DNA from: Rhynochetos jubatus
Taxonomy: Eukaryota; Chordata; Aves; Eurypygiformes; Rhynochetidae
Length of the DNA: 64,000 nt
Assembly (NCBI GenBank): GCA_027574665.1
Contig: CM050666.1
Span: forward strand, 992,001-1,056,000
Direction of reading: 5' to 3'
Below, piece by piece: positions 1-64,000 of this stretch. Every line of letters begins with the position of its first letter. Within the stretch, counting starts at the first letter, position 1. Both the position numbers and the translations under genes were made by a program. The notes under the pieces are model-generated. The model was given only the letters and a program-made list of their open reading frames with translations, ran no database searches and was not told the origin of the DNA.

Positions 1-166
1 CTCCCTTTTCCTCCAAAAGGGAAAGAGCTACGAGGGAATTTCTTAGCGAAACCTTGTTTGTTTTGGCAGAGCACTGCATGCCTCTTAAGACAGAGCTCTG
101 GATCCCCGGGAAAGTCGAAATCCACAGGGTCACCTTCTCTGTGCTAACAGGCTCGGAGAGGCTGGA
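1..166 (+). repeat. partial satellite monomer at left edge
   Basis: This is the last 166 bp (phases 307-472) of a monomer cut by the window edge. It begins inside the hairpin-bearing CTCCCTTTTCC segment and holds the third subrepeat, the CAGAGCTCTG palindrome, a GGATCC-type allele and a CENP-B-box-like motif at 104-120 on the minus strand. It matches the equivalent part of monomer 1 closely, so the array extends leftward. Confidence 0.97.
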
Positions 167-235
167 ATGCGCGGCTCGTTGAAGCGTCTGCCCGAACACG
201 GACATCTGAAGCAGCACTGTAATGCGACCAAACAG

Positions 236-364
236 AAAGAGTTAGGAGAGAATTTCTTGTCCCTTCTTGCTGCGCCTTTGCAGAGCACTGCGTGCCAGAG
301 CAGCCGGATCGCTGTGTTGCTTGCAATCTCCACTTCCAACAGTGCCACAGTTCCTCGGCAACAG
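236..364 (+). repeat. internal subrepeat A of the monomer (129 bp)
   Basis: Starts AAAGAGTTAGGAGAGAATT. It aligns without gaps to subrepeat C (494 onward) over 61 bp, with 43 identities by my count. The strongest parts are the first 23 bases and the shared CAGAGCACTGC block, which lies at offset 45 in both. The match supports an origin of the 472-bp monomer from a shorter ancestral unit. The same subrepeat recurs at every 472-bp step. Confidence 0.75.
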
Positions 365-493
365 AAAGAGCTAGGAAGGAATTGCTTACGCTGTTTTCTC
401 TCGCTGTGCTCTCGCAGTTCGTTCCCTTTTCGGCAGAGCGCGGGACCGCTTGCAAAGCTTAGAAACAAACCTCTCCCTTTTCCTCCAAAAGGG
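365..493 (+). repeat. internal subrepeat B of the monomer (129 bp)
   Basis: Starts AAAGAGCTAGGAAGGAATTG. Its first 24 bases match subrepeat C at 21 positions. The later CAGAGC block lies at offset 69 instead of 45, so B carries about 24 extra bases, or C and A lost them. The extra part is pyrimidine-rich (TTTTCTCTCGCTGTGCTCT). The start is exactly 129 bp after A and 129 bp before C. Confidence 0.7.
428..445 (+). other. second, imperfect CENP-B-box-like motif
   Basis: TTCGGCAGAGCGCGGG has TTCG, four bases, A, then three instead of two bases, then CGGG. All nine core bases exist but the spacing is one base too long. It recurs at phases 262-279. In monomers with the A allele at phase 277 (for example 15, 28, 37, 48, 52) CGGG becomes CGAG. 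The spacing error makes binding unlikely. Confidence 0.25.
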
Positions 494-494
494 A
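474..494. repeat. short hairpin in each monomer (8-bp stem, 5-nt loop)
   Basis: TCCCTTTT, then loop CCTCC, then AAAAGGGA forms a perfect 8-bp inverted repeat. CTC and GAG outside it could add three pairs across an AA bulge. It recurs at phases 308-328 of essentially every monomer. Single-base variants in the right arm at 23617, 24090, 25506, 26449 and 28809 weaken the stem, with no matching change in the left arm. A structural role is therefore not supported by covariation. Confidence 0.7.
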
Positions 495-562
495 AAGAGC
501 TACGAGGGAATTTCTTAGCGAAACCTTGTTTGTTTTGGCAGAGCACTGCATGCCTCTTAAGA

Positions 563-572
563 CAGAGCTCTG
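563..572. repeat. 10-bp perfect palindrome CAGAGCTCTG
   Basis: Self-complementary sequence containing a SacI site, present in nearly every monomer (phases 397-406). In monomers with T at phase 407 (GTATCC instead of GGATCC) the palindrome grows to 12 bp, ACAGAGCTCTGT. In the four RESSGYPG-type copies (monomers 84, 89, 103, 129) the left arm reads GAGAGCTCT and the palindrome changes. It may simply reflect the repeated CAGAGC motif of this family. Confidence 0.6.
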
Positions 573-575
573 GAT

Positions 576-592
576 CCCCGGGAAAGTCGAAA
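576..592 (-). other. CENP-B-box-like 17-bp motif (8 of 9 core positions)
   Basis: Read on the minus strand this is TTTCGACTTTCCCGGGG. The mammalian CENP-B box core is nTTCGnnnnAnnCGGGn. TTCG and CGGG are both present at exact spacing; only the central A is replaced by T. The motif recurs at phases 410-426 in each monomer, first at 104-120. By my reading it is intact in about 125 of 136 occurrences. It is altered in ten copies with a G-to-A change in its CpG and in one copy near 18511. Binding is not shown, and many species lack a CENP-B that uses such boxes. Confidence 0.45.
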
Positions 593-638
593 TCCACAGG
601 GTCACCTTCTCTGTGCTAACAGGCTCGGAGAGGCTGGA

Positions 639-3470
639 ATGCGCGGCTCGTTGAAGCGTCTGCCCGAACACGGACATCTGAAGCAGCACTGTAATGCCAC
701 CAAACAGAAAGAGTTAGGAGAGAATTTCTTGTCCCTTCTTGCTGCGCCTTTGCAGAGCACTGCGCGCCAGAGCAGCCGGATCGCTGTGTTGCTTGCAATC
801 TCCAGTTCCAACAGTGCCACAGTTCCTCGGCAACAGAAAGAGCTAGGAAGGAATTGCTTACGCTGTTTTCTCTCGCTGTGCTCTCGCAGTTCGTTCCCTT
901 TTCGGCAGAGCGCGGGACCGCTTGCAAAGCTTAGAAACAAAGCTCTCCCTTTTCCTCCAAAAGGGAAAGAGATACGAGGGAATTTCTTAGCGAAACCTTG
1001 TTTGTTTTGGCAGAGCACTGCATGCCTCTTAAGACAGAGCTCTGGATCCCCGGGAAAGTCGAAATCCACAGGGTCACCTTCTCTGTGCTAACAGGCTCGG
1101 AGAGGCTGGAATGCGCGGCTCGTTGAAGCGTCTGCCCGAACACGGCCATCTGAAGCAGCACTGTAATGCGACCAAACAGAAAGAGTTAGGAGAGAATTTC
1201 TTGTCCCTTCTTGCTGCGCCTTTGCAGAGCACTGCGTGCCAGAGCAGCCGGATCGCTGTGTTGCTTGCAATCTCCAGTTCCAACAGTGCCACAGTTCCTC
1301 GGCAACAGAAAGAGCTAGGAAGGAATTGCTTACGCTGTTTTCTCTCGCTGTGCTCTAGCAGTTCGTTCCCTTTTCGGCAGAGCGCGGGACCGCTTGCAAA
1401 GCTTAGAAACAAAGCTCTCCCTTTTCCTCCAAAAGGGAAAGAGCTACGAGGGAATTTCTTAGCGAAACCTTGTTTGTTTTGGCAGAGCACTGCATGCCTC
1501 TTAAGACAGAGCTCTGTATCCCCGGGAAAGTCGAAATCCACAGGGTCACCTTCTCTGTGCTAACAGGCTCGGAGAGGCTGGAATGCGCGGCTCGTTGAAG
1601 CGTCTGCCCGAACACGGCCATCTGAAGCAGCACTGTAATGCGACCAAAGAGAAAGAGTTAGGAGAGAATTTCTTGTCCCTTCTTGCTGCGCCTTTGCAGA
1701 GCACTGCGTGCCAGAGCAGCCGGAGCGCTGTGTTGCTTGCAATCTCCAGTTCCAACAGTGCCACAGTTCCTCGGCAACAGAAAGAGCTAGGAAGGAATTG
1801 CTTACGCTGTTTTCTCTCGCTGTGCTCTCGCAGTTCGTTCCCTTTTCGGCAGAGCGCGGGACCGCTTGCAAAGCTTAGAAACAAAGCTCTCCCTTTTCCT
1901 CCAAAAGGGAAAGAGCTACGAGGGAATTTCTTAGCGAAACCTTGTTTGTTTTGGCAGAGCACTGCATGCCTCTTAAGACAGAGCTCTGGATCCCCGGGAA
2001 AGTCGAAATCCACAGGGTCACCTTCTCTGTGCTAACAGGCTCGGAGAGGCTCGAATGCGCGGCTCGTTGAAGCGTCTGCCCGAACACGGCCATCTGAAGC
2101 AGCACTGTAATGCGACCAAACAGAAAGAGTTAGCAGAGAATTTCTTGTCCCTTCTTGCTGCGCCTTTGCAGAGCACTGCGCGCCAGAGCAGCCGGATCGC
2201 TGTGTTGCTTGCAATCTCCAGTTCCAACAGTGCCACAGTTCCTCGGCAACAGAAAGAGCTAGGAAGGAATTGCTTACGCTGTTTTCTCTCGCTGTGCTCT
2301 CGCAGTTCGTTCCCTTTTCGGCAGAGCGCGGGACCGCTTGCAAAGCTTAGAAACAAAGCTCTCCCTTTTCCTCCAAAAGGGAAAGAGATACGAGGGAATT
2401 TCTTAGCGAAACCTTGTTTGTTTTGGCAGAGCACTGCATGCCTCTTAAGACAGAGCTCTGTATCCCCGGGAAAGTCGAAATCCACAGGGTCACCTTCTCT
2501 GTGCTAACAGGCTCGGAGAGGCTGGAATGCGCGGCTCGTTGAAGCGTCTGCCCGAACACGGCCATCTGAAGCAGCACTGTAATGCGACCAAACAGAAAGA
2601 GTTAGGAGAGAATTTCTTGTCCCTTCTTGCTGCGCCTTTGCAGAGCACTGCGTGCCAGAGCAGCCGGATCGCTGTGTTGCTTGCAATCTCCAGTTCCAAC
2701 AGTGCCACAGTTCCTCGGCAACAGAAAGAGCTAGGAAGGAATTGCTTACGCTGTTTTCTCTCGCTGTGCTCTAGCAGTTCGTTCCCTTTTCGGCAGAGCG
2801 CGGGACCGCTTGCAAAGCTTAGAAACAAAGCTCTCCCTTTTCCTCCAAAAGGGAAAGAGCTACGAGGGAATTTCTTAGCGAAACCTTGTTTGTTTTGGCA
2901 GAGCACTGCATGCCTCTTAAGACAGAGCTCTGTATCCCCGGGAAAGTCGAAATCCACAGGGTCACCTTCTCTGTGCTAACAGGCTCGGAGAGGCTGGAAT
3001 GCGCGGCTCGTTGAAGCGTCTGCCCGAACACGGCCATCTGAAGCAGCACTGTAATGCGACCAAAGAGAAAGAGTTAGGAGAGAATTTCTTGTCCCTTCTT
3101 GCTGCGCCTTTGCAGAGCACTGCGTGCCAGAGCAGCCGGAGCGCTGTGTTGCTTGCAATCTCCAGTTCCAACAGTGCCACAGTTCCTCGGCAACAGAAAG
3201 AGCTAGGAAGGAATTGCTTACGCTGTTTTCTCTCGCTGTGCTCTCGCAGTTCGTTCCCTTTTCGGCAGAGCGCGGGACCGCTTGCAAAGCTTAGAAACAA
3301 AGCTCTCCCTTTTCCTCCAAAAGGGAAAGAGCTACGAGGGAATTTCTTAGCGAAACCTTGTTTGTTTTGGCAGAGCACTGCATGCCTCTTAAGACAGAGC
3401 TCTGGATCCCCGGGAAAGTCGAAATCCACAGGGTCACCTTCTCTGTGCTAACAGGCTCGGAGAGGCTCGA
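639..3470 (+). repeat. tandem duplication of a 3-monomer block (2-4 and 5-7)
   Basis: Monomers 2-3-4 (639-2054) and 5-6-7 (2055-3470) carry the same ordered haplotypes: a TGCGCGCC/GAGATAC type, then a type with GTATCC and TAGCAG, then an AAAGAG plus GGAGCGCTG type. Monomers 3 and 6, and 4 and 7, are indistinguishable in all translated frames; 2 and 5 differ at a few sites. The period is 1416 bp. The third member also recurs at monomer 19 (8663), followed as here by a TTAGCAG monomer. Confidence 0.8.
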
Positions 3471-5358
3471 ATGCGCGGCTCGTTGAAGCGTCTGCCCGAA
3501 CACGGCCATCTGAAGCAGCACTGTAATGCGACCAAACAGAAAGAGTTAGCAGAGAATTTCTTGTCCCTTCTTGCTGCGCCCTTGCAGAGCACTGCGTGCC
3601 AGAGCAGCCGGACCGCTGTGTTGCTTGCAATCTCCAGTTCCAACAGTGCCACAGTTCCTCGGCAACAGAAAGAGCTAGGAAGGAATTGCTTACGCTGTTT
3701 TCTCTCGCTGTGCTCTAGCAGTTCGTTCCCTTTTCGGCAGAGCGCGGGACCGCTTGCAAAGCTTAGAAACAAACCTCTCCCTTTTCCTCCAAAAGGGAAA
3801 GAGCTACGAGGGAATTTCTTAGCGAAACCTTGTTTGTTTTGGCAGAGCACTGCATGCCTCTTAAGACAGAGCTCTGGATCCCCGGGAAAGTCGAAATCCA
3901 CAGGGTCACCTTCTCTGTGCTAACAGGCTCGGAGAGGCTCGAATGCGCGGCTCGTTGAAGCGTCTGCCCGAACACGGACATCTGAAGCAGCAGTGTAATG
4001 CCACCAAACAGAAAGAGTTAGGAGAGAATTTCTTGTCCCTTCTTGCTGCGCCTTTGCAGAGCACTGCGTGCCAGAGCAGCCGGATCGCTGTGTTGCTTGC
4101 AATCTCCAGTTCCAACAGTGCCACAGTTCCTCGGCAACAGAAAGAGCTAGGAAGGAATTGCTTACGCTGTTTTCTCTCGCTGTGCTCTAGCAGTTCGTTC
4201 CCTTTTCGGCAGAGCGCGGGACCGCTTGCAAAGCTTAGAAACAAAGCTCTCCCTTTTCCTCCAAAAGGGAAAGAGCTACGAGGGAATTTCTTAGCGAAAC
4301 CTTGTTTGTTTTGGCAGAGCACTGCATGCCTCTTAAGACAGAGCTCTGTATCCCCGGGAAAGTCGAAATCCACAGGGTCACCTTCTCTGTGCTAACAGGC
4401 TCGGAGAGGCTCGAATGCGCGGCTCGTTGAAGCGTCTGCCCGAACACGGCCATCTGAAGCAGCACTGTAATGCGACCAAACAGAAAGAGTTAGGAGAGAA
4501 TTTCTTGTCCCTTCTTGCTGCGCCCTTGCAGAGCACTGCGTGCCAGAGCAGCCGGACCGCTGTGTTGCTTGCAATCTCCAGTTCCAACAGTGCCACAGTT
4601 CCTCGGCAACAGAAAGAGCTAGGAAGGAATTGCTTACGCTGTTTTCTCTCGCTGTGCTCTAGCAGTTCGTTCCCTTTTCGGCAGAGCGCGGGACCGCTTG
4701 CAAAGCTTAGAAACAAACCTCTCCCTTTTCCTCCAAAAGGGAAAGAGCTACGAGGGAATTTCTTAGCGAAACCTTGTTTGTTTTGGCAGAGCACTGCATG
4801 CCTCTTAAGACAGAGCTCTGGATCCCCGGGAAAGTCGAAATCCACAGGGTCACCTTCTCTGTGCTAACAGGCTCGGAGAGGCTCGAATGCGCGGCTCGTT
4901 GAAGCGTCTGCCCGAACACGGCCATCTGAAGCAGCACTGTAATGCGACCAAACAGAAAGAGTTAGGAGAGAATTTCTTGTCCCTTCTTGCTGCGCCTTTG
5001 CAGAGCACTGCGTGCCAGAGCAGCCGGATCGCTGTGTTGCTTGCAATCTCCAGTTCCAACAGTGCCACAGTTCCTCGGCAACAGAAAGAGCTAGGAAGGA
5101 ATTGCTTACGCTGTTTTCTCTCGCTGTGCTCTAGCAGTTCGTTCCCTTTTCGGCAGAGCGCGGGACCGCTTGCAAAGCTTAGAAACAAACCTCTCCCTTT
5201 TCCTCCAAAAGGGAAAGAGCTACGAGGGAATTTCTTAGCGAAACCTTGTTTGTTTTGGCAGAGCACTGCATGCCTCTTAAGACAGAGCTCTGGATCCCCG
5301 GGAAAGTCGAAATCCACAGGGTCACCTTCTCTGTGCTAACAGGCTCGGAGAGGCTCGA

Positions 5359-8300
5359 ATGCGCGGCTCGTTGAAGCGTCTGCCCGAACACGGACATCCG
5401 AAGCAGCACTGTAATGCGACCAAACAGAAAGAGTTAGGAGAGAATTTCTTGTCCCTTCTTGCTGCGCCTTTGCAGAGCACTGCGTGCCAGAGCAGCCGGA
5501 TCGCTGTGTTGCTTGCAATCTCCAGTTCCAACAGTGCCACAGTTCCTCGGCAACAGAAAGAGCTAGGAAGGAATTGCTTACGCTGTTTTCTCTCGCTGTG
5601 CTCTCGCAGTTCGTTCCCTTTTCGGCAGAGCGCGGGACCGCTTGCAAAGCTTAGAAACAAAGCTCTCCCTTTTCCTCCAAAAGGGAAAGAGCTACGAGGG
5701 AATTTCTTAGGGAAACACTGTTTGTTTTGGCAGAGCACTGCATGCCTCTTAAGACAGAGCTCTGGATCCCCGGGAAAGTCGAAATCCACAGGGTCACCTT
5801 CTCTGTGCTAACAGGCTCGGAGAGGCTCGAATGCGCGGCTCGTTGAAGCGTCTGCCCGAACACGGACATCTGAAGCAGCACTGTAATGCGACCAAACAGA
5901 AAGAGTTAGCAGAGAATTTCTTGTCCCTTCTTGCTGCGCCCTTGCAGAGCACTGCGTGCCAGAGCAGCCGGACCGCTGTGTTGCTTGCAATCTCCAGTTC
6001 CAACAGTGCCACAGTTCCTCGGCAACAGAAAGAGCTAGGAAGGAATTGCTTACGCTGTTTTCTCTCGCTGTGCTCTAGCAGTTCGTTCCCTTTTCGGCAG
6101 AGCGCGGGACCGCTTGCAAAGCTTAGAAACAAACCTCTCCCTTTTCCTCCAAAAGGGAAAGAGCTACGAGGGAATTTCTTAGCGAAACCTTGTTTGTTTT
6201 GGCAGAGCACTGCATGCCTCTTAAGACAGAGCTCTGGATCCCCGGGAAAGTCGAAATCCACAGGGTCACCTTCTCTGTGCTAACAGGCTCGGAGAGGCTC
6301 GAATGCGCGGCTCGTTGAAGCGTCTGCCCGAACACGGACATCTGAAGCAGCAGTGTAATGCCACCAAACAGAAAGAGTTAGGAGAGAATTTCTTGTCCCT
6401 TCTTGCTGCGCCTTTGCAGAGCACTGCGTGCCAGAGCAGCCGGATCGCTGTGTTGCTTGCAATCTCCAGTTCCAACAGTGCCACAGTTCCTCGGCAACAG
6501 AAAGAGCTAGGAAGGAATTGCTTACGCTGTTTTCTCTCGCTGTGCTCTAGCAGTTCGTTCCCTTTTCGGCAGAGCGCGGGACCGCTTGCAAAGCTTAGAA
6601 ACAAACCTCTCCCTTTTCCTCCAAAAGGGAAAGAGCTACGAGGGAATTTCTTAGCGAAACCTTGTTTGTTTTGGCAGAGCACTGCATGCCTCTTAAGACA
6701 GAGCTCTGGATCCCCGGGAAAGTCGAAATCCACAGGGTCACCTTCTCTGTGCTAACAGGCTCGGAGAGGCTGGAATGCGCGGCTCGTTGAAGCGTCTGCC
6801 CGAACACGGACTTCCGAAGCAGCACTGTAATGCGACCAAACAGAAAGAGTTAGGAGAGAATTTCTTGTCCCTTCTTGCTGCGCCTTTGCAGAGCACTGCG
6901 TGCCAGAGCAGCCGGACCGCTGTGTTGCTTGCAATCTCCAGTTCCAACAGTGCCACAGTTCCTCGGCAACAGAAAGAGCTAGGAAGGAATTGCTTACGCT
7001 GTTTTCTCTCGCTGTGCTCTAGCAGTTCGTTCCCTTTTCGGCAGAGCGCGAGACCGCTTGCAAAGCTTAGAAACAAAGCTCTCCCTTTTCCTCCAAAAGG
7101 GAAAGAGCTACGAGGGAATTTCTTAGCGAAACCTTGTTTGTTTTGGCAGAGCACTGCATGCCTCTTAAGACAGAGCTCTGGATCCCCGGGAAAGTCGAAA
7201 TCCACAGGGTCACCTTCTCTGTGCTAACAGGCTCGGAGAGGCTGGAATGCGCGGCTCGTTGAAGCGTCTGCCCGAACACGGACATCCGAAGCAGCACTGT
7301 AATGCGACCAAACAGAAAGAGTTAGGAGAGGATTTCTTGTCCCTTCTTGCTGCGCCTTTGCAGAGCACTGCGTGCCAGAGCAGCCGGACCGCTGTGTTGC
7401 TTGCAATCTCCAGTTCCAACAGTGCCACAGTTCCTCGGCAACAGAAAGAGCTAGGAAGGACTTGCTTACGCTGTTTTCTCTCGCTGTGCTCTAGCAGTTC
7501 GTTCCCTTTTCGGCAGAGCGCGGGACCGCTTGCAAAGCTTAGAAACAAACCTCTCCCTTTTCCTCCAAAAGGGAAAGAGCTACGAGGGAATTTCTTAGGG
7601 AAACCTTGTTTGTTTTGGCAGAGCACTGCATGCCTCTTAAGACAGAGCTCTGGATCCCCGGGAAAGTCGAAATCCACAGGGTCACCTTCTCTGTGCTAAC
7701 AGGCTCGGAGAGGCTGGAATGCGCGGCTCGTTGAAGCGTCTGCCCGAACACGGACATCCGAAGCAGCACTGTAATGCGACCAAACAGAAAGAGTTAGGAG
7801 AGAATTTCTTGTCCCTTCTTGCTGCGCCTTTGCAGAGCACTGCGTGCCAGAGCAGCCGGATCGCTGTGTTGCTTGCAATCTCCAGTTCCAACAGTGCCAC
7901 AGTTCCTCGGCAACAGAAAGAGCTAGGAAGGAATTGCTTACGCTGTTTTCTCTCGCTGTGCTCTAGCAGTTCGTTCCCTTTTCGGCAGAGCGCGGGACCG
8001 CTTGCAAAGCTTAGAAACAAACCTCTCCCTTTTCCTCCAAAAGGGAAAGAGCTACGAGGGAATTTCTTAGCGAAACCTTGTTTGTTTTGGCAGAGCACTG
8101 CATGCCTCTTAAGACAGAGCTCTGTATCCCCGGGAAAGTCGAAATCCACAGGGTCACCTTCTCTGTGCTAACAGGCTCGGAGAGGCTCGAATGCGCGGCT
8201 CGTTGAAGCGTCTGCCCGAACACGGACATCCGAAGCAGCACTGTAATGCGACCAAACAGAAAGAGTTAGGAGAGAATTTCTTGTCCCTTCTTGCTGCGCC

Positions 8301-10549
8301 TTTGCAGAGCACTGCGTGCCAGAGCAGCCGGACCGCTGTGTTGCTTGCAATCTCCAGTTCCAACAGTGCCACAGTTCCTCGGCAACAGAAAGAGCTAGGA
8401 AGGAATTGCTTACGCTGTTTTCTCTCGCTGTGCTCTAGCAGTTCGTTCCCTTTTCGGCAGAGCGCGGGACCGCTTGCAAAGCTTAGAAACAAACCTCTCC
8501 CTTTTCCTCCAAAAGGGAAAGAGCTACGAGGGAATTTCTTAGCGAAACCTTGTTTGTTTTGGCAGAGCACTGCATGCCTCTGAAGACAGAGCTCTGTATC
8601 CCCGGGAAAGTCGAAATCCACAGGGTCACCTTCTCTGTGCTAACAGGCTCGGAGAGGCTGGAATGCGCGGCTCGTTGAAGCGTCTGCCCGAACACGGCCA
8701 TCTGAAGCAGCACTGTAATGCGACCAAAGAGAAAGAGTTAGGAGAGAATTTCTTGTCCCTTCTTGCTGCGCCTTTGCAGAGCACTGCGTGCCAGAGCAGC
8801 CGGAGCGCTGTGTTGCTTGCAATCTCCAGTTCCAACAGTGCCACAGTTCCTCGGCAACAGAAAGAGCTAGGAAGGAATTGCTTACGCTGTTTTCTCTCGC
8901 TGTGCTCTCGCAGTTCGTTCCCTTTTCGGCAGAGCGCGGGACCGCTTGCAAAGCTTAGAAACAAAGCTCTCCCTTTTCCTCCAAAAGGGAAAGAGCTACG
9001 AGGGAATTTCTTAGCGAAACCTTGTTTGTTTTGGCAGAGCACTGCATGCCTCTTAAGACAGAGCTCTGGATCCCCGGGAAAGTCGAAATCCACAGGGTCA
9101 CCTTCTCTGTGCTAACAGGCTCGGAGAGGCTCGAATGCGCGGCTCGTTGAAGCGTCTGCCCGAACACGGCCATCTGAAGCAGCACTGTAATGCGACCAAA
9201 CAGAAAGAGTTAGCAGAGAATTTCTTGTCCCTTCTTGCTGCGCCCTTGCAGAGCACTGCGTGCCAGAGCAGCCGGACCGCTGTGTTGCTTGCAATCTCCA
9301 GTTCCAACAGTGCCACAGTTCCTCGGCAACAGAAAGAGCTAGGAAGGAATTGCTTACGCTGTTTTCTCTCGCTGTGCTCTAGCAGTTCGTTCCCTTTTCG
9401 GCAGAGCGCGGGACCGCTTGCAAAGCTTAGAAACAAACCTCTCCCTTTTCCTCCAAAAGGGAAAGAGCTACGAGGGAATTTCTTAGCGAAACCTTGTTTG
9501 TTTTGGCAGAGCACTGCATGCCTCTTAAGACAGAGCTCTGGATCCCCGGGAAAGTCGAAATCCACAGGGTCACCTTCTCTGTGCTAACAGGCTCGGAGAG
9601 GCTCGAATGCGCGGCTCGTTGAAGCGTCTGCCCGAACACGGCCATCTGAAGCAGCAGTGTAATGCCACCAAACAGAAAGAGTTAGGAGAGAATTTCTTGT
9701 CCCTTCTTGCTGCGCCCTTGCAGAGCACTGCGTGCCAGAGCAGCCGGACCGCTGTGTTGCTTGCAATCTCCAGTTCCAACAGTGCCACAGTTCCTCGGCA
9801 ACAGAAAGAGCTAGGAAGGAATTGCTTACGCTGTTTTCTCTCGCTGTGCTCTAGCAGTTCGTTCCCTTTTCGGCAGAGCGCGGGACCGCTTGCAAAGCTT
9901 AGAAACAAACCTCTCCCTTTTCCTCCAAAAGGGAAAGAGCTACGAGGGAATTTCTTAGCGAAACCTTGTTTGTTTTGGCAGAGCACTGCATGCCTCTTAA
10001 GACAGAGCTCTGGATCCCCGGGAAAGTCGAAATCCACAGGGTCACCTTCTCTGTGCTAACAGGCTCGGAGAGGCTCGAATGCGCGGCTCGTTGAAGCGTC
10101 TGCCCGAACACGGCCATCTGAAGCAGCACTGTAATGCGACCAAACAGAAAGAGTTAGGAGAGAATTTCTTGTCCCTTCTTGCTGCGCCTTTGCAGAGCAC
10201 TGCGTGCCAGAGCAGCCGGTCGCTGTGTTGCTTGCAATCTCCAGTTCCAACAGTGCCACAGTTCCTCGGCAACAGAAAGAGCTAGGAAGGAATTGCTTAC
10301 GCTGTTTTCTCTCGCTGTGCTCTAGCAGTTCGTTCCCTTTTCGGCAGAGCGCGGGACCGCTTGCAAAGCTTAGAAACAAACCTCTCCCTTTTCCTCCAAA
10401 AGGGAAAGAGCTACGAGGGAATTTCTTAGCGAAACCTTGTTTGTTTTGGCAGAGCACTGCATGCCTCTTAAGACAGAGCTCTGTATCCCCGGGAAAGTCG
10501 AAATCCACAGGGTCACCTTCTCTGTGCTAACAGGCTCGGAGAGGCTCGA
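5359..10549 (+). repeat. array segment, monomers 12-22
   Basis: Mixed segment where the CCGAAG allele (phase 41 C) first appears. Monomer 12 carries the clustered TTAGGGAAACACTG change. Pairs 13-14 and 20-21 are TTAGCAG followed by CAGCAGTG monomers. Monomer 15 has GACTTCC and GCGCGAGACC, 16 has GAGGATTT with GGACTTGC, and 18 has CTCTGAAG. The order 13-14-15-16-17-18 is repeated at monomers 34-40 with one extra monomer (36) inserted, so whole units have been gained or lost. Monomers 19-21 repeat the order of 7-9. No gene is seen. Confidence 0.88.
10079..10549 (+). repeat. monomer 22, the only length variant (471 bp)
   Basis: One base is missing at 10219/10220, where CCGGATCGCTG or CCGGACCGCTG reads CCGGTCGCTG. 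Every other complete monomer in the window is exactly 472 bp, so downstream landmarks are shifted by one base relative to the left part. The deletion was not copied into any neighbour. It is therefore either very recent or a sequencing or assembly error. Confidence 0.9.
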
Positions 10550-13500
10550 ATGCGCGGCTCGTTGAAGCGTCTGCCCGAACACGGACATCCGAAGCAGCAC
10601 TGTAATGCGACCAAACAGAAAGAGTTAGGAGAGAATTTCTTGTCCCTTCTTGCTGCGCCTTTGCAGAGCACTGCGTGCCAGAGCAGCCGGACCGCTGTGT
10701 TGCTTGCAATCTCCAGTTCCAACAGTGCCACAGTTCCTCGGCAACAGAAAGAGCTAGGAAGGAATTGCTTACGCTGTTTTCTCTCGCTGTGCTCTAGCAG
10801 TTCGTTCCCTTTTCGGCAGAGCGCGGGACCGCTTGCAAAGCTTAGAAACAAACCTCTCCCTTTTCCTCCAAAAGGGAAAGAGCTACGAGGGAATTTCTTA
10901 GCGAAACCTTGTTTGTTTTGGCAGAGCACTGCATGCCTCTTAAGACAGAGCTCTGGATCCCCGGGAAAGTCGAAATCCAAAGGGTCACCTTCTCTGTGCT
11001 AACAGGCTCGGAGAGGCTGGAATGCGCGGCTCGTTGAAGCGTCTGCCCGAACACGGACATCTGAAGCAGCACTGTAATGCGACCAAACAGAAAGAGTTAG
11101 GAGAGAATTTCTTGTCCCTTCTTGCTGCGCCTTTGCAGAGCACTGCGTGCCAGAGCAGCCGGATCGCTGTGTTGCTTGCAATCTCCACTTCCAACAGTGC
11201 CACAGTTCCTCGGCAACAGAAAGAGCTAGGAAGGAATTGCTTACGCTGTTTTCTCTCGCTGTGCTCTCGCAGTTCGTTCCCTTTTCGGCAGAGCGCGGGA
11301 CCGCTTGCAAAGCTTAGAAACAAAGCTCTCCCTTTTCCTCCAAAAGGGAAAGAGCTACGAGGGAATTTCTTAGGGAAACACTGTTTGTTTTGGCAGAGCA
11401 CTGCATGCCTCTTAAGACAGAGCTCTGGATCCCCGGGAAAGTCGAAATCCACAGGGTCACCTTCTCTGTGCTAACAGGCTCGGAGAGGCTCGAATGCGCG
11501 GCTCGTTGAAGCGTCTGCCCGAACACGGACATCTGAAGCAGCACTGTAATGCGACCAAACAGAAAGAGTTAGCAGAGAATTTCTTGTCCCTTCTTGCTGC
11601 GCCCTTGCAGAGCACTGCGTGCCAGAGCAGCCGGACCGCTGTGTTGCTTGCAATCTCCAGTTCCAACAGTGCCACAGTTCCTCGGCAACAGAAAGAGCTA
11701 GGAAGGAATTGCTTACGCTGTTTTCTCTCGCTGTGCTCTAGCAGTTCGTTCCCTTTTCGGCAGAGCGCGGGACCGCTTGCAAAGCTTAGAAACAAACCTC
11801 TCCCTTTTCCTCCAAAAGGGAAAGAGCTACGAGGGAATTTCTTAGCGAAACCTTGTTTGTTTTGGCAGAGCACTGCATGCCTCTTAAGACAGAGCTCTGG
11901 ATCCCCGGGAAAGTCGAAATCCACAGGGTCACCTTCTCTGTGCTAACAGGCTCGGAGAGGCTCGAATGCGCGGCTCGTTGAAGCGTCTGCCCGAACACGG
12001 ACATCTGAAGCAGCAGTGTAATGCCACCAAACAGAAAGAGTTAGGAGAGAATTTCTTGTCCCTTCTTGCTGCGCCTTTGCAGAGCACTGCGTGCCAGAGC
12101 AGCCGGATCGCTGTGTTGCTTGCAATCTCCAGTTCCAACAGTGCCACAGTTCCTCGGCAACAGAAAGAGCTAGGAAGGAATTGCTTACGCTGTTTTCTCT
12201 CGCTGTGCTCTAGCAGTTCGTTCCCTTTTCGGCAGAGCGCGGGACCGCTTGCAAAGCTTAGAAACAAACCTCTCCCTTTTCCTCCAAAAGGGAAAGAGCT
12301 ACGAGGGAATTTCTTAGCGAAACCTTGTTTGTTTTGGCAGAGCACTGCATGCCTCTTAAGACAGAGCTCTGGATCCCCGGGAAAGTCGAAATCCACAGGG
12401 TCACCTTCTCTGTGCTAACAGGCTCGGAGAGGCTCGAATGCGCGGCTCGTTGAAGCGTCTGCCCGAACACGGACATCCGAAGCAGCACTGTAATGCGACC
12501 AAACAGAAAGAGTTAGGAGAGAATTTCTTGTCCCTTCTTGCTGCGCCTTTGCAGAGCACTGCGTGCCAGAGCAGCCGGATCGCTGTGTTGCTTGCAATCT
12601 CCAGTTCCAACAGTGCCACAGTTCCTCGGCAACAGAAAGAGCTAGGAAGGAATTGCTTACGCTGTTTTCTCTCGCTGTGCTCTAGCAGTTCGTTCCCTTT
12701 TCGGCAGAGCGCGGGACCGCTTGCAAAGCTTAGAAACAAACCTCTCCCTTTTCCTCCAAAAGGGAAAGAGCTACGAGGGAATTTCTTAGCGAAACCTTGT
12801 TTGTTTTGGCAGAGCACTGCATGCCTCTTAAGACAGAGCTCTGGATCCCCGGGAAAGTCGAAATCCACAGGGTCACCTTCTCTGTGCTAACAGGCTCGGA
12901 GAGGCTCGAATGCGCGGCTCGTTGAAGCGTCTGCCCGAACACGGACTTCCGAAGCAGCACTGTAATGCGACCAAACAGAAAGAGTTAGGAGAGAATTTCT
13001 TGTCCCTTCTTGCTGCGCCTTTGCAGAGCACTGCGTGCCAGAGCAGCCGGACCGCTGTGTTGCTTGCAATCTCCAGTTCCAACAGTGCCACAGTTCCTCG
13101 GCAACAGAAAGAGCTAGGAAGGAATTGCTTACGCTGTTTTCTCTCGCTGTGCTCTAGCAGTTCGTTCCCTTTTCGGCAGAGCGCGAGACCGCTTGCAAAG
13201 CTTAGAAACAAACCTCTCCCTTTTCCTCCAAAAGGGAAAGAGCTACGAGGGAATTTCTTAGCGAAACCTTGTTTGTTTTGGCAGAGCACTGCATGCCTCT
13301 TAAGACAGAGCTCTGGATCCCCGGGAAAGTCGAAATCCACAGGGTCACCTTCTCTGTGCTAACAGGCTCGGAGAGGCTGGAATGCGCGGCTCGTTGAAGC
13401 GTCTGCCCGAACACGGACATCCGAAGCAGCACTGTAATGCGACCAAACAGAAAGAGTTAGGAGAGAATTTCTTGTCCCTTCTTGCTGCGCCTTTGCAGAG

Positions 13501-16500
13501 CACTGCGTGCCAGAGCAGCCGGACCGCTGTGTTGCTTGCAATCTCCAGTTCCAACAGTGCCACAGTTCCTCGGCAACAGAAAGAGCTAGGAAGGAATTGC
13601 TTACGCTGTTTTCTCTCGCTGTGCTCTAGCAGTTCGTTCCCTTTTCGGCAGAGCGCGGGACCGCTTGCAAAGCTTAGAAACAAACCTCTCCCTTTTCCTC
13701 CAAAAGGGAAAGAGCTACGAGGGAATTTCTTAGCGAAACCTTGTTTGTTTTGGCAGAGCACTGCATGCCTCTGAAGACAGAGCTCTGGATCCCCGGGAAA
13801 GTCGAAATCCACAGGGTCACCTTCTCTGTGCTAACAGGCTCGGAGAGGCTCGAATGCGCGGCTCGTTGAAGCGTCTGCCCGAACACGGACATCCGAAGCA
13901 GCACTGTAATGCGACCAAACAGAAAGAGTTAGGAGAGAATTTCTTGTCCCTTCTTGCTGCGCCTTTGCAGAGCACTGCGTGCCAGAGCAGCCGGATCGCT
14001 GTGTTGCTTGCAATCTCCAGTTCCAACAGTGCCACAGTTCCTCGGCAACAGAAAGAGCTAGGAAGGAATTGCTTACGCTGTTTTCTCTCGCTGTGCTCTC
14101 GCAGTTCGTTCCCTTTTCGGCAGAGCGCGGGACCGCTTGCAAAGCTTAGAAACAAAGCTCTCCCTTTTCCTCCAAAAGGGAAAGAGCTACGAGGGAATTT
14201 CTTAGGGAAACACTGTTTGTTTTGGCAGAGCACTGCATGCCTCTTAAGACAGAGCTCTGGATCCCCGGGAAAGTCGAAATCCACAGGGTCACCTTCTCTG
14301 TGCTAACAGGCTCGGAGAGGCTCGAATGCGCGGCTCGTTGAAGCGTCTGCCCGAACACGGACATCTGAAGCAGCACTGTAATGCGACCAAACAGAAAGAG
14401 TTAGCAGAGAATTTCTTGTCCCTTCTTGCTGCGCCCTTGCAGAGCACTGCGTGCCAGAGCAGCCGGACCGCTGTGTTGCTTGCAATCTCCAGTTCCAACA
14501 GTGCCACAGTTCCTCGGCAACAGAAAGAGCTAGGAAGGAATTGCTTACGCTGTTTTCTCTCGCTGTGCTCTAGCAGTTCGTTCCCTTTTCGGCAGAGCGC
14601 GGGACCGCTTGCAAAGCTTAGAAACAAACCTCTCCCTTTTCCTCCAAAAGGGAAAGAGCTACGAGGGAATTTCTTAGCGAAACCTTGTTTGTTTTGGCAG
14701 AGCACTGCATGCCTCTTAAGACAGAGCTCTGGATCCCCGGGAAAGTCGAAATCCACAGGGTCACCTTCTCTGTGCTAACAGGCTCGGAGAGGCTCGAATG
14801 CGCGGCTCGTTGAAGCGTCTGCCCGAACACGGACATCTGAAGCAGCAGTGTAATGCCACCAAACAGAAAGAGTTAGGAGAGAATTTCTTGTCCCTTCTTG
14901 CTGCGCCTTTGCAGAGCACTGCGTGCCAGAGCAGCCGGATCGCTGTGTTGCTTGCAATCTCCAGTTCCAACAGTGCCACAGTTCCTCGGCAACAGAAAGA
15001 GCTAGGAAGGAATTGCTTGTGCTGTTTTGTCTCGCAGTGCTCTAGCAGTTCGTTCCCTTTTCGGCAGAGCGCGGGACCGCTTGCAAAGCTTAGAAACAAA
15101 CCTCTCCCTTTTCCTCCAAAAGGGAAAGAGCTACGAGGGAATTTCTTAGCGAAACCTTGTTTGTTTTGGCAGAGCACTGCATGCCTCTTAAGACAGAGCT
15201 CTGGATCCCCGGGAAAGTCGAAATCCACAGGGTCACCTTCTCTGTGCTAACAGGCTCGGAGAAGCTCGAATGCGCGGCTCGTTGAAGCGTCTGCCCGAAC
15301 ACGGACATCCGAAGCAGCACTGTAATGCGACCAAACAGAAAGAGTTAGGAGAGAATTTCTTGTCCCTTCTTGCTGCGCCTTTGCAGAGCACTGCGTGCCA
15401 GAGCAGCCGGACCGCTGTGTTGCTTGCAATCTCCAGTTCCAACAGTGCCACAGTTCCTCGGCAACAGAAAGAGCTAGGAAGGAATTGCTTACGCTGTTTT
15501 CTCTCGCTGTGCTCTAGCAGTTCGTTCCCTTTTCGGCAGAGCGCGGGACCGCTTGCAAAGCTTAGAAACAAACCTCTCCCTTTTCCTCCAAAAGGGAAAG
15601 AGCTACGAGGGAATTTCTTAGCGAAACCTTGTTTGTTTTGGCAGAGCACTGCATGCCTCTTAAGACAGAGCTCTGGATCCCCGGGAAAGTCGAAATCCAC
15701 AGGGTCACCTTCTCTGTGCTAACAGGCTCGGAGAGGCTCGAATGCGCGGCTCGTTGAAGCGTCTGCCCGAACACGGCCATCTGAAGCAGCACTGTAATGC
15801 GACCAAACAGAAAGAGTTAGCAGAGAATTTCTTGTCCCTTCTTGCTGCGCCCTTGCAGAGCACTGCGTGCCAGAGCAGCCGGACCGCTGTGTTGCTTGCA
15901 ATCTCCAGTTCCAACAGTGCCACAGTTCCTCGGCAACAGAAAGAGCTAGGAAGGAATTGCTTACGCTGTTTTCTCTCGCTGTGCTCTAGCAGTTCGTTCC
16001 CTTTTCGGCAGAGCGCGGGACCGCTTGCAAAGCTTAGAAACAAACCTCTCCCTTTTCCTCCAAAAGGGAAAGAGCTACGAGGGAATTTCTTAGCGAAACC
16101 TTGTTTGTTTTGGCAGAGCACTGCATGCCTCTTAAGACAGAGCTCTGGATCCCCGGGAAAGTCGAAATCCACAGGGTCACCTTCTCTGTGCTAACAGGCT
16201 CGGAGAGGCTCGAATGCGCGGCTCGTTGAAGCGTCTGCCCGAACACGGACATCTGAAGCAGCAGTGTAATGCCACCAAACAGAAAGAGTTAGGAGAGAAT
16301 TTCTTGTCCCTTCTTGCTGCGCCTTTGCAGAGCACTGCGTGCCAGAGCAGCCGGATCGCTGTGTTGCTTGCAATCTCCAGTTCCAACAGTGCCACAGTTC
16401 CTCGGCAACAGAAAGAGCTAGGAAGGAATTGCTTACGCTGTTTTCTCTCGCTGTGCTCTAGCAGTTCGTTCCCTTTTCGGCAGAGCGCGGGACCGCTTGC

Positions 16501-19500
16501 AAAGCTTAGAAACAAACCTCTCCCTTTTCCTCCAAAAGGGAAAGAGCTACGAGGGAATTTCTTAGCGAAACCTTGTTTGTTTTGGCAGAGCACTGCATGC
16601 CTCTTAAGACAGAGCTCTGGATCCCCGGGAAAGTCGAAATCCACAGGGTCACCTTCTCTGTGCTAACAGGCTCGGAGAGGCTCGAATGCGCGGCTCGTTG
16701 AAGCGTCTGCCCGAACACGGACATCCGAAGCAGCACTGTAATGCGACCAAACAGAAAGAGTTAGGAGAGAATTTCTTGTCCCTTCTTGCTGCGCCTTTGC
16801 AGAGCACTGCGTGCCAGAGCAGCCGGATCGCTGTGTTGCTTGCAATCTCCAGTTCCAACAGTGCCACAGTTCCTCGGCAACAGAAAGAGCTAGGAAGGAA
16901 TTGCTTACGCTGTTTTCTCTCGCTGTGCTCTAGCAGTTCGTTCCCTTTTCGGCAGAGCGCGGGACCGCTTGCAAAGCTTAGAAACAAACCTCTCCCTTTT
17001 CCTCCAAAAGGGAAAGAGCTACGAGGGAATTTCTTAGCGAAACCTTGTTTGTTTTGGCAGAGCACTGCATGCCTCTTAAGACAGAGCTCTGGATCCCCGG
17101 GAAAGTCGAAATCCACAGGGTCACCTTCTCTGTGCTAACAGGCTCGGAGAGGCTGGAATGCGCGGCTCGTTGAAGCGTCTGCCCGAACACGGACTTCCGA
17201 AGCAGCACTGTAATGCGACCAAACAGAAAGAGTTAGGAGAGAATTTCTTGTCCCTTCTTGCTGCGCCTTTGCAGAGCACTGCGTGCCAGAGCAGCCGGAC
17301 CGCTGTGTTGCTTGCAATCTCCAGTTCCAACAGTGCCACAGTTCCTCGGCAACAGAAAGAGCTAGGAAGGAATTGCTTACGCTGTTTTCTCTCGCTGTGC
17401 TCTAGCAGTTCGTTCCCTTTTCGGCAGAGCGCGAGACCGCTTGCAAAGCTTAGAAACAAACCTCTCCCTTTTCCTCCAAAAGGGAAAGAGCTACGAGGGA
17501 ATTTCTTAGCGAAACCTTGTTTGTTTTGGCAGAGCACTGCATGCCTCTTAAGACAGAGCTCTGGATCCCCGGGAAAGTCGAAATCCACAGGGTCACCTTC
17601 TCTGTGCTAACAGGCTCGGAGAGGCTGGAATGCGCGGCTCGTTGAAGCGTCTGCCCGAACACGGACATCCGAAGCAGCACTGTAATGCGACCAAACAGAA
17701 AGAGTTAGGAGAGGATTTCTTGTCCCTTCTTGCTGCGCCTTTGCAGAGCACTGCGTGCCAGAGCAGCCGGACCGCTGTGTTGCTTGCAATCTCCAGTTCC
17801 AACAGTGCCACAGTTCCTCGGCAACAGAAAGAGCTAGGAAGGACTTGCTTACGCTGTTTTCTCTCGCTGTGCTCTAGCAGTTCGTTCCCTTTTCGGCAGA
17901 GCGCGGGACCGCTTGCAAAGCTTAGAAACAAACCTCTCCCTTTTCCTCCAAAAGGGAAAGAGCTACGAGGGAATTTCTTAGGGAAACCTTGTTTGTTTTG
18001 GCAGAGCACTGCATGCCTCTTAAGACAGAGCTCTGGATCCCCGGGAAAGTCGAAATCCACAGGGTCACCTTCTCTGTGCTAACAGGCTCGGAGAGGCTGG
18101 AATGCGCGGCTCGTTGAAGCGTCTGCCCGAACACGGACATCCGAAGCAGCACTGTAATGCGACCAAACAGAAAGAGTTAGGAGAGAATTTCTTGTCCCTT
18201 CTTGCTGCGCCTTTGCAGAGCACTGCGTGCCAGAGCAGCCGGATCGCTGTGTTGCTTGCAATCTCCAGTTCCAACAGTGCCACAGTTCCTCGGCAACAGA
18301 AAGAGCTAGGAAGGAATTGCTTACGCTGTTTTCTCTCGCTGTGCTCTAGCAGTTCGTTCCCTTTTCGGCAGAGCGCGGGACCGCTTGCAAAGCTTAGAAA
18401 CAAACCTCTCCCTTTTCCTCCAAAAGGGAAAGAGCTACGAGGGAATTTCTTAGCGAAACCTTGTTTGTTTTGGCAGAGCACTGCATGCCTCTTAAGACAG
18501 AGCTCTGTATCACCGGGAAAGTCGAAATCCACAGGGTCACCTTCTCTGTGCTAACAGGCTCGGAGAGGCTCGAATGCGCGGCTCGTTGAAGCGTCTGCCC
18601 GAACACGGACATCCGAAGCAGCACTGTAATGCGACCAAACAGAAAGAGTTAGGAGAGAATTTCTTGTCCCTTCTTGCTGCGCCTTTGCAGAGCACTGCGT
18701 GCCAGAGCAGCCGGACCGCTGTGTTGCTTGCAATCTCCAGTTCCAACAGTGCCACAGTTCCTCGGCAACAGAAAGAGCTAGGAAGGAATTGCTTACGCTG
18801 TTTTCTCTCGCTGTGCTCTAGCAGTTCGTTCCCTTTTCGGCAGAGCGCGGGACCGCTTGCAAAGCTTAGAAACAAACCTCTCCCTTTTCCTCCAAAAGGG
18901 AAAGAGCTACGAGGGAATTTCTTAGCGAAACCTTGTTTGTTTTGGCAGAGCACTGCATGCCTCTGAAGACAGAGCTCTGGATCCCCGGGAAAGTCGAAAT
19001 CCACAGGGTCACCTTCTCTGTGCTAACAGGCTCGGAGAGGCTCGAATGCGCGGCTCGTTGAAGCGTCTGCCCGAACACGGACATCCGAAGCAGCACTGTA
19101 ATGCGACCAAACAGAAAGAGTTAGGAGAGAATTTCTTGTCCCTTCTTGCTGCGCCTTTGCAGAGCACTGCGTGCCAGAGCAGCCGGATCGCTGTGTTGCT
19201 TGCAATCTCCAGTTCCAACAGTGCCACAGTTCCTCGGCAACAGAAAGAGCTAGGAAGGAATTGCTTACGCTGTTTTCTCTCGCTGTGCTCTCGCAGTTCG
19301 TTCCCTTTTCGGCAGAGCGCGGGACCGCTTGCAAAGCTTAGAAACAAAGCTCTCCCTTTTCCTCCAAAAGGGAAAGAGCTACGAGGGAATTTCTTAGGGA
19401 AACACTGTTTGTTTTGGCAGAGCACTGCATGCCTCTTAAGACAGAGCTCTGGATCCCCGGGAAAGTCGAAATCCACAGGGTCACCTTCTCTGTGCTAACA

Positions 19501-21877
19501 GGCTCGGAGAGGCTCGAATGCGCGGCTCGTTGAAGCGTCTGCCCGAACACGGACATCTGAAGCAGCACTGTAATGCGACCAAACAGAAAGAGTTAGCAGA
19601 GAATTTCTTGTCCCTTCTTGCTGCGCCCTTGCAGAGCACTGCGTGCCAGAGCAGCCGGACCGCTGTGTTGCTTGCAATCTCCAGTTCCAACAGTGCCACA
19701 GTTCCTCGGCAACAGAAAGAGCTAGGAAGGAATTGCTTACGCTGTTTTCTCTCGCTGTGCTCTAGCAGTTCGTTCCCTTTTCGGCAGAGCGCGGGACCGC
19801 TTGCAAAGCTTAGAAACAAACCTCTCCCTTTTCCTCCAAAAGGGAAAGAGCTACGAGGGAATTTCTTAGCGAAACCTTGTTTGTTTTGGCAGAGCACTGC
19901 ATGCCTCTTAAGACAGAGCTCTGGATCCCCGGGAAAGTCGAAATCCACAGGGTCACCTTCTCTGTGCTAACAGGCTCGGAGAGGCTCGAATGCGCGGCTC
20001 GTTGAAGCGTCTGCCCGAACACGGACATCTGAAGCAGCAGTGTAATGCCACCAAACAGAAAGAGTTAGGAGAGAATTTCTTGTCCCTTCTTGCTGCGCCT
20101 TTGCAGAGCACTGCGTGCCAGAGCAGCCGGATCGCTGTGTTGCTTGCAATCTCCAGTTCCAACAGTGCCACAGTTCCTCGGCAACAGAAAGAGCTAGGAA
20201 GGAATTGCTTGTGCTGTTTTGTCTCGCAGTGCTCTAGCAGTTCGTTCCCTTTTCGGCAGAGCGCGGGACCGCTTGCAAAGCTTAGAAACAAACCTCTCCC
20301 TTTTCCTCCAAAAGGGAAAGAGCTACGAGGGAATTTCTTAGCGAAACCTTGTTTGTTTTGGCAGAGCACTGCATGCCTCTTAAGACAGAGCTCTGGATCC
20401 CCGGGAAAGTCGAAATCCACAGGGTCACCTTCTCTGTGCTAACAGGCTCGGAGAAGCTCGAATGCGCGGCTCGTTGAAGCGTCTGCCCGAACACGGACAT
20501 CCGAAGCAGCACTGTAATGCGACCAAACAGAAAGAGTTAGGAGAGAATTTCTTGTCCCTTCTTGCTGCGCCTTTGCAGAGCACTGCGTGCCAGAGCAGCC
20601 GGACCGCTGTGTTGCTTGCAATCTCCAGTTCCAACAGTGCCACAGTTCCTCGGCAACAGAAAGAGCTAGGAAGGAATTGCTTACGCTGTTTTCTCTCGCT
20701 GTGCTCTAGCAGTTCGTTCCCTTTTCGGCAGAGCGCGGGACCGCTTGCAAAGCTTAGAAACAAACCTCTCCCTTTTCCTCCAAAAGGGAAAGAGCTACGA
20801 GGGAATTTCTTAGCGAAACCTTGTTTGTTTTGGCAGAGCACTGCATGCCTCTTAAGACAGAGCTCTGGATCCCCGGGAAAGTCGAAATCCACAGGGTCAC
20901 CTTCTCTGTGCTAACAGGCTCGGAGAGGCTCGAATGCGCGGCTCGTTGAAGCGTCTGCCCGAACACGGCCATCTGAAGCAGCACTGTAATGCGACCAAAC
21001 AGAAAGAGTTAGGAGAGAATTTCTTGTCCCTTCTTGCTGCGCCCTTGCAGAGCACTGCGTGCCAGAGCAGCCGGACCGCTGTGTTGCTTGCAATCTCCAG
21101 TTCCAACAGTGCCACAGTTCCTCGGCAACAGAAAGAGCTAGGAAGGAATTGCTTACGCTGTTTTCTCTCGCTGTGCTCTAGCAGTTCGTTCCCTTTTCGG
21201 CAGAGCGCGGGACCGCTTGCAAAGCTTAGAAACAAACCTCTCCCTTTTCCTCCAAAAGGGAAAGAGCTACGAGGGAATTTCTTAGCGAAACCTTGTTTGT
21301 TTTGGCAGAGCACTGCATGCCTCTTAAGACAGAGCTCTGTATCCCCGGGAAAGTCGAAATCCACAGGGTCACCTTCTCTGTGCTAACAGGCTCGGAGAGG
21401 CTCGAATGCGCGGCTCGTTGAAGCGTCTGCCCGAACACGGCCATCTGAAGCAGCACTGTAATGCGACCAAACAGAAAGAGTTAGGAGAGAATTTCTTGTC
21501 CCTTCTTGCTGCGCCCTTGCAGAGCACTGCGTGCCAGAGCAGCCGGACCGCTGTGTTGCTTGCAATCTCCAGTTCCAACAGTGCCACAGTTCCTCGGCAA
21601 CAGAAAGAGCTAGGAAGGAATTGCTTACGCTGTTTTCTCTCGCTGTGCTCTAGCAGTTCGTTCCCTTTTCGGCAGAGCGCGGGACCGCTTGCAAAGCTTA
21701 GAAACAAACCTCTCCCTTTTCCTCCAAAAGGGAAAGAGCTACGAGGGAATTTCTTAGCGAAACCTTGTTTGTTTTGGCAGAGCACTGCATGCCTCTTAAG
21801 ACAGAGCTCTGGATCCCCGGGAAAGTCGAAATCCACAGGGTCACCTTCTCTGTGCTAACAGGCTCGGAGAGGCTCGA
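10550..21877 (+). repeat. array segment, monomers 23-46
   Basis: Contains five TTAGCAG monomers (25, 31, 34, 42 and, just before the segment, 20), each followed by a CAGCAGTG monomer. It holds three of the four TTAGGGAAACACTG monomers (24, 30, 41) and the paired CTCTGAAG monomers 29 and 40. Monomer 23 has a private CCAAAGGG change at 10980. Monomer 39 has a private CACCGGG change near 18511. Monomers 45-46 resemble monomer 10. An 11-monomer spacing dominates the second half. No gene is seen. Confidence 0.88.
13382..20933 (+). repeat. 11-monomer-spaced block: 13382-15741 copied at 18574-20933
   Basis: Monomers 29-33 and 40-44 carry the same haplotypes in the same order, 5192 bp (11 x 472) apart. 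Shared rare marks are CTCTGAAG (29, 40), TTAGGGAAACACTG (30, 41), the cluster of four substitutions GCTTGTGCTG / TTTTGTCTCGCAG (32, 43) and GAGAAGCTC before 33 and 44. Similarity fades in 34-39 versus 45-50, where only some markers agree. The exchange was therefore partial or has been overwritten by later conversion. Confidence 0.82.
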
Positions 21878-24800
21878 ATGCGCGGCTCGTTGAAGCGTCT
21901 GCCCGAACACGGACATCCGAAGCAGCACTGTAATGCGACCAAACAGAAAGAGTTAGGAGAGAATTTCTTGTCCCTTCTTGCTGCGCCTTTGCAGAGCACT
22001 GCGTGCCAGAGCAGCCGGATCGCTGTGTTGCTTGCAATCTCCAGTTCCAACAGTGCCACAGTTCCTCGGCAACAGAAAGAGCTAGGAAGGAATTGCTTAC
22101 GCTGTTTTCTCTCGCTGTGCTCTAGCAGTTCGTTCCCTTTTCGGCAGAGCGCGGGACCGCTTGCAAAGCTTAGAAACAAACCTCTCCCTTTTCCTCCAAA
22201 AGGGAAAGAGCTACGAGGGAATTTCTTAGCGAAACCTTGTTTGTTTTGGCAGAGCACTGCATGCCTCTTAAGACAGAGCTCTGGATCCCCGGGAAAGTCG
22301 AAATCCACAGGGTCACCTTCTCTGTGCTAACAGGCTCGGAGAGGCTGGAATGCGCGGCTCGTTGAAGCGTCTGCCCGAACACGGACATCTGAAGCAGCAC
22401 TGTAATGCGACCAAACAGAAAGAGTTAGGAGAGAATTTCTTGTCCCTTCTTGCTGCGCCTTTGCAGAGCACTGCGTGCCAGAGCAGCCGGACCGCTGTGT
22501 TGCTTGCAATCTCCAGTTCCAACAGTGCCACAGTTCCTCGGCAACAGAAAGAGCTAGGAAGGAATTGCTTACGCTGTTTTCTCTCGCTGTGCTCTAGCAG
22601 TTCGTTCCCTTTTCGGCAGAGCGCGAGACCGCTTGCAAAGCTTAGAAACAAACCTCTCCCTTTTCCTCCAAAAGGGAAAGAGCTACGAGGGAATTTCTTA
22701 GCGAAACCTTGTTTGTTTTGGCAGAGCACTGCATGCCTCTTAAGACAGAGCTCTGGATCCCCGGGAAAGTCGAAATCCACAGGGTCACCTTCTCTGTGCT
22801 AACAGGCTCGGAGAGGCTGGAATGCGCGGCTCGTTGAAGCGTCTGCCCGAACACGGACATCCGAAGCAGCACTGTAATGCGACCAAACAGAAAGAGTTAG
22901 GAGAGGATTTCTTGTCCCTTCTTGCTGCGCCTTTGCAGAGCACTGCGTGCCAGAGCAGCCGGACCGCTGTGTTGCTTGCAATCTCCAGTTCCAACAGTGC
23001 CACAGTTCCTCGGCAACAGAAAGAGCTAGGAAGGACTTCCTTACGCTGTTTTCTCTCGCTGTGCTCTAGCAGTTCGTTCCCTTTTGGGCAGAGCGCGGGA
23101 CCGCTTGCAAAGCTTAGAAACAAACCTCTCCCTTTTCCTCCAAAAGGGAAAGAGCTACGAGGGAATTTCTTAGGGAAACCTTGTTTGTTTTGGCAGAGCA
23201 CTGCATGCCTCTTAAGACAGAGCTCTGGATCCCCGGGAAAGTCGAAATCCACAGGGTCACCTTCTCTGTGCTAACAGGCTCGGAGAGGCTGGAATGCGCG
23301 GCTCGTTGAAGCGTCTGCCCGAACACGGACATCCGAAGCAGCACTGTAATGCGACCAAACAGAAAGAGTTAGGAGAGAATTTCTTGTCCCTTCTTGCTGC
23401 GCCTTTGCAGAGCACTGCGTGCCAGAGCAGCCGGACCGCTGTGTTGCTTGCAATCTCCAGTTCCAACAGTGCCACAGTTCCTCGGCAACAGAAAGAGCTA
23501 GGAAGGAATTGCTTACGCTGTTTTCTCTCGCTGTGCTCTAGCAGTTCGTTCCCTTTTCGGCAGAGCGCGGGACCGCTTGCAAAGCTTAGAAACAAACCTC
23601 TCCCTTTTCCTCCAAATGGGAAAGAGCTACGAGGGAATTTCTTAGCGAAACCTTGTTTGTTTTGGCAGAGCACTGCATGCCTCTTAAGACAGAGCTCTGT
23701 ATCCCCGGGAAAGTCGAAATCCACAGGGTCACCTTCTCTGTGCTAACAGGCTCGGAGAGGCTGGAATGCGCGGCTCGTTGAAGCGTCTGCCCGAACACGG
23801 CCATCCGAAGCAGCACTGTAATGCGACCAAACAGAAAGAGTTAGGAGAGAATTTCTTGTCCCTTCTTGCTGCGCCTTTGCAGAGCACTGCGTGCCAGAGC
23901 AGCCGGACCGCTGTGTTGCTTGCAATCTCCAGTTCCAACAGTGCCACAGTTCCTCGGCAACAGAAAGAGCTAGGAAGGACTTGCTTACGCTGTTTTCTCT
24001 CGCTGTGCTCTAGCAGTTCGTTCCCTTTTCGGCAGAGCGCGGGACCGCTTGCAAAGCTTAGAAACAAACCTCTCCCTTTTCCTCCAAAATGGAAAGAGCT
24101 ACGAGGGAATTTCTTAGCGAAACCTTGTTTGTTTTGGCAGAGCACTGCATGCCTCTTAAGACAGAGCTCTGGATCCCCGGGAAAGTCGAAATCCACAGGG
24201 TCACCTTCTCTGTGCTAACAGGCTCGGAGAGGCTCGAATGCGCGGCTCGTTGAAGCGTCTGCCCGAACACGGCCATCCGAAGCAGCACTGTAATGCGACC
24301 AAACAGAAAGAGTTAGGAGAGAATTTCTTGTCCCTTCTTGCTGCGCCTTTGCAGAGCACTGCGTGCCAGAGCAGCCGGACCGCTGTGTTGCTTGCAATCT
24401 CCAGTTCCAACAGTGCCACAGTTCCTCGGCAACAGAAAGAGCTAGGAAGGAATTGCTTACGCTGTTTTCTCTCGCTGTGCTCTAGCAGTTCGTTCCCTTT
24501 TCGGCAGAGCGCGAGACCGCTTGCAAAGCTTAGAAACAAACCTCTCCCTTTTCCTCCAAAAGGGAAAGAGCTACGAGGGAATTTCTTAGCGAAACCTTGT
24601 TTGTTTTGGCAGAGCACTGCATGCCTCTTAAGACAGAGCTCTGGATCCCCGGGAAAGTCGAAATCCACAGGGTCACCTTCTCTGTGCTAACAGGCTCGGA
24701 GAGGCTGGAATGCGCGGCTCGTTGAAGCGTCTGCCCGAACACGGACATCCGAAGCAGCACTGTAATGCGACCAAACAGAAAGAGTTAGGAGAGGATTTCT

Positions 24801-27800
24801 TGTCCCTTCTTGCTGCGCCTTTGCAGAGCACTGCGTGCCAGAGCAGCCGGACCGCTGTGTTGCTTGCAATCTCCAGTTCCAACAGTGCCACAGTTCCTCG
24901 GCAACAGAAAGAGCTAGGAAGGACTTGCTTACGCTGTTTTCTCTCGCTGTGCTCTAGCAGTTCGTTCCCTTTTCGGCAGAGCGCGGGACCGCTTGCAAAG
25001 CTTAGAAACAAACCTCTCCCTTTTCCTCCAAAAGGGAAAGAGCTACGAGGGAATTTCTTAGGGAAACCTTGTTTGTTTTGGCAGAGCACTGCATGCCTCT
25101 TAAGACAGAGCTCTGGATCCCCGGGAAAGTCGAAATCCACAGGGTCACCTTCTCTGTGCTAACAGGCTCGGAGAGGCTGGAATGCGCGGCTCGTTGAAGC
25201 GTCTGCCCGAACACGGACATCCGAAGCAGCACTGTAATGCGACCAAACAGAAAGAGTTAGGAGAGAATTTCTTGTCCCTTCTTGCTGCGCCTTTGCAGAG
25301 CACTGCGTGCCAGAGCAGCCGGACCGCTGTGTTGCTTGCAATCTCCAGTTCCAACAGTGCCACAGTTCCTCGGCAACAGAAAGAGCTAGGAAGGACTTGC
25401 TTACGCTGTTTTCTCTCGCTGTGCTCTAGCAGTTCGTTCCCTTTTCGGCAGAGCGCGGGACCGCTTGCAAAGCTTAGAAACAAACCTCTCCCTTTTCCTC
25501 CAAAATGGAAAGAGCTACGAGGGAATTTCTTAGCGAAACCTTGTTTGTTTTGGCAGAGCACTGCATGCCTCTTAAGACAGAGCTCTGGATCCCCGGGAAA
25601 GTCGAAATCCACAGGGTCACCTTCTCTGTGCTAACAGGCTCGGAGAGGCTCGAATGCGCGGCTCGTTGAAGCGTCTGCCCGAACACGGACATCCGAAGCA
25701 GCACTGTAATGCGACCAAACAGAAAGAGTTAGGAGAGAATTTCTTGTCCCTTCTTGCTGCGCCTTTGCAGAGCACTGCGTGCCAGAGCAGCCGGACCGCT
25801 GTGTTGCTTGCAATCTCCAGTTCCAACAGTGCCACAGTTCCTCGGCAACAGAAAGAGCTAGGAAGGAATTGCTTACGCTGTTTTCTCTCGCTGTGCTCTA
25901 GCAGTTCGTTCCCTTTTCGGCAGAGCGCGGGACCGCTTGCAAAGCTTAGAAACAAAGCTCTCCCTTTTCCTCCAAAAGGGAAAGAGCTACGAGGGAATTT
26001 CTTAGCGAAACCTTGTTTGTTTTGGCAGAGCACTGCATGCCTCTTAAGACAGAGCTCTGGATCCCCGGGAAAGTCGAAATCCACAGGGTCACCTTCTCTG
26101 TGCTAACAGGCTCGGAGAGGCTGGAATGCGCGGCTCGTTGAAGCGTCTGCCCGAACACGGCCATCCGAAGCAGCACTGTAATGCGACCAAACAGAAAGAG
26201 TTAGGAGAGAATTTCTTGTCCCTTCTTGCTGCGCCTTTGCAGAGCACTGCGTGCCAGAGCAGCCGGACCGCTGTGTTGCTTGCAATCTCCAGTTCCAACA
26301 GTGCCACAGTTCCTCGGCAACAGAAAGAGCTAGGAAGGAATTGCTTACGCTGTTTTCTCTCGCTGTGCTCTAGCAGTTCGTTCCCTTTTCGGCAGAGCGC
26401 GGGACCGCTTGCAAAGCTTAGAAACAAACCTCTCCCTTTTCCTCCAAATGGGAAAGAGCTACGAGGGAATTTCTTAGCGAAACCTTGTTTGTTTTGGCAG
26501 AGCACTGCATGCCTCTTAAGACAGAGCTCTGTATCCCCGGGAAAGTCGAAATCCACAGGGTCACCTTCTCTGTGCTAACAGGCTCGGAGAGGCTGGAATG
26601 CGCGGCTCGTTGAAGCGTCTGCCCGAACACGGACTTCCGAAGCAGCACTGTAATGCGACCAAACAGAAAGAGTTAGGAGAGAATTTCTTGTCCCTTCTTG
26701 CTGCGCCTTTGCAGAGCACTGCGTGCCAGAGCAGCCGGACCGCTGTGTTGCTTGCAATCTCCAGTTCCAACAGTGCCACAGTTCCTCGGCAACAGAAAGA
26801 GCTAGGAAGGACTTGCTTACGCTGTTTTCTCTCGCTGTGCTCTAGCAGTTCGTTCCCTTTTCGGCAGAGCGCGGGACCGCTTGCAAAGCTTAGAAACAAA
26901 CCTCTCCCTTTTCCTCCAAAAGGGAAAGAGCTACGAGGGAATTTCTTAGCGAAACCTTGTTTGTTTTGGCAGAGCACTGCATGCCTCTTAAGACAGAGCT
27001 CTGGATCCCCGGGAAAGTCGAAATCCACAGGGTCACCTTCTCTGTGCTAACAGGCTCGGAGAGGCTGGAATGCGCGGCTCGTTGAAGCGTCTGCCCGAAC
27101 ACGGACTTCCGAAGCAGCACTGTAATGCGACCAAACAGAAAGAGTTAGGAGAGGATTTCTTGTCCCTTCTTGCTGCGCCCTTGCAGAGCACTGCGTGCCA
27201 GAGCAGCCGGACCGCTGTGTTGCTTGCAATCTCCAGTTCCAACAGTGCCACAGTTCCTCGGCAACAGAAAGAGCTAGGAAGGAATTGCTTACGCTGTTTT
27301 CTCTCGCTGTGCTCTAGCAGTTCGTTCCCTTTTCGGCAGAGCGCGGGACCGCTTGCAAAGCTTAGAAACAAACCTCTCCCTTTTCCTCCAAAAGGGAAAG
27401 AGCTACGAGGGAATTTCTTAGCGAAACCTTGTTTGTTTTGGCAGAGCACTGCATGCCTCTTAAGACAGAGCTCTGGATCCCCGGGAAAGTCGAAATCCAC
27501 AGGGTCACCTTCTCTGTGCTAACAGGCTCGGAGAGGCTCGAATGCGCGGCTCGTTGAAGCGTCTGCCCGAACACGGACATCCGAAGCAGCACTGTAATGC
27601 GACCAAAGAGAAAGAGTTAGGAGAGGATTTCTTGTCCCTTCTTGCTGCGCCCTTGCAGAGCACTGCGTGCCAGAGCAGCCGGACCGCTGTGTTGCTTGCA
27701 ATCTCCAGTTCCAACAGTGCCACAGTTCCTCGGCAACAGAAAGAGCTAGGAAGGAATTGCTTACGCTGTTTTCTCTCGCTGTGCTCTAGCAGTTCGTTCC

Positions 27801-29901
27801 CTTTTCGGCAGAGCGCGGGACCGCTTGCAAAGCTTAGAAACAAACCTCTCCCTTTTCCTCCAAAAGGGAAAGAGCTACGAGGGAATTTCTTAGCGAAACC
27901 TTGTTTGTTTTGGCAGAGCACTGCATGCCTCTTAAGACAGAGCTCTGGATCCCCGGGAAAGTCGAAATCCACAGGGTCACCTTCTCTGTGCTAACAGGCT
28001 CGGAGAGGCTCGAATGCGCGGCTCGTTGAAGCGTCTGCCCGAACACGGCCATCCGAAGCAGCACTGTAATGCGACCAAACAGAAAGAGTTAGGAGAGAAT
28101 TTCTTGTCCCTTCTTGCTGCGCCTTTGCAGAGCACTGCGTGCCAGAGCAGCCGGACCGCTGTGTTGCTTGCAATCTCCAGTTCCAACAGTGCCACAGTTC
28201 CTCGGCAACAGAAAGAGCTAGGAAGGAATTGCTTACGCTGTTTTCTCTCGCTGTGCTCTAGCAGTTCGTTCCCTTTTCGGCAGAGCGCGGGACCGCTTGC
28301 AAAGCTTAGAAACAAACCTCTCCCTTTTCCTCCAAAAGGGAAAGAGCTACGAGGGAATTTCTTAGCGAAACCTTGTTTGTTTTGGCAGAGCACTGCATGC
28401 CTCTTAAGACAGAGCTCTGGATCCCCGGGAAAGTCGAAATCCACAGGGTCACCTTCTCTGTGCTAACAGGCTCGGAGAGGCTCGAATGCGCGGCTCGTTG
28501 AAGCGTCTGCCCGAACACGGACATCCGAAGCAGCACTGTAATGCGACCAAACAGAAAGAGTTAGGATAGAATTTCTTGTCCCTTCTTGCTGCGCCTTTGC
28601 AGAGCACTGCGTGCCAGAGCAGCCGGACCGCTGTGTTGCTTGCAATCTCCAGTTCCAACAGTGCCACAGTTCCTCGGCAACAGAAAGAGCTAGGAAGGAA
28701 TTGCTTACGCTGTTTTCTCTCGCTGTGCTCTAGCAGTTCGTTCCCTTTTCGGCAGAGCGCGGGACCGCTTGCAAAGCTTAGAAACAAACCTCTCCCTTTT
28801 CCTCCAAATGGGAAAGAGCTACGAGGGAATTTCTTAGCGAAACCTTGTTTGTTTTGGCAGAGCACTGCATGCCTCTTAAGACAGAGCTCTGGATCCCCGG
28901 GAAAGTCGAAATCCACAGGGTCACCTTCTCTGTGCTAACAGGCTCGGAGAGGCTGGAATGCGCGGCTCGTTGAAGCGTCTGCCCGAACACGGACTTCCGA
29001 AGCAGCACTGTAATGCGACCAAACAGAAAGAGTTAGGAGAGGATTTCTTGTCCCTTCTTGCTGCGCCCTTGCAGAGCACTGCGTGCCAGAGCAGCCGGAC
29101 CGCTGTGTTGCTTGCAATCTCCAGTTCCAACAGTGCCACAGTTCCTCGGCAACAGAAAGAGCTAGGAAGGAATTGCTTACGCTGTTTTCTCTCGCTGTGC
29201 TCTAGCAGTTCGTTCCCTTTTCGGCAGAGCGCGGGACCGCTTGCAAAGCTTAGAAACAAACCTCTCCCTTTTCCTCCAAAAGGGAAAGAGCTACGAGGGA
29301 ATTTCTTAGCGAAACCTTGTTTGTTTTGGCAGAGCACTGCATGCCTCTTAAGACAGAGCTCTGGATCCCCGGGAAAGTCGAAATCCACAGGGTCACCTTC
29401 TCTGTGCTAACAGGCTCGGAGAGGCTCGAATGCGCGGCTCGTTGAAGCGTCTGCCCGAACACGGACATCCGAAGCAGCACTGTAATGCGACCAAAGAGAA
29501 AGAGTTAGGAGAGGATTTCTTGTCCCTTCTTGCTGCGCCCTTGCAGAGCACTGCGTGCCAGAGCAGCCGGACCGCTGTGTTGCTTGCAATCTCCAGTTCC
29601 AACAGTGCCACAGTTCCTCGGCAACAGAAAGAGCTAGGAAGGAATTGCTTACGCTGTTTTCTCTCGCTGTGCTCTAGCAGTTCGTTCCCTTTTCGGCAGA
29701 GCGCGGGACCGCTTGCAAAGCTTAGAAACAAAGCTCTCCCTTTTCCTCCAAAAGGGAAAGAGCTACGAGGGAATTTCTTAGCGAAACCTTGTTTGTTTTG
29801 GCAGAGCACTGCATGCCTCTTAAGACAGAGCTCTGGATCCCCGGGAAAGTCGAAATCCACAGGGTCACCTTCTCTGTGCTAACAGGCTCGGAGAGGCTCG
29901 A
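21878..29901 (+). repeat. array segment, monomers 47-63
   Basis: Transition zone where CCGAAG and the GGACCGCTG allele dominate. Five hairpin-arm variants occur only here: CCAAATGGG in 50, 56 and 61, and CCAAAATGG in 51 and 54. The GGACTTGC allele occurs in 51, 53, 54 and 57, and as GGACTTCC in 49. GAGGATTT occurs in 49, 53, 58, 59, 62 and 63. Monomer 61 has a private GAGATAGA-type change (G to T at 28567). No gene is seen. Confidence 0.86.
27070..29901 (+). repeat. 4-monomer-spaced pair (58-59 and 62-63)
   Basis: Monomers 58-59 (27070-28013) and 62-63 (28958-29901) share GACTTCC with GAGGATTT, followed by AAAGAGAAAG with GAGGATTT, 1888 bp apart. The only difference I see is at phase 304 (C in 59, G in 63). 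Monomers 60-61 between them are of another type. The AAAGAG plus GAGGATTT haplotype later reappears in 69, 77, 93 and 132. Confidence 0.75.
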
Positions 29902-31789
29902 ATGCGCGGCTCGTTGAAGCGTCTGCCCGAACACGGCCATCTGAAGCAGCACTGTAATGCGACCAAACAGAAAGAGTTAGGAGAGAATTTCTTGTCCCTT
30001 CTTGCTGCGCCTTTGCAGAGCACTGCGTGCCAGAGCAGCCGGACCGCTGTGTTGCTTGCAATCTCCAGTTCCAACAGTGCCACAGTTCCTCGGCAACAGA
30101 AAGAGCTAGGAAGGAATTGCTTACGCTGTTTTCTCTCGCTGTGCTCTAGCAGTTCGTTCCCTTTTCGGCAGAGCGCGGGACCGTTTGCAAAGCTTAGAAA
30201 CAAAGCTCTCCCTTTTCCTCCAAAAGGGAAAGAGCTACGAGGGAATTTCTTAGCGAAACCTTGTTTGTTTTGGCAGAGCACTGCATGCCTCTTAAGACAG
30301 AGCTCTGTATCCCCGGGAAAGTCGAAATCCACAGGGACACCTTCTCTGTGCTAACAGGCTCGGAGAGGCTGGAATGCGCGGCTCGTTGAAGCGTCTGCCC
30401 GAACACGGACATCCGAAGCAGCACTGTAATGCGACCAAACAGAAAGAGTTAGGAGAGAATTTCTTGTCCCTTCTTGCTGCGCCCTTGCAGAGCACTGCGT
30501 GCCAGAGCAGCCGGACCGCTGTGTTGCTTGCAATCTCCAGTTCCAACAGTGCCACAGTTCCTCGGCAACAGAAAGAGCTAGGAAGGAATTGCTTACGCTG
30601 TTTTCTCTCGCAGTGCTCTAGCAGTTCGTTCCCTTTTCGGCAGAGCGCGGGACCGCTTGCAAAGCTTAGAAACAAACCTCTCCCTTTTCCTCCAAAAGGG
30701 AAAGAGCTACGAGGGAATTTCTTAGCGAAACCTTGTTTGTTTTGGCAGAGCACTGCATGCCTCTTAAGACAGAGCTCTGTATCCCCGGGAAAGTCGAAAT
30801 CCACAGGGTCACCTTCTCTGTGCTAACAGGCTCGGAGAGGCTCGAATGCGCGGCTCGTTGAAGCGTCTGCCCGAACACGGACATCCGAAACAGCACTGTA
30901 ATGCGACCAAACAGAAAGAGTTAGGAGAGAATTTCTTGTCCCTTCTTGCTGCGCCTTTGCAGAGCACTGCGTGCCAGAGCAGCCGGACCGCTGTGTTGCT
31001 TGCAATCTCCAGTTCCAACAGTGCCACAGTTCCTCGGCAACAGAAAGAGCTAGGAAGGAATTGCTTACGCTGTTTTCTCTCGCAGTGCTCTAGCAGTTCG
31101 TTCCCTTTTCGGCAGAGCGCGGGACCGCTTGCAAAGCTTAGAAACAAAGCTCTCCCTTTTCCTCCAAAAGGGAAAGAGCTACGAGGGAATTTCTTAGCGA
31201 AGCCTTGTTTGTTTTGGCAGAGCACTGCATGCCTCTTAAGACAGAGCTCTGTATCCCCGGGAAAGTCGAAATCCACAGGGTCACCTTCTCTGTGCTAACA
31301 GGCTCGGAGAGGCTCGAATGCGCGGCTCGTTGAAGCGTCTGCCCGAACACGGACATCCGAAGCAGCACTGTAATGCGACCAAACAGAAAGAGTTAGGAGA
31401 GAATTTCTTGTCCCTTCTTGCTGCGCCTTTGCAGAGCACTGCGTGCCAGAGCAGCCGGACCGCTGTGTTGCTTGCAATCTCCAGTTCCAACAGTGCCACA
31501 GTTCCTCGGCAACAGAAAGAGCTAGGAAGGAATTGCTTACGCTGTTTTCTCTCGCTGTGCTCTAGCAGTTCGTTCCCTTTTCGGCAGAGCGCGGGACCGC
31601 TTGCAAAGCTTAGAAACAAACCTCTCCCTTTTCCTCCAAAAGGGAAAGAGCTACGAGGGAATTTCTTAGCGAAACCTTGTTTGTTTTGGCAGAGCACTGC
31701 ATGCCTCTTAAGACAGAGCTCTGTATCCCCGGGAAAGTCGAAATCCACAGGGTCACCTTCTCTGTGCTAACAGGCTCGGAGAGGCTCGA
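29902..31789 (+). repeat. array segment, monomers 64-67
   Basis: Monomer 64 is the last copy in the window with the left-family CATCTGAAG allele. It also carries GGGACACC at 30337, which recurs at 33169 and 36945. Monomers 65 and 66 have CTCGCAGTGC (phase 239 A). All four have GTATCC. Monomer 66 has a private CGAAGCC change near 31201. This short stretch resembles the following 8-monomer unit in a different order. No gene is seen. Confidence 0.85.
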
Positions 31790-34700
31790 ATGCGCGGCTC
31801 GTTGAAGCGTCTGCCCGAACACGGACATCCGAAACAGCACTGTAATGCGACCAAACAGAAAGAGTTAGGAGAGAATTTCTTGTCCCTTCTTGCTGCGCCT
31901 TTGCAGAGCACTGCGTGCCAGAGCAGCCGGATCGCTGTGTTGCTTGCAATCTCCAGTTCCAACAGTGCCACAGTTCCTCGGCAACAGAAAGAGCTAGGAA
32001 GGAATTGCTTACGCTGTTTTCTCTCGCTGTGCTCCAGCAGTTCGTTCCCTTTTCGGCAGAGCGCGGGACCGCTTGCAAAGCTTAGAAACAAACCTCTCCC
32101 TTTTCCTCCAAAAGGGAAAGAGCTACGAGGGAATTTCTTAGCGAAACCTTGTTTGTTTTGGCAGAGCACTGCATGCCTCTTAAGACAGAGCTCTGGATCC
32201 CCGGGAAAGTCGAAATCCACAGGGTCACCTTCTCTGTGCTAACAGGCTCGGAGAGGCTCGAATGCGCGGCTCGTTGAAGCGTCTGCCCGAACACGGACAT
32301 CCGAAGCAGCACTGTAATGCGACCAAAGAGAAAGAGTTAGGAGAGGATTTCTTGTCCCTTCTTGCTGCGCCCTTGCAGAGCACTGCGTGCCAGAGCAGCC
32401 GGACCGCTGTGTTGCTTGCAATCTCCAGTTCCAACAGTGCCACAGTTCCTCGGCAACAGAAAGAGCTAGGAAGGAATTGCTTACGCTGTTTTCTCTCGCT
32501 GTGCTCTAGCAGTTCGTTCCCTTTTCGGCAGAGCGCGGGACCGCTTGCAAAGCTTAGAAACAAAGCTCTCCCTTTTCCTCCAAAAGGGAAAGAGCTACGA
32601 GGGAATTTCTTAGCGAAACCTTGTTTGTTTTGGCAGAGCACTGCATGCCTCTTAAGACAGAGCTCTGTATCCCCGGGAAAGTCGAAATCCACAGGGTCAC
32701 CTTCTCTGTGCTAACAGGCTCGGAGAGGCTGGAATGCGCGGCTCGTTGAAGCGTCTGCCCGAACACGGACATCCGAAGCAGCACTGTAATGCGACCAAAC
32801 AGAAAGAGTTAGGAGAGAATTTCTTGTCCCTTCTTGCTGCGCCTTTGCAGAGCACTGCGTGCCAGAGCAGCCGGACCGCTGTGTTGCTTGCAATCTCCAG
32901 TTCCAACAGTGCCACAGTTCCTCGGCAACAGAAAGAGCTAGGAAGGAATTGCTTACGCTGTTTTCTCTCGCTGTGCTCTAGCAGTTCGTTCCCTTTTCGG
33001 CAGAGCGCGGGACCGCTTGCAAAGCTTAGAAACAAAGCTCTCCCTTTTCCTCCAAAAGGGAAAGAGCTACGAGGGAATTTCTTAGCGAAACCTTGTTTGT
33101 TTTGGCAGAGCACTGCATGCCTCTTAAGACAGAGCTCTGTATCCCCGGGAAAGTCGAAATCCACAGGGACACCTTCTCTGTGCTAACAGGCTCGGAGAGG
33201 CTGGAATGCGCGGCTCGTTGAAGCGTCTGCCCGAACACGGACATCCGAAGCAGCACTGTAATGCGACCAAACAGAAAGAGTTAGGAGAGAATTTCTTGTC
33301 CCTTCTTGCTGCGCCCTTGCAGAGCACTGCGTGCCAGAGCAGCCGGACCGCTGTGTTGCTTGCAATCTCCAGTTCCAACAGTGCCACAGTTCCTCGGCAA
33401 CAGAAAGAGCTAGGAAGGAATTGCTTACGCTGTTTTCTCTCGCTGTGCTCTAGCAGTTCGTTCCCTTTTCGGCAGAGCGCGGGACCGCTTGCAAAGCTTA
33501 GAAACAAAGCTCTCCCTTTTCCTCCAAAAGGGAAAGAGCTACGAGGGAATTTCTTAGCGAAACCTTGTTTGTTTTGGCAGAGCACTGCATGCCTCTTAAG
33601 ACAGAGCTCTGTATCCCCGGGAAAGTCGAAATCCACAGGGTCACCTTCTCTGTGCTAACAGGCTCGGAGAGGCTGGAATGCGCGGCTCGTTGAAGCGTCT
33701 GCCCGAACACGGACATCCGAAGCAGCACTGTAATGCGACCAAACAGAAAGAGTTAGGAGAGAATTTCTTGTCCCTTCTTGCTGCGCCTTTGCAGAGCACT
33801 GCGTGCCAGAGCAGCCGGACCGCTGTGTTGCTTGCAATCTCCAGTTCCAACAGTGCCACAGTTCCTCGGCAACAGAAAGAGCTAGGAAGGAATTGCTTAC
33901 GCTGTTTTCTCTCGCAGTGCTCTAGCAGTTCGTTCCCTTTTCGGCAGAGCGCGGGACCGCTTGCAAAGCTTAGAAACAAACCTCTCCCTTTTCCTCCAAA
34001 AGGGAAAGAGCTACGAGGGAATTTCTTAGCGAAACCTTGTTTGTTTTGGCAGAGCACTGCATGCCTCTTAAGACAGAGCTCTGTATCCCCGGGAAAGTCG
34101 AAATCCACAGGGTCACCTTCTCTGTGCTAACAGGCTCGGAGAGGCTCGAATGCGCGGCTCGTTGAAGCGTCTGCCCGAACACGGACATCCGAAACAGCAC
34201 TGTAATGCGACCAAACAGAAAGAGTTAGGAGAGAATTTCTTGTCCCTTCTTGCTGCGCCTTTGCAGAGCACTGCGTGCCAGAGCAGCCGGACCGCTGTGT
34301 TGCTTGCAATCTCCAGTTCCAACAGTGCCACAGTTCCTCGGCAACAGAAAGAGCTAGGAAGGAATTGCTTACGCTGTTTTCTCTCGCTGTGCTCCAGCAG
34401 TTCGTTCCCTTTTCGGCAGAGCGCGGGACCGCTTGCAAAGCTTAGAAACAAACCTCTCCCTTTTCCTCCAAAAGGGAAAGAGCTACGAGGGAATTTCTTA
34501 GGGAAACCTTGTTTGTTTTGGCAGAGCACTGCATGCCTCTTAAGACAGAGCTCTGGATCCCCGGGAAAGTCGAAATCCACAGGGTCACCTTCTCTGTGCT
34601 AACAGGCTCGGAGAGGCTGGAATGCGCGGCTCGTTGAAGCGTCTGCCCGAACACGGACATCCGAAGCAGCACTGTAATGCGACCAAACAGAAAGAGTTAG

Positions 34701-37700
34701 GAGAGGATTTCTTGTCCCTTCTTGCTGCGCCTTTGCAGAGCACTGCGTGCCAGAGCAGCCGGACCGCTGTGTTGCTTGCAATCTCCAGTTCCAACAGTGC
34801 CACAGTTCCTCGGCAACAGAAAGAGCTAGGAAGGAATTGCTTACGCTGTTTTCTCTCGCTGTGCTCTAGCAGTTCGTTCCCTTTTCGGCAGAGCGCGGGA
34901 CCGCTTGCAAAGCTTAGAAACAAACCTCTCCCTTTTCCTCCAAAAGGGAAAGAGCTACGAGGGAATTTCTTAGCGAAACCTTGTTTGTTTTGGCAGAGCA
35001 CTGCATGCCTCTTAAGACAGAGCTCTGTATCCCCGGGAAAGTCAAAATCCACAGGGTCACCTTCTCTGTGCTAACAGGCTCGGAGAGGCTCGAATGCGCG
35101 GCTCGTTGAAGCGTCTGCCCGAACACGGACATCCGAAGCACCACTGTAATGCGACCAAACAGAAAGAGTTAGGAGAGAATTTCTTGTCCCTTCTTGCTGC
35201 GCCTTTGCAGAGCACTGCGTGCCAGAGCAGCCGGACCGCTGTGTTGCTTGCAATCTCCAGTTCCAACAGTGCCACAGTTCCTCGGCAACAGAAAGAGCTA
35301 GGAAGGAATTGCTTACGCTGTTTTCTCTCGCTGTGCTCTAGCAGTTCGTTCCCTTTTCGGCAGAGCGCGGGACCGCTTGCAAAGCTTAGAAACAAAGCTC
35401 TCCCTTTTCCTCCAAAAGGGAAAGAGCTACGAGGGAATTTCTTAGCGAAACCTTGTTTGTTTTGGCAGAGCACTGCATGCCTCTTAAGACAGAGCTCTGT
35501 ATCCCCGGGAAAGTCGAAATCCACAGGGTCACCTTCTCTGTGCTAACAGGCTCGGAGAGGCTCGAATGCGCGGCTCGTTGAAGCGTCTGCCCGAACACGG
35601 ACATCCGAAACAGCACTGTAATGCGACCAAACAGAAAGAGTTAGGAGAGAATTTCTTGTCCCTTCTTGCTGCGCCTTTGCAGAGCACTGCGTGCCAGAGC
35701 AGCCGGATCGCTGTGTTGCTTGCAATCTCCAGTTCCAACAGTGCCACAGTTCCTCGGCAACAGAAAGAGCTAGGAAGGAATTGCTTACGCTGTTTTCTCT
35801 CGCTGTGCTCCAGCAGTTCGTTCCCTTTTCGGCAGAGCGCGGGACCGCTTGCAAAGCTTAGAAACAAACCTCTCCCTTTTCCTCCAAAAGGGAAAGAGCT
35901 ACGAGGGAATTTCTTAGCGAAACCTTGTTTGTTTTGGCAGAGCACTGCATGCCTCTTAAGACAGAGCTCTGGATCCCCGGGAAAGTCGAAATCCACAGGG
36001 TCACCTTCTCTGTGCTAACAGGCTCGGAGAGGCTCGAATGCGCGGCTCGTTGAAGCGTCTGCCCGAACACGGACATCCGAAGCAGCACTGTAATGCGACC
36101 AAAGAGAAAGAGTTAGGAGAGGATTTCTTGTCCCTTCTTGCTGCGCCCTTGCAGAGCACTGCGTGCCAGAGCAGCCGGACCGCTGTGTTGCTTGCAATCT
36201 CCAGTTCCAACAGTGCCACAGTTCCTCGGCAACAGAAAGAGCTAGGAAGGAATTGCTTACGCTGTTTTCTCTCGCTGTGCTCTAGCAGTTCGTTCCCTTT
36301 TCGGCAGAGCGCGGGACCGCTTGCAAAGCTTAGAAACAAAGCTCTCCCTTTTCCTCCAAAAGGGAAAGAGCTACGAGGGAATTTCTTAGCGAAACCTTGT
36401 TTGTTTTGGCAGAGCACTGCATGCCTCTTAAGACAGAGCTCTGTATCCCCGGGAAAGTCGAAATCCACAGGGTCACCTTCTCTGTGCTAACAGGCTCGGA
36501 GAGGCTGGAATGCGCGGCTCGTTGAAGCGTCTGCCCGAACACGGACATCCGAAGCAGCACTGTAATGCGACCAAACAGAAAGAGTTAGGAGAGAATTTCT
36601 TGTCCCTTCTTGCTGCGCCTTTGCAGAGCACTGCGTGCCAGAGCAGCCGGACCGCTGTGTTGCTTGCAATCTCCAGTTCCAACAGTGCCACAGTTCCTCG
36701 GCAACAGAAAGAGCTAGGAAGGAATTGCTTACGCTGTTTTCTCTCGCTGTGCTCTAGCAGTTCGTTCCCTTTTCGGCAGAGCGCGGGACCGCTTGCAAAG
36801 CTTAGAAACAAAGCTCTCCCTTTTCCTCCAAAAGGGAAAGAGCTACGAGGGAATTTCTTAGCGAAACCTTGTTTGTTTTGGCAGAGCACTGCATGCCTCT
36901 TAAGACAGAGCTCTGTATCCCCGGGAAAGTCGAAATCCACAGGGACACCTTCTCTGTGCTAACAGGCTCGGAGAGGCTGGAATGCGCGGCTCGTTGAAGC
37001 GTCTGCCCGAACACGGACATCCGAAGCAGCACTGTAATGCGACCAAACAGAAAGAGTTAGGAGAGAATTTCTTGTCCCTTCTTGCTGCGCCCTTGCAGAG
37101 CACTGCGTGCCAGAGCAGCCGGACCGCTGTGTTGCTTGCAATCTCCAGTTCCAACAGTGCCACAGTTCCTCGGCAACAGAAAGAGCTAGGAAGGAATTGC
37201 TTACGCTGTTTTCTCTCGCTGTGCTCTAGCAGTTCGTTCCCTTTTCGGCAGAGCGCGGGACCGCTTGCAAAGCTTAGAAACAAAGCTCTCCCTTTTCCTC
37301 CAAAAGGGAAAGAGCTACGAGGGAATTTCTTAGCGAAACCTTGTTTGTTTTGGCAGAGCACTGCATGCCTCTTAAGACAGAGCTCTGTATCCCCGGGAAA
37401 GTCGAAATCCACAGGGTCACCTTCTCTGTGCTAACAGGCTCGGAGAGGCTGGAATGCGCGGCTCGTTGAAGCGTCTGCCCGAACACGGACATCCGAAGCA
37501 GCACTGTAATGCGACCAAACAGAAAGAGTTAGGAGAGAATTTCTTGTCCCTTCTTGCTGCGCCTTTGCAGAGCACTGCGTGCCAGAGCAGCCGGACCGCT
37601 GTGTTGCTTGCAATCTCCAGTTCCAACAGTGCCACAGTTCCTCGGCAACAGAAAGAGCTAGGAAGGAATTGCTTACGCTGTTTTCTCTCGCAGTGCTCTA

Positions 37701-39341
37701 GCAGTTCGTTCCCTTTTCGGCAGAGCGCGGGACCGCTTGCAAAGCTTAGAAACAAACCTCTCCCTTTTCCTCCAAAAGGGAAAGAGCTACGAGGGAATTT
37801 CTTAGCGAAACCTTGTTTGTTTTGGCAGAGCACTGCATGCCTCTTAAGACAGAGCTCTGTATCCCCGGGAAAGTCGAAATCCACAGGGTCACCTTCTCTG
37901 TGCTAACAGGCTCGGAGAGGCTCGAATGCGCGGCTCGTTGAAGCGTCTGCCCGAACACGGACATCCGAAACAGCACTGTAATGCGACCAAACAGAAAGAG
38001 TTAGGAGAGAATTTCTTGTCCCTTCTTGCTGCGCCTTTGCAGAGCACTGCGTGCCAGAGCAGCCGGACCGCTGTGTTGCTTGCAATCTCCAGTTCCAACA
38101 GTGCCACAGTTCCTCGGCAACAGAAAGAGCTAGGAAGGAATTGCTTACGCTGTTTTCTCTCGCTGTGCTCCAGCAGTTCGTTCCCTTTTCGGCAGAGCGC
38201 GGGACCGCTTGCAAAGCTTAGAAACAAACCTCTCCCTTTTCCTCCAAAAGGGAAAGAGCTACGAGGGAATTTCTTAGGGAAACCTTGTTTGTTTTGGCAG
38301 AGCACTGCATGCCTCTTAAGACAGAGCTCTGGATCCCCGGGAAAGTCGAAATCCACAGGGTCACCTTCTCTGTGCTAACAGGCTCGGAGAGGCTGGAATG
38401 CGCGGCTCGTTGAAGCGTCTGCCCGAACACGGACATCCGAAGCAGCACTGTAATGCGACCAAACAGAAAGAGTTAGGAGAGGATTTCTTGTCCCTTCTTG
38501 CTGCGCCTTTGCAGAGCACTGCGTGCCAGAGCAGCCGGACCGCTGTGTTGCTTGCAATCTCCAGTTCCAACAGTGCCACAGTTCCTCGGCAACAGAAAGA
38601 GCTAGGAAGGAATTGCTTACGCTGTTTTCTCTCGCTGTGCTCTAGCAGTTCGTTCCCTTTTCGGCAGAGCGCGGGACCGCTTGCAAAGCTTAGAAACAAA
38701 CCTCTCCCTTTTCCTCCAAAAGGGAAAGAGCTACGAGGGAATTTCTTAGCGAAACCTTGTTTGTTTTGGCAGAGCACTGCATGCCTCTTAAGACAGAGCT
38801 CTGTATCCCCGGGAAAGTCAAAATCCACAGGGTCACCTTCTCTGTGCTAACAGGCTCGGAGAGGCTCGAATGCGCGGCTCGTTGAAGCGTCTGCCCGAAC
38901 ACGGACATCCGAAGCACCACTGTAATGCGACCAAACAGAAAGAGTTAGGAGAGAATTTCTTGTCCCTTCTTGCTGCGCCTTTGCAGAGCACTGCGTGCCA
39001 GAGCAGCCGGACCGCTGTGTTGCTTGCAATCTCCAGTTCCAACAGTGCCACAGTTCCTCGGCAACAGAAAGAGCTAGGAAGGAATTGCTTACGCTGTTTT
39101 CTCTCGCTGTGCTCTAGCAGTTCGTTCCCTTTTCGGCAGAGCGCGGGACCGCTTGCAAAGCTTAGAAACAAAGCTCTCCCTTTTCCTCCAAAAGGGAAAG
39201 AGCTACGAGGGAATTTCTTAGCGAAACCTTGTTTGTTTTGGCAGAGCACTGCATGCCTCTTAAGACAGAGCTCTGTATCCCCGGGAAAGTCGAAATCCAC
39301 AGGGTCACCTTCTCTGTGCTAACAGGCTCGGAGAGGCTGGA
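31790..39341 (+). repeat. 8-monomer tandem duplication, 3776 bp x 2 (68-75, 76-83)
   Basis: Monomers 68-75 (31790-35565) are followed directly by 76-83 (35566-39341) with the same haplotypes in the same order. Ordered marks are GAAACAG; AAAGAG with GAGGATTT; GGGACACC (33169 and 36945); a plain GTATCC type; CGCAGTGC; TTAGGGAAACC with CTCCAGCAG; GAGGATTT with GTCAAAATCC; GCACCAC. I found no difference between the two halves in any translated frame. This is the cleanest higher-order unit in the window, and it implies a very recent unequal exchange or an assembly duplication. Confidence 0.88.
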
Positions 39342-42300
39342 ATGCGCGGCTCGTTGAAGCGTCTGCCCGAACACGGACATCCGAAGCAGCACTGTAATGC
39401 GACCAAACAGAAAGAGTTAGGAGAGAATTTCTTGTCCCTTCTTGCTGCGCCTTTGCAGAGCACTGCGTGCCAGAGCAGCCGGACCGCTGTGTTGCTTGCA
39501 ATCTCCAGTTCCAACAGTGCCACAGTTCCTCGGCAACAGAAAGAGCTAGGAAGGAATTGCTTACGCTGTTTTCTCTCGCTGTGCTCTAGCAGTTCGTTCC
39601 CTTTTCGGCAGAGTGCGGGACCGCTTGCAAAGCTTAGAAACAAACCTCTCCCTTTTCCTCCAAAAGGGAAAGAGCTACGAGGGAATTTCTTAGCGAAACC
39701 TTGTTTGTTTTGGCAGAGCACTGCATGCCTCTTAAGAGAGAGCTCTGGATACCCGGGAAAGTCGAAATCCACAGGGTCACCTTCTCTGTGCTAACAGGCT
39801 CGGAGAGGCTCGAATGCGCGGCTCGTTGAAGCGTCTGCCCGAACACGGACATCCGAAGCAGCACTGTAATGCGACCAAACAGAAAGAGTTAGGAGAGGAT
39901 TTCTTGTCCCTTCTTGCTGCGCCCTTGCAGAGCACTGCGTGCCAGAGCAGCCGGACCGCTGTGTTGCTTGCAATCTCCAGTTCCAACAGTGCCACAGTTC
40001 CTCGGCAACAGAAAGAGCTAGGAAGGAATTGCTTACGCTGTTTTCTCTCGCTGTGCTCTAGCAGTTCGTTCCCTTTTCGGCAGAGCGCGGGACCGCTTGC
40101 AAAGCTCAGAAACAAACCTCTCCCTTTTCCTCCAAAAGGGAAAGAGCTACGAGGGAATTTCTTAGCGAAACCTTGTTTGTTTTGGCAGAGCACTGCATGC
40201 CTCTTAAGACAGAGCTCTGGATCCCCGGGAAAGTCGAAATCCACAGGGTCACCTTCTCTGTGCTAACAGGCTCGGAGAGGCTCGAATGCGCGGCTCGTTG
40301 AAGCGTCTGCCCGAACACGGACATCCGAAACAGCACTGTAATGCGACCAAACAGAAAGAGTTAGGAGAGAATTTCTTGTCCCTTCTTGCTGCGCCTTTGC
40401 AGAGCACTGCGTGCCAGAGCAGCCGGACCGCTGTGTTGCTTGCAATCTCCAGTTCCAACAGTGCCACAGTTCCTCGGCAACAGAAAGAGCTAGGAAGGAA
40501 TTGCTTACGCTGTTTTCTCTCGCTGTGCTCCAGCAGTTCGTTCCCTTTTCGGCAGAGCGCGGGACCGCTTGCAAAGCTTAGAAACAAACCTCTCCCTTTT
40601 CCTCCAAAAGGGAAAGAGCTACGAGGGAATTTCTTAGGGAAACCTTGTTTGTTTTGGCAGAGCACTGCATGCCTCTTAAGACAGAGCTCTGGATCCCCGG
40701 GAAAGTCGAAATCCACAGGGTCACCTTCTCTGTGCTAACAGGCTCGGAGAGGCTGGAATGCGCGGCTCGTTGAAGCGTCTGCCCGAACACGGACATCCGA
40801 AGCAGCACTGTAATGCGACCAAACAGAAAGAGTTAGGAGAGGATTTCTTGTCCCTTCTTGCTGCGCCTTTGCAGAGCACTGCGTGCCAGAGCAGCCGGAC
40901 CGCTGTGTTGCTTGCAATCTCCAGTTCCAACAGTGCCACAGTTCCTCGGCAACAGAAAGAGCTAGGAAGGAATTGCTTACGCTGTTTTCTCTCGCTGTGC
41001 TCTAGCAGTTCGTTCCCTTTTCGGCAGAGCGCGGGACCGCTTGCAAAGCTTAGAAACAAACCTCTCCCTTTTCCTCCAAAAGGGAAAGAGCTACGAGGGA
41101 ATTTCTTAGCGAAACCTTGTTTGTTTTGGCAGAGCACTGCATGCCTCTTAAGACAGAGCTCTGTATCCCCGGGAAAGTCAAAATCCACAGGGTCACCTTC
41201 TCTGTGCTAACAGGCTCGGAGAGGCTGGAATGCGCGGCTCGTTGAAGCGTCTGCCCGAACACGGACATCCGAAGCACCACTGTAATGCGACCAAACAGAA
41301 AGAGTTAGGAGAGAATTTCTTGTCCCTTCTTGCTGCGCCTTTGCAGAGCACTGCGTGCCAGAGCAGCCGGACCGCTGTGTTGCTTGCAATCTCCAGTTCC
41401 AACAGTGCCACAGTTCCTCGGCAACAGAAAGAGCTAGGAAGGAATTGCTTACGCTGTTTTCTCTCGCTGTGCTCTAGCAGTTCGTTCCCTTTTCGGCAGA
41501 GCGCGGGACCGCTTGCAAAGCTTAGAAACAAAGCTCTCCCTTTTCCTCCAAAAGGGAAAGAGCTACGAGGGAATTTCTTAGCGAAACCTTGTTTGTTTTG
41601 GCAGAGCACTGCATGCCTCTTAAGACAGAGCTCTGTATCCCCGGGAAAGTCGAAATCCACAGGGTCACCTTCTCTGTGCTAACAGGCTCGGAGAGGCTGG
41701 AATGCGCGGCTCGTTGAAGCGTCTGCCCGAACACGGACATCCGAAGCAGCACTGTAATGCGACCAAACAGAAAGAGTTAGGAGAGAATTTCTTGTCCCTT
41801 CTTGCTGCGCCTTTGCAGAGCACTGCGTGCCAGAGCAGCCGGACCGCTGTGTTGCTTGCAATCTCCAGTTCCAACAGTGCCACAGTTCCTCGGCAACAGA
41901 AAGAGCTAGGAAGGAATTGCTTACGCTGTTTTCTCTCGCTGTGCTCTAGCAGTTCGTTCCCTTTTCGGCAGAGTGCGGGACCGCTTGCAAAGCTTAGAAA
42001 CAAACCTCTCCCTTTTCCTCCAAAAGGGAAAGAGCTACGAGGGAATTTCTTAGCGAAACCTTGTTTGTTTTGGCAGAGCACTGCATGCCTCTTAAGAGAG
42101 AGCTCTGGATACCCGGGAAAGTCGAAATCCACAGGGTCACCTTCTCTGTGCTAACAGGCTCGGAGAGGCTCGAATGCGCGGCTCGTTGAAGCGTCTGCCC
42201 GAACACGGACATCCGAAGCAGCACTGTAATGCGACCAAACAGAAAGAGTTAGGAGAGGATTTCTTGTCCCTTCTTGCTGCGCCCTTGCAGAGCACTGCGT

Positions 42301-42645
42301 GCCAGAGCAGCCGGACCGCTGTGTTGCTTGCAATCTCCAGTTCCAACAGTGCCACAGTTCCTCGGCAACAGAAAGAGCTAGGAAGGAATTGCTTACGCTG
42401 TTTTCTCTCGCTGTGCTCTAGCAGTTCGTTCCCTTTTCGGCAGAGCGCGGGACCGCTTGCAAAGCTCAGAAACAAACCTCTCCCTTTTCCTCCAAAAGGG
42501 AAAGAGCTACGAGGGAATTTCTTAGCGAAACCTTGTTTGTTTTGGCAGAGCACTGCATGCCTCTTAAGACAGAGCTCTGGATCCCCGGGAAAGTCGAAAT
42601 CCACAGGGTCACCTTCTCTGTGCTAACAGGCTCGGAGAGGCTGGA
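37926..42645 (+). repeat. 5-monomer tandem duplication, 2360 bp x 2 (81-85, 86-90)
   Basis: Monomers 81-85 (37926-40285) repeat as 86-90 (40286-42645). Marks in order are TTAGGGAAACC; GTCAAAATCC; GCACCAC; the triple mark GAGTGCGGG, TTAAGAGAG and GGATACCCGG; and AAGCTCAG. The only difference noted is the C/G site just before 83 and 88. Its first three monomers are also the last three of the 8-monomer unit, so that trio exists three times (73-75, 81-83, 86-88). The 5-monomer event therefore followed or overlapped the 8-monomer event. Confidence 0.87.
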
Positions 42646-45600
42646 ATGCGCGGCTCGTTGAAGCGTCTGCCCGAACACGGACATCCGAAGCAGCACTGTA
42701 ATGCGACCAAACAGAAAGAGTTAGGAGAGAATTTCTTGTCCCTTCTTGCTGCACCTTTGCAGAGCACTGCGTGCCAGAGCAGCCGGACCGCTGTGTTGCT
42801 TGCAATCTCCAGTTCCAACAGTGCCACAGTTCCTCGGCAACAGAAAGAGCTAGGAAGGAATTGCTTACGCTGTTTTCTCTCGCTGTGCTCTAGCAGTTCG
42901 TTCCCTTTTCGGCAGAGCGCGGGACCGCTTGCAAAGCTTAGAAACAAACCTCTCCCTTTTCCTCCAAAAGGGAAAGAGCTACGAGGGAATTTCTTAGCGA
43001 AACCTTGTTTGTTTTGGCAGAGCACTGCATGCCTCTTAAGACAGAGCTCTGTATCCCCGGGAAAGTCGAAATCCACAGGGTCACCTTCTCTGTGCTAACA
43101 GGCTCGGAGAGGCTGGAATGCGCGGCTCGTTGAAGCGTCTGCCCGAACACGGACATCCGAAGCAGCACTGTAATGCGACCAAACAGAAAGAGTTAGGAGA
43201 GAATTTCTTGTCCCTTCTTGCTGCGCCTTTGCAGAGCACTGCGTGCCAGAGCAGCCGGATCGCTGTCGTGCTTGCAATCTCCAGTTCCAACAGTGCCACA
43301 GTTCCTCGGCAACAGAAAGAGCTAGGAAGGAATTGCTTACGCTGTTTTCTCTCGCTGTGCTCTAGCAGTTCGTTCCCTTTTCGGCAGAGCGCGGGACCGC
43401 TTGCAAAGCTTAGAAACAAACCTCTCCCTTTTCCTCCAAAAGGGAAAGAGCTACGAGGGAATTTCTTAGCGAAACCTTGTTTGTTTTGGCAGAGCACTGC
43501 ATGCCTCTTAAGACAGAGCTCTGGATCCCCGGGAAAGTCGAAATCCACAGGGTCACCTTCTCTGTGCTAACAGGCTCGGAGAGGCTGGAATGCGCGGCTC
43601 GTTGAAGCGTCTGCCCGAACACGGACATCCGAAGCAGCACTGTAATGCGACCAAAGAGAAAGAGTTAGGAGAGGATTTCTTGTCCCTTCTTGCTGCGCCC
43701 TTGCAGAGCACTGCGTGCCAGAGCAGCCGGACCGCTGTGTTGCTTGCAATCTCCAGTTCCAACAGTGCCACAGTTCCTCGGCAACAGAAAGAGCTAGGAA
43801 GGAATTGCTTACGCTGTTTTCTCTCGCTGTGCTCTAGCAGTTCGTTCCCTTTTCGGCAGAGCGCGGGACCGCTTGCAAAGCTTAGAAACAAACCTCTCCC
43901 TTTTCCTCCAAAAGGGAAAGAGCTACGAGGGAATTTCTTAGCGAAACCTTGTTTGTTTTGGCAGAGCACTGCATGCCTCTTAAGACAGAGCTCTGGATCC
44001 CCGGGAAAGTCGAAATCCACAGGGTCACCTTCTCTGTGCTAACAGGCTCGGAGAGGCTCGAATGCGCGGCTCGTTGAAGCGTCTGCCCGAACACGGACAT
44101 CCGAAGCAGCACTGTAATGCGACCAAACAGAAAGAGTTAGGAGAGGATTTCTTGTCCCTTCTTGCTGCGCCTTTGCAGAGCACTGCGTGCCAGAGCAGCC
44201 GGACCGCTGTGTTGCTTGCAATCTCCAGTTCCAACAGTGCCACAGTTCCTCGGCAACAGAAAGAGCTAGGAAGGAATTGCTTACGCTGTTTTCTCTCGCT
44301 GTGCTCTAGCAGTTCGTTCCCTTTTCGGCAGAGCGCGGGACCGCTTGCAAAGCTTAGAAACAAACCTCTCCCTTTTCCTCCAAAAGGGAAAGAGCTACGA
44401 GGGAATTTCTTAGCGAAACCTTGTTTGTTTTGGCAGAGCACTGCATGCCTCTTAAGACAGAGCTCTGGATCCCCGGGAAAGTCGAAATCCACAGGGTCAC
44501 CTTCTCTGTGCTAACAGGCTCGGAGAGGCTGGAATGCGCGGCTCGTTGAAGCGTCTGCCCGAACACGGACATCCGAAGCAGCACTGTAATGCGACCAAAC
44601 AGAAAGAGTTAGGAGAGAATTTCTTGTCCCTTCTTGCTGCGCCTTTGCAGAGCACTGCGTGCCAGAGCAGCCGGACCGCTGTGTTGCTTGCAATCTCCAG
44701 TTCCAACAGTGCCACAGTTCCTCGGCAACAGAAAGAGCTAGGAAGGAATTGCTTACGCTGTTTTCTCTCGCTGTGCTCTAGCAGTTCGTTCCCTTTTCGG
44801 CAGAGCGCGGGACCGCTTGCAAAGCTTAGAAACAAACCTCTCCCTTTTCCTCCAAAAGGGAAAGAGCTACGAGGGAATTTCTTAGCGAAACCTTGTTTGT
44901 TTTGGCAGAGCACTGCATGCCTCTTAAGACAGAGCTCTGTATCCCCGGGAAAGTCGAAATCCACAGGGTCACCTTCTCTGTGCTAACAGGCTCGGAGAGG
45001 CTCGAATGCGCGGCTCGTTGAAGCGTCTGCCCGAACACGGCCATCCGAAGCAGCACTGTAATGCGACCAAACAGAAAGAGTTAGGAGAGAATTTCTTGTC
45101 CCTTCTTGCTGCGCCTTTGCAGAGCACTGCGTGCCAGAGCAGCCGGACCGCTGTGTTGCTTGCAATCTCCAGTTCCAACAGTGCCACAGTTCCTCGGCAA
45201 CAGAAAGAGCTAGGAAGGAATTGCTTACGCTGTTTTCTCTCGCTGTGCTCCAGCAGTTCGTTCCCTTTTCGGCAGAGCGCGGGACCGCTTGCAAAGCTTA
45301 GAAACAAACCTCTCCCTTTTCCTCCAAAAGGGAAAGAGCTACGAGGGAATTTCTTAGCGAAACCTTGTTTGTTTTGGCAGAGCACTGCATGCCTCTTAAG
45401 ACAGAGCTCTGGATCCCCGGGAAAGTCGAAATCCACAGGGTCACCTTCTCTGTGCTAACAGGCTCGGAGAGGCTGGAATGCGCGGCTCGTTGAAGCGTCT
45501 GCCCGAACACGGACATCCGAAGCAGCACTGTAATGCGACCAAACAGAAAGAGTTAGGAGAGGATTTCTTGTCCCTTCTTGCTGCGCCTTTGCAGAGCACT

Positions 45601-47365
45601 GCGTGCCAGAGCAGCCGGACCGCTGTGTTGCTTGCAATCTCCAGTTCCAACAGTGCCACAGTTCCTCGGCAACAGAAAGAGCTAGGAAGGAATTGCTTAC
45701 GCTGTTTTCTCTCGCTGTGCTCTAGCAGTTCGTTCCCTTTTCGGCAGAGCGCGGGACCGCTTGCAAAGCTTAGAAACAAACCTCTCCCTTTTCCTCCAAA
45801 AGGGAAAGAGCTACGAGGGAATTTCTTAGCGAAACCTTGTTTGTTTTGGCAGAGCACTGCATGCCTCTTAAGACAGAGCTCTGTATCCCCGGGAAAGTCA
45901 AAATCCACAGGGTCACCTTCTCTGTGCTAACAGGCTCGGAGAGGCTGGAATGCGCGGCTCGTTGAAGCGTCTGCCCGAACACGGACATCCGAAGCAGCAC
46001 TGTAATGCGACCAAACAGAAAGAGTTAGGAGAGAATTTCTTGTCCCTTCTTGCTGCGCCTTTGCAGAGCACTGCGTGCCAGAGCAGCCGGACCGCTGTGT
46101 TGCTTGCAATCTCCAGTTCCAACAGTGCCACAGTTCCTCGGCAACAGAAAGAGCTAGGAAGGAATTGCTTACGCTGTTTTCTCTCGCTGTGCTCTAGCAG
46201 TTCGTTCCCTTTTCGGCAGAGCGCGGGACCGCTTGCAAAGCTTAGAAACAAAGCTCTCCCTTTTCCTCCAAAAGGGAAAGAGCTACGAGGGAATTTCTTA
46301 GCGAAACCTTGTTTGTTTTGGCAGAGCACTGCATGCCTCTTAAGACAGAGCTCTGGATCCCCGGGAAAGTCGAAATCCACAGGGTCACCTTCTCTGTGCT
46401 AACAGGCTCGGAGAGGCTCGAATGCGCGGCTCGTTGAAGCGTCTGCCCGAACACGGACATCCGAAGCAGCACTGTAATGCGACCAAACAGAAAGAGTTAG
46501 GAGAGAATTTCTTGTCCTTTCTTGCTGCGCCTTTGCAGAGCACTGCGTGCCAGAGCAGCCGGATCGCTGTCGTGCTTGCAATCTCCAGTTCCAACAGTGC
46601 CACAGTTCCTCGGCAACAGAAAGAGCTAGGAAGGAATTGCTTACGCTGTTTTCTCTCGCTGTGCTCTAGCAGTTCGTTCCCTTTTCGGCAGAGCGCGGGA
46701 CCGCTTGCAAAGCTTAGAAACAAACCTCTCCCTTTTCCTCCAAAAGGGAAAGAGCTACGAGGGAATTTCTTAGCGAAACCTTGTTTGTTTTGGCAGAGCA
46801 CTGCATGCCTCTTAAGACAGAGCTCTGGATCCCCGGGAAAGTCGAAATCCACAGGGTCACCTTCTCTGTGCTAACAGGCTCGGAGAGGCTGGAATGCGCG
46901 GCTCGTTGAAGCGTCTGCCCGAACACGGACATCCGAAGCAGCACTGTAATGCGACCAAACAGAAAGAGTTAGGAGAGAATTTCTTGTCCCTTCTTGCTGC
47001 GCCTTTGCAGAGCACTGCGTGCCAGAGCAGCCGGACCGCTGTGTTGCTTGCAATCTCCAGTTCCAACAGTGCCACAGTTCCTCGGCAACAGAAAGAGCTA
47101 GGAAGGAATTGCTTACGCTGTTTTCTCTCGCTGTGCTCTAGCAGTTCGTTCCCTTTTCGGCAGAGCGCGGGACCGCTTGCAAAGCTTAGAAACAAACCTC
47201 TCCCTTTTCCTCCAAAAGGGAAAGAGCTACGAGGGAATTTCTTAGCGAAACCTTGTTTGTTTTGGCAGAGCACTGCATGCCTCTTAAGACAGAGCTCTGG
47301 ATCCCCGGGAAAGTCGAAATCCACAGGGTCACCTTCTCTGTGCTAACAGGCTCGGAGAGGCTGGA
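42646..47365 (+). repeat. array segment, monomers 91-100
   Basis: The double substitution GCTGTCGTGC (phases 150-151, normally GCTGTGTTGC) first appears here, in 92 and 99. Monomer 99 adds GTCCTTTC at phase 97. Monomer 91 has a private GCACCTTTG change near 42753. Monomer 93 has AAAGAG plus GAGGATTT, and 97 has GTCAAAATCC. No higher-order order is obvious inside the segment, and no gene is seen. Confidence 0.85.
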
Positions 47366-50300
47366 ATGCGCGGCTCGTTGAAGCGTCTGCCCGAACACGG
47401 ACATCCGAAGCAGCACTGTAATGCGACCAAACAGAAAGAGTTAGGAGAGGATTTCTTGTCCCTTCTTGCTGCGCCTTTGCAGAGCACTGCGTGCCAGAGC
47501 AGCCGGACCGCTGTGTTGCTTGCAATCTCCAGTTCCAACAGTGCCACAGTTCCTCGGCAACAGAAAGAGCTAGGAAGGAATTGCTTACGCTGTTTTCTCT
47601 CGCTGTGCTCTAGCAGTTCGTTCCCTTTTCGGCAGAGCGCGGGACCGCTTGCAAAGCTTAGAAACAAACCTCTCCCTTTTCCTCCAAAAGGGAAAGAGCT
47701 ACGAGGGAATTTCTTAGCGAAACCTTGTTTGTTTTGGCAGAGCACTGCATGCCTCTTAAGACAGAGCTCTGTATCCCCGGGAAAGTCAAAATCCACAGGG
47801 TCACCTTCTCTGTGCTAACAGGCTCGGAGAGGCTGGAATGCGCGGCTCGTTGAAGCGTCTGCCCGAACACGGACATCCGAAGCAGCACTGTAATGCGACC
47901 AAACAGAAAGAGTTAGGAGAGAATTTCTTGTCCCTTCTTGCTGCGCCTTTGCAGAGCACTGCGTGCCAGAGCAGCCGGACCGCTGTGTTGCTTGCAATCT
48001 CCAGTTCCAACAGTGCCACAGTTCCTCGGCAACAGAAAGAGCTAGGAAGGAATTGCTTACGCTGTTTTCTCTCGCTGTGCTCTAGCAGTTCGTTCCCTTT
48101 TCGGCAGAGCGCGGGACCGCTTGCAAAGCTTAGAAACAAAGCTCTCCCTTTTCCTCCAAAAGGGAAAGAGCTACGAGGGAATTTCTTAGCGAAACCTTGT
48201 TTGTTTTGGCAGAGCACTGCATGCCTCTTAAGACAGAGCTCTGTATCCCCGGGAAAGTCGAAATCCACAGGGTCACCTTCTCTGTGCTAACAGGCTCGGA
48301 GAGGCTGGAATGCGCGGCTCGTTGAAGCGTCTGCCCGAACACGGACATCCGAAGCAGCACTGTAATGCGACCAAACAGAAAGAGTTAGGAGAGAATTTCT
48401 TGTCCCTTCTTGCTGCGCCTTTGCAGAGCACTGCGTGCCAGAGCAGCCGGACCGCTGTGTTGCTTGCAATCTCCAGTTCCAACAGTGCCACAGTTCCTCG
48501 GCAACAGAAAGAGCTAGGAAGGAATTGCTTACGCTGTTTTCTCTCGCTGTGCTCTAGCAGTTCGTTCCCTTTTCGGCAGAGTGCGGGACCGCTTGCAAAG
48601 CTTAGAAACAAACCTCTCCCTTTTCCTCCAAAAGGGAAAGAGCTACGAGGGAATTTCTTAGCGAAACCTTGTTTGTTTTGGCAGAGCACTGCATGCCTCT
48701 TAAGAGAGAGCTCTGGATACCCGGGAAAGTCGAAATCCACAGGGTCACCTTCTCTGTGCTAACAGGCTCGGAGAGGCTCGAATGCGCGGCTCGTTGAAGC
48801 GTCTGCCCGAACACGGACATCCGAAGCAGCACTGTAATGCGACCAAACAGAAAGAGTTAGGAGAGGATTTCTTGTCCCTTCTTGCTGCGCCCTTGCAGAG
48901 CACTGCGTGCCAGAGCAGCCGGACCGCTGTGTTGCTTGCAATCTCCAGTTCCAACAGTGCCACAGTTCCTCGGCAACAGAAAGAGCTAGGAAGGAATTGC
49001 TTACGCTGTTTTCTCTCGCTGTGCTCTAGCAGTTCGTTCCCTTTTCGGCAGAGCGCGGGACCGCTTGCAAAGCTTAGAAACAAACCTCTCCCTTTTCCTC
49101 CAAAAGGGAAAGAGCTACGAGGGAATTTCTTAGCGAAACCTTGTTTGTTTTGGCAGAGCACTGCATGCCTCTTAAGACAGAGCTCTGGATCCCCGGGAAA
49201 GTCGAAATCCACAGGGTCACCTTCTCTGTGCTAACAGGCTCGGAGAGGCTGGAATGCGCGGCTCGTTGAAGCGTCTGCCCGAACACGGACATCCGAAGCA
49301 GCACTGTAATGCGACCAAACAGAAAGAGTTAGGAGAGAATTTCTTGTCCTTTCTTGCTGCGCCTTTGCAGAGCACTGCGTGCCAGAGCAGCCGGATCGCT
49401 GTCGTGCTTGCAATCTCCAGTTCCAACAGTGCCACAGTTCCTCGGCAACAGAAAGAGCTAGGAAGGAATTGCTTACGCTGTTTTCTCTCGCTGTGCTCTA
49501 GCAGTTCGTTCCCTTTTCGGCAGAGCGCGGGACCGCTTGCAAAGCTTAGAAACAAACCTCTCCCTTTTCCTCCAAAAGGGAAAGAGCTACGAGGGAATTT
49601 CTTAGCGAAACCTTGTTTGTTTTGGCAGAGCACTGCATGCCTCTTAAGACAGAGCTCTGGATCCCCGGGAAAGTCGAAATCCACAGGGTCACCTTCTCTG
49701 TGCTAACAGGCTCGGAGAGGCTCGAATGCGCGGCTCGTTGAAGCGTCTGCCCGAACACGGACATCCGAAGCAGCACTGTAATGCGACCAAAGAGAAAGAG
49801 TTAGGAGAGAATTTCTTGTCCCTTCTTGCTGCGCCCTTGCAGAGCACTGCGTGCCAGAGCAGCCGGACCGCTGTGTTGCTTGCAATCTCCAGTTCCAACA
49901 GTGCCACAGTTCCTCGGCAACAGAAAGAGCTAGGAAGGAATTGCTTACGCTGTTTTCTCTCGCTGTGCTCTAGCAGTTCGTTCCCTTTTCGGCAGAGCGC
50001 GGGACCGCTTGCAAAGCTTAGAAACAAACCTCTCCCTTTTCCTCCAAAAGGGAAAGAGCTACGAGGGAATTTCTTAGCGAAACCTTGTTTGTTTTGGCAG
50101 AGCACTGCATGCCTCTTAAGACAGAGCTCTGGATCCCCGGGAAAGTCGAAATCCACAGGGTCACCTTCTCTGTGCTAACAGGCTCGGAGAGGCTGGAATG
50201 CGCGGCTCGTTGAAGCGTCTGCCCGAACACGGACATCCGAAGCAGCACTGTAATGCGACCAAACAGAAAGAGTTAGGAGAGAATTTCTTGTCCCTTCTTG

Positions 50301-52085
50301 CTGCGCCTTTGCAGAGCACTGCGTGCCAGAGCAGCCGGACCGCTGTGTTGCTTGCAATCTCCAGTTCCAACAGTGCCACAGTTCCTCGGCAACAGAAAGA
50401 GCTAGGAAGGAATTGCTTACGCTGTTTTCTCTCGCTGTGCTCTAGCAGTTCGTTCCCTTTTCGGCAGAGCGCGGGACCGCTTGCAAAGCTTAGAAACAAA
50501 GCTCTCCCTTTTCCTCCAAAAGGGAAAGAGCTACGAGGGAATTTCTTAGCGAAACCTTGTTTGTTTTGGCAGAGCACTGCATGCCTCTTAAGACAGAGCT
50601 CTGGATCCCCGGGAAAGTCGAAATCCACAGGGTCACCTTCTCTGTGCTAACAGGCTCGGAGAGGCTGGAATGCGCGGCTCGTTGAAGCGTCTGCCCGAAC
50701 ACGGACATCCGAAGCAGCACTGTAATGCGACCAAACAGAAAGAGTTAGGAGAGAATTTCTTGTCCCTTCTTGCTGCGCCTTTGCAGAGCACTGCGTGCCA
50801 GAGCAGCCGGATCGCTGTGTTGCTTGCAATCTCCAGTTCCAACAGTGCCACAGTTCCTCGGCAACAGAAAGAGCTAGGAAGGAATTGCTTACGCTGTTTT
50901 CTCTCGCTGTGCTCTAGCAGTTCGTTCCCTTTTCGGCAGAGCGCGGGACCGCTTGCAAAGCTTAGAAACAAACCTCTCCCTTTTCCTCCAAAAGGGAAAG
51001 AGCTACGAGGGAATTTCTTAGCGAAACCTTGTTTGTTTTGGCAGAGCACTGCATGCCTCTTAAGACAGAGCTCTGGATCCCCGGGAAAGTCGAAATCCAC
51101 AGGGTCACCTTCTCTGTGTTAACAGGCTCGGAGAGGCTCGAATGCGCGGCTCGTTGAAGCGTCTGCCCGAACACGGACATCCGAAGCAGCACTGTAATGC
51201 GACCAAACAGAAAGAGTTAGGAGAGGATTTCTTGTCCCTTCTTGCTGCGCCTTTGCAGAGCACTGCGTGCCAGAGCAGCCGGACCGCTGTGTTGCTTGCA
51301 ATCTCCAGTTCCAACAGTGCCACAGTTCCTCGGCAACAGAAAGAGCTAGGAAGGAATTGCTTACGCTGTTTTCTCTCGCTGTGCTCTAGCAGTTCGTTCC
51401 CTTTTCGGCAGAGCGCGGGACCGCTTGCAAAGCTTAGAAACAAACCTCTCCCTTTTCCTCCAAAAGGGAAAGAGCTACGAGGGAATTTCTTAGCGAAACC
51501 TTGTTTGTTTTGGCAGAGCACTGCATGCCTCTTAAGACAGAGCTCTGTATCCCCGGGAAAGTCGAAATCCACAGGGTCACCTTCTCTGTGCTAACAGGCT
51601 CGGAGAGGCTGGAATGCGCGGCTCGTTGAAGCGTCTGCCCGAACACGGACATCCGAAGCAGCACTGTAATGCGACCAAACAGAAAGAGTTAGGAGAGAAT
51701 TTCTTGTCCCTTCTTGCTGCGCCTTTGCAGAGCACTGCGTGCCAGAGCAGCCGGATCGCTGTGTTGCTTGCAATCTCCAGTTCCAACAGTGCCACAGTTC
51801 CTCGGCAACAGAAAGAGCTAGGAAGGAATTGCTTACGCTGTTTTCTCTCGCTGTGCTCTAGCAGTTCGTTCCCTTTTCGGCAGAGCGCGGGACCGCTTGC
51901 AAAGCTTAGAAACAAACCTCTCCCTTTTCCTCCAAAAGGGAAAGAGCTACGAGGGAATTTCTTAGCGAAACCTTGTTTGTTTTGGCAGAGCACTGCATGC
52001 CTCTTAAGACAGAGCTCTGTATCCCCGGGAAAGTCAAAATCCACAGGGTCACCTTCTCTGTGCTAACAGGCTCGGAGAGGCTCGA
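47366..52085 (+). repeat. array segment, monomers 101-110 (source or copy of 127-136)
   Basis: Monomers 102-109 (47838-51613) correspond one to one with 128-135 (60110-63885), 12,272 bp or 26 monomers away. Shared marks include the GAGTGCGGG/GGATACCCGG monomer (103, 129) and the GTCCTTTC plus GCTGTCGTGC monomer (105, 131). Differences are few: 104 has AAGCTTAG where 130 has AAGCTCAG, 106 and 132 differ at phase 85, and 107 and 133 differ at phase 304. Monomer 108 ends with a private GTGTTAACAG at 51119. No gene is seen. Confidence 0.85.
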
Positions 52086-55000
52086 ATGCGCGGCTCGTTG
52101 AAGCGTCTGCCCGAACACGGCCATCCGAAGCAGCACTGTAATGCGACCAAACAGAAAGAGTTAGGAGAGGATTTCTTGTCCCTTCTTGCTGCGCCCTTGC
52201 AGAGCACTGCGTACCAGAGCAGCCGGATCGCTGTCGTGCTTGCAATCTCCAGTTCCAACAGTGCCACAGTTCCTCGGCAACAGAAAGAGCTAGGAAGGAA
52301 TTGCTTACGCTGTTTTCTCTCGCTGTGCTCTAGCAGTTCGTTCCCTTTTCGGCAGAGCGCGGGACCGCTTGCAAAGCTTAGAAACAAACCTCTCCCTTTT
52401 CCTCCAAAAGGGAAAGAGCTACGAGGGAATTTCTTAGCGAAACCTTGTTTGTTTTGGCAGAGCACTGCATGCCTCTTAAGACAGAGCTCTGGATCCCCGG
52501 GAAAGTCGAAATCCACAGGGTCACCTTCTCTGTGCTAACAGGCTCGGAGAGGCTCGAATGCGCGGCTCGTTGAAGCGTCTGCCCGAACACGGACATCCGA
52601 AGCAGCACTGTAATGCGACCAAACAGAAAGAGTTAGGAGAGGATTTCTTGTCCCTTCTTGCTGCGCCCTTGCAGAGCACTGCGTGCCAGAGCAGCCGGAC
52701 CGCTGTGTTGCTTGCAATCTCCAGTTCCAACAGTGCCACAGTTCCTCGGCAACAGAAAGAGCTAGGAAGGAATTGCTTACGCTGTTTTCTCTCGCAGTGC
52801 TCTAGCAGTTCGTTCCCTTTTCGGCAGAGCGCGGGACCGCTTGCAAAGCTTAGAAACAAACCTCTCCCTTTTCCTCCAAAAGGGAAAGAGCTACGAGGGA
52901 ATTTCTTAGCGAAACCTTGTTTGTTTTGGCAGAGCACTGCATGCCTCTTAAGACAGAGCTCTGTATCCCCGGGAAAGTCAAAATCCACAGGGTCACCTTC
53001 TCTGTGCTAACAGGCTCGGAGAGGCTCGAATGCGCGGCTCGTTGAAGCGTCTGCCCGAACACGGCCATCCGAAGCAGCACTGTAATGCGACCAAACAGAA
53101 AGAGTTAGGAGAGGATTTCTTGTCCCTTCTTGCTGCGCCCTTGCAGAGCACTGCGTACCAGAGCAGCCGGATCGCTGTCGTGCTTGCAATCTCCAGTTCC
53201 AACAGTGCCACAGTTCCTCGGCAACAGAAAGAGCTAGGAAGGAATTGCTTACGCTGTTTTCTCTCGCTGTGCTCCAGCAGTTCGTTCCCTTTTCGGCAGA
53301 GCGCGGGACCGCTTGCAAAGCTTAGAAACAAACCTCTCCCTTTTCCTCCAAAAGGGAAAGAGCTACGAGGGAATTTCTTAGCGAAACCTTGTTTGTTTTG
53401 GCAGAGCACTGCATGCCTCTTAAGACAGAGCTCTCTATCCCCGGGAAAGTCGAAATCCACAGGGTCACCTTCTCTGTGCTAACAGGCTCGGAGAGGCTGG
53501 AATGCGCGGCTCGTTGAAGCGTCTGCCCGAACACGGACATCCGAAGCAGCACTGTAATGCGACCAAACAGAAAGAGTTAGGAGAGGATTTCTTGTCCCTT
53601 CTTGCTGCGCCCTTGCAGAGCACTGCGTGCCAGAGCAGCCGGATCGCTGTCGTGCTTGCAATCTCCAGTTCCAACAGTGCCACAGTTCCTCGGCAACAGA
53701 AAGAGCTAGGAAGGAATTGCTTACGCTGTTTTCTCTCGCTGTGCTCTAGCAGTTCGTTCCCTTTTCGGCAGAGCGCGGGACCGCTTGCAAAGCTTAGAAA
53801 CAAACCTCTCCCTTTTCCTCCAAAAGGGAAAGAGCTACGAGGGAATTTCTTAGCGAAACCTTGTTTGTTTTGGCAGAGCACTGCATGCCTCTTAAGACAG
53901 AGCTCTGTATCCCCGGGAAAGTCGAAATCCACAGGGTCACCTTCTCTGTGCTAACAGGCTCGGAGAGGCTGGAATGCGCGGCTCCTTGAAGCGTCTGCCC
54001 GAACACGGACATCCGAAGCAGCACTGTAATGCGACCAAACAGAAAGAGTTAGGAGAGAATTTCTTGTCCCTTCTTGCTGCGCCTTTGCAGAGCACTGCGT
54101 GCCAGAGCAGCCGGATCGCTGTGTTGCTTGCAATCTCCAGTTCCAACAGTGCCACAGTTCCTCGGCAACAGAAAGAGCTAGGAAGGAATTGCTTACGCTG
54201 TTTTCTCTCGCTGTGCTCTAGCAGTTCGTTCCCTTTTCGGCAGAGCGCGGGACCGCTTGCAAAGCTTAGAAACAAACCTCTCCCTTTTCCTCCAAAAGGG
54301 AAAGAGCTACGAGGGAATTTCTTAGCGAAACCTTGTTTGTTTTGGCAGAGCACTGCATGCCTCTTAAGACAGAGCTCTGGATCCCCGGGAAAGTCGAAAT
54401 CCACAGGGTCACCTTCTCTGTGCTAACAGGCTCGGAGAGGCTGGAATGCGCGGCTCGTTGAAGCGTCTGCCCGAACACGGACATCCGAAGCAGCACTGTA
54501 ATGCGACCAAACAGAAAGAGTTAGGAGAGAATTTCTTGTCCCTTCTTGCTGCGCCTTTGCAGAGCACTGCGTGCCAGAGCAGCCGGATCGCTGTGTTGCT
54601 TGCAATCTCCAGTTCCAACAGTGCCACAGTTCCTCGGCAACAGAAAGAGCTAGGAAGGAATTGCTTACGCTGTTTTCTCTCGCTGTGCTCTAGCAGTTCG
54701 TTCCCTTTTCGGCAGAGCGCGGGACCGCTTGCAAAGCTTAGAAACAAACCTCTCCCTTTTCCTCCAAAAGGGAAAGAGCTACGAGGGAATTTCTTAGCGA
54801 AACCTTGTTTGTTTTGGCAGAGCACTGCATGCCTCTTAAGACAGAGCTCTGGATCCCCGGGAAAGTCGAAATCCACAGGGTCACCTTCTCTGTGCTAACA
54901 GGCTCGGAGAGGCTCGAATGCGCGGCTCGTTGAAGCGTCTGCCCGAACACGGACATCCGAAGCAGCACTGTAATGCGACCAAACAGAAAGAGTTAGGAGA

Positions 55001-58000
55001 GGATTTCTTGTCCCTTCTTGCTGCGCCTTTGCAGAGCACTGCGTGCCAGAGCAGCCGGACCGCTGTGTTGCTTGCAATCTCCAGTTCCAACAGTGCCACA
55101 GTTCCTCGGCAACAGAAAGAGCTAGGAAGGAATTGCTTACGCTGTTTTCTCTCGCTGTGCTCTAGCAGTTCGTTCCCTTTTCGGCAGAGCGCGGGACCGC
55201 TTGCAAAGCTTAGAAACAAACCTCTCCCTTTTCCTCCAAAAGGGAAAGAGCTACGAGGGAATTTCTTAGCGAAACCTTGTTTGTTTTGGCAGAGCACTGC
55301 ATGCCTCTTAAGACAGAGCTCTGTATCCCCGGGAAAGTCGAAATCCACAGGGTCACCTTCTCTGTGCTAACAGGCTCGGAGAGGCTGGAATGCGCGGCTC
55401 GTTGAAGCGTCTGCCCGAACACGGACATCCGAAGCAGCACTGTAATGCGACCAAACAGAAAGAGTTAGGAGAGAATTTCTTGTCCCTTCTTGCTGCGCCT
55501 TTGCAGAGCACTGCGTGCCAGAGCAGCCGGACCGCTGTGTTGCTTGCAATCTCCAGTTCCAACAGTGCCACAGTTCCTCGGCAACAGAAAGAGCTAGGAA
55601 GGAATTGCTTACGCTGTTTTCTCTCGCTGTGCTCTAGCAGTTCGTTCCCTTTTCGGCAGAGCGCGGGACCGCTTGCAAAGCTTAGAAACAAACCTCTCCC
55701 TTTTCCTCCAAAAGGGAAAGAGCTACGAGGGAATTTCTTAGCGAAACCTTGTTTGTTTTGGCAGAGCACTGCATGCCTCTTAAGACAGAGCTCTGTATCC
55801 CCGGGAAAGTCGAAATCCACAGGGTCACCTTCTCTGTGCTAACAGGCTCGGAGAGGCTCGAATGCGCGGCTCGTTGAAGCGTCTGCCCGAACACGGACAT
55901 CCGAAACAGCACTGTAATGCGACCAAACAGAAAGAGTTAGGAGAGAATTTCTTGTCCCTTCTTGCTGCGCCTTTGCAGAGCACTGCGTGCCAGAGCAGCC
56001 GGACCGCTGTGTTGCTTGCAATCTCCAGTTCCAACAGTGCCACAGTTCCTCGGCAACAGAAAGAGCTAGGAAGGAATTGCTTACGCTGTTTTCTCTCGCA
56101 GTGCTCTAGCAGTTCGTTCCCTTTTCGGCAGAGCGCGGGACCGCTTGCAAAGCTTAGAAACAAACCTCTCCCTTTTCCTCCAAAAGGGAAAGAGCTACGA
56201 GGGAATTTCTTAGCGAAACCTTGTTTGTTTTGGCAGAGCACTGCATGCCTCTTAAGACAGAGCTCTGTATCCCCGGGAAAGTCAAAATCCACAGGGTCAC
56301 CTTCTCTGTGCTAACAGGCTCGGAGAGGCTCGAATGCGCGGCTCGTTGAAGCGTCTGCCCGAACACGGCCATCCGAAGCAGCACTGTAATGCGACCAAAC
56401 AGAAAGAGTTAGGAGAGGATTTCTTGTCCCTTCTTGCTGCGCCCTTGCAGAGCACTGCGTACCAGAGCAGCCGGATCGCTGTCGTGCTTGCAATCTCCAG
56501 TTCCAACAGTGCCACAGTTCCTCGGCAACAGAAAGAGCTAGGAAGGAATTGCTTACGCTGTTTTCTCTCGCTGTGCTCCAGCAGTTCGTTCCCTTTTCGG
56601 CAGAGCGCGGGACCGCTTGCAAAGCTTAGAAACAAACCTCTCCCTTTTCCTCCAAAAGGGAAAGAGCTACGAGGGAATTTCTTAGCGAAACCTTGTTTGT
56701 TTTGGCAGAGCACTGCATGCCTCTTAAGACAGAGCTCTGGATCCCCGGGAAAGTCGAAATCCACAGGGTCACCTTCTCTGTGCTAACAGGCTCGGAGAGG
56801 CTCGAATGCGCGGCTCGTTGAAGCGTCTGCCCGAACACGGACATCCGAAGCAGCACTGTAATGCGACCAAACAGAAAGAGTTAGGAGAGGATTTCTTGTC
56901 CCTTCTTGCTGCGCCCTTGCAGAGCACTGCGTGCCAGAGCAGCCGGACCGCTGTGTTGCTTGCAATCTCCAGTTCCAACAGTGCCACAGTTCCTCGGCAA
57001 CAGAAAGAGCTAGGAAGGAATTGCTTACGCTGTTTTCTCTCGCAGTGCTCTAGCAGTTCGTTCCCTTTTCGGCAGAGCGCGGGACCGCTTGCAAAGCTTA
57101 GAAACAAACCTCTCCCTTTTCCTCCAAAAGGGAAAGAGCTACGAGGGAATTTCTTAGCGAAACCTTGTTTGTTTTGGCAGAGCACTGCATGCCTCTTAAG
57201 ACAGAGCTCTGTATCCCCGGGAAAGTCAAAATCCACAGGGTCACCTTCTCTGTGCTAACAGGCTCGGAGAGGCTCGAATGCGCGGCTCGTTGAAGCGTCT
57301 GCCCGAACACGGCCATCCGAAGCAGCACTGTAATGCGACCAAACAGAAAGAGTTAGGAGAGGATTTCTTGTCCCTTCTTGCTGCGCCCTTGCAGAGCACT
57401 GCGTACCAGAGCAGCCGGATCGCTGTCGTGCTTGCAATCTCCAGTTCCAACAGTGCCACAGTTCCTCGGCAACAGAAAGAGCTAGGAAGGAATTGCTTAC
57501 GCTGTTTTCTCTCGCTGTGCTCCAGCAGTTCGTTCCCTTTTCGGCAGAGCGCGGGACCGCTTGCAAAGCTTAGAAACAAACCTCTCCCTTTTCCTCCAAA
57601 AGGGAAAGAGCTACGAGGGAATTTCTTAGCGAAACCTTGTTTGTTTTGGCAGAGCACTGCATGCCTCTTAAGACAGAGCTCTCTATCCCCGGGAAAGTCG
57701 AAATCCACAGGGTCACCTTCTCTGTGCTAACAGGCTCGGAGAGGCTGGAATGCGCGGCTCGTTGAAGCGTCTGCCCGAACACGGACATCCGAAGCAGCAC
57801 TGTAATGCGACCAAACAGAAAGAGTTAGGAGAGGATTTCTTGTCCCTTCTTGCTGCGCCCTTGCAGAGCACTGCGTGCCAGAGCAGCCGGATCGCTGTCG
57901 TGCTTGCAATCTCCAGTTCCAACAGTGCCACAGTTCCTCGGCAACAGAAAGAGCTAGGAAGGAATTGCTTACGCTGTTTTCTCTCGCTGTGCTCTAGCAG

Positions 58001-60109
58001 TTCGTTCCCTTTTCGGCAGAGCGCGGGACCGCTTGCAAAGCTTAGAAACAAACCTCTCCCTTTTCCTCCAAAAGGGAAAGAGCTACGAGGGAATTTCTTA
58101 GCGAAACCTTGTTTGTTTTGGCAGAGCACTGCATGCCTCTTAAGACAGAGCTCTGTATCCCCGGGAAAGTCGAAATCCACAGGGTCACCTTCTCTGTGCT
58201 AACAGGCTCGGAGAGGCTGGAATGCGCGGCTCCTTGAAGCGTCTGCCCGAACACGGACATCCGAAGCAGCACTGTAATGCGACCAAACAGAAAGAGTTAG
58301 GAGAGAATTTCTTGTCCCTTCTTGCTGCGCCTTTGCAGAGCACTGCGTGCCAGAGCAGCCGGATCGCTGTGTTGCTTGCAATCTCCAGTTCCAACAGTGC
58401 CACAGTTCCTCGGCAACAGAAAGAGCTAGGAAGGAATTGCTTACGCTGTTTTCTCTCGCTGTGCTCTCGCAGTTCGTTCCCTTTTCGGCAGAGCGCGGGA
58501 CCGCTTGCAAAGCTTAGAAACAAACCTCTCCCTTTTCCTCCAAAAGGGAAAGAGCTACGAGGGAATTTCTTAGCGAAACCTTGTTTGTTTTGGCAGAGCA
58601 CTGCATGCCTCTTAAGACAGAGCTCTGGATCCCCGGGAAAGTCGAAATCCACAGGGTCACCTTCTCTGTGCTAACAGGCTCGGAGAGGCTGGAATGCGCG
58701 GCTCGTTGAAGCGTCTGCCCGAACACGGACATCCGAAGCAGCACTGTAATGCGACCAAACAGAAAGAGTTAGGAGAGAATTTCTTGTCCCTTCTTGCTGC
58801 GCCTTTGCAGAGCACTGCGTGCCAGAGCAGCCGGATCGCTGTGTTGCTTGCAATCTCCAGTTCCAACAGTGCCACAGTTCCTCGGCAACAGAAAGAGCTA
58901 GGAAGGAATTGCTTACGCTGTTTTCTCTCGCTGTGCTCTAGCAGTTCGTTCCCTTTTCGGCAGAGCGCGGGACCGCTTGCAAAGCTTAGAAACAAACCTC
59001 TCCCTTTTCCTCCAAAAGGGAAAGAGCTACGAGGGAATTTCTTAGCGAAACCTTGTTTGTTTTGGCAGAGCACTGCATGCCTCTTAAGACAGAGCTCTGG
59101 ATCCCCGGGAAAGTCGAAATCCACAGGGTCACCTTCTCTGTGCTAACAGGCTCGGAGAGGCTCGAATGCGCGGCTCGTTGAAGCGTCTGCCCGAACACGG
59201 ACATCCGAAGCAGCACTGTAATGCGACCAAACAGAAAGAGTTAGGAGAGGATTTCTTGTCCCTTCTTGCTGCGCCTTTGCAGAGCACTGCGTGCCAGAGC
59301 AGCCGGACCGCTGTGTTGCTTGCAATCTCCAGTTCCAACAGTGCCACAGTTCCTCGGCAACAGAAAGAGCTAGGAAGGAATTGCTTACGCTGTTTTCTCT
59401 CGCTGTGCTCTAGCAGTTCGTTCCCTTTTCGGCAGAGCGCGGGACCGCTTGCAAAGCTTAGAAACAAACCTCTCCCTTTTCCTCCAAAAGGGAAAGAGCT
59501 ACGAGGGAATTTCTTAGCGAAACCTTGTTTGTTTTGGCAGAGCACTGCATGCCTCTTAAGACAGAGCTCTGTATCCCCGGGAAAGTCGAAATCCACAGGG
59601 TCACCTTCTCTGTGCTAACAGGCTCGGAGAGGCTGGAATGCGCGGCTCGTTGAAGCGTCTGCCCGAACACGGACATCCGAAGCAGCACTGTAATGCGACC
59701 AAACAGAAAGAGTTAGGAGAGAATTTCTTGTCCCTTCTTGCTGCGCCTTTGCAGAGCACTGCGTGCCAGAGCAGCCGGACCGCTGTGTTGCTTGCAATCT
59801 CCAGTTCCAACAGTGCCACAGTTCCTCGGCAACAGAAAGAGCTAGGAAGGAATTGCTTACGCTGTTTTCTCTCGCTGTGCTCTAGCAGTTCGTTCCCTTT
59901 TCGGCAGAGCGCGGGACCGCTTGCAAAGCTTAGAAACAAACCTCTCCCTTTTCCTCCAAAAGGGAAAGAGCTACGAGGGAATTTCTTAGCGAAACCTTGT
60001 TTGTTTTGGCAGAGCACTGCATGCCTCTTAAGACAGAGCTCTGTATCCCCGGGAAAGTCAAAATCCACAGGGTCACCTTCTCTGTGCTAACAGGCTCGGA
60101 GAGGCTGGA
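52086..60109 (+). repeat. 9-monomer-spaced duplication, 4248 bp (111-118 and 120-127)
   Basis: Monomers 111-118 (52086-55861) recur as 120-127 (56334-60109). Rare shared marks are GCGTACCAG (111, 113, 120, 122), CTCTCTATCC (113, 122), GGCTCCTTG (115, 124) and CGCAGTGC with GTCAAAATCC (112, 121). Monomer 119 sits between and also has CGCAGTGC with GTCAAAATCC, so a shorter unit was probably shuffled as well. Differences include TCGCAG in 124 only, CTCCAGCAG in 120 but not 111, and GTCAAAATCC in 127 but not 118. Confidence 0.85.
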
Positions 60110-63100
60110 ATGCGCGGCTCGTTGAAGCGTCTGCCCGAACACGGACATCCGAAGCAGCACTGTAATGCGACCAAACAGAAAGAGTTAGGAGAGAATTTCT
60201 TGTCCCTTCTTGCTGCGCCTTTGCAGAGCACTGCGTGCCAGAGCAGCCGGACCGCTGTGTTGCTTGCAATCTCCAGTTCCAACAGTGCCACAGTTCCTCG
60301 GCAACAGAAAGAGCTAGGAAGGAATTGCTTACGCTGTTTTCTCTCGCTGTGCTCTAGCAGTTCGTTCCCTTTTCGGCAGAGCGCGGGACCGCTTGCAAAG
60401 CTTAGAAACAAAGCTCTCCCTTTTCCTCCAAAAGGGAAAGAGCTACGAGGGAATTTCTTAGCGAAACCTTGTTTGTTTTGGCAGAGCACTGCATGCCTCT
60501 TAAGACAGAGCTCTGTATCCCCGGGAAAGTCGAAATCCACAGGGTCACCTTCTCTGTGCTAACAGGCTCGGAGAGGCTGGAATGCGCGGCTCGTTGAAGC
60601 GTCTGCCCGAACACGGACATCCGAAGCAGCACTGTAATGCGACCAAACAGAAAGAGTTAGGAGAGAATTTCTTGTCCCTTCTTGCTGCGCCTTTGCAGAG
60701 CACTGCGTGCCAGAGCAGCCGGACCGCTGTGTTGCTTGCAATCTCCAGTTCCAACAGTGCCACAGTTCCTCGGCAACAGAAAGAGCTAGGAAGGAATTGC
60801 TTACGCTGTTTTCTCTCGCTGTGCTCTAGCAGTTCGTTCCCTTTTCGGCAGAGTGCGGGACCGCTTGCAAAGCTTAGAAACAAACCTCTCCCTTTTCCTC
60901 CAAAAGGGAAAGAGCTACGAGGGAATTTCTTAGCGAAACCTTGTTTGTTTTGGCAGAGCACTGCATGCCTCTTAAGAGAGAGCTCTGGATACCCGGGAAA
61001 GTCGAAATCCACAGGGTCACCTTCTCTGTGCTAACAGGCTCGGAGAGGCTCGAATGCGCGGCTCGTTGAAGCGTCTGCCCGAACACGGACATCCGAAGCA
61101 GCACTGTAATGCGACCAAACAGAAAGAGTTAGGAGAGGATTTCTTGTCCCTTCTTGCTGCGCCCTTGCAGAGCACTGCGTGCCAGAGCAGCCGGACCGCT
61201 GTGTTGCTTGCAATCTCCAGTTCCAACAGTGCCACAGTTCCTCGGCAACAGAAAGAGCTAGGAAGGAATTGCTTACGCTGTTTTCTCTCGCTGTGCTCTA
61301 GCAGTTCGTTCCCTTTTCGGCAGAGCGCGGGACCGCTTGCAAAGCTCAGAAACAAACCTCTCCCTTTTCCTCCAAAAGGGAAAGAGCTACGAGGGAATTT
61401 CTTAGCGAAACCTTGTTTGTTTTGGCAGAGCACTGCATGCCTCTTAAGACAGAGCTCTGGATCCCCGGGAAAGTCGAAATCCACAGGGTCACCTTCTCTG
61501 TGCTAACAGGCTCGGAGAGGCTGGAATGCGCGGCTCGTTGAAGCGTCTGCCCGAACACGGACATCCGAAGCAGCACTGTAATGCGACCAAACAGAAAGAG
61601 TTAGGAGAGAATTTCTTGTCCTTTCTTGCTGCGCCTTTGCAGAGCACTGCGTGCCAGAGCAGCCGGATCGCTGTCGTGCTTGCAATCTCCAGTTCCAACA
61701 GTGCCACAGTTCCTCGGCAACAGAAAGAGCTAGGAAGGAATTGCTTACGCTGTTTTCTCTCGCTGTGCTCTAGCAGTTCGTTCCCTTTTCGGCAGAGCGC
61801 GGGACCGCTTGCAAAGCTTAGAAACAAACCTCTCCCTTTTCCTCCAAAAGGGAAAGAGCTACGAGGGAATTTCTTAGCGAAACCTTGTTTGTTTTGGCAG
61901 AGCACTGCATGCCTCTTAAGACAGAGCTCTGGATCCCCGGGAAAGTCGAAATCCACAGGGTCACCTTCTCTGTGCTAACAGGCTCGGAGAGGCTCGAATG
62001 CGCGGCTCGTTGAAGCGTCTGCCCGAACACGGACATCCGAAGCAGCACTGTAATGCGACCAAAGAGAAAGAGTTAGGAGAGGATTTCTTGTCCCTTCTTG
62101 CTGCGCCCTTGCAGAGCACTGCGTGCCAGAGCAGCCGGACCGCTGTGTTGCTTGCAATCTCCAGTTCCAACAGTGCCACAGTTCCTCGGCAACAGAAAGA
62201 GCTAGGAAGGAATTGCTTACGCTGTTTTCTCTCGCTGTGCTCTAGCAGTTCGTTCCCTTTTCGGCAGAGCGCGGGACCGCTTGCAAAGCTTAGAAACAAA
62301 CCTCTCCCTTTTCCTCCAAAAGGGAAAGAGCTACGAGGGAATTTCTTAGCGAAACCTTGTTTGTTTTGGCAGAGCACTGCATGCCTCTTAAGACAGAGCT
62401 CTGGATCCCCGGGAAAGTCGAAATCCACAGGGTCACCTTCTCTGTGCTAACAGGCTCGGAGAGGCTGGAATGCGCGGCTCGTTGAAGCGTCTGCCCGAAC
62501 ACGGACATCCGAAGCAGCACTGTAATGCGACCAAACAGAAAGAGTTAGGAGAGAATTTCTTGTCCCTTCTTGCTGCGCCTTTGCAGAGCACTGCGTGCCA
62601 GAGCAGCCGGACCGCTGTGTTGCTTGCAATCTCCAGTTCCAACAGTGCCACAGTTCCTCGGCAACAGAAAGAGCTAGGAAGGAATTGCTTACGCTGTTTT
62701 CTCTCGCTGTGCTCTAGCAGTTCGTTCCCTTTTCGGCAGAGCGCGGGACCGCTTGCAAAGCTTAGAAACAAACCTCTCCCTTTTCCTCCAAAAGGGAAAG
62801 AGCTACGAGGGAATTTCTTAGCGAAACCTTGTTTGTTTTGGCAGAGCACTGCATGCCTCTTAAGACAGAGCTCTGGATCCCCGGGAAAGTCGAAATCCAC
62901 AGGGTCACCTTCTCTGTGCTAACAGGCTCGGAGAGGCTGGAATGCGCGGCTCGTTGAAGCGTCTGCCCGAACACGGACATCCGAAGCAGCACTGTAATGC
63001 GACCAAACAGAAAGAGTTAGGAGAGAATTTCTTGTCCCTTCTTGCTGCGCCTTTGCAGAGCACTGCGTGCCAGAGCAGCCGGATCGCTGTGTTGCTTGCA

Positions 63101-63885
63101 ATCTCCAGTTCCAACAGTGCCACAGTTCCTCGGCAACAGAAAGAGCTAGGAAGGAATTGCTTACGCTGTTTTCTCTCGCTGTGCTCTAGCAGTTCGTTCC
63201 CTTTTCGGCAGAGCGCGGGACCGCTTGCAAAGCTTAGAAACAAACCTCTCCCTTTTCCTCCAAAAGGGAAAGAGCTACGAGGGAATTTCTTAGCGAAACC
63301 TTGTTTGTTTTGGCAGAGCACTGCATGCCTCTTAAGACAGAGCTCTGGATCCCCGGGAAAGTCGAAATCCACAGGGTCACCTTCTCTGTGCTAACAGGCT
63401 CGGAGAGGCTCGAATGCGCGGCTCGTTGAAGCGTCTGCCCGAACACGGACATCCGAAGCAGCACTGTAATGCGACCAAACAGAAAGAGTTAGGAGAGGAT
63501 TTCTTGTCCCTTCTTGCTGCGCCTTTGCAGAGCACTGCGTGCCAGAGCAGCCGGACCGCTGTGTTGCTTGCAATCTCCAGTTCCAACAGTGCCACAGTTC
63601 CTCGGCAACAGAAAGAGCTAGGAAGGAATTGCTTACGCTGTTTTCTCTCGCTGTGCTCTAGCAGTTCGTTCCCTTTTCGGCAGAGCGCGGGACCGCTTGC
63701 AAAGCTTAGAAACAAACCTCTCCCTTTTCCTCCAAAAGGGAAAGAGCTACGAGGGAATTTCTTAGCGAAACCTTGTTTGTTTTGGCAGAGCACTGCATGC
63801 CTCTTAAGACAGAGCTCTGTATCCCCGGGAAAGTCGAAATCCACAGGGTCACCTTCTCTGTGCTAACAGGCTCGGAGAGGCTGGA
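60110..63885 (+). repeat. array segment, monomers 128-135, near-copy of 102-109
   Basis: Eight monomers repeating the haplotype order of 47838-51613 with about three substitutions noted in 3776 bp. The copy may extend leftward into monomers 101/127, which both end with GTCAAAATCC, and rightward into partial monomer 136, which matches 110 over its visible 115 bp. Monomer 130 shares AAGCTCAG with 85 and 90 rather than with 104, so later conversion or a different donor is possible. No gene is seen. Confidence 0.83.
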
Positions 63886-64000
63886 ATGCGCGGCTCGTTG
63901 AAGCGTCTGCCCGAACACGGACATCCGAAGCAGCACTGTAATGCGACCAAACAGAAAGAGTTAGGAGAGAATTTCTTGTCCCTTCTTGCTGCGCCTTTGC
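63886..64000 (+). repeat. partial satellite monomer at right edge
   Basis: The first 115 bp (phases 1-115) of monomer 136, cut by the window edge inside subrepeat A. It carries the right-family alleles GACATCCGAAG, AAACAG and GAGAATTT. There is no sign of an array boundary, so the satellite continues to the right. Confidence 0.97.

Follow-up and report, generated by a model that had tools for sequence, protein, structure and literature searches.

In this study, which was based on a window of 64,000 nucleotides (the whole stretch of DNA that was analysed) and on samples of the surrounding contig, we asked why a 472-bp repeat should keep its length through so many copies, and what kind of chromosomal region it belongs to. 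The first-pass annotation had described at least 64 kb of one satellite in which every landmark recurs at 472 bp with one exception, and it had recommended a tandem-repeat search as a check. Tandem Repeats Finder (TRF) returned the entire window as a single row with a period of 472, 135.6 copies, 98% matches and 0% indels, while phase tracking found a single change of phase. Both descriptions were therefore accurate, and the lower bound on the extent was cautious, since the array, which was sampled at intervals, spans approximately positions 153,078-1,228,283 (~1.08 Mb) of the 18.04-Mb contig C21, with the same orientation in every sample. The window and the array consist of one unit repeated head to tail over a long distance, i.e., of satellite DNA.

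1..64000, + strand: 472-bp satellite array, 135 full units and a part, interior of the ~1.08-Mb array (TRF, genome position)
10219..10220, + strand: the sole indel, a 1-bp deletion at unit position 308 of unit 22 (phase tracking, alignment)

The units are not identical, as 83 of the 135 full units are distinct, their pairwise difference averages 1.28%, and 54 sites carry 55 variants when the indel is not counted. Whether one indel is fewer than expected depends on the ratio of substitutions to indels, which had to be assumed and is not this genome's own; for 54 variable sites, the probability of at most one indel is 0.001, 0.009 and 0.029 at 6, 8 and 10 substitutions per indel, and 0.06, 0.10 and 0.25 at 12, 14 and 20. 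The value at eight substitutions per indel, the single indel in 135 units and the 160 of 179 start-to-start spacings that are exactly 472 elsewhere in the array would suit a unit that is held at its length by selection, for nucleosome or kinetochore phasing. However, the other 19 spacings that were sampled outside the window in the same array are not 472 (272, 467, 470 and 471), and truncated 272-bp units recur inside higher-order repeats, e.g., 472+472+272 (~1,216 bp). Such repeats, with a recurring multi-unit period, were found at 400-406 and 500-506 kb of C21. Off-length units are also rarer in the window (1/135) than elsewhere (19/179; Fisher P 0.0002, or P 0.053 against the 6/119 of the core samples alone, the units not being independent in either test), as is expected of a locally homogenised stretch. 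We consider selection on length very unlikely, and a constant unit length across a 64-kb sample is a weak guide to it. Of the two readings that were originally offered for the even length, rapid homogenisation agrees with the exact copying of stretches as long as 3,941 bp, the linkage across unit borders and the low divergence of the core, whereas selection on unit length is not supported, given the off-length spacings and the recurring 272-bp form.

The copying is visible in the window itself, where the multi-unit blocks are only of 8, 9 and 11 units.

31622..35562, + strand: exact 3,941-bp repeat, copy 1, at a lag of 8 units
35398..39338, + strand: exact 3,941-bp repeat, copy 2
13380..15820, + strand: exact 2,441-bp repeat, copy 1, at a lag of 11 units
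18572..21012, + strand: exact 2,441-bp repeat, copy 2
52332..64000, + strand: patchy period of 9 units (4,248 bp), in which stretches of 1,888, 1,591 and 1,284 bp match exactly at lag 9

The longest exact runs (3,941, 2,441 and 1,888 bp) compare with at most 928 bp in 50 column shuffles, and the variants are linked across unit borders. Because exact copies span several units and linkage crosses the borders, turnover of the array proceeds through multi-unit blocks, by unequal exchange or by conversion, and the data fit either process. The 9-unit periodicity is perhaps a higher-order repeat at its start. A different account would be that the assembler averaged reads and falsely collapsed or expanded the repeat, which would produce the uniformity. 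The assembly breaks inside the satellite, as the satellite stands at the end of contig C31 and reaches both ends of C10 and C69, and an exact second copy of 2,688 bases, at a distance of 103,312 bp, might come from a false expansion; the 83 distinct units, the block copies and the graded divergence along the array argue against such an artefact, which we regard as highly improbable.

That gradient was seen in the distances within the samples, which were 1.5-3.4% at 200-500 kb and 0.7-1.5% at 600-1,200 kb of C21, followed by 2.0% at 1,228 kb (four units) and, farther on, by copies of 68-70% identity. A young homogenised core with older flanks is thus discernible, with degenerate copies at the edge and an overlap on the right side of the core, where the two ranges meet at their limit (1.52% at 1,150 kb and 1.51% at 1,200 kb versus 1.52% at 300 kb). 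According to the sampling, the middle of the array, including the window, underwent the latest expansion or homogenisation, the region to the left retains older and more varied units together with the length variants and higher-order repeats, and the right edge keeps divergent copies. Since the off-length units lie elsewhere in the array, the even 472-bp length belongs to the young core, where recent copying seems to have produced it locally. Primate alpha satellite also combines higher-order repeats with a young core and older flanks. The likeness is one of description only, as alpha satellite has a 171-bp unit with a CENP-B box and the unit here has 472 bp.

The substitutions might carry a trace of chromatin state. 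In the core, a CpG site carried C>T or G>A changes 2.1 times as often as any other C or G did (10 and 19 variants), compared with 5.0 times (24 and 19 variants) for the left flank, a contrast between core and flank that was not significant (Fisher P 0.095); C<->G changes made up 31 of the 108 in the core. It is conceivable, although rather unlikely, that the young core escapes methylation in the germ line, as would be expected of a site with an active kinetochore, and that the mutations alone reveal it. If so, the position of the kinetochore could be mapped from assembled sequence and chromatin data would be unneeded.

With regard to its chromosomal setting, the array lies near an end in three large contigs. 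On C21 it starts 153 kb from the contig end, with degenerate TAACCC repeats 4.6-4.8 kb past the array; on C11 the family was sampled at 34.706-34.713 of 34.94 Mb, ~225-232 kb from the right end; and on C31 it runs on the minus strand from 6.80 Mb or before through the last base (7.287 Mb). With the minus strand at a right end, the unit runs the same way relative to the long arm in all three contigs, a small number. Among the matches listed by a genome search in which 39 of 153 candidates received a score, the family occurs on at least five contigs besides C21, and it may have become common to them through interchromosomal exchange or a recent common origin. The first 10 kb at the left end of C21 contained no telomere array, so the short arm is possibly incomplete or wrongly joined. 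The DNA is probably a bird's, judging by the size of the genome, the small chromosome and a putative CR1-like reading frame, to which Pfam assigned no family.

Taken as a whole, with the turnover and the age layers included, the window is likely to lie inside a centromere-type satellite array, carried by an acrocentric bird chromosome. The position near contig ends, the age layers and the nearby telomere-like repeats are consistent with an acrocentric bird centromere or pericentromere, and, judging by its position, the array would bear either the kinetochore or the flanking heterochromatin. It could instead be pericentromeric or subtelomeric heterochromatin that has no kinetochore function, with the core of the centromere in another sequence. 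The distances from the ends of C21, C11 and C31 would suit this, as would the satellites that chicken and thrush likewise carry in pericentromeric DNA (PMC9974502, PMC11375038). However, the opposite end of C21 has a different repeat (176 bp, with TTAGGG), the satellite covered none of the 6-kb samples at 1.3, 1.4, 1.6 and 2.0 Mb of C21, and TRF detected no array in the 1.3-Mb sample; we find this alternative unlikely. The region provides a satellite array on a small chromosome, probably a bird's, in which both borders are covered, layers of different age can be told apart, the unit is traced to subrepeats, a length variant is part of higher-order repeats, and the family is common to several chromosomes.

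The origin of the unit is suggested by its anatomy, as it consists of three degenerate 129-bp subrepeats and an unrelated 85-bp spacer, with the strongest internal lags at 129 (and 343) and 258 (and 214).

16..144, + strand: subrepeat C, 129 bp, first unit
145..229, + strand: spacer, 85 bp, first unit, without similarity to the subrepeats (P 0.33, 0.92 and 0.79 versus 500 shuffles)
230..358, + strand: subrepeat A, 129 bp, first unit
359..487, + strand: subrepeat B, 129 bp, crossing the unit border

Given the similarity among the subrepeats, an older ~129-bp repeat, present three times, would have joined with the spacer to form the unit, in an order of events that we infer. As 472 equals 3 x 129 + 85, the unit length is obtainable without nucleosomes. 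The A+T content of the unit is 47.3%. Its longest invariant stretch, 47 bp (334-380), is compatible with chance (P 0.14), and strand folding of one unit gave no signal (z -0.45). No CENP-B box was recognised in the consensus, since the best core match had one mismatch and was equalled by 10% of 300 shuffles. We took no evidence from the matches to the full CENP-B motif (four mismatches; 3% of 300 shuffles), the pJ-alpha motif (four; 4%) or a CTCF-like motif (three; 35%). Within the first 3,000 bases, reading frames that are 150 and 155 codons long return with each unit; they overlap on both strands and were not accepted as genes.

Searches with one unit against plasmid and phage collections gave no match, one 27-base and one 22-base piece had 0 exact matches in IMG/VR and GTDB genomes, and Rfam returned none for the first 1,500 bases at E up to 1. 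Among the papers listed by literature searches, there was no satellite that could be matched to the 472-bp unit and nothing on FOXJ1 tandem copies at a bird centromere. The excerpt on nightingale centromeric repeats (PMC8687609) gives no unit length or sequence for comparison, and a Tanacetum paper contains '472 bp' (PMC6532368). Three other birds allow some comparison. In the monk parakeet, a 191-bp candidate centromeric satellite was validated by FISH (PMC8854603); its unit differs from the 472 bp here, and the two bird satellites are likened by description only. TleSat01-1220, one of ten Turdus leucomelas satellites (GenBank OR675141-OR675150), gave FISH signals on every centromere of two thrushes (PMC11375038). 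Its A+T content (48% versus 47.3%) and length (1,220 bp versus the ~1,216-bp 472+472+272 repeat) are close to those here, a likeness of length and composition alone that may be chance. The acrocentric centromeres of the chicken consist of 0.2-0.8 Mb of the 41-bp CNM repeat, often in higher-order repeats, and telomeric sequence is often present in the cores of chicken centromeres (PMC9974502). The array is not CNM (41-42-bp unit), as its top internal lags are 129 and 258, not 41, and TRF with periods up to 500 gave 472 alone. It differs from CNM in its 472-bp unit with 129-bp subrepeats and its ~1.08-Mb extent, and it resembles the chicken centromeres in the probable acrocentric position near a chromosome end, the large tandem array, the higher-order repeats and the telomere-like sequence nearby.

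In agreement with the first-pass annotation, the window proved to be one 472-bp tandem repeat with a single exception, as TRF returned a single row for it (1-64000, 472-bp unit, 135.6 copies) and phase tracking found only one phase change. A 1-base deletion lies between window bases 10219 and 10220, in unit 22. Among the 135 full units, 83 are distinct, and on average they differ by 0.80% from the consensus and by 1.28% from one another; the 55 variants are spread over 54 sites, and the G+C content by base counts is 52.7%. The unit itself contains three subrepeats (positions counted from the start of a unit, subrepeat B extending past its end into the next):

230-358, subrepeat A, 129 bp
359-487, subrepeat B, 129 bp
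16-144, subrepeat C, 129 bp

Their alignment scores were 61-68 compared with a maximum of 35 in shuffles (200 each), and the start that is common to the three resembles GAAAGAGYTAGGAGGGAATTTCTTA. The remaining 85 bp (145-229) is similar to none of the three subrepeats, and the length of the unit is the sum 3 x 129 + 85 = 472.

A whole-genome search (assembly of 1.331 Gb, 148 contigs; 39 of 153 candidates scored) placed the window at C21:992001-1056000, on a contig of 18,041,197 bases; the other contigs among the matches listed were C10, C11, C31, C69 and C146. Of 20 stretches sampled on C21, the satellite covered 98-100% of the 14 between 200 and 1,200 kb and was absent from the six at 1, 100, 1,300, 1,400, 1,600 and 2,000 kb. 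Finer samples and two border stretches set the array borders at 153,078 and 1,228,283 (~1.08 Mb), with a single orientation wherever the array was sampled. In our assessment, the array is of an ordinary kind and is well observed. Beyond the right border, two stretches with an identity of 68.1% and 69.5% reach 1,228,821, and degenerate telomere-like TAACCC repeats follow at ~1,232,870-1,233,040 (L049 6870-7040), ~4.6 kb past the border. The contig's first 10 kb contained neither the satellite nor a telomere array. The opposite end of the contig (L067, C21:18,039,001-18,041,197) carries a different repeat of 176 bp with TTAGGG embedded. On the left, the array is abutted by a tandem macro-repeat:

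L048 1-7077 and L029-L032 (C21:115,001-153,077, sampled), ~4,063-bp macro-repeat

This repeat contains two forkhead gene pieces (Pfam Forkhead), which we take to be FOXJ1-like. Two copies in the 7 kb beside the array have 98-100% identity in 8 of 11 300-bp windows. All four 1-kb samples taken further left also matched the repeat, those at 125 and 135 kb along their entire length (98.9-100%) and those at 115 and 145 kb piecewise (81-99%). A reading frame at 2.0 Mb resembles that of CR1 elements and, together with the size of the genome and of this small chromosome, suggests a bird.

The first-pass annotation had suggested selection on unit length or rapid homogenisation. Selection on unit length was not supported, as variant lengths, the 272-bp one included, are tolerated and multiplied on C21. 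Outside the window, 19 of 179 sampled start-to-start spacings differ from 472, namely 272 (seven), 471 (nine), 470 (two) and 467 (one), a count that excludes a 699 spacing where the right border passes into degenerate copies. The 272-bp unit consists of unit positions 1-136, ~23 unmatched bases and then 360-472, and the 400-kb and 500-kb samples show it repeatedly, separated by one, two or four complete units. Moreover, a 2,688-base stretch of the 400-kb sample (L013, C21:400,001-406,000) is identical to a copy 103,312 bases onward (L014, C21:500,001-506,000), which is either a super higher-order repeat or a recent duplication of large size. On the other contigs, the 6 of 83 non-472 spacings are not a fair sample, because eight of the loci were chosen as best query matches and L003 and L004 overlap; L051-L065 were not among the loci measured. 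Off-length units were rarer in the window (1/135) than in the rest of C21 (19/179; P 0.0002) and marginally so than in samples of the core, i.e., the middle of the array at ~600-1,200 kb (6/119; P 0.053), with both tests treating the units as independent, which they are not.

Exact repeats within the window reach 3,941 bp (lag of 8 units), followed by 2,441 bp (11 units) and 1,888 bp (9 units), whereas in 50 shuffles of the variant columns the longest run averaged 777 with a maximum of 928. Among the 23 window sites with a minor count of at least 5, linkage crosses unit borders (r2 0.87 between site 246 and site 217 of the following unit). For these sites, the mean r2 declines from 0.049 at distances below 100 bp to 0.009-0.018 at 1-2.6 kb, and all four combinations are present in 117 of 253 site pairs. 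A patchy 9-unit period occupies the last 12 kb. No single higher-order period runs across the window, the mean distance being 1.16% between neighbouring units and just 1.35% at a lag of 60.

The age layers were compared using 272 full units, 25 of them thinned from the window, with L003-L005 and L051-L065 left out. On C21, the mean within-sample distance was 1.5-3.4% at 200-500 kb, 0.7-1.5% at 600-1,200 kb and 2.0% at 1,228 kb. The samples at 1,150 kb (1.52%) and 1,200 kb (1.51%) match that at 300 kb (1.52%), so that no sharp step towards younger units marks the core on its right. The satellite is distributed on the other contigs as follows:

C31 (7,286,684 bases), minus strand, satellite at 6.80, 7.00 and 7.036 Mb and from 7.275 Mb to the last base
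C11 (34,938,080 bases), minus strand, satellite at 34.706-34.710 and 34.711-34.713 Mb
C146 (1,182,500 bases), satellite in the first 3 kb and at 100, 300, 400 and 600 kb
C10 (237,250 bases), satellite at both ends
C69 (131,392 bases), satellite at both ends

It was absent from the first 2 kb of C31 and, on C146, from 800 kb, 1 Mb and the last 3 kb. C11 and C31 have the satellite on the minus strand close to their right end, and C21 has it on the plus strand close to its left end, so that its direction towards the long arm is alike in all three contigs, which are few; no orientation can be given for C146. Distances from the second part of the window were 1.2-1.7% for the C21 core samples and 1.2-1.9% for the C10, C31, C69 and inner C146 samples, compared with 2.3% for the 200-kb sample of C21 and 2.6% for the start of C146. 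Because the distances between the window and other contigs are small, either homogenisation extends across chromosomes or the arrays share a recent common origin.

As regards bird centromeres, those of acrocentric chicken chromosomes consist of the 41-bp CNM repeat over 0.2-0.8 Mb, often in higher-order repeats and with telomeric sequence present (PMC9974502). TleSat01, which is 1,220 bp long, 48% A+T and present on all centromeres of two thrushes, is near in length and composition, the only properties compared, to the ~1,216-bp higher-order repeat found here (PMC11375038). This likeness serves as a lead rather than as a test.

Changes between C and G account for 17 of the 55 window variants and, across the 272 units, for 29 of 111 variants observed more than once or 45 of 236 when singletons are included. 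Against an assumed share of 10% the window count gives P 0.00002, and against the equal-rates expectation of 17.6% it gives P 0.011. Their share was 26-31% for the window, for the core and for the non-singleton variants of the 272 units, and 19% once singletons from all units are counted. Transitions show no excess (transitions/transversions 0.95 in the 272 units, with or without single variants). The consensus CpG observed/expected ratio is 0.79. C>T or G>A variants at CpG and other C/G sites numbered 10 and 19 in the core (254 units) and 24 and 19 in the left flank, i.e., the older units at ~200-500 kb (50 units; Fisher P 0.095). This contrast is suggestive only, and GC-biased conversion could be its source as an alternative to a core kept unmethylated in the germ line, which is itself improbable. 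The right edge departs from the flank pattern (0 and 4; 5 units), and the corresponding counts were 0 and 2 on C31, 0 and 1 on C10, 2 and 6 on C69 and 5 and 6 on C146. Additionally, adjacent substitutions at unit positions 316-317 are always paired, in 10 of the 135 window units; this is a doublet mutation spread by exchange.
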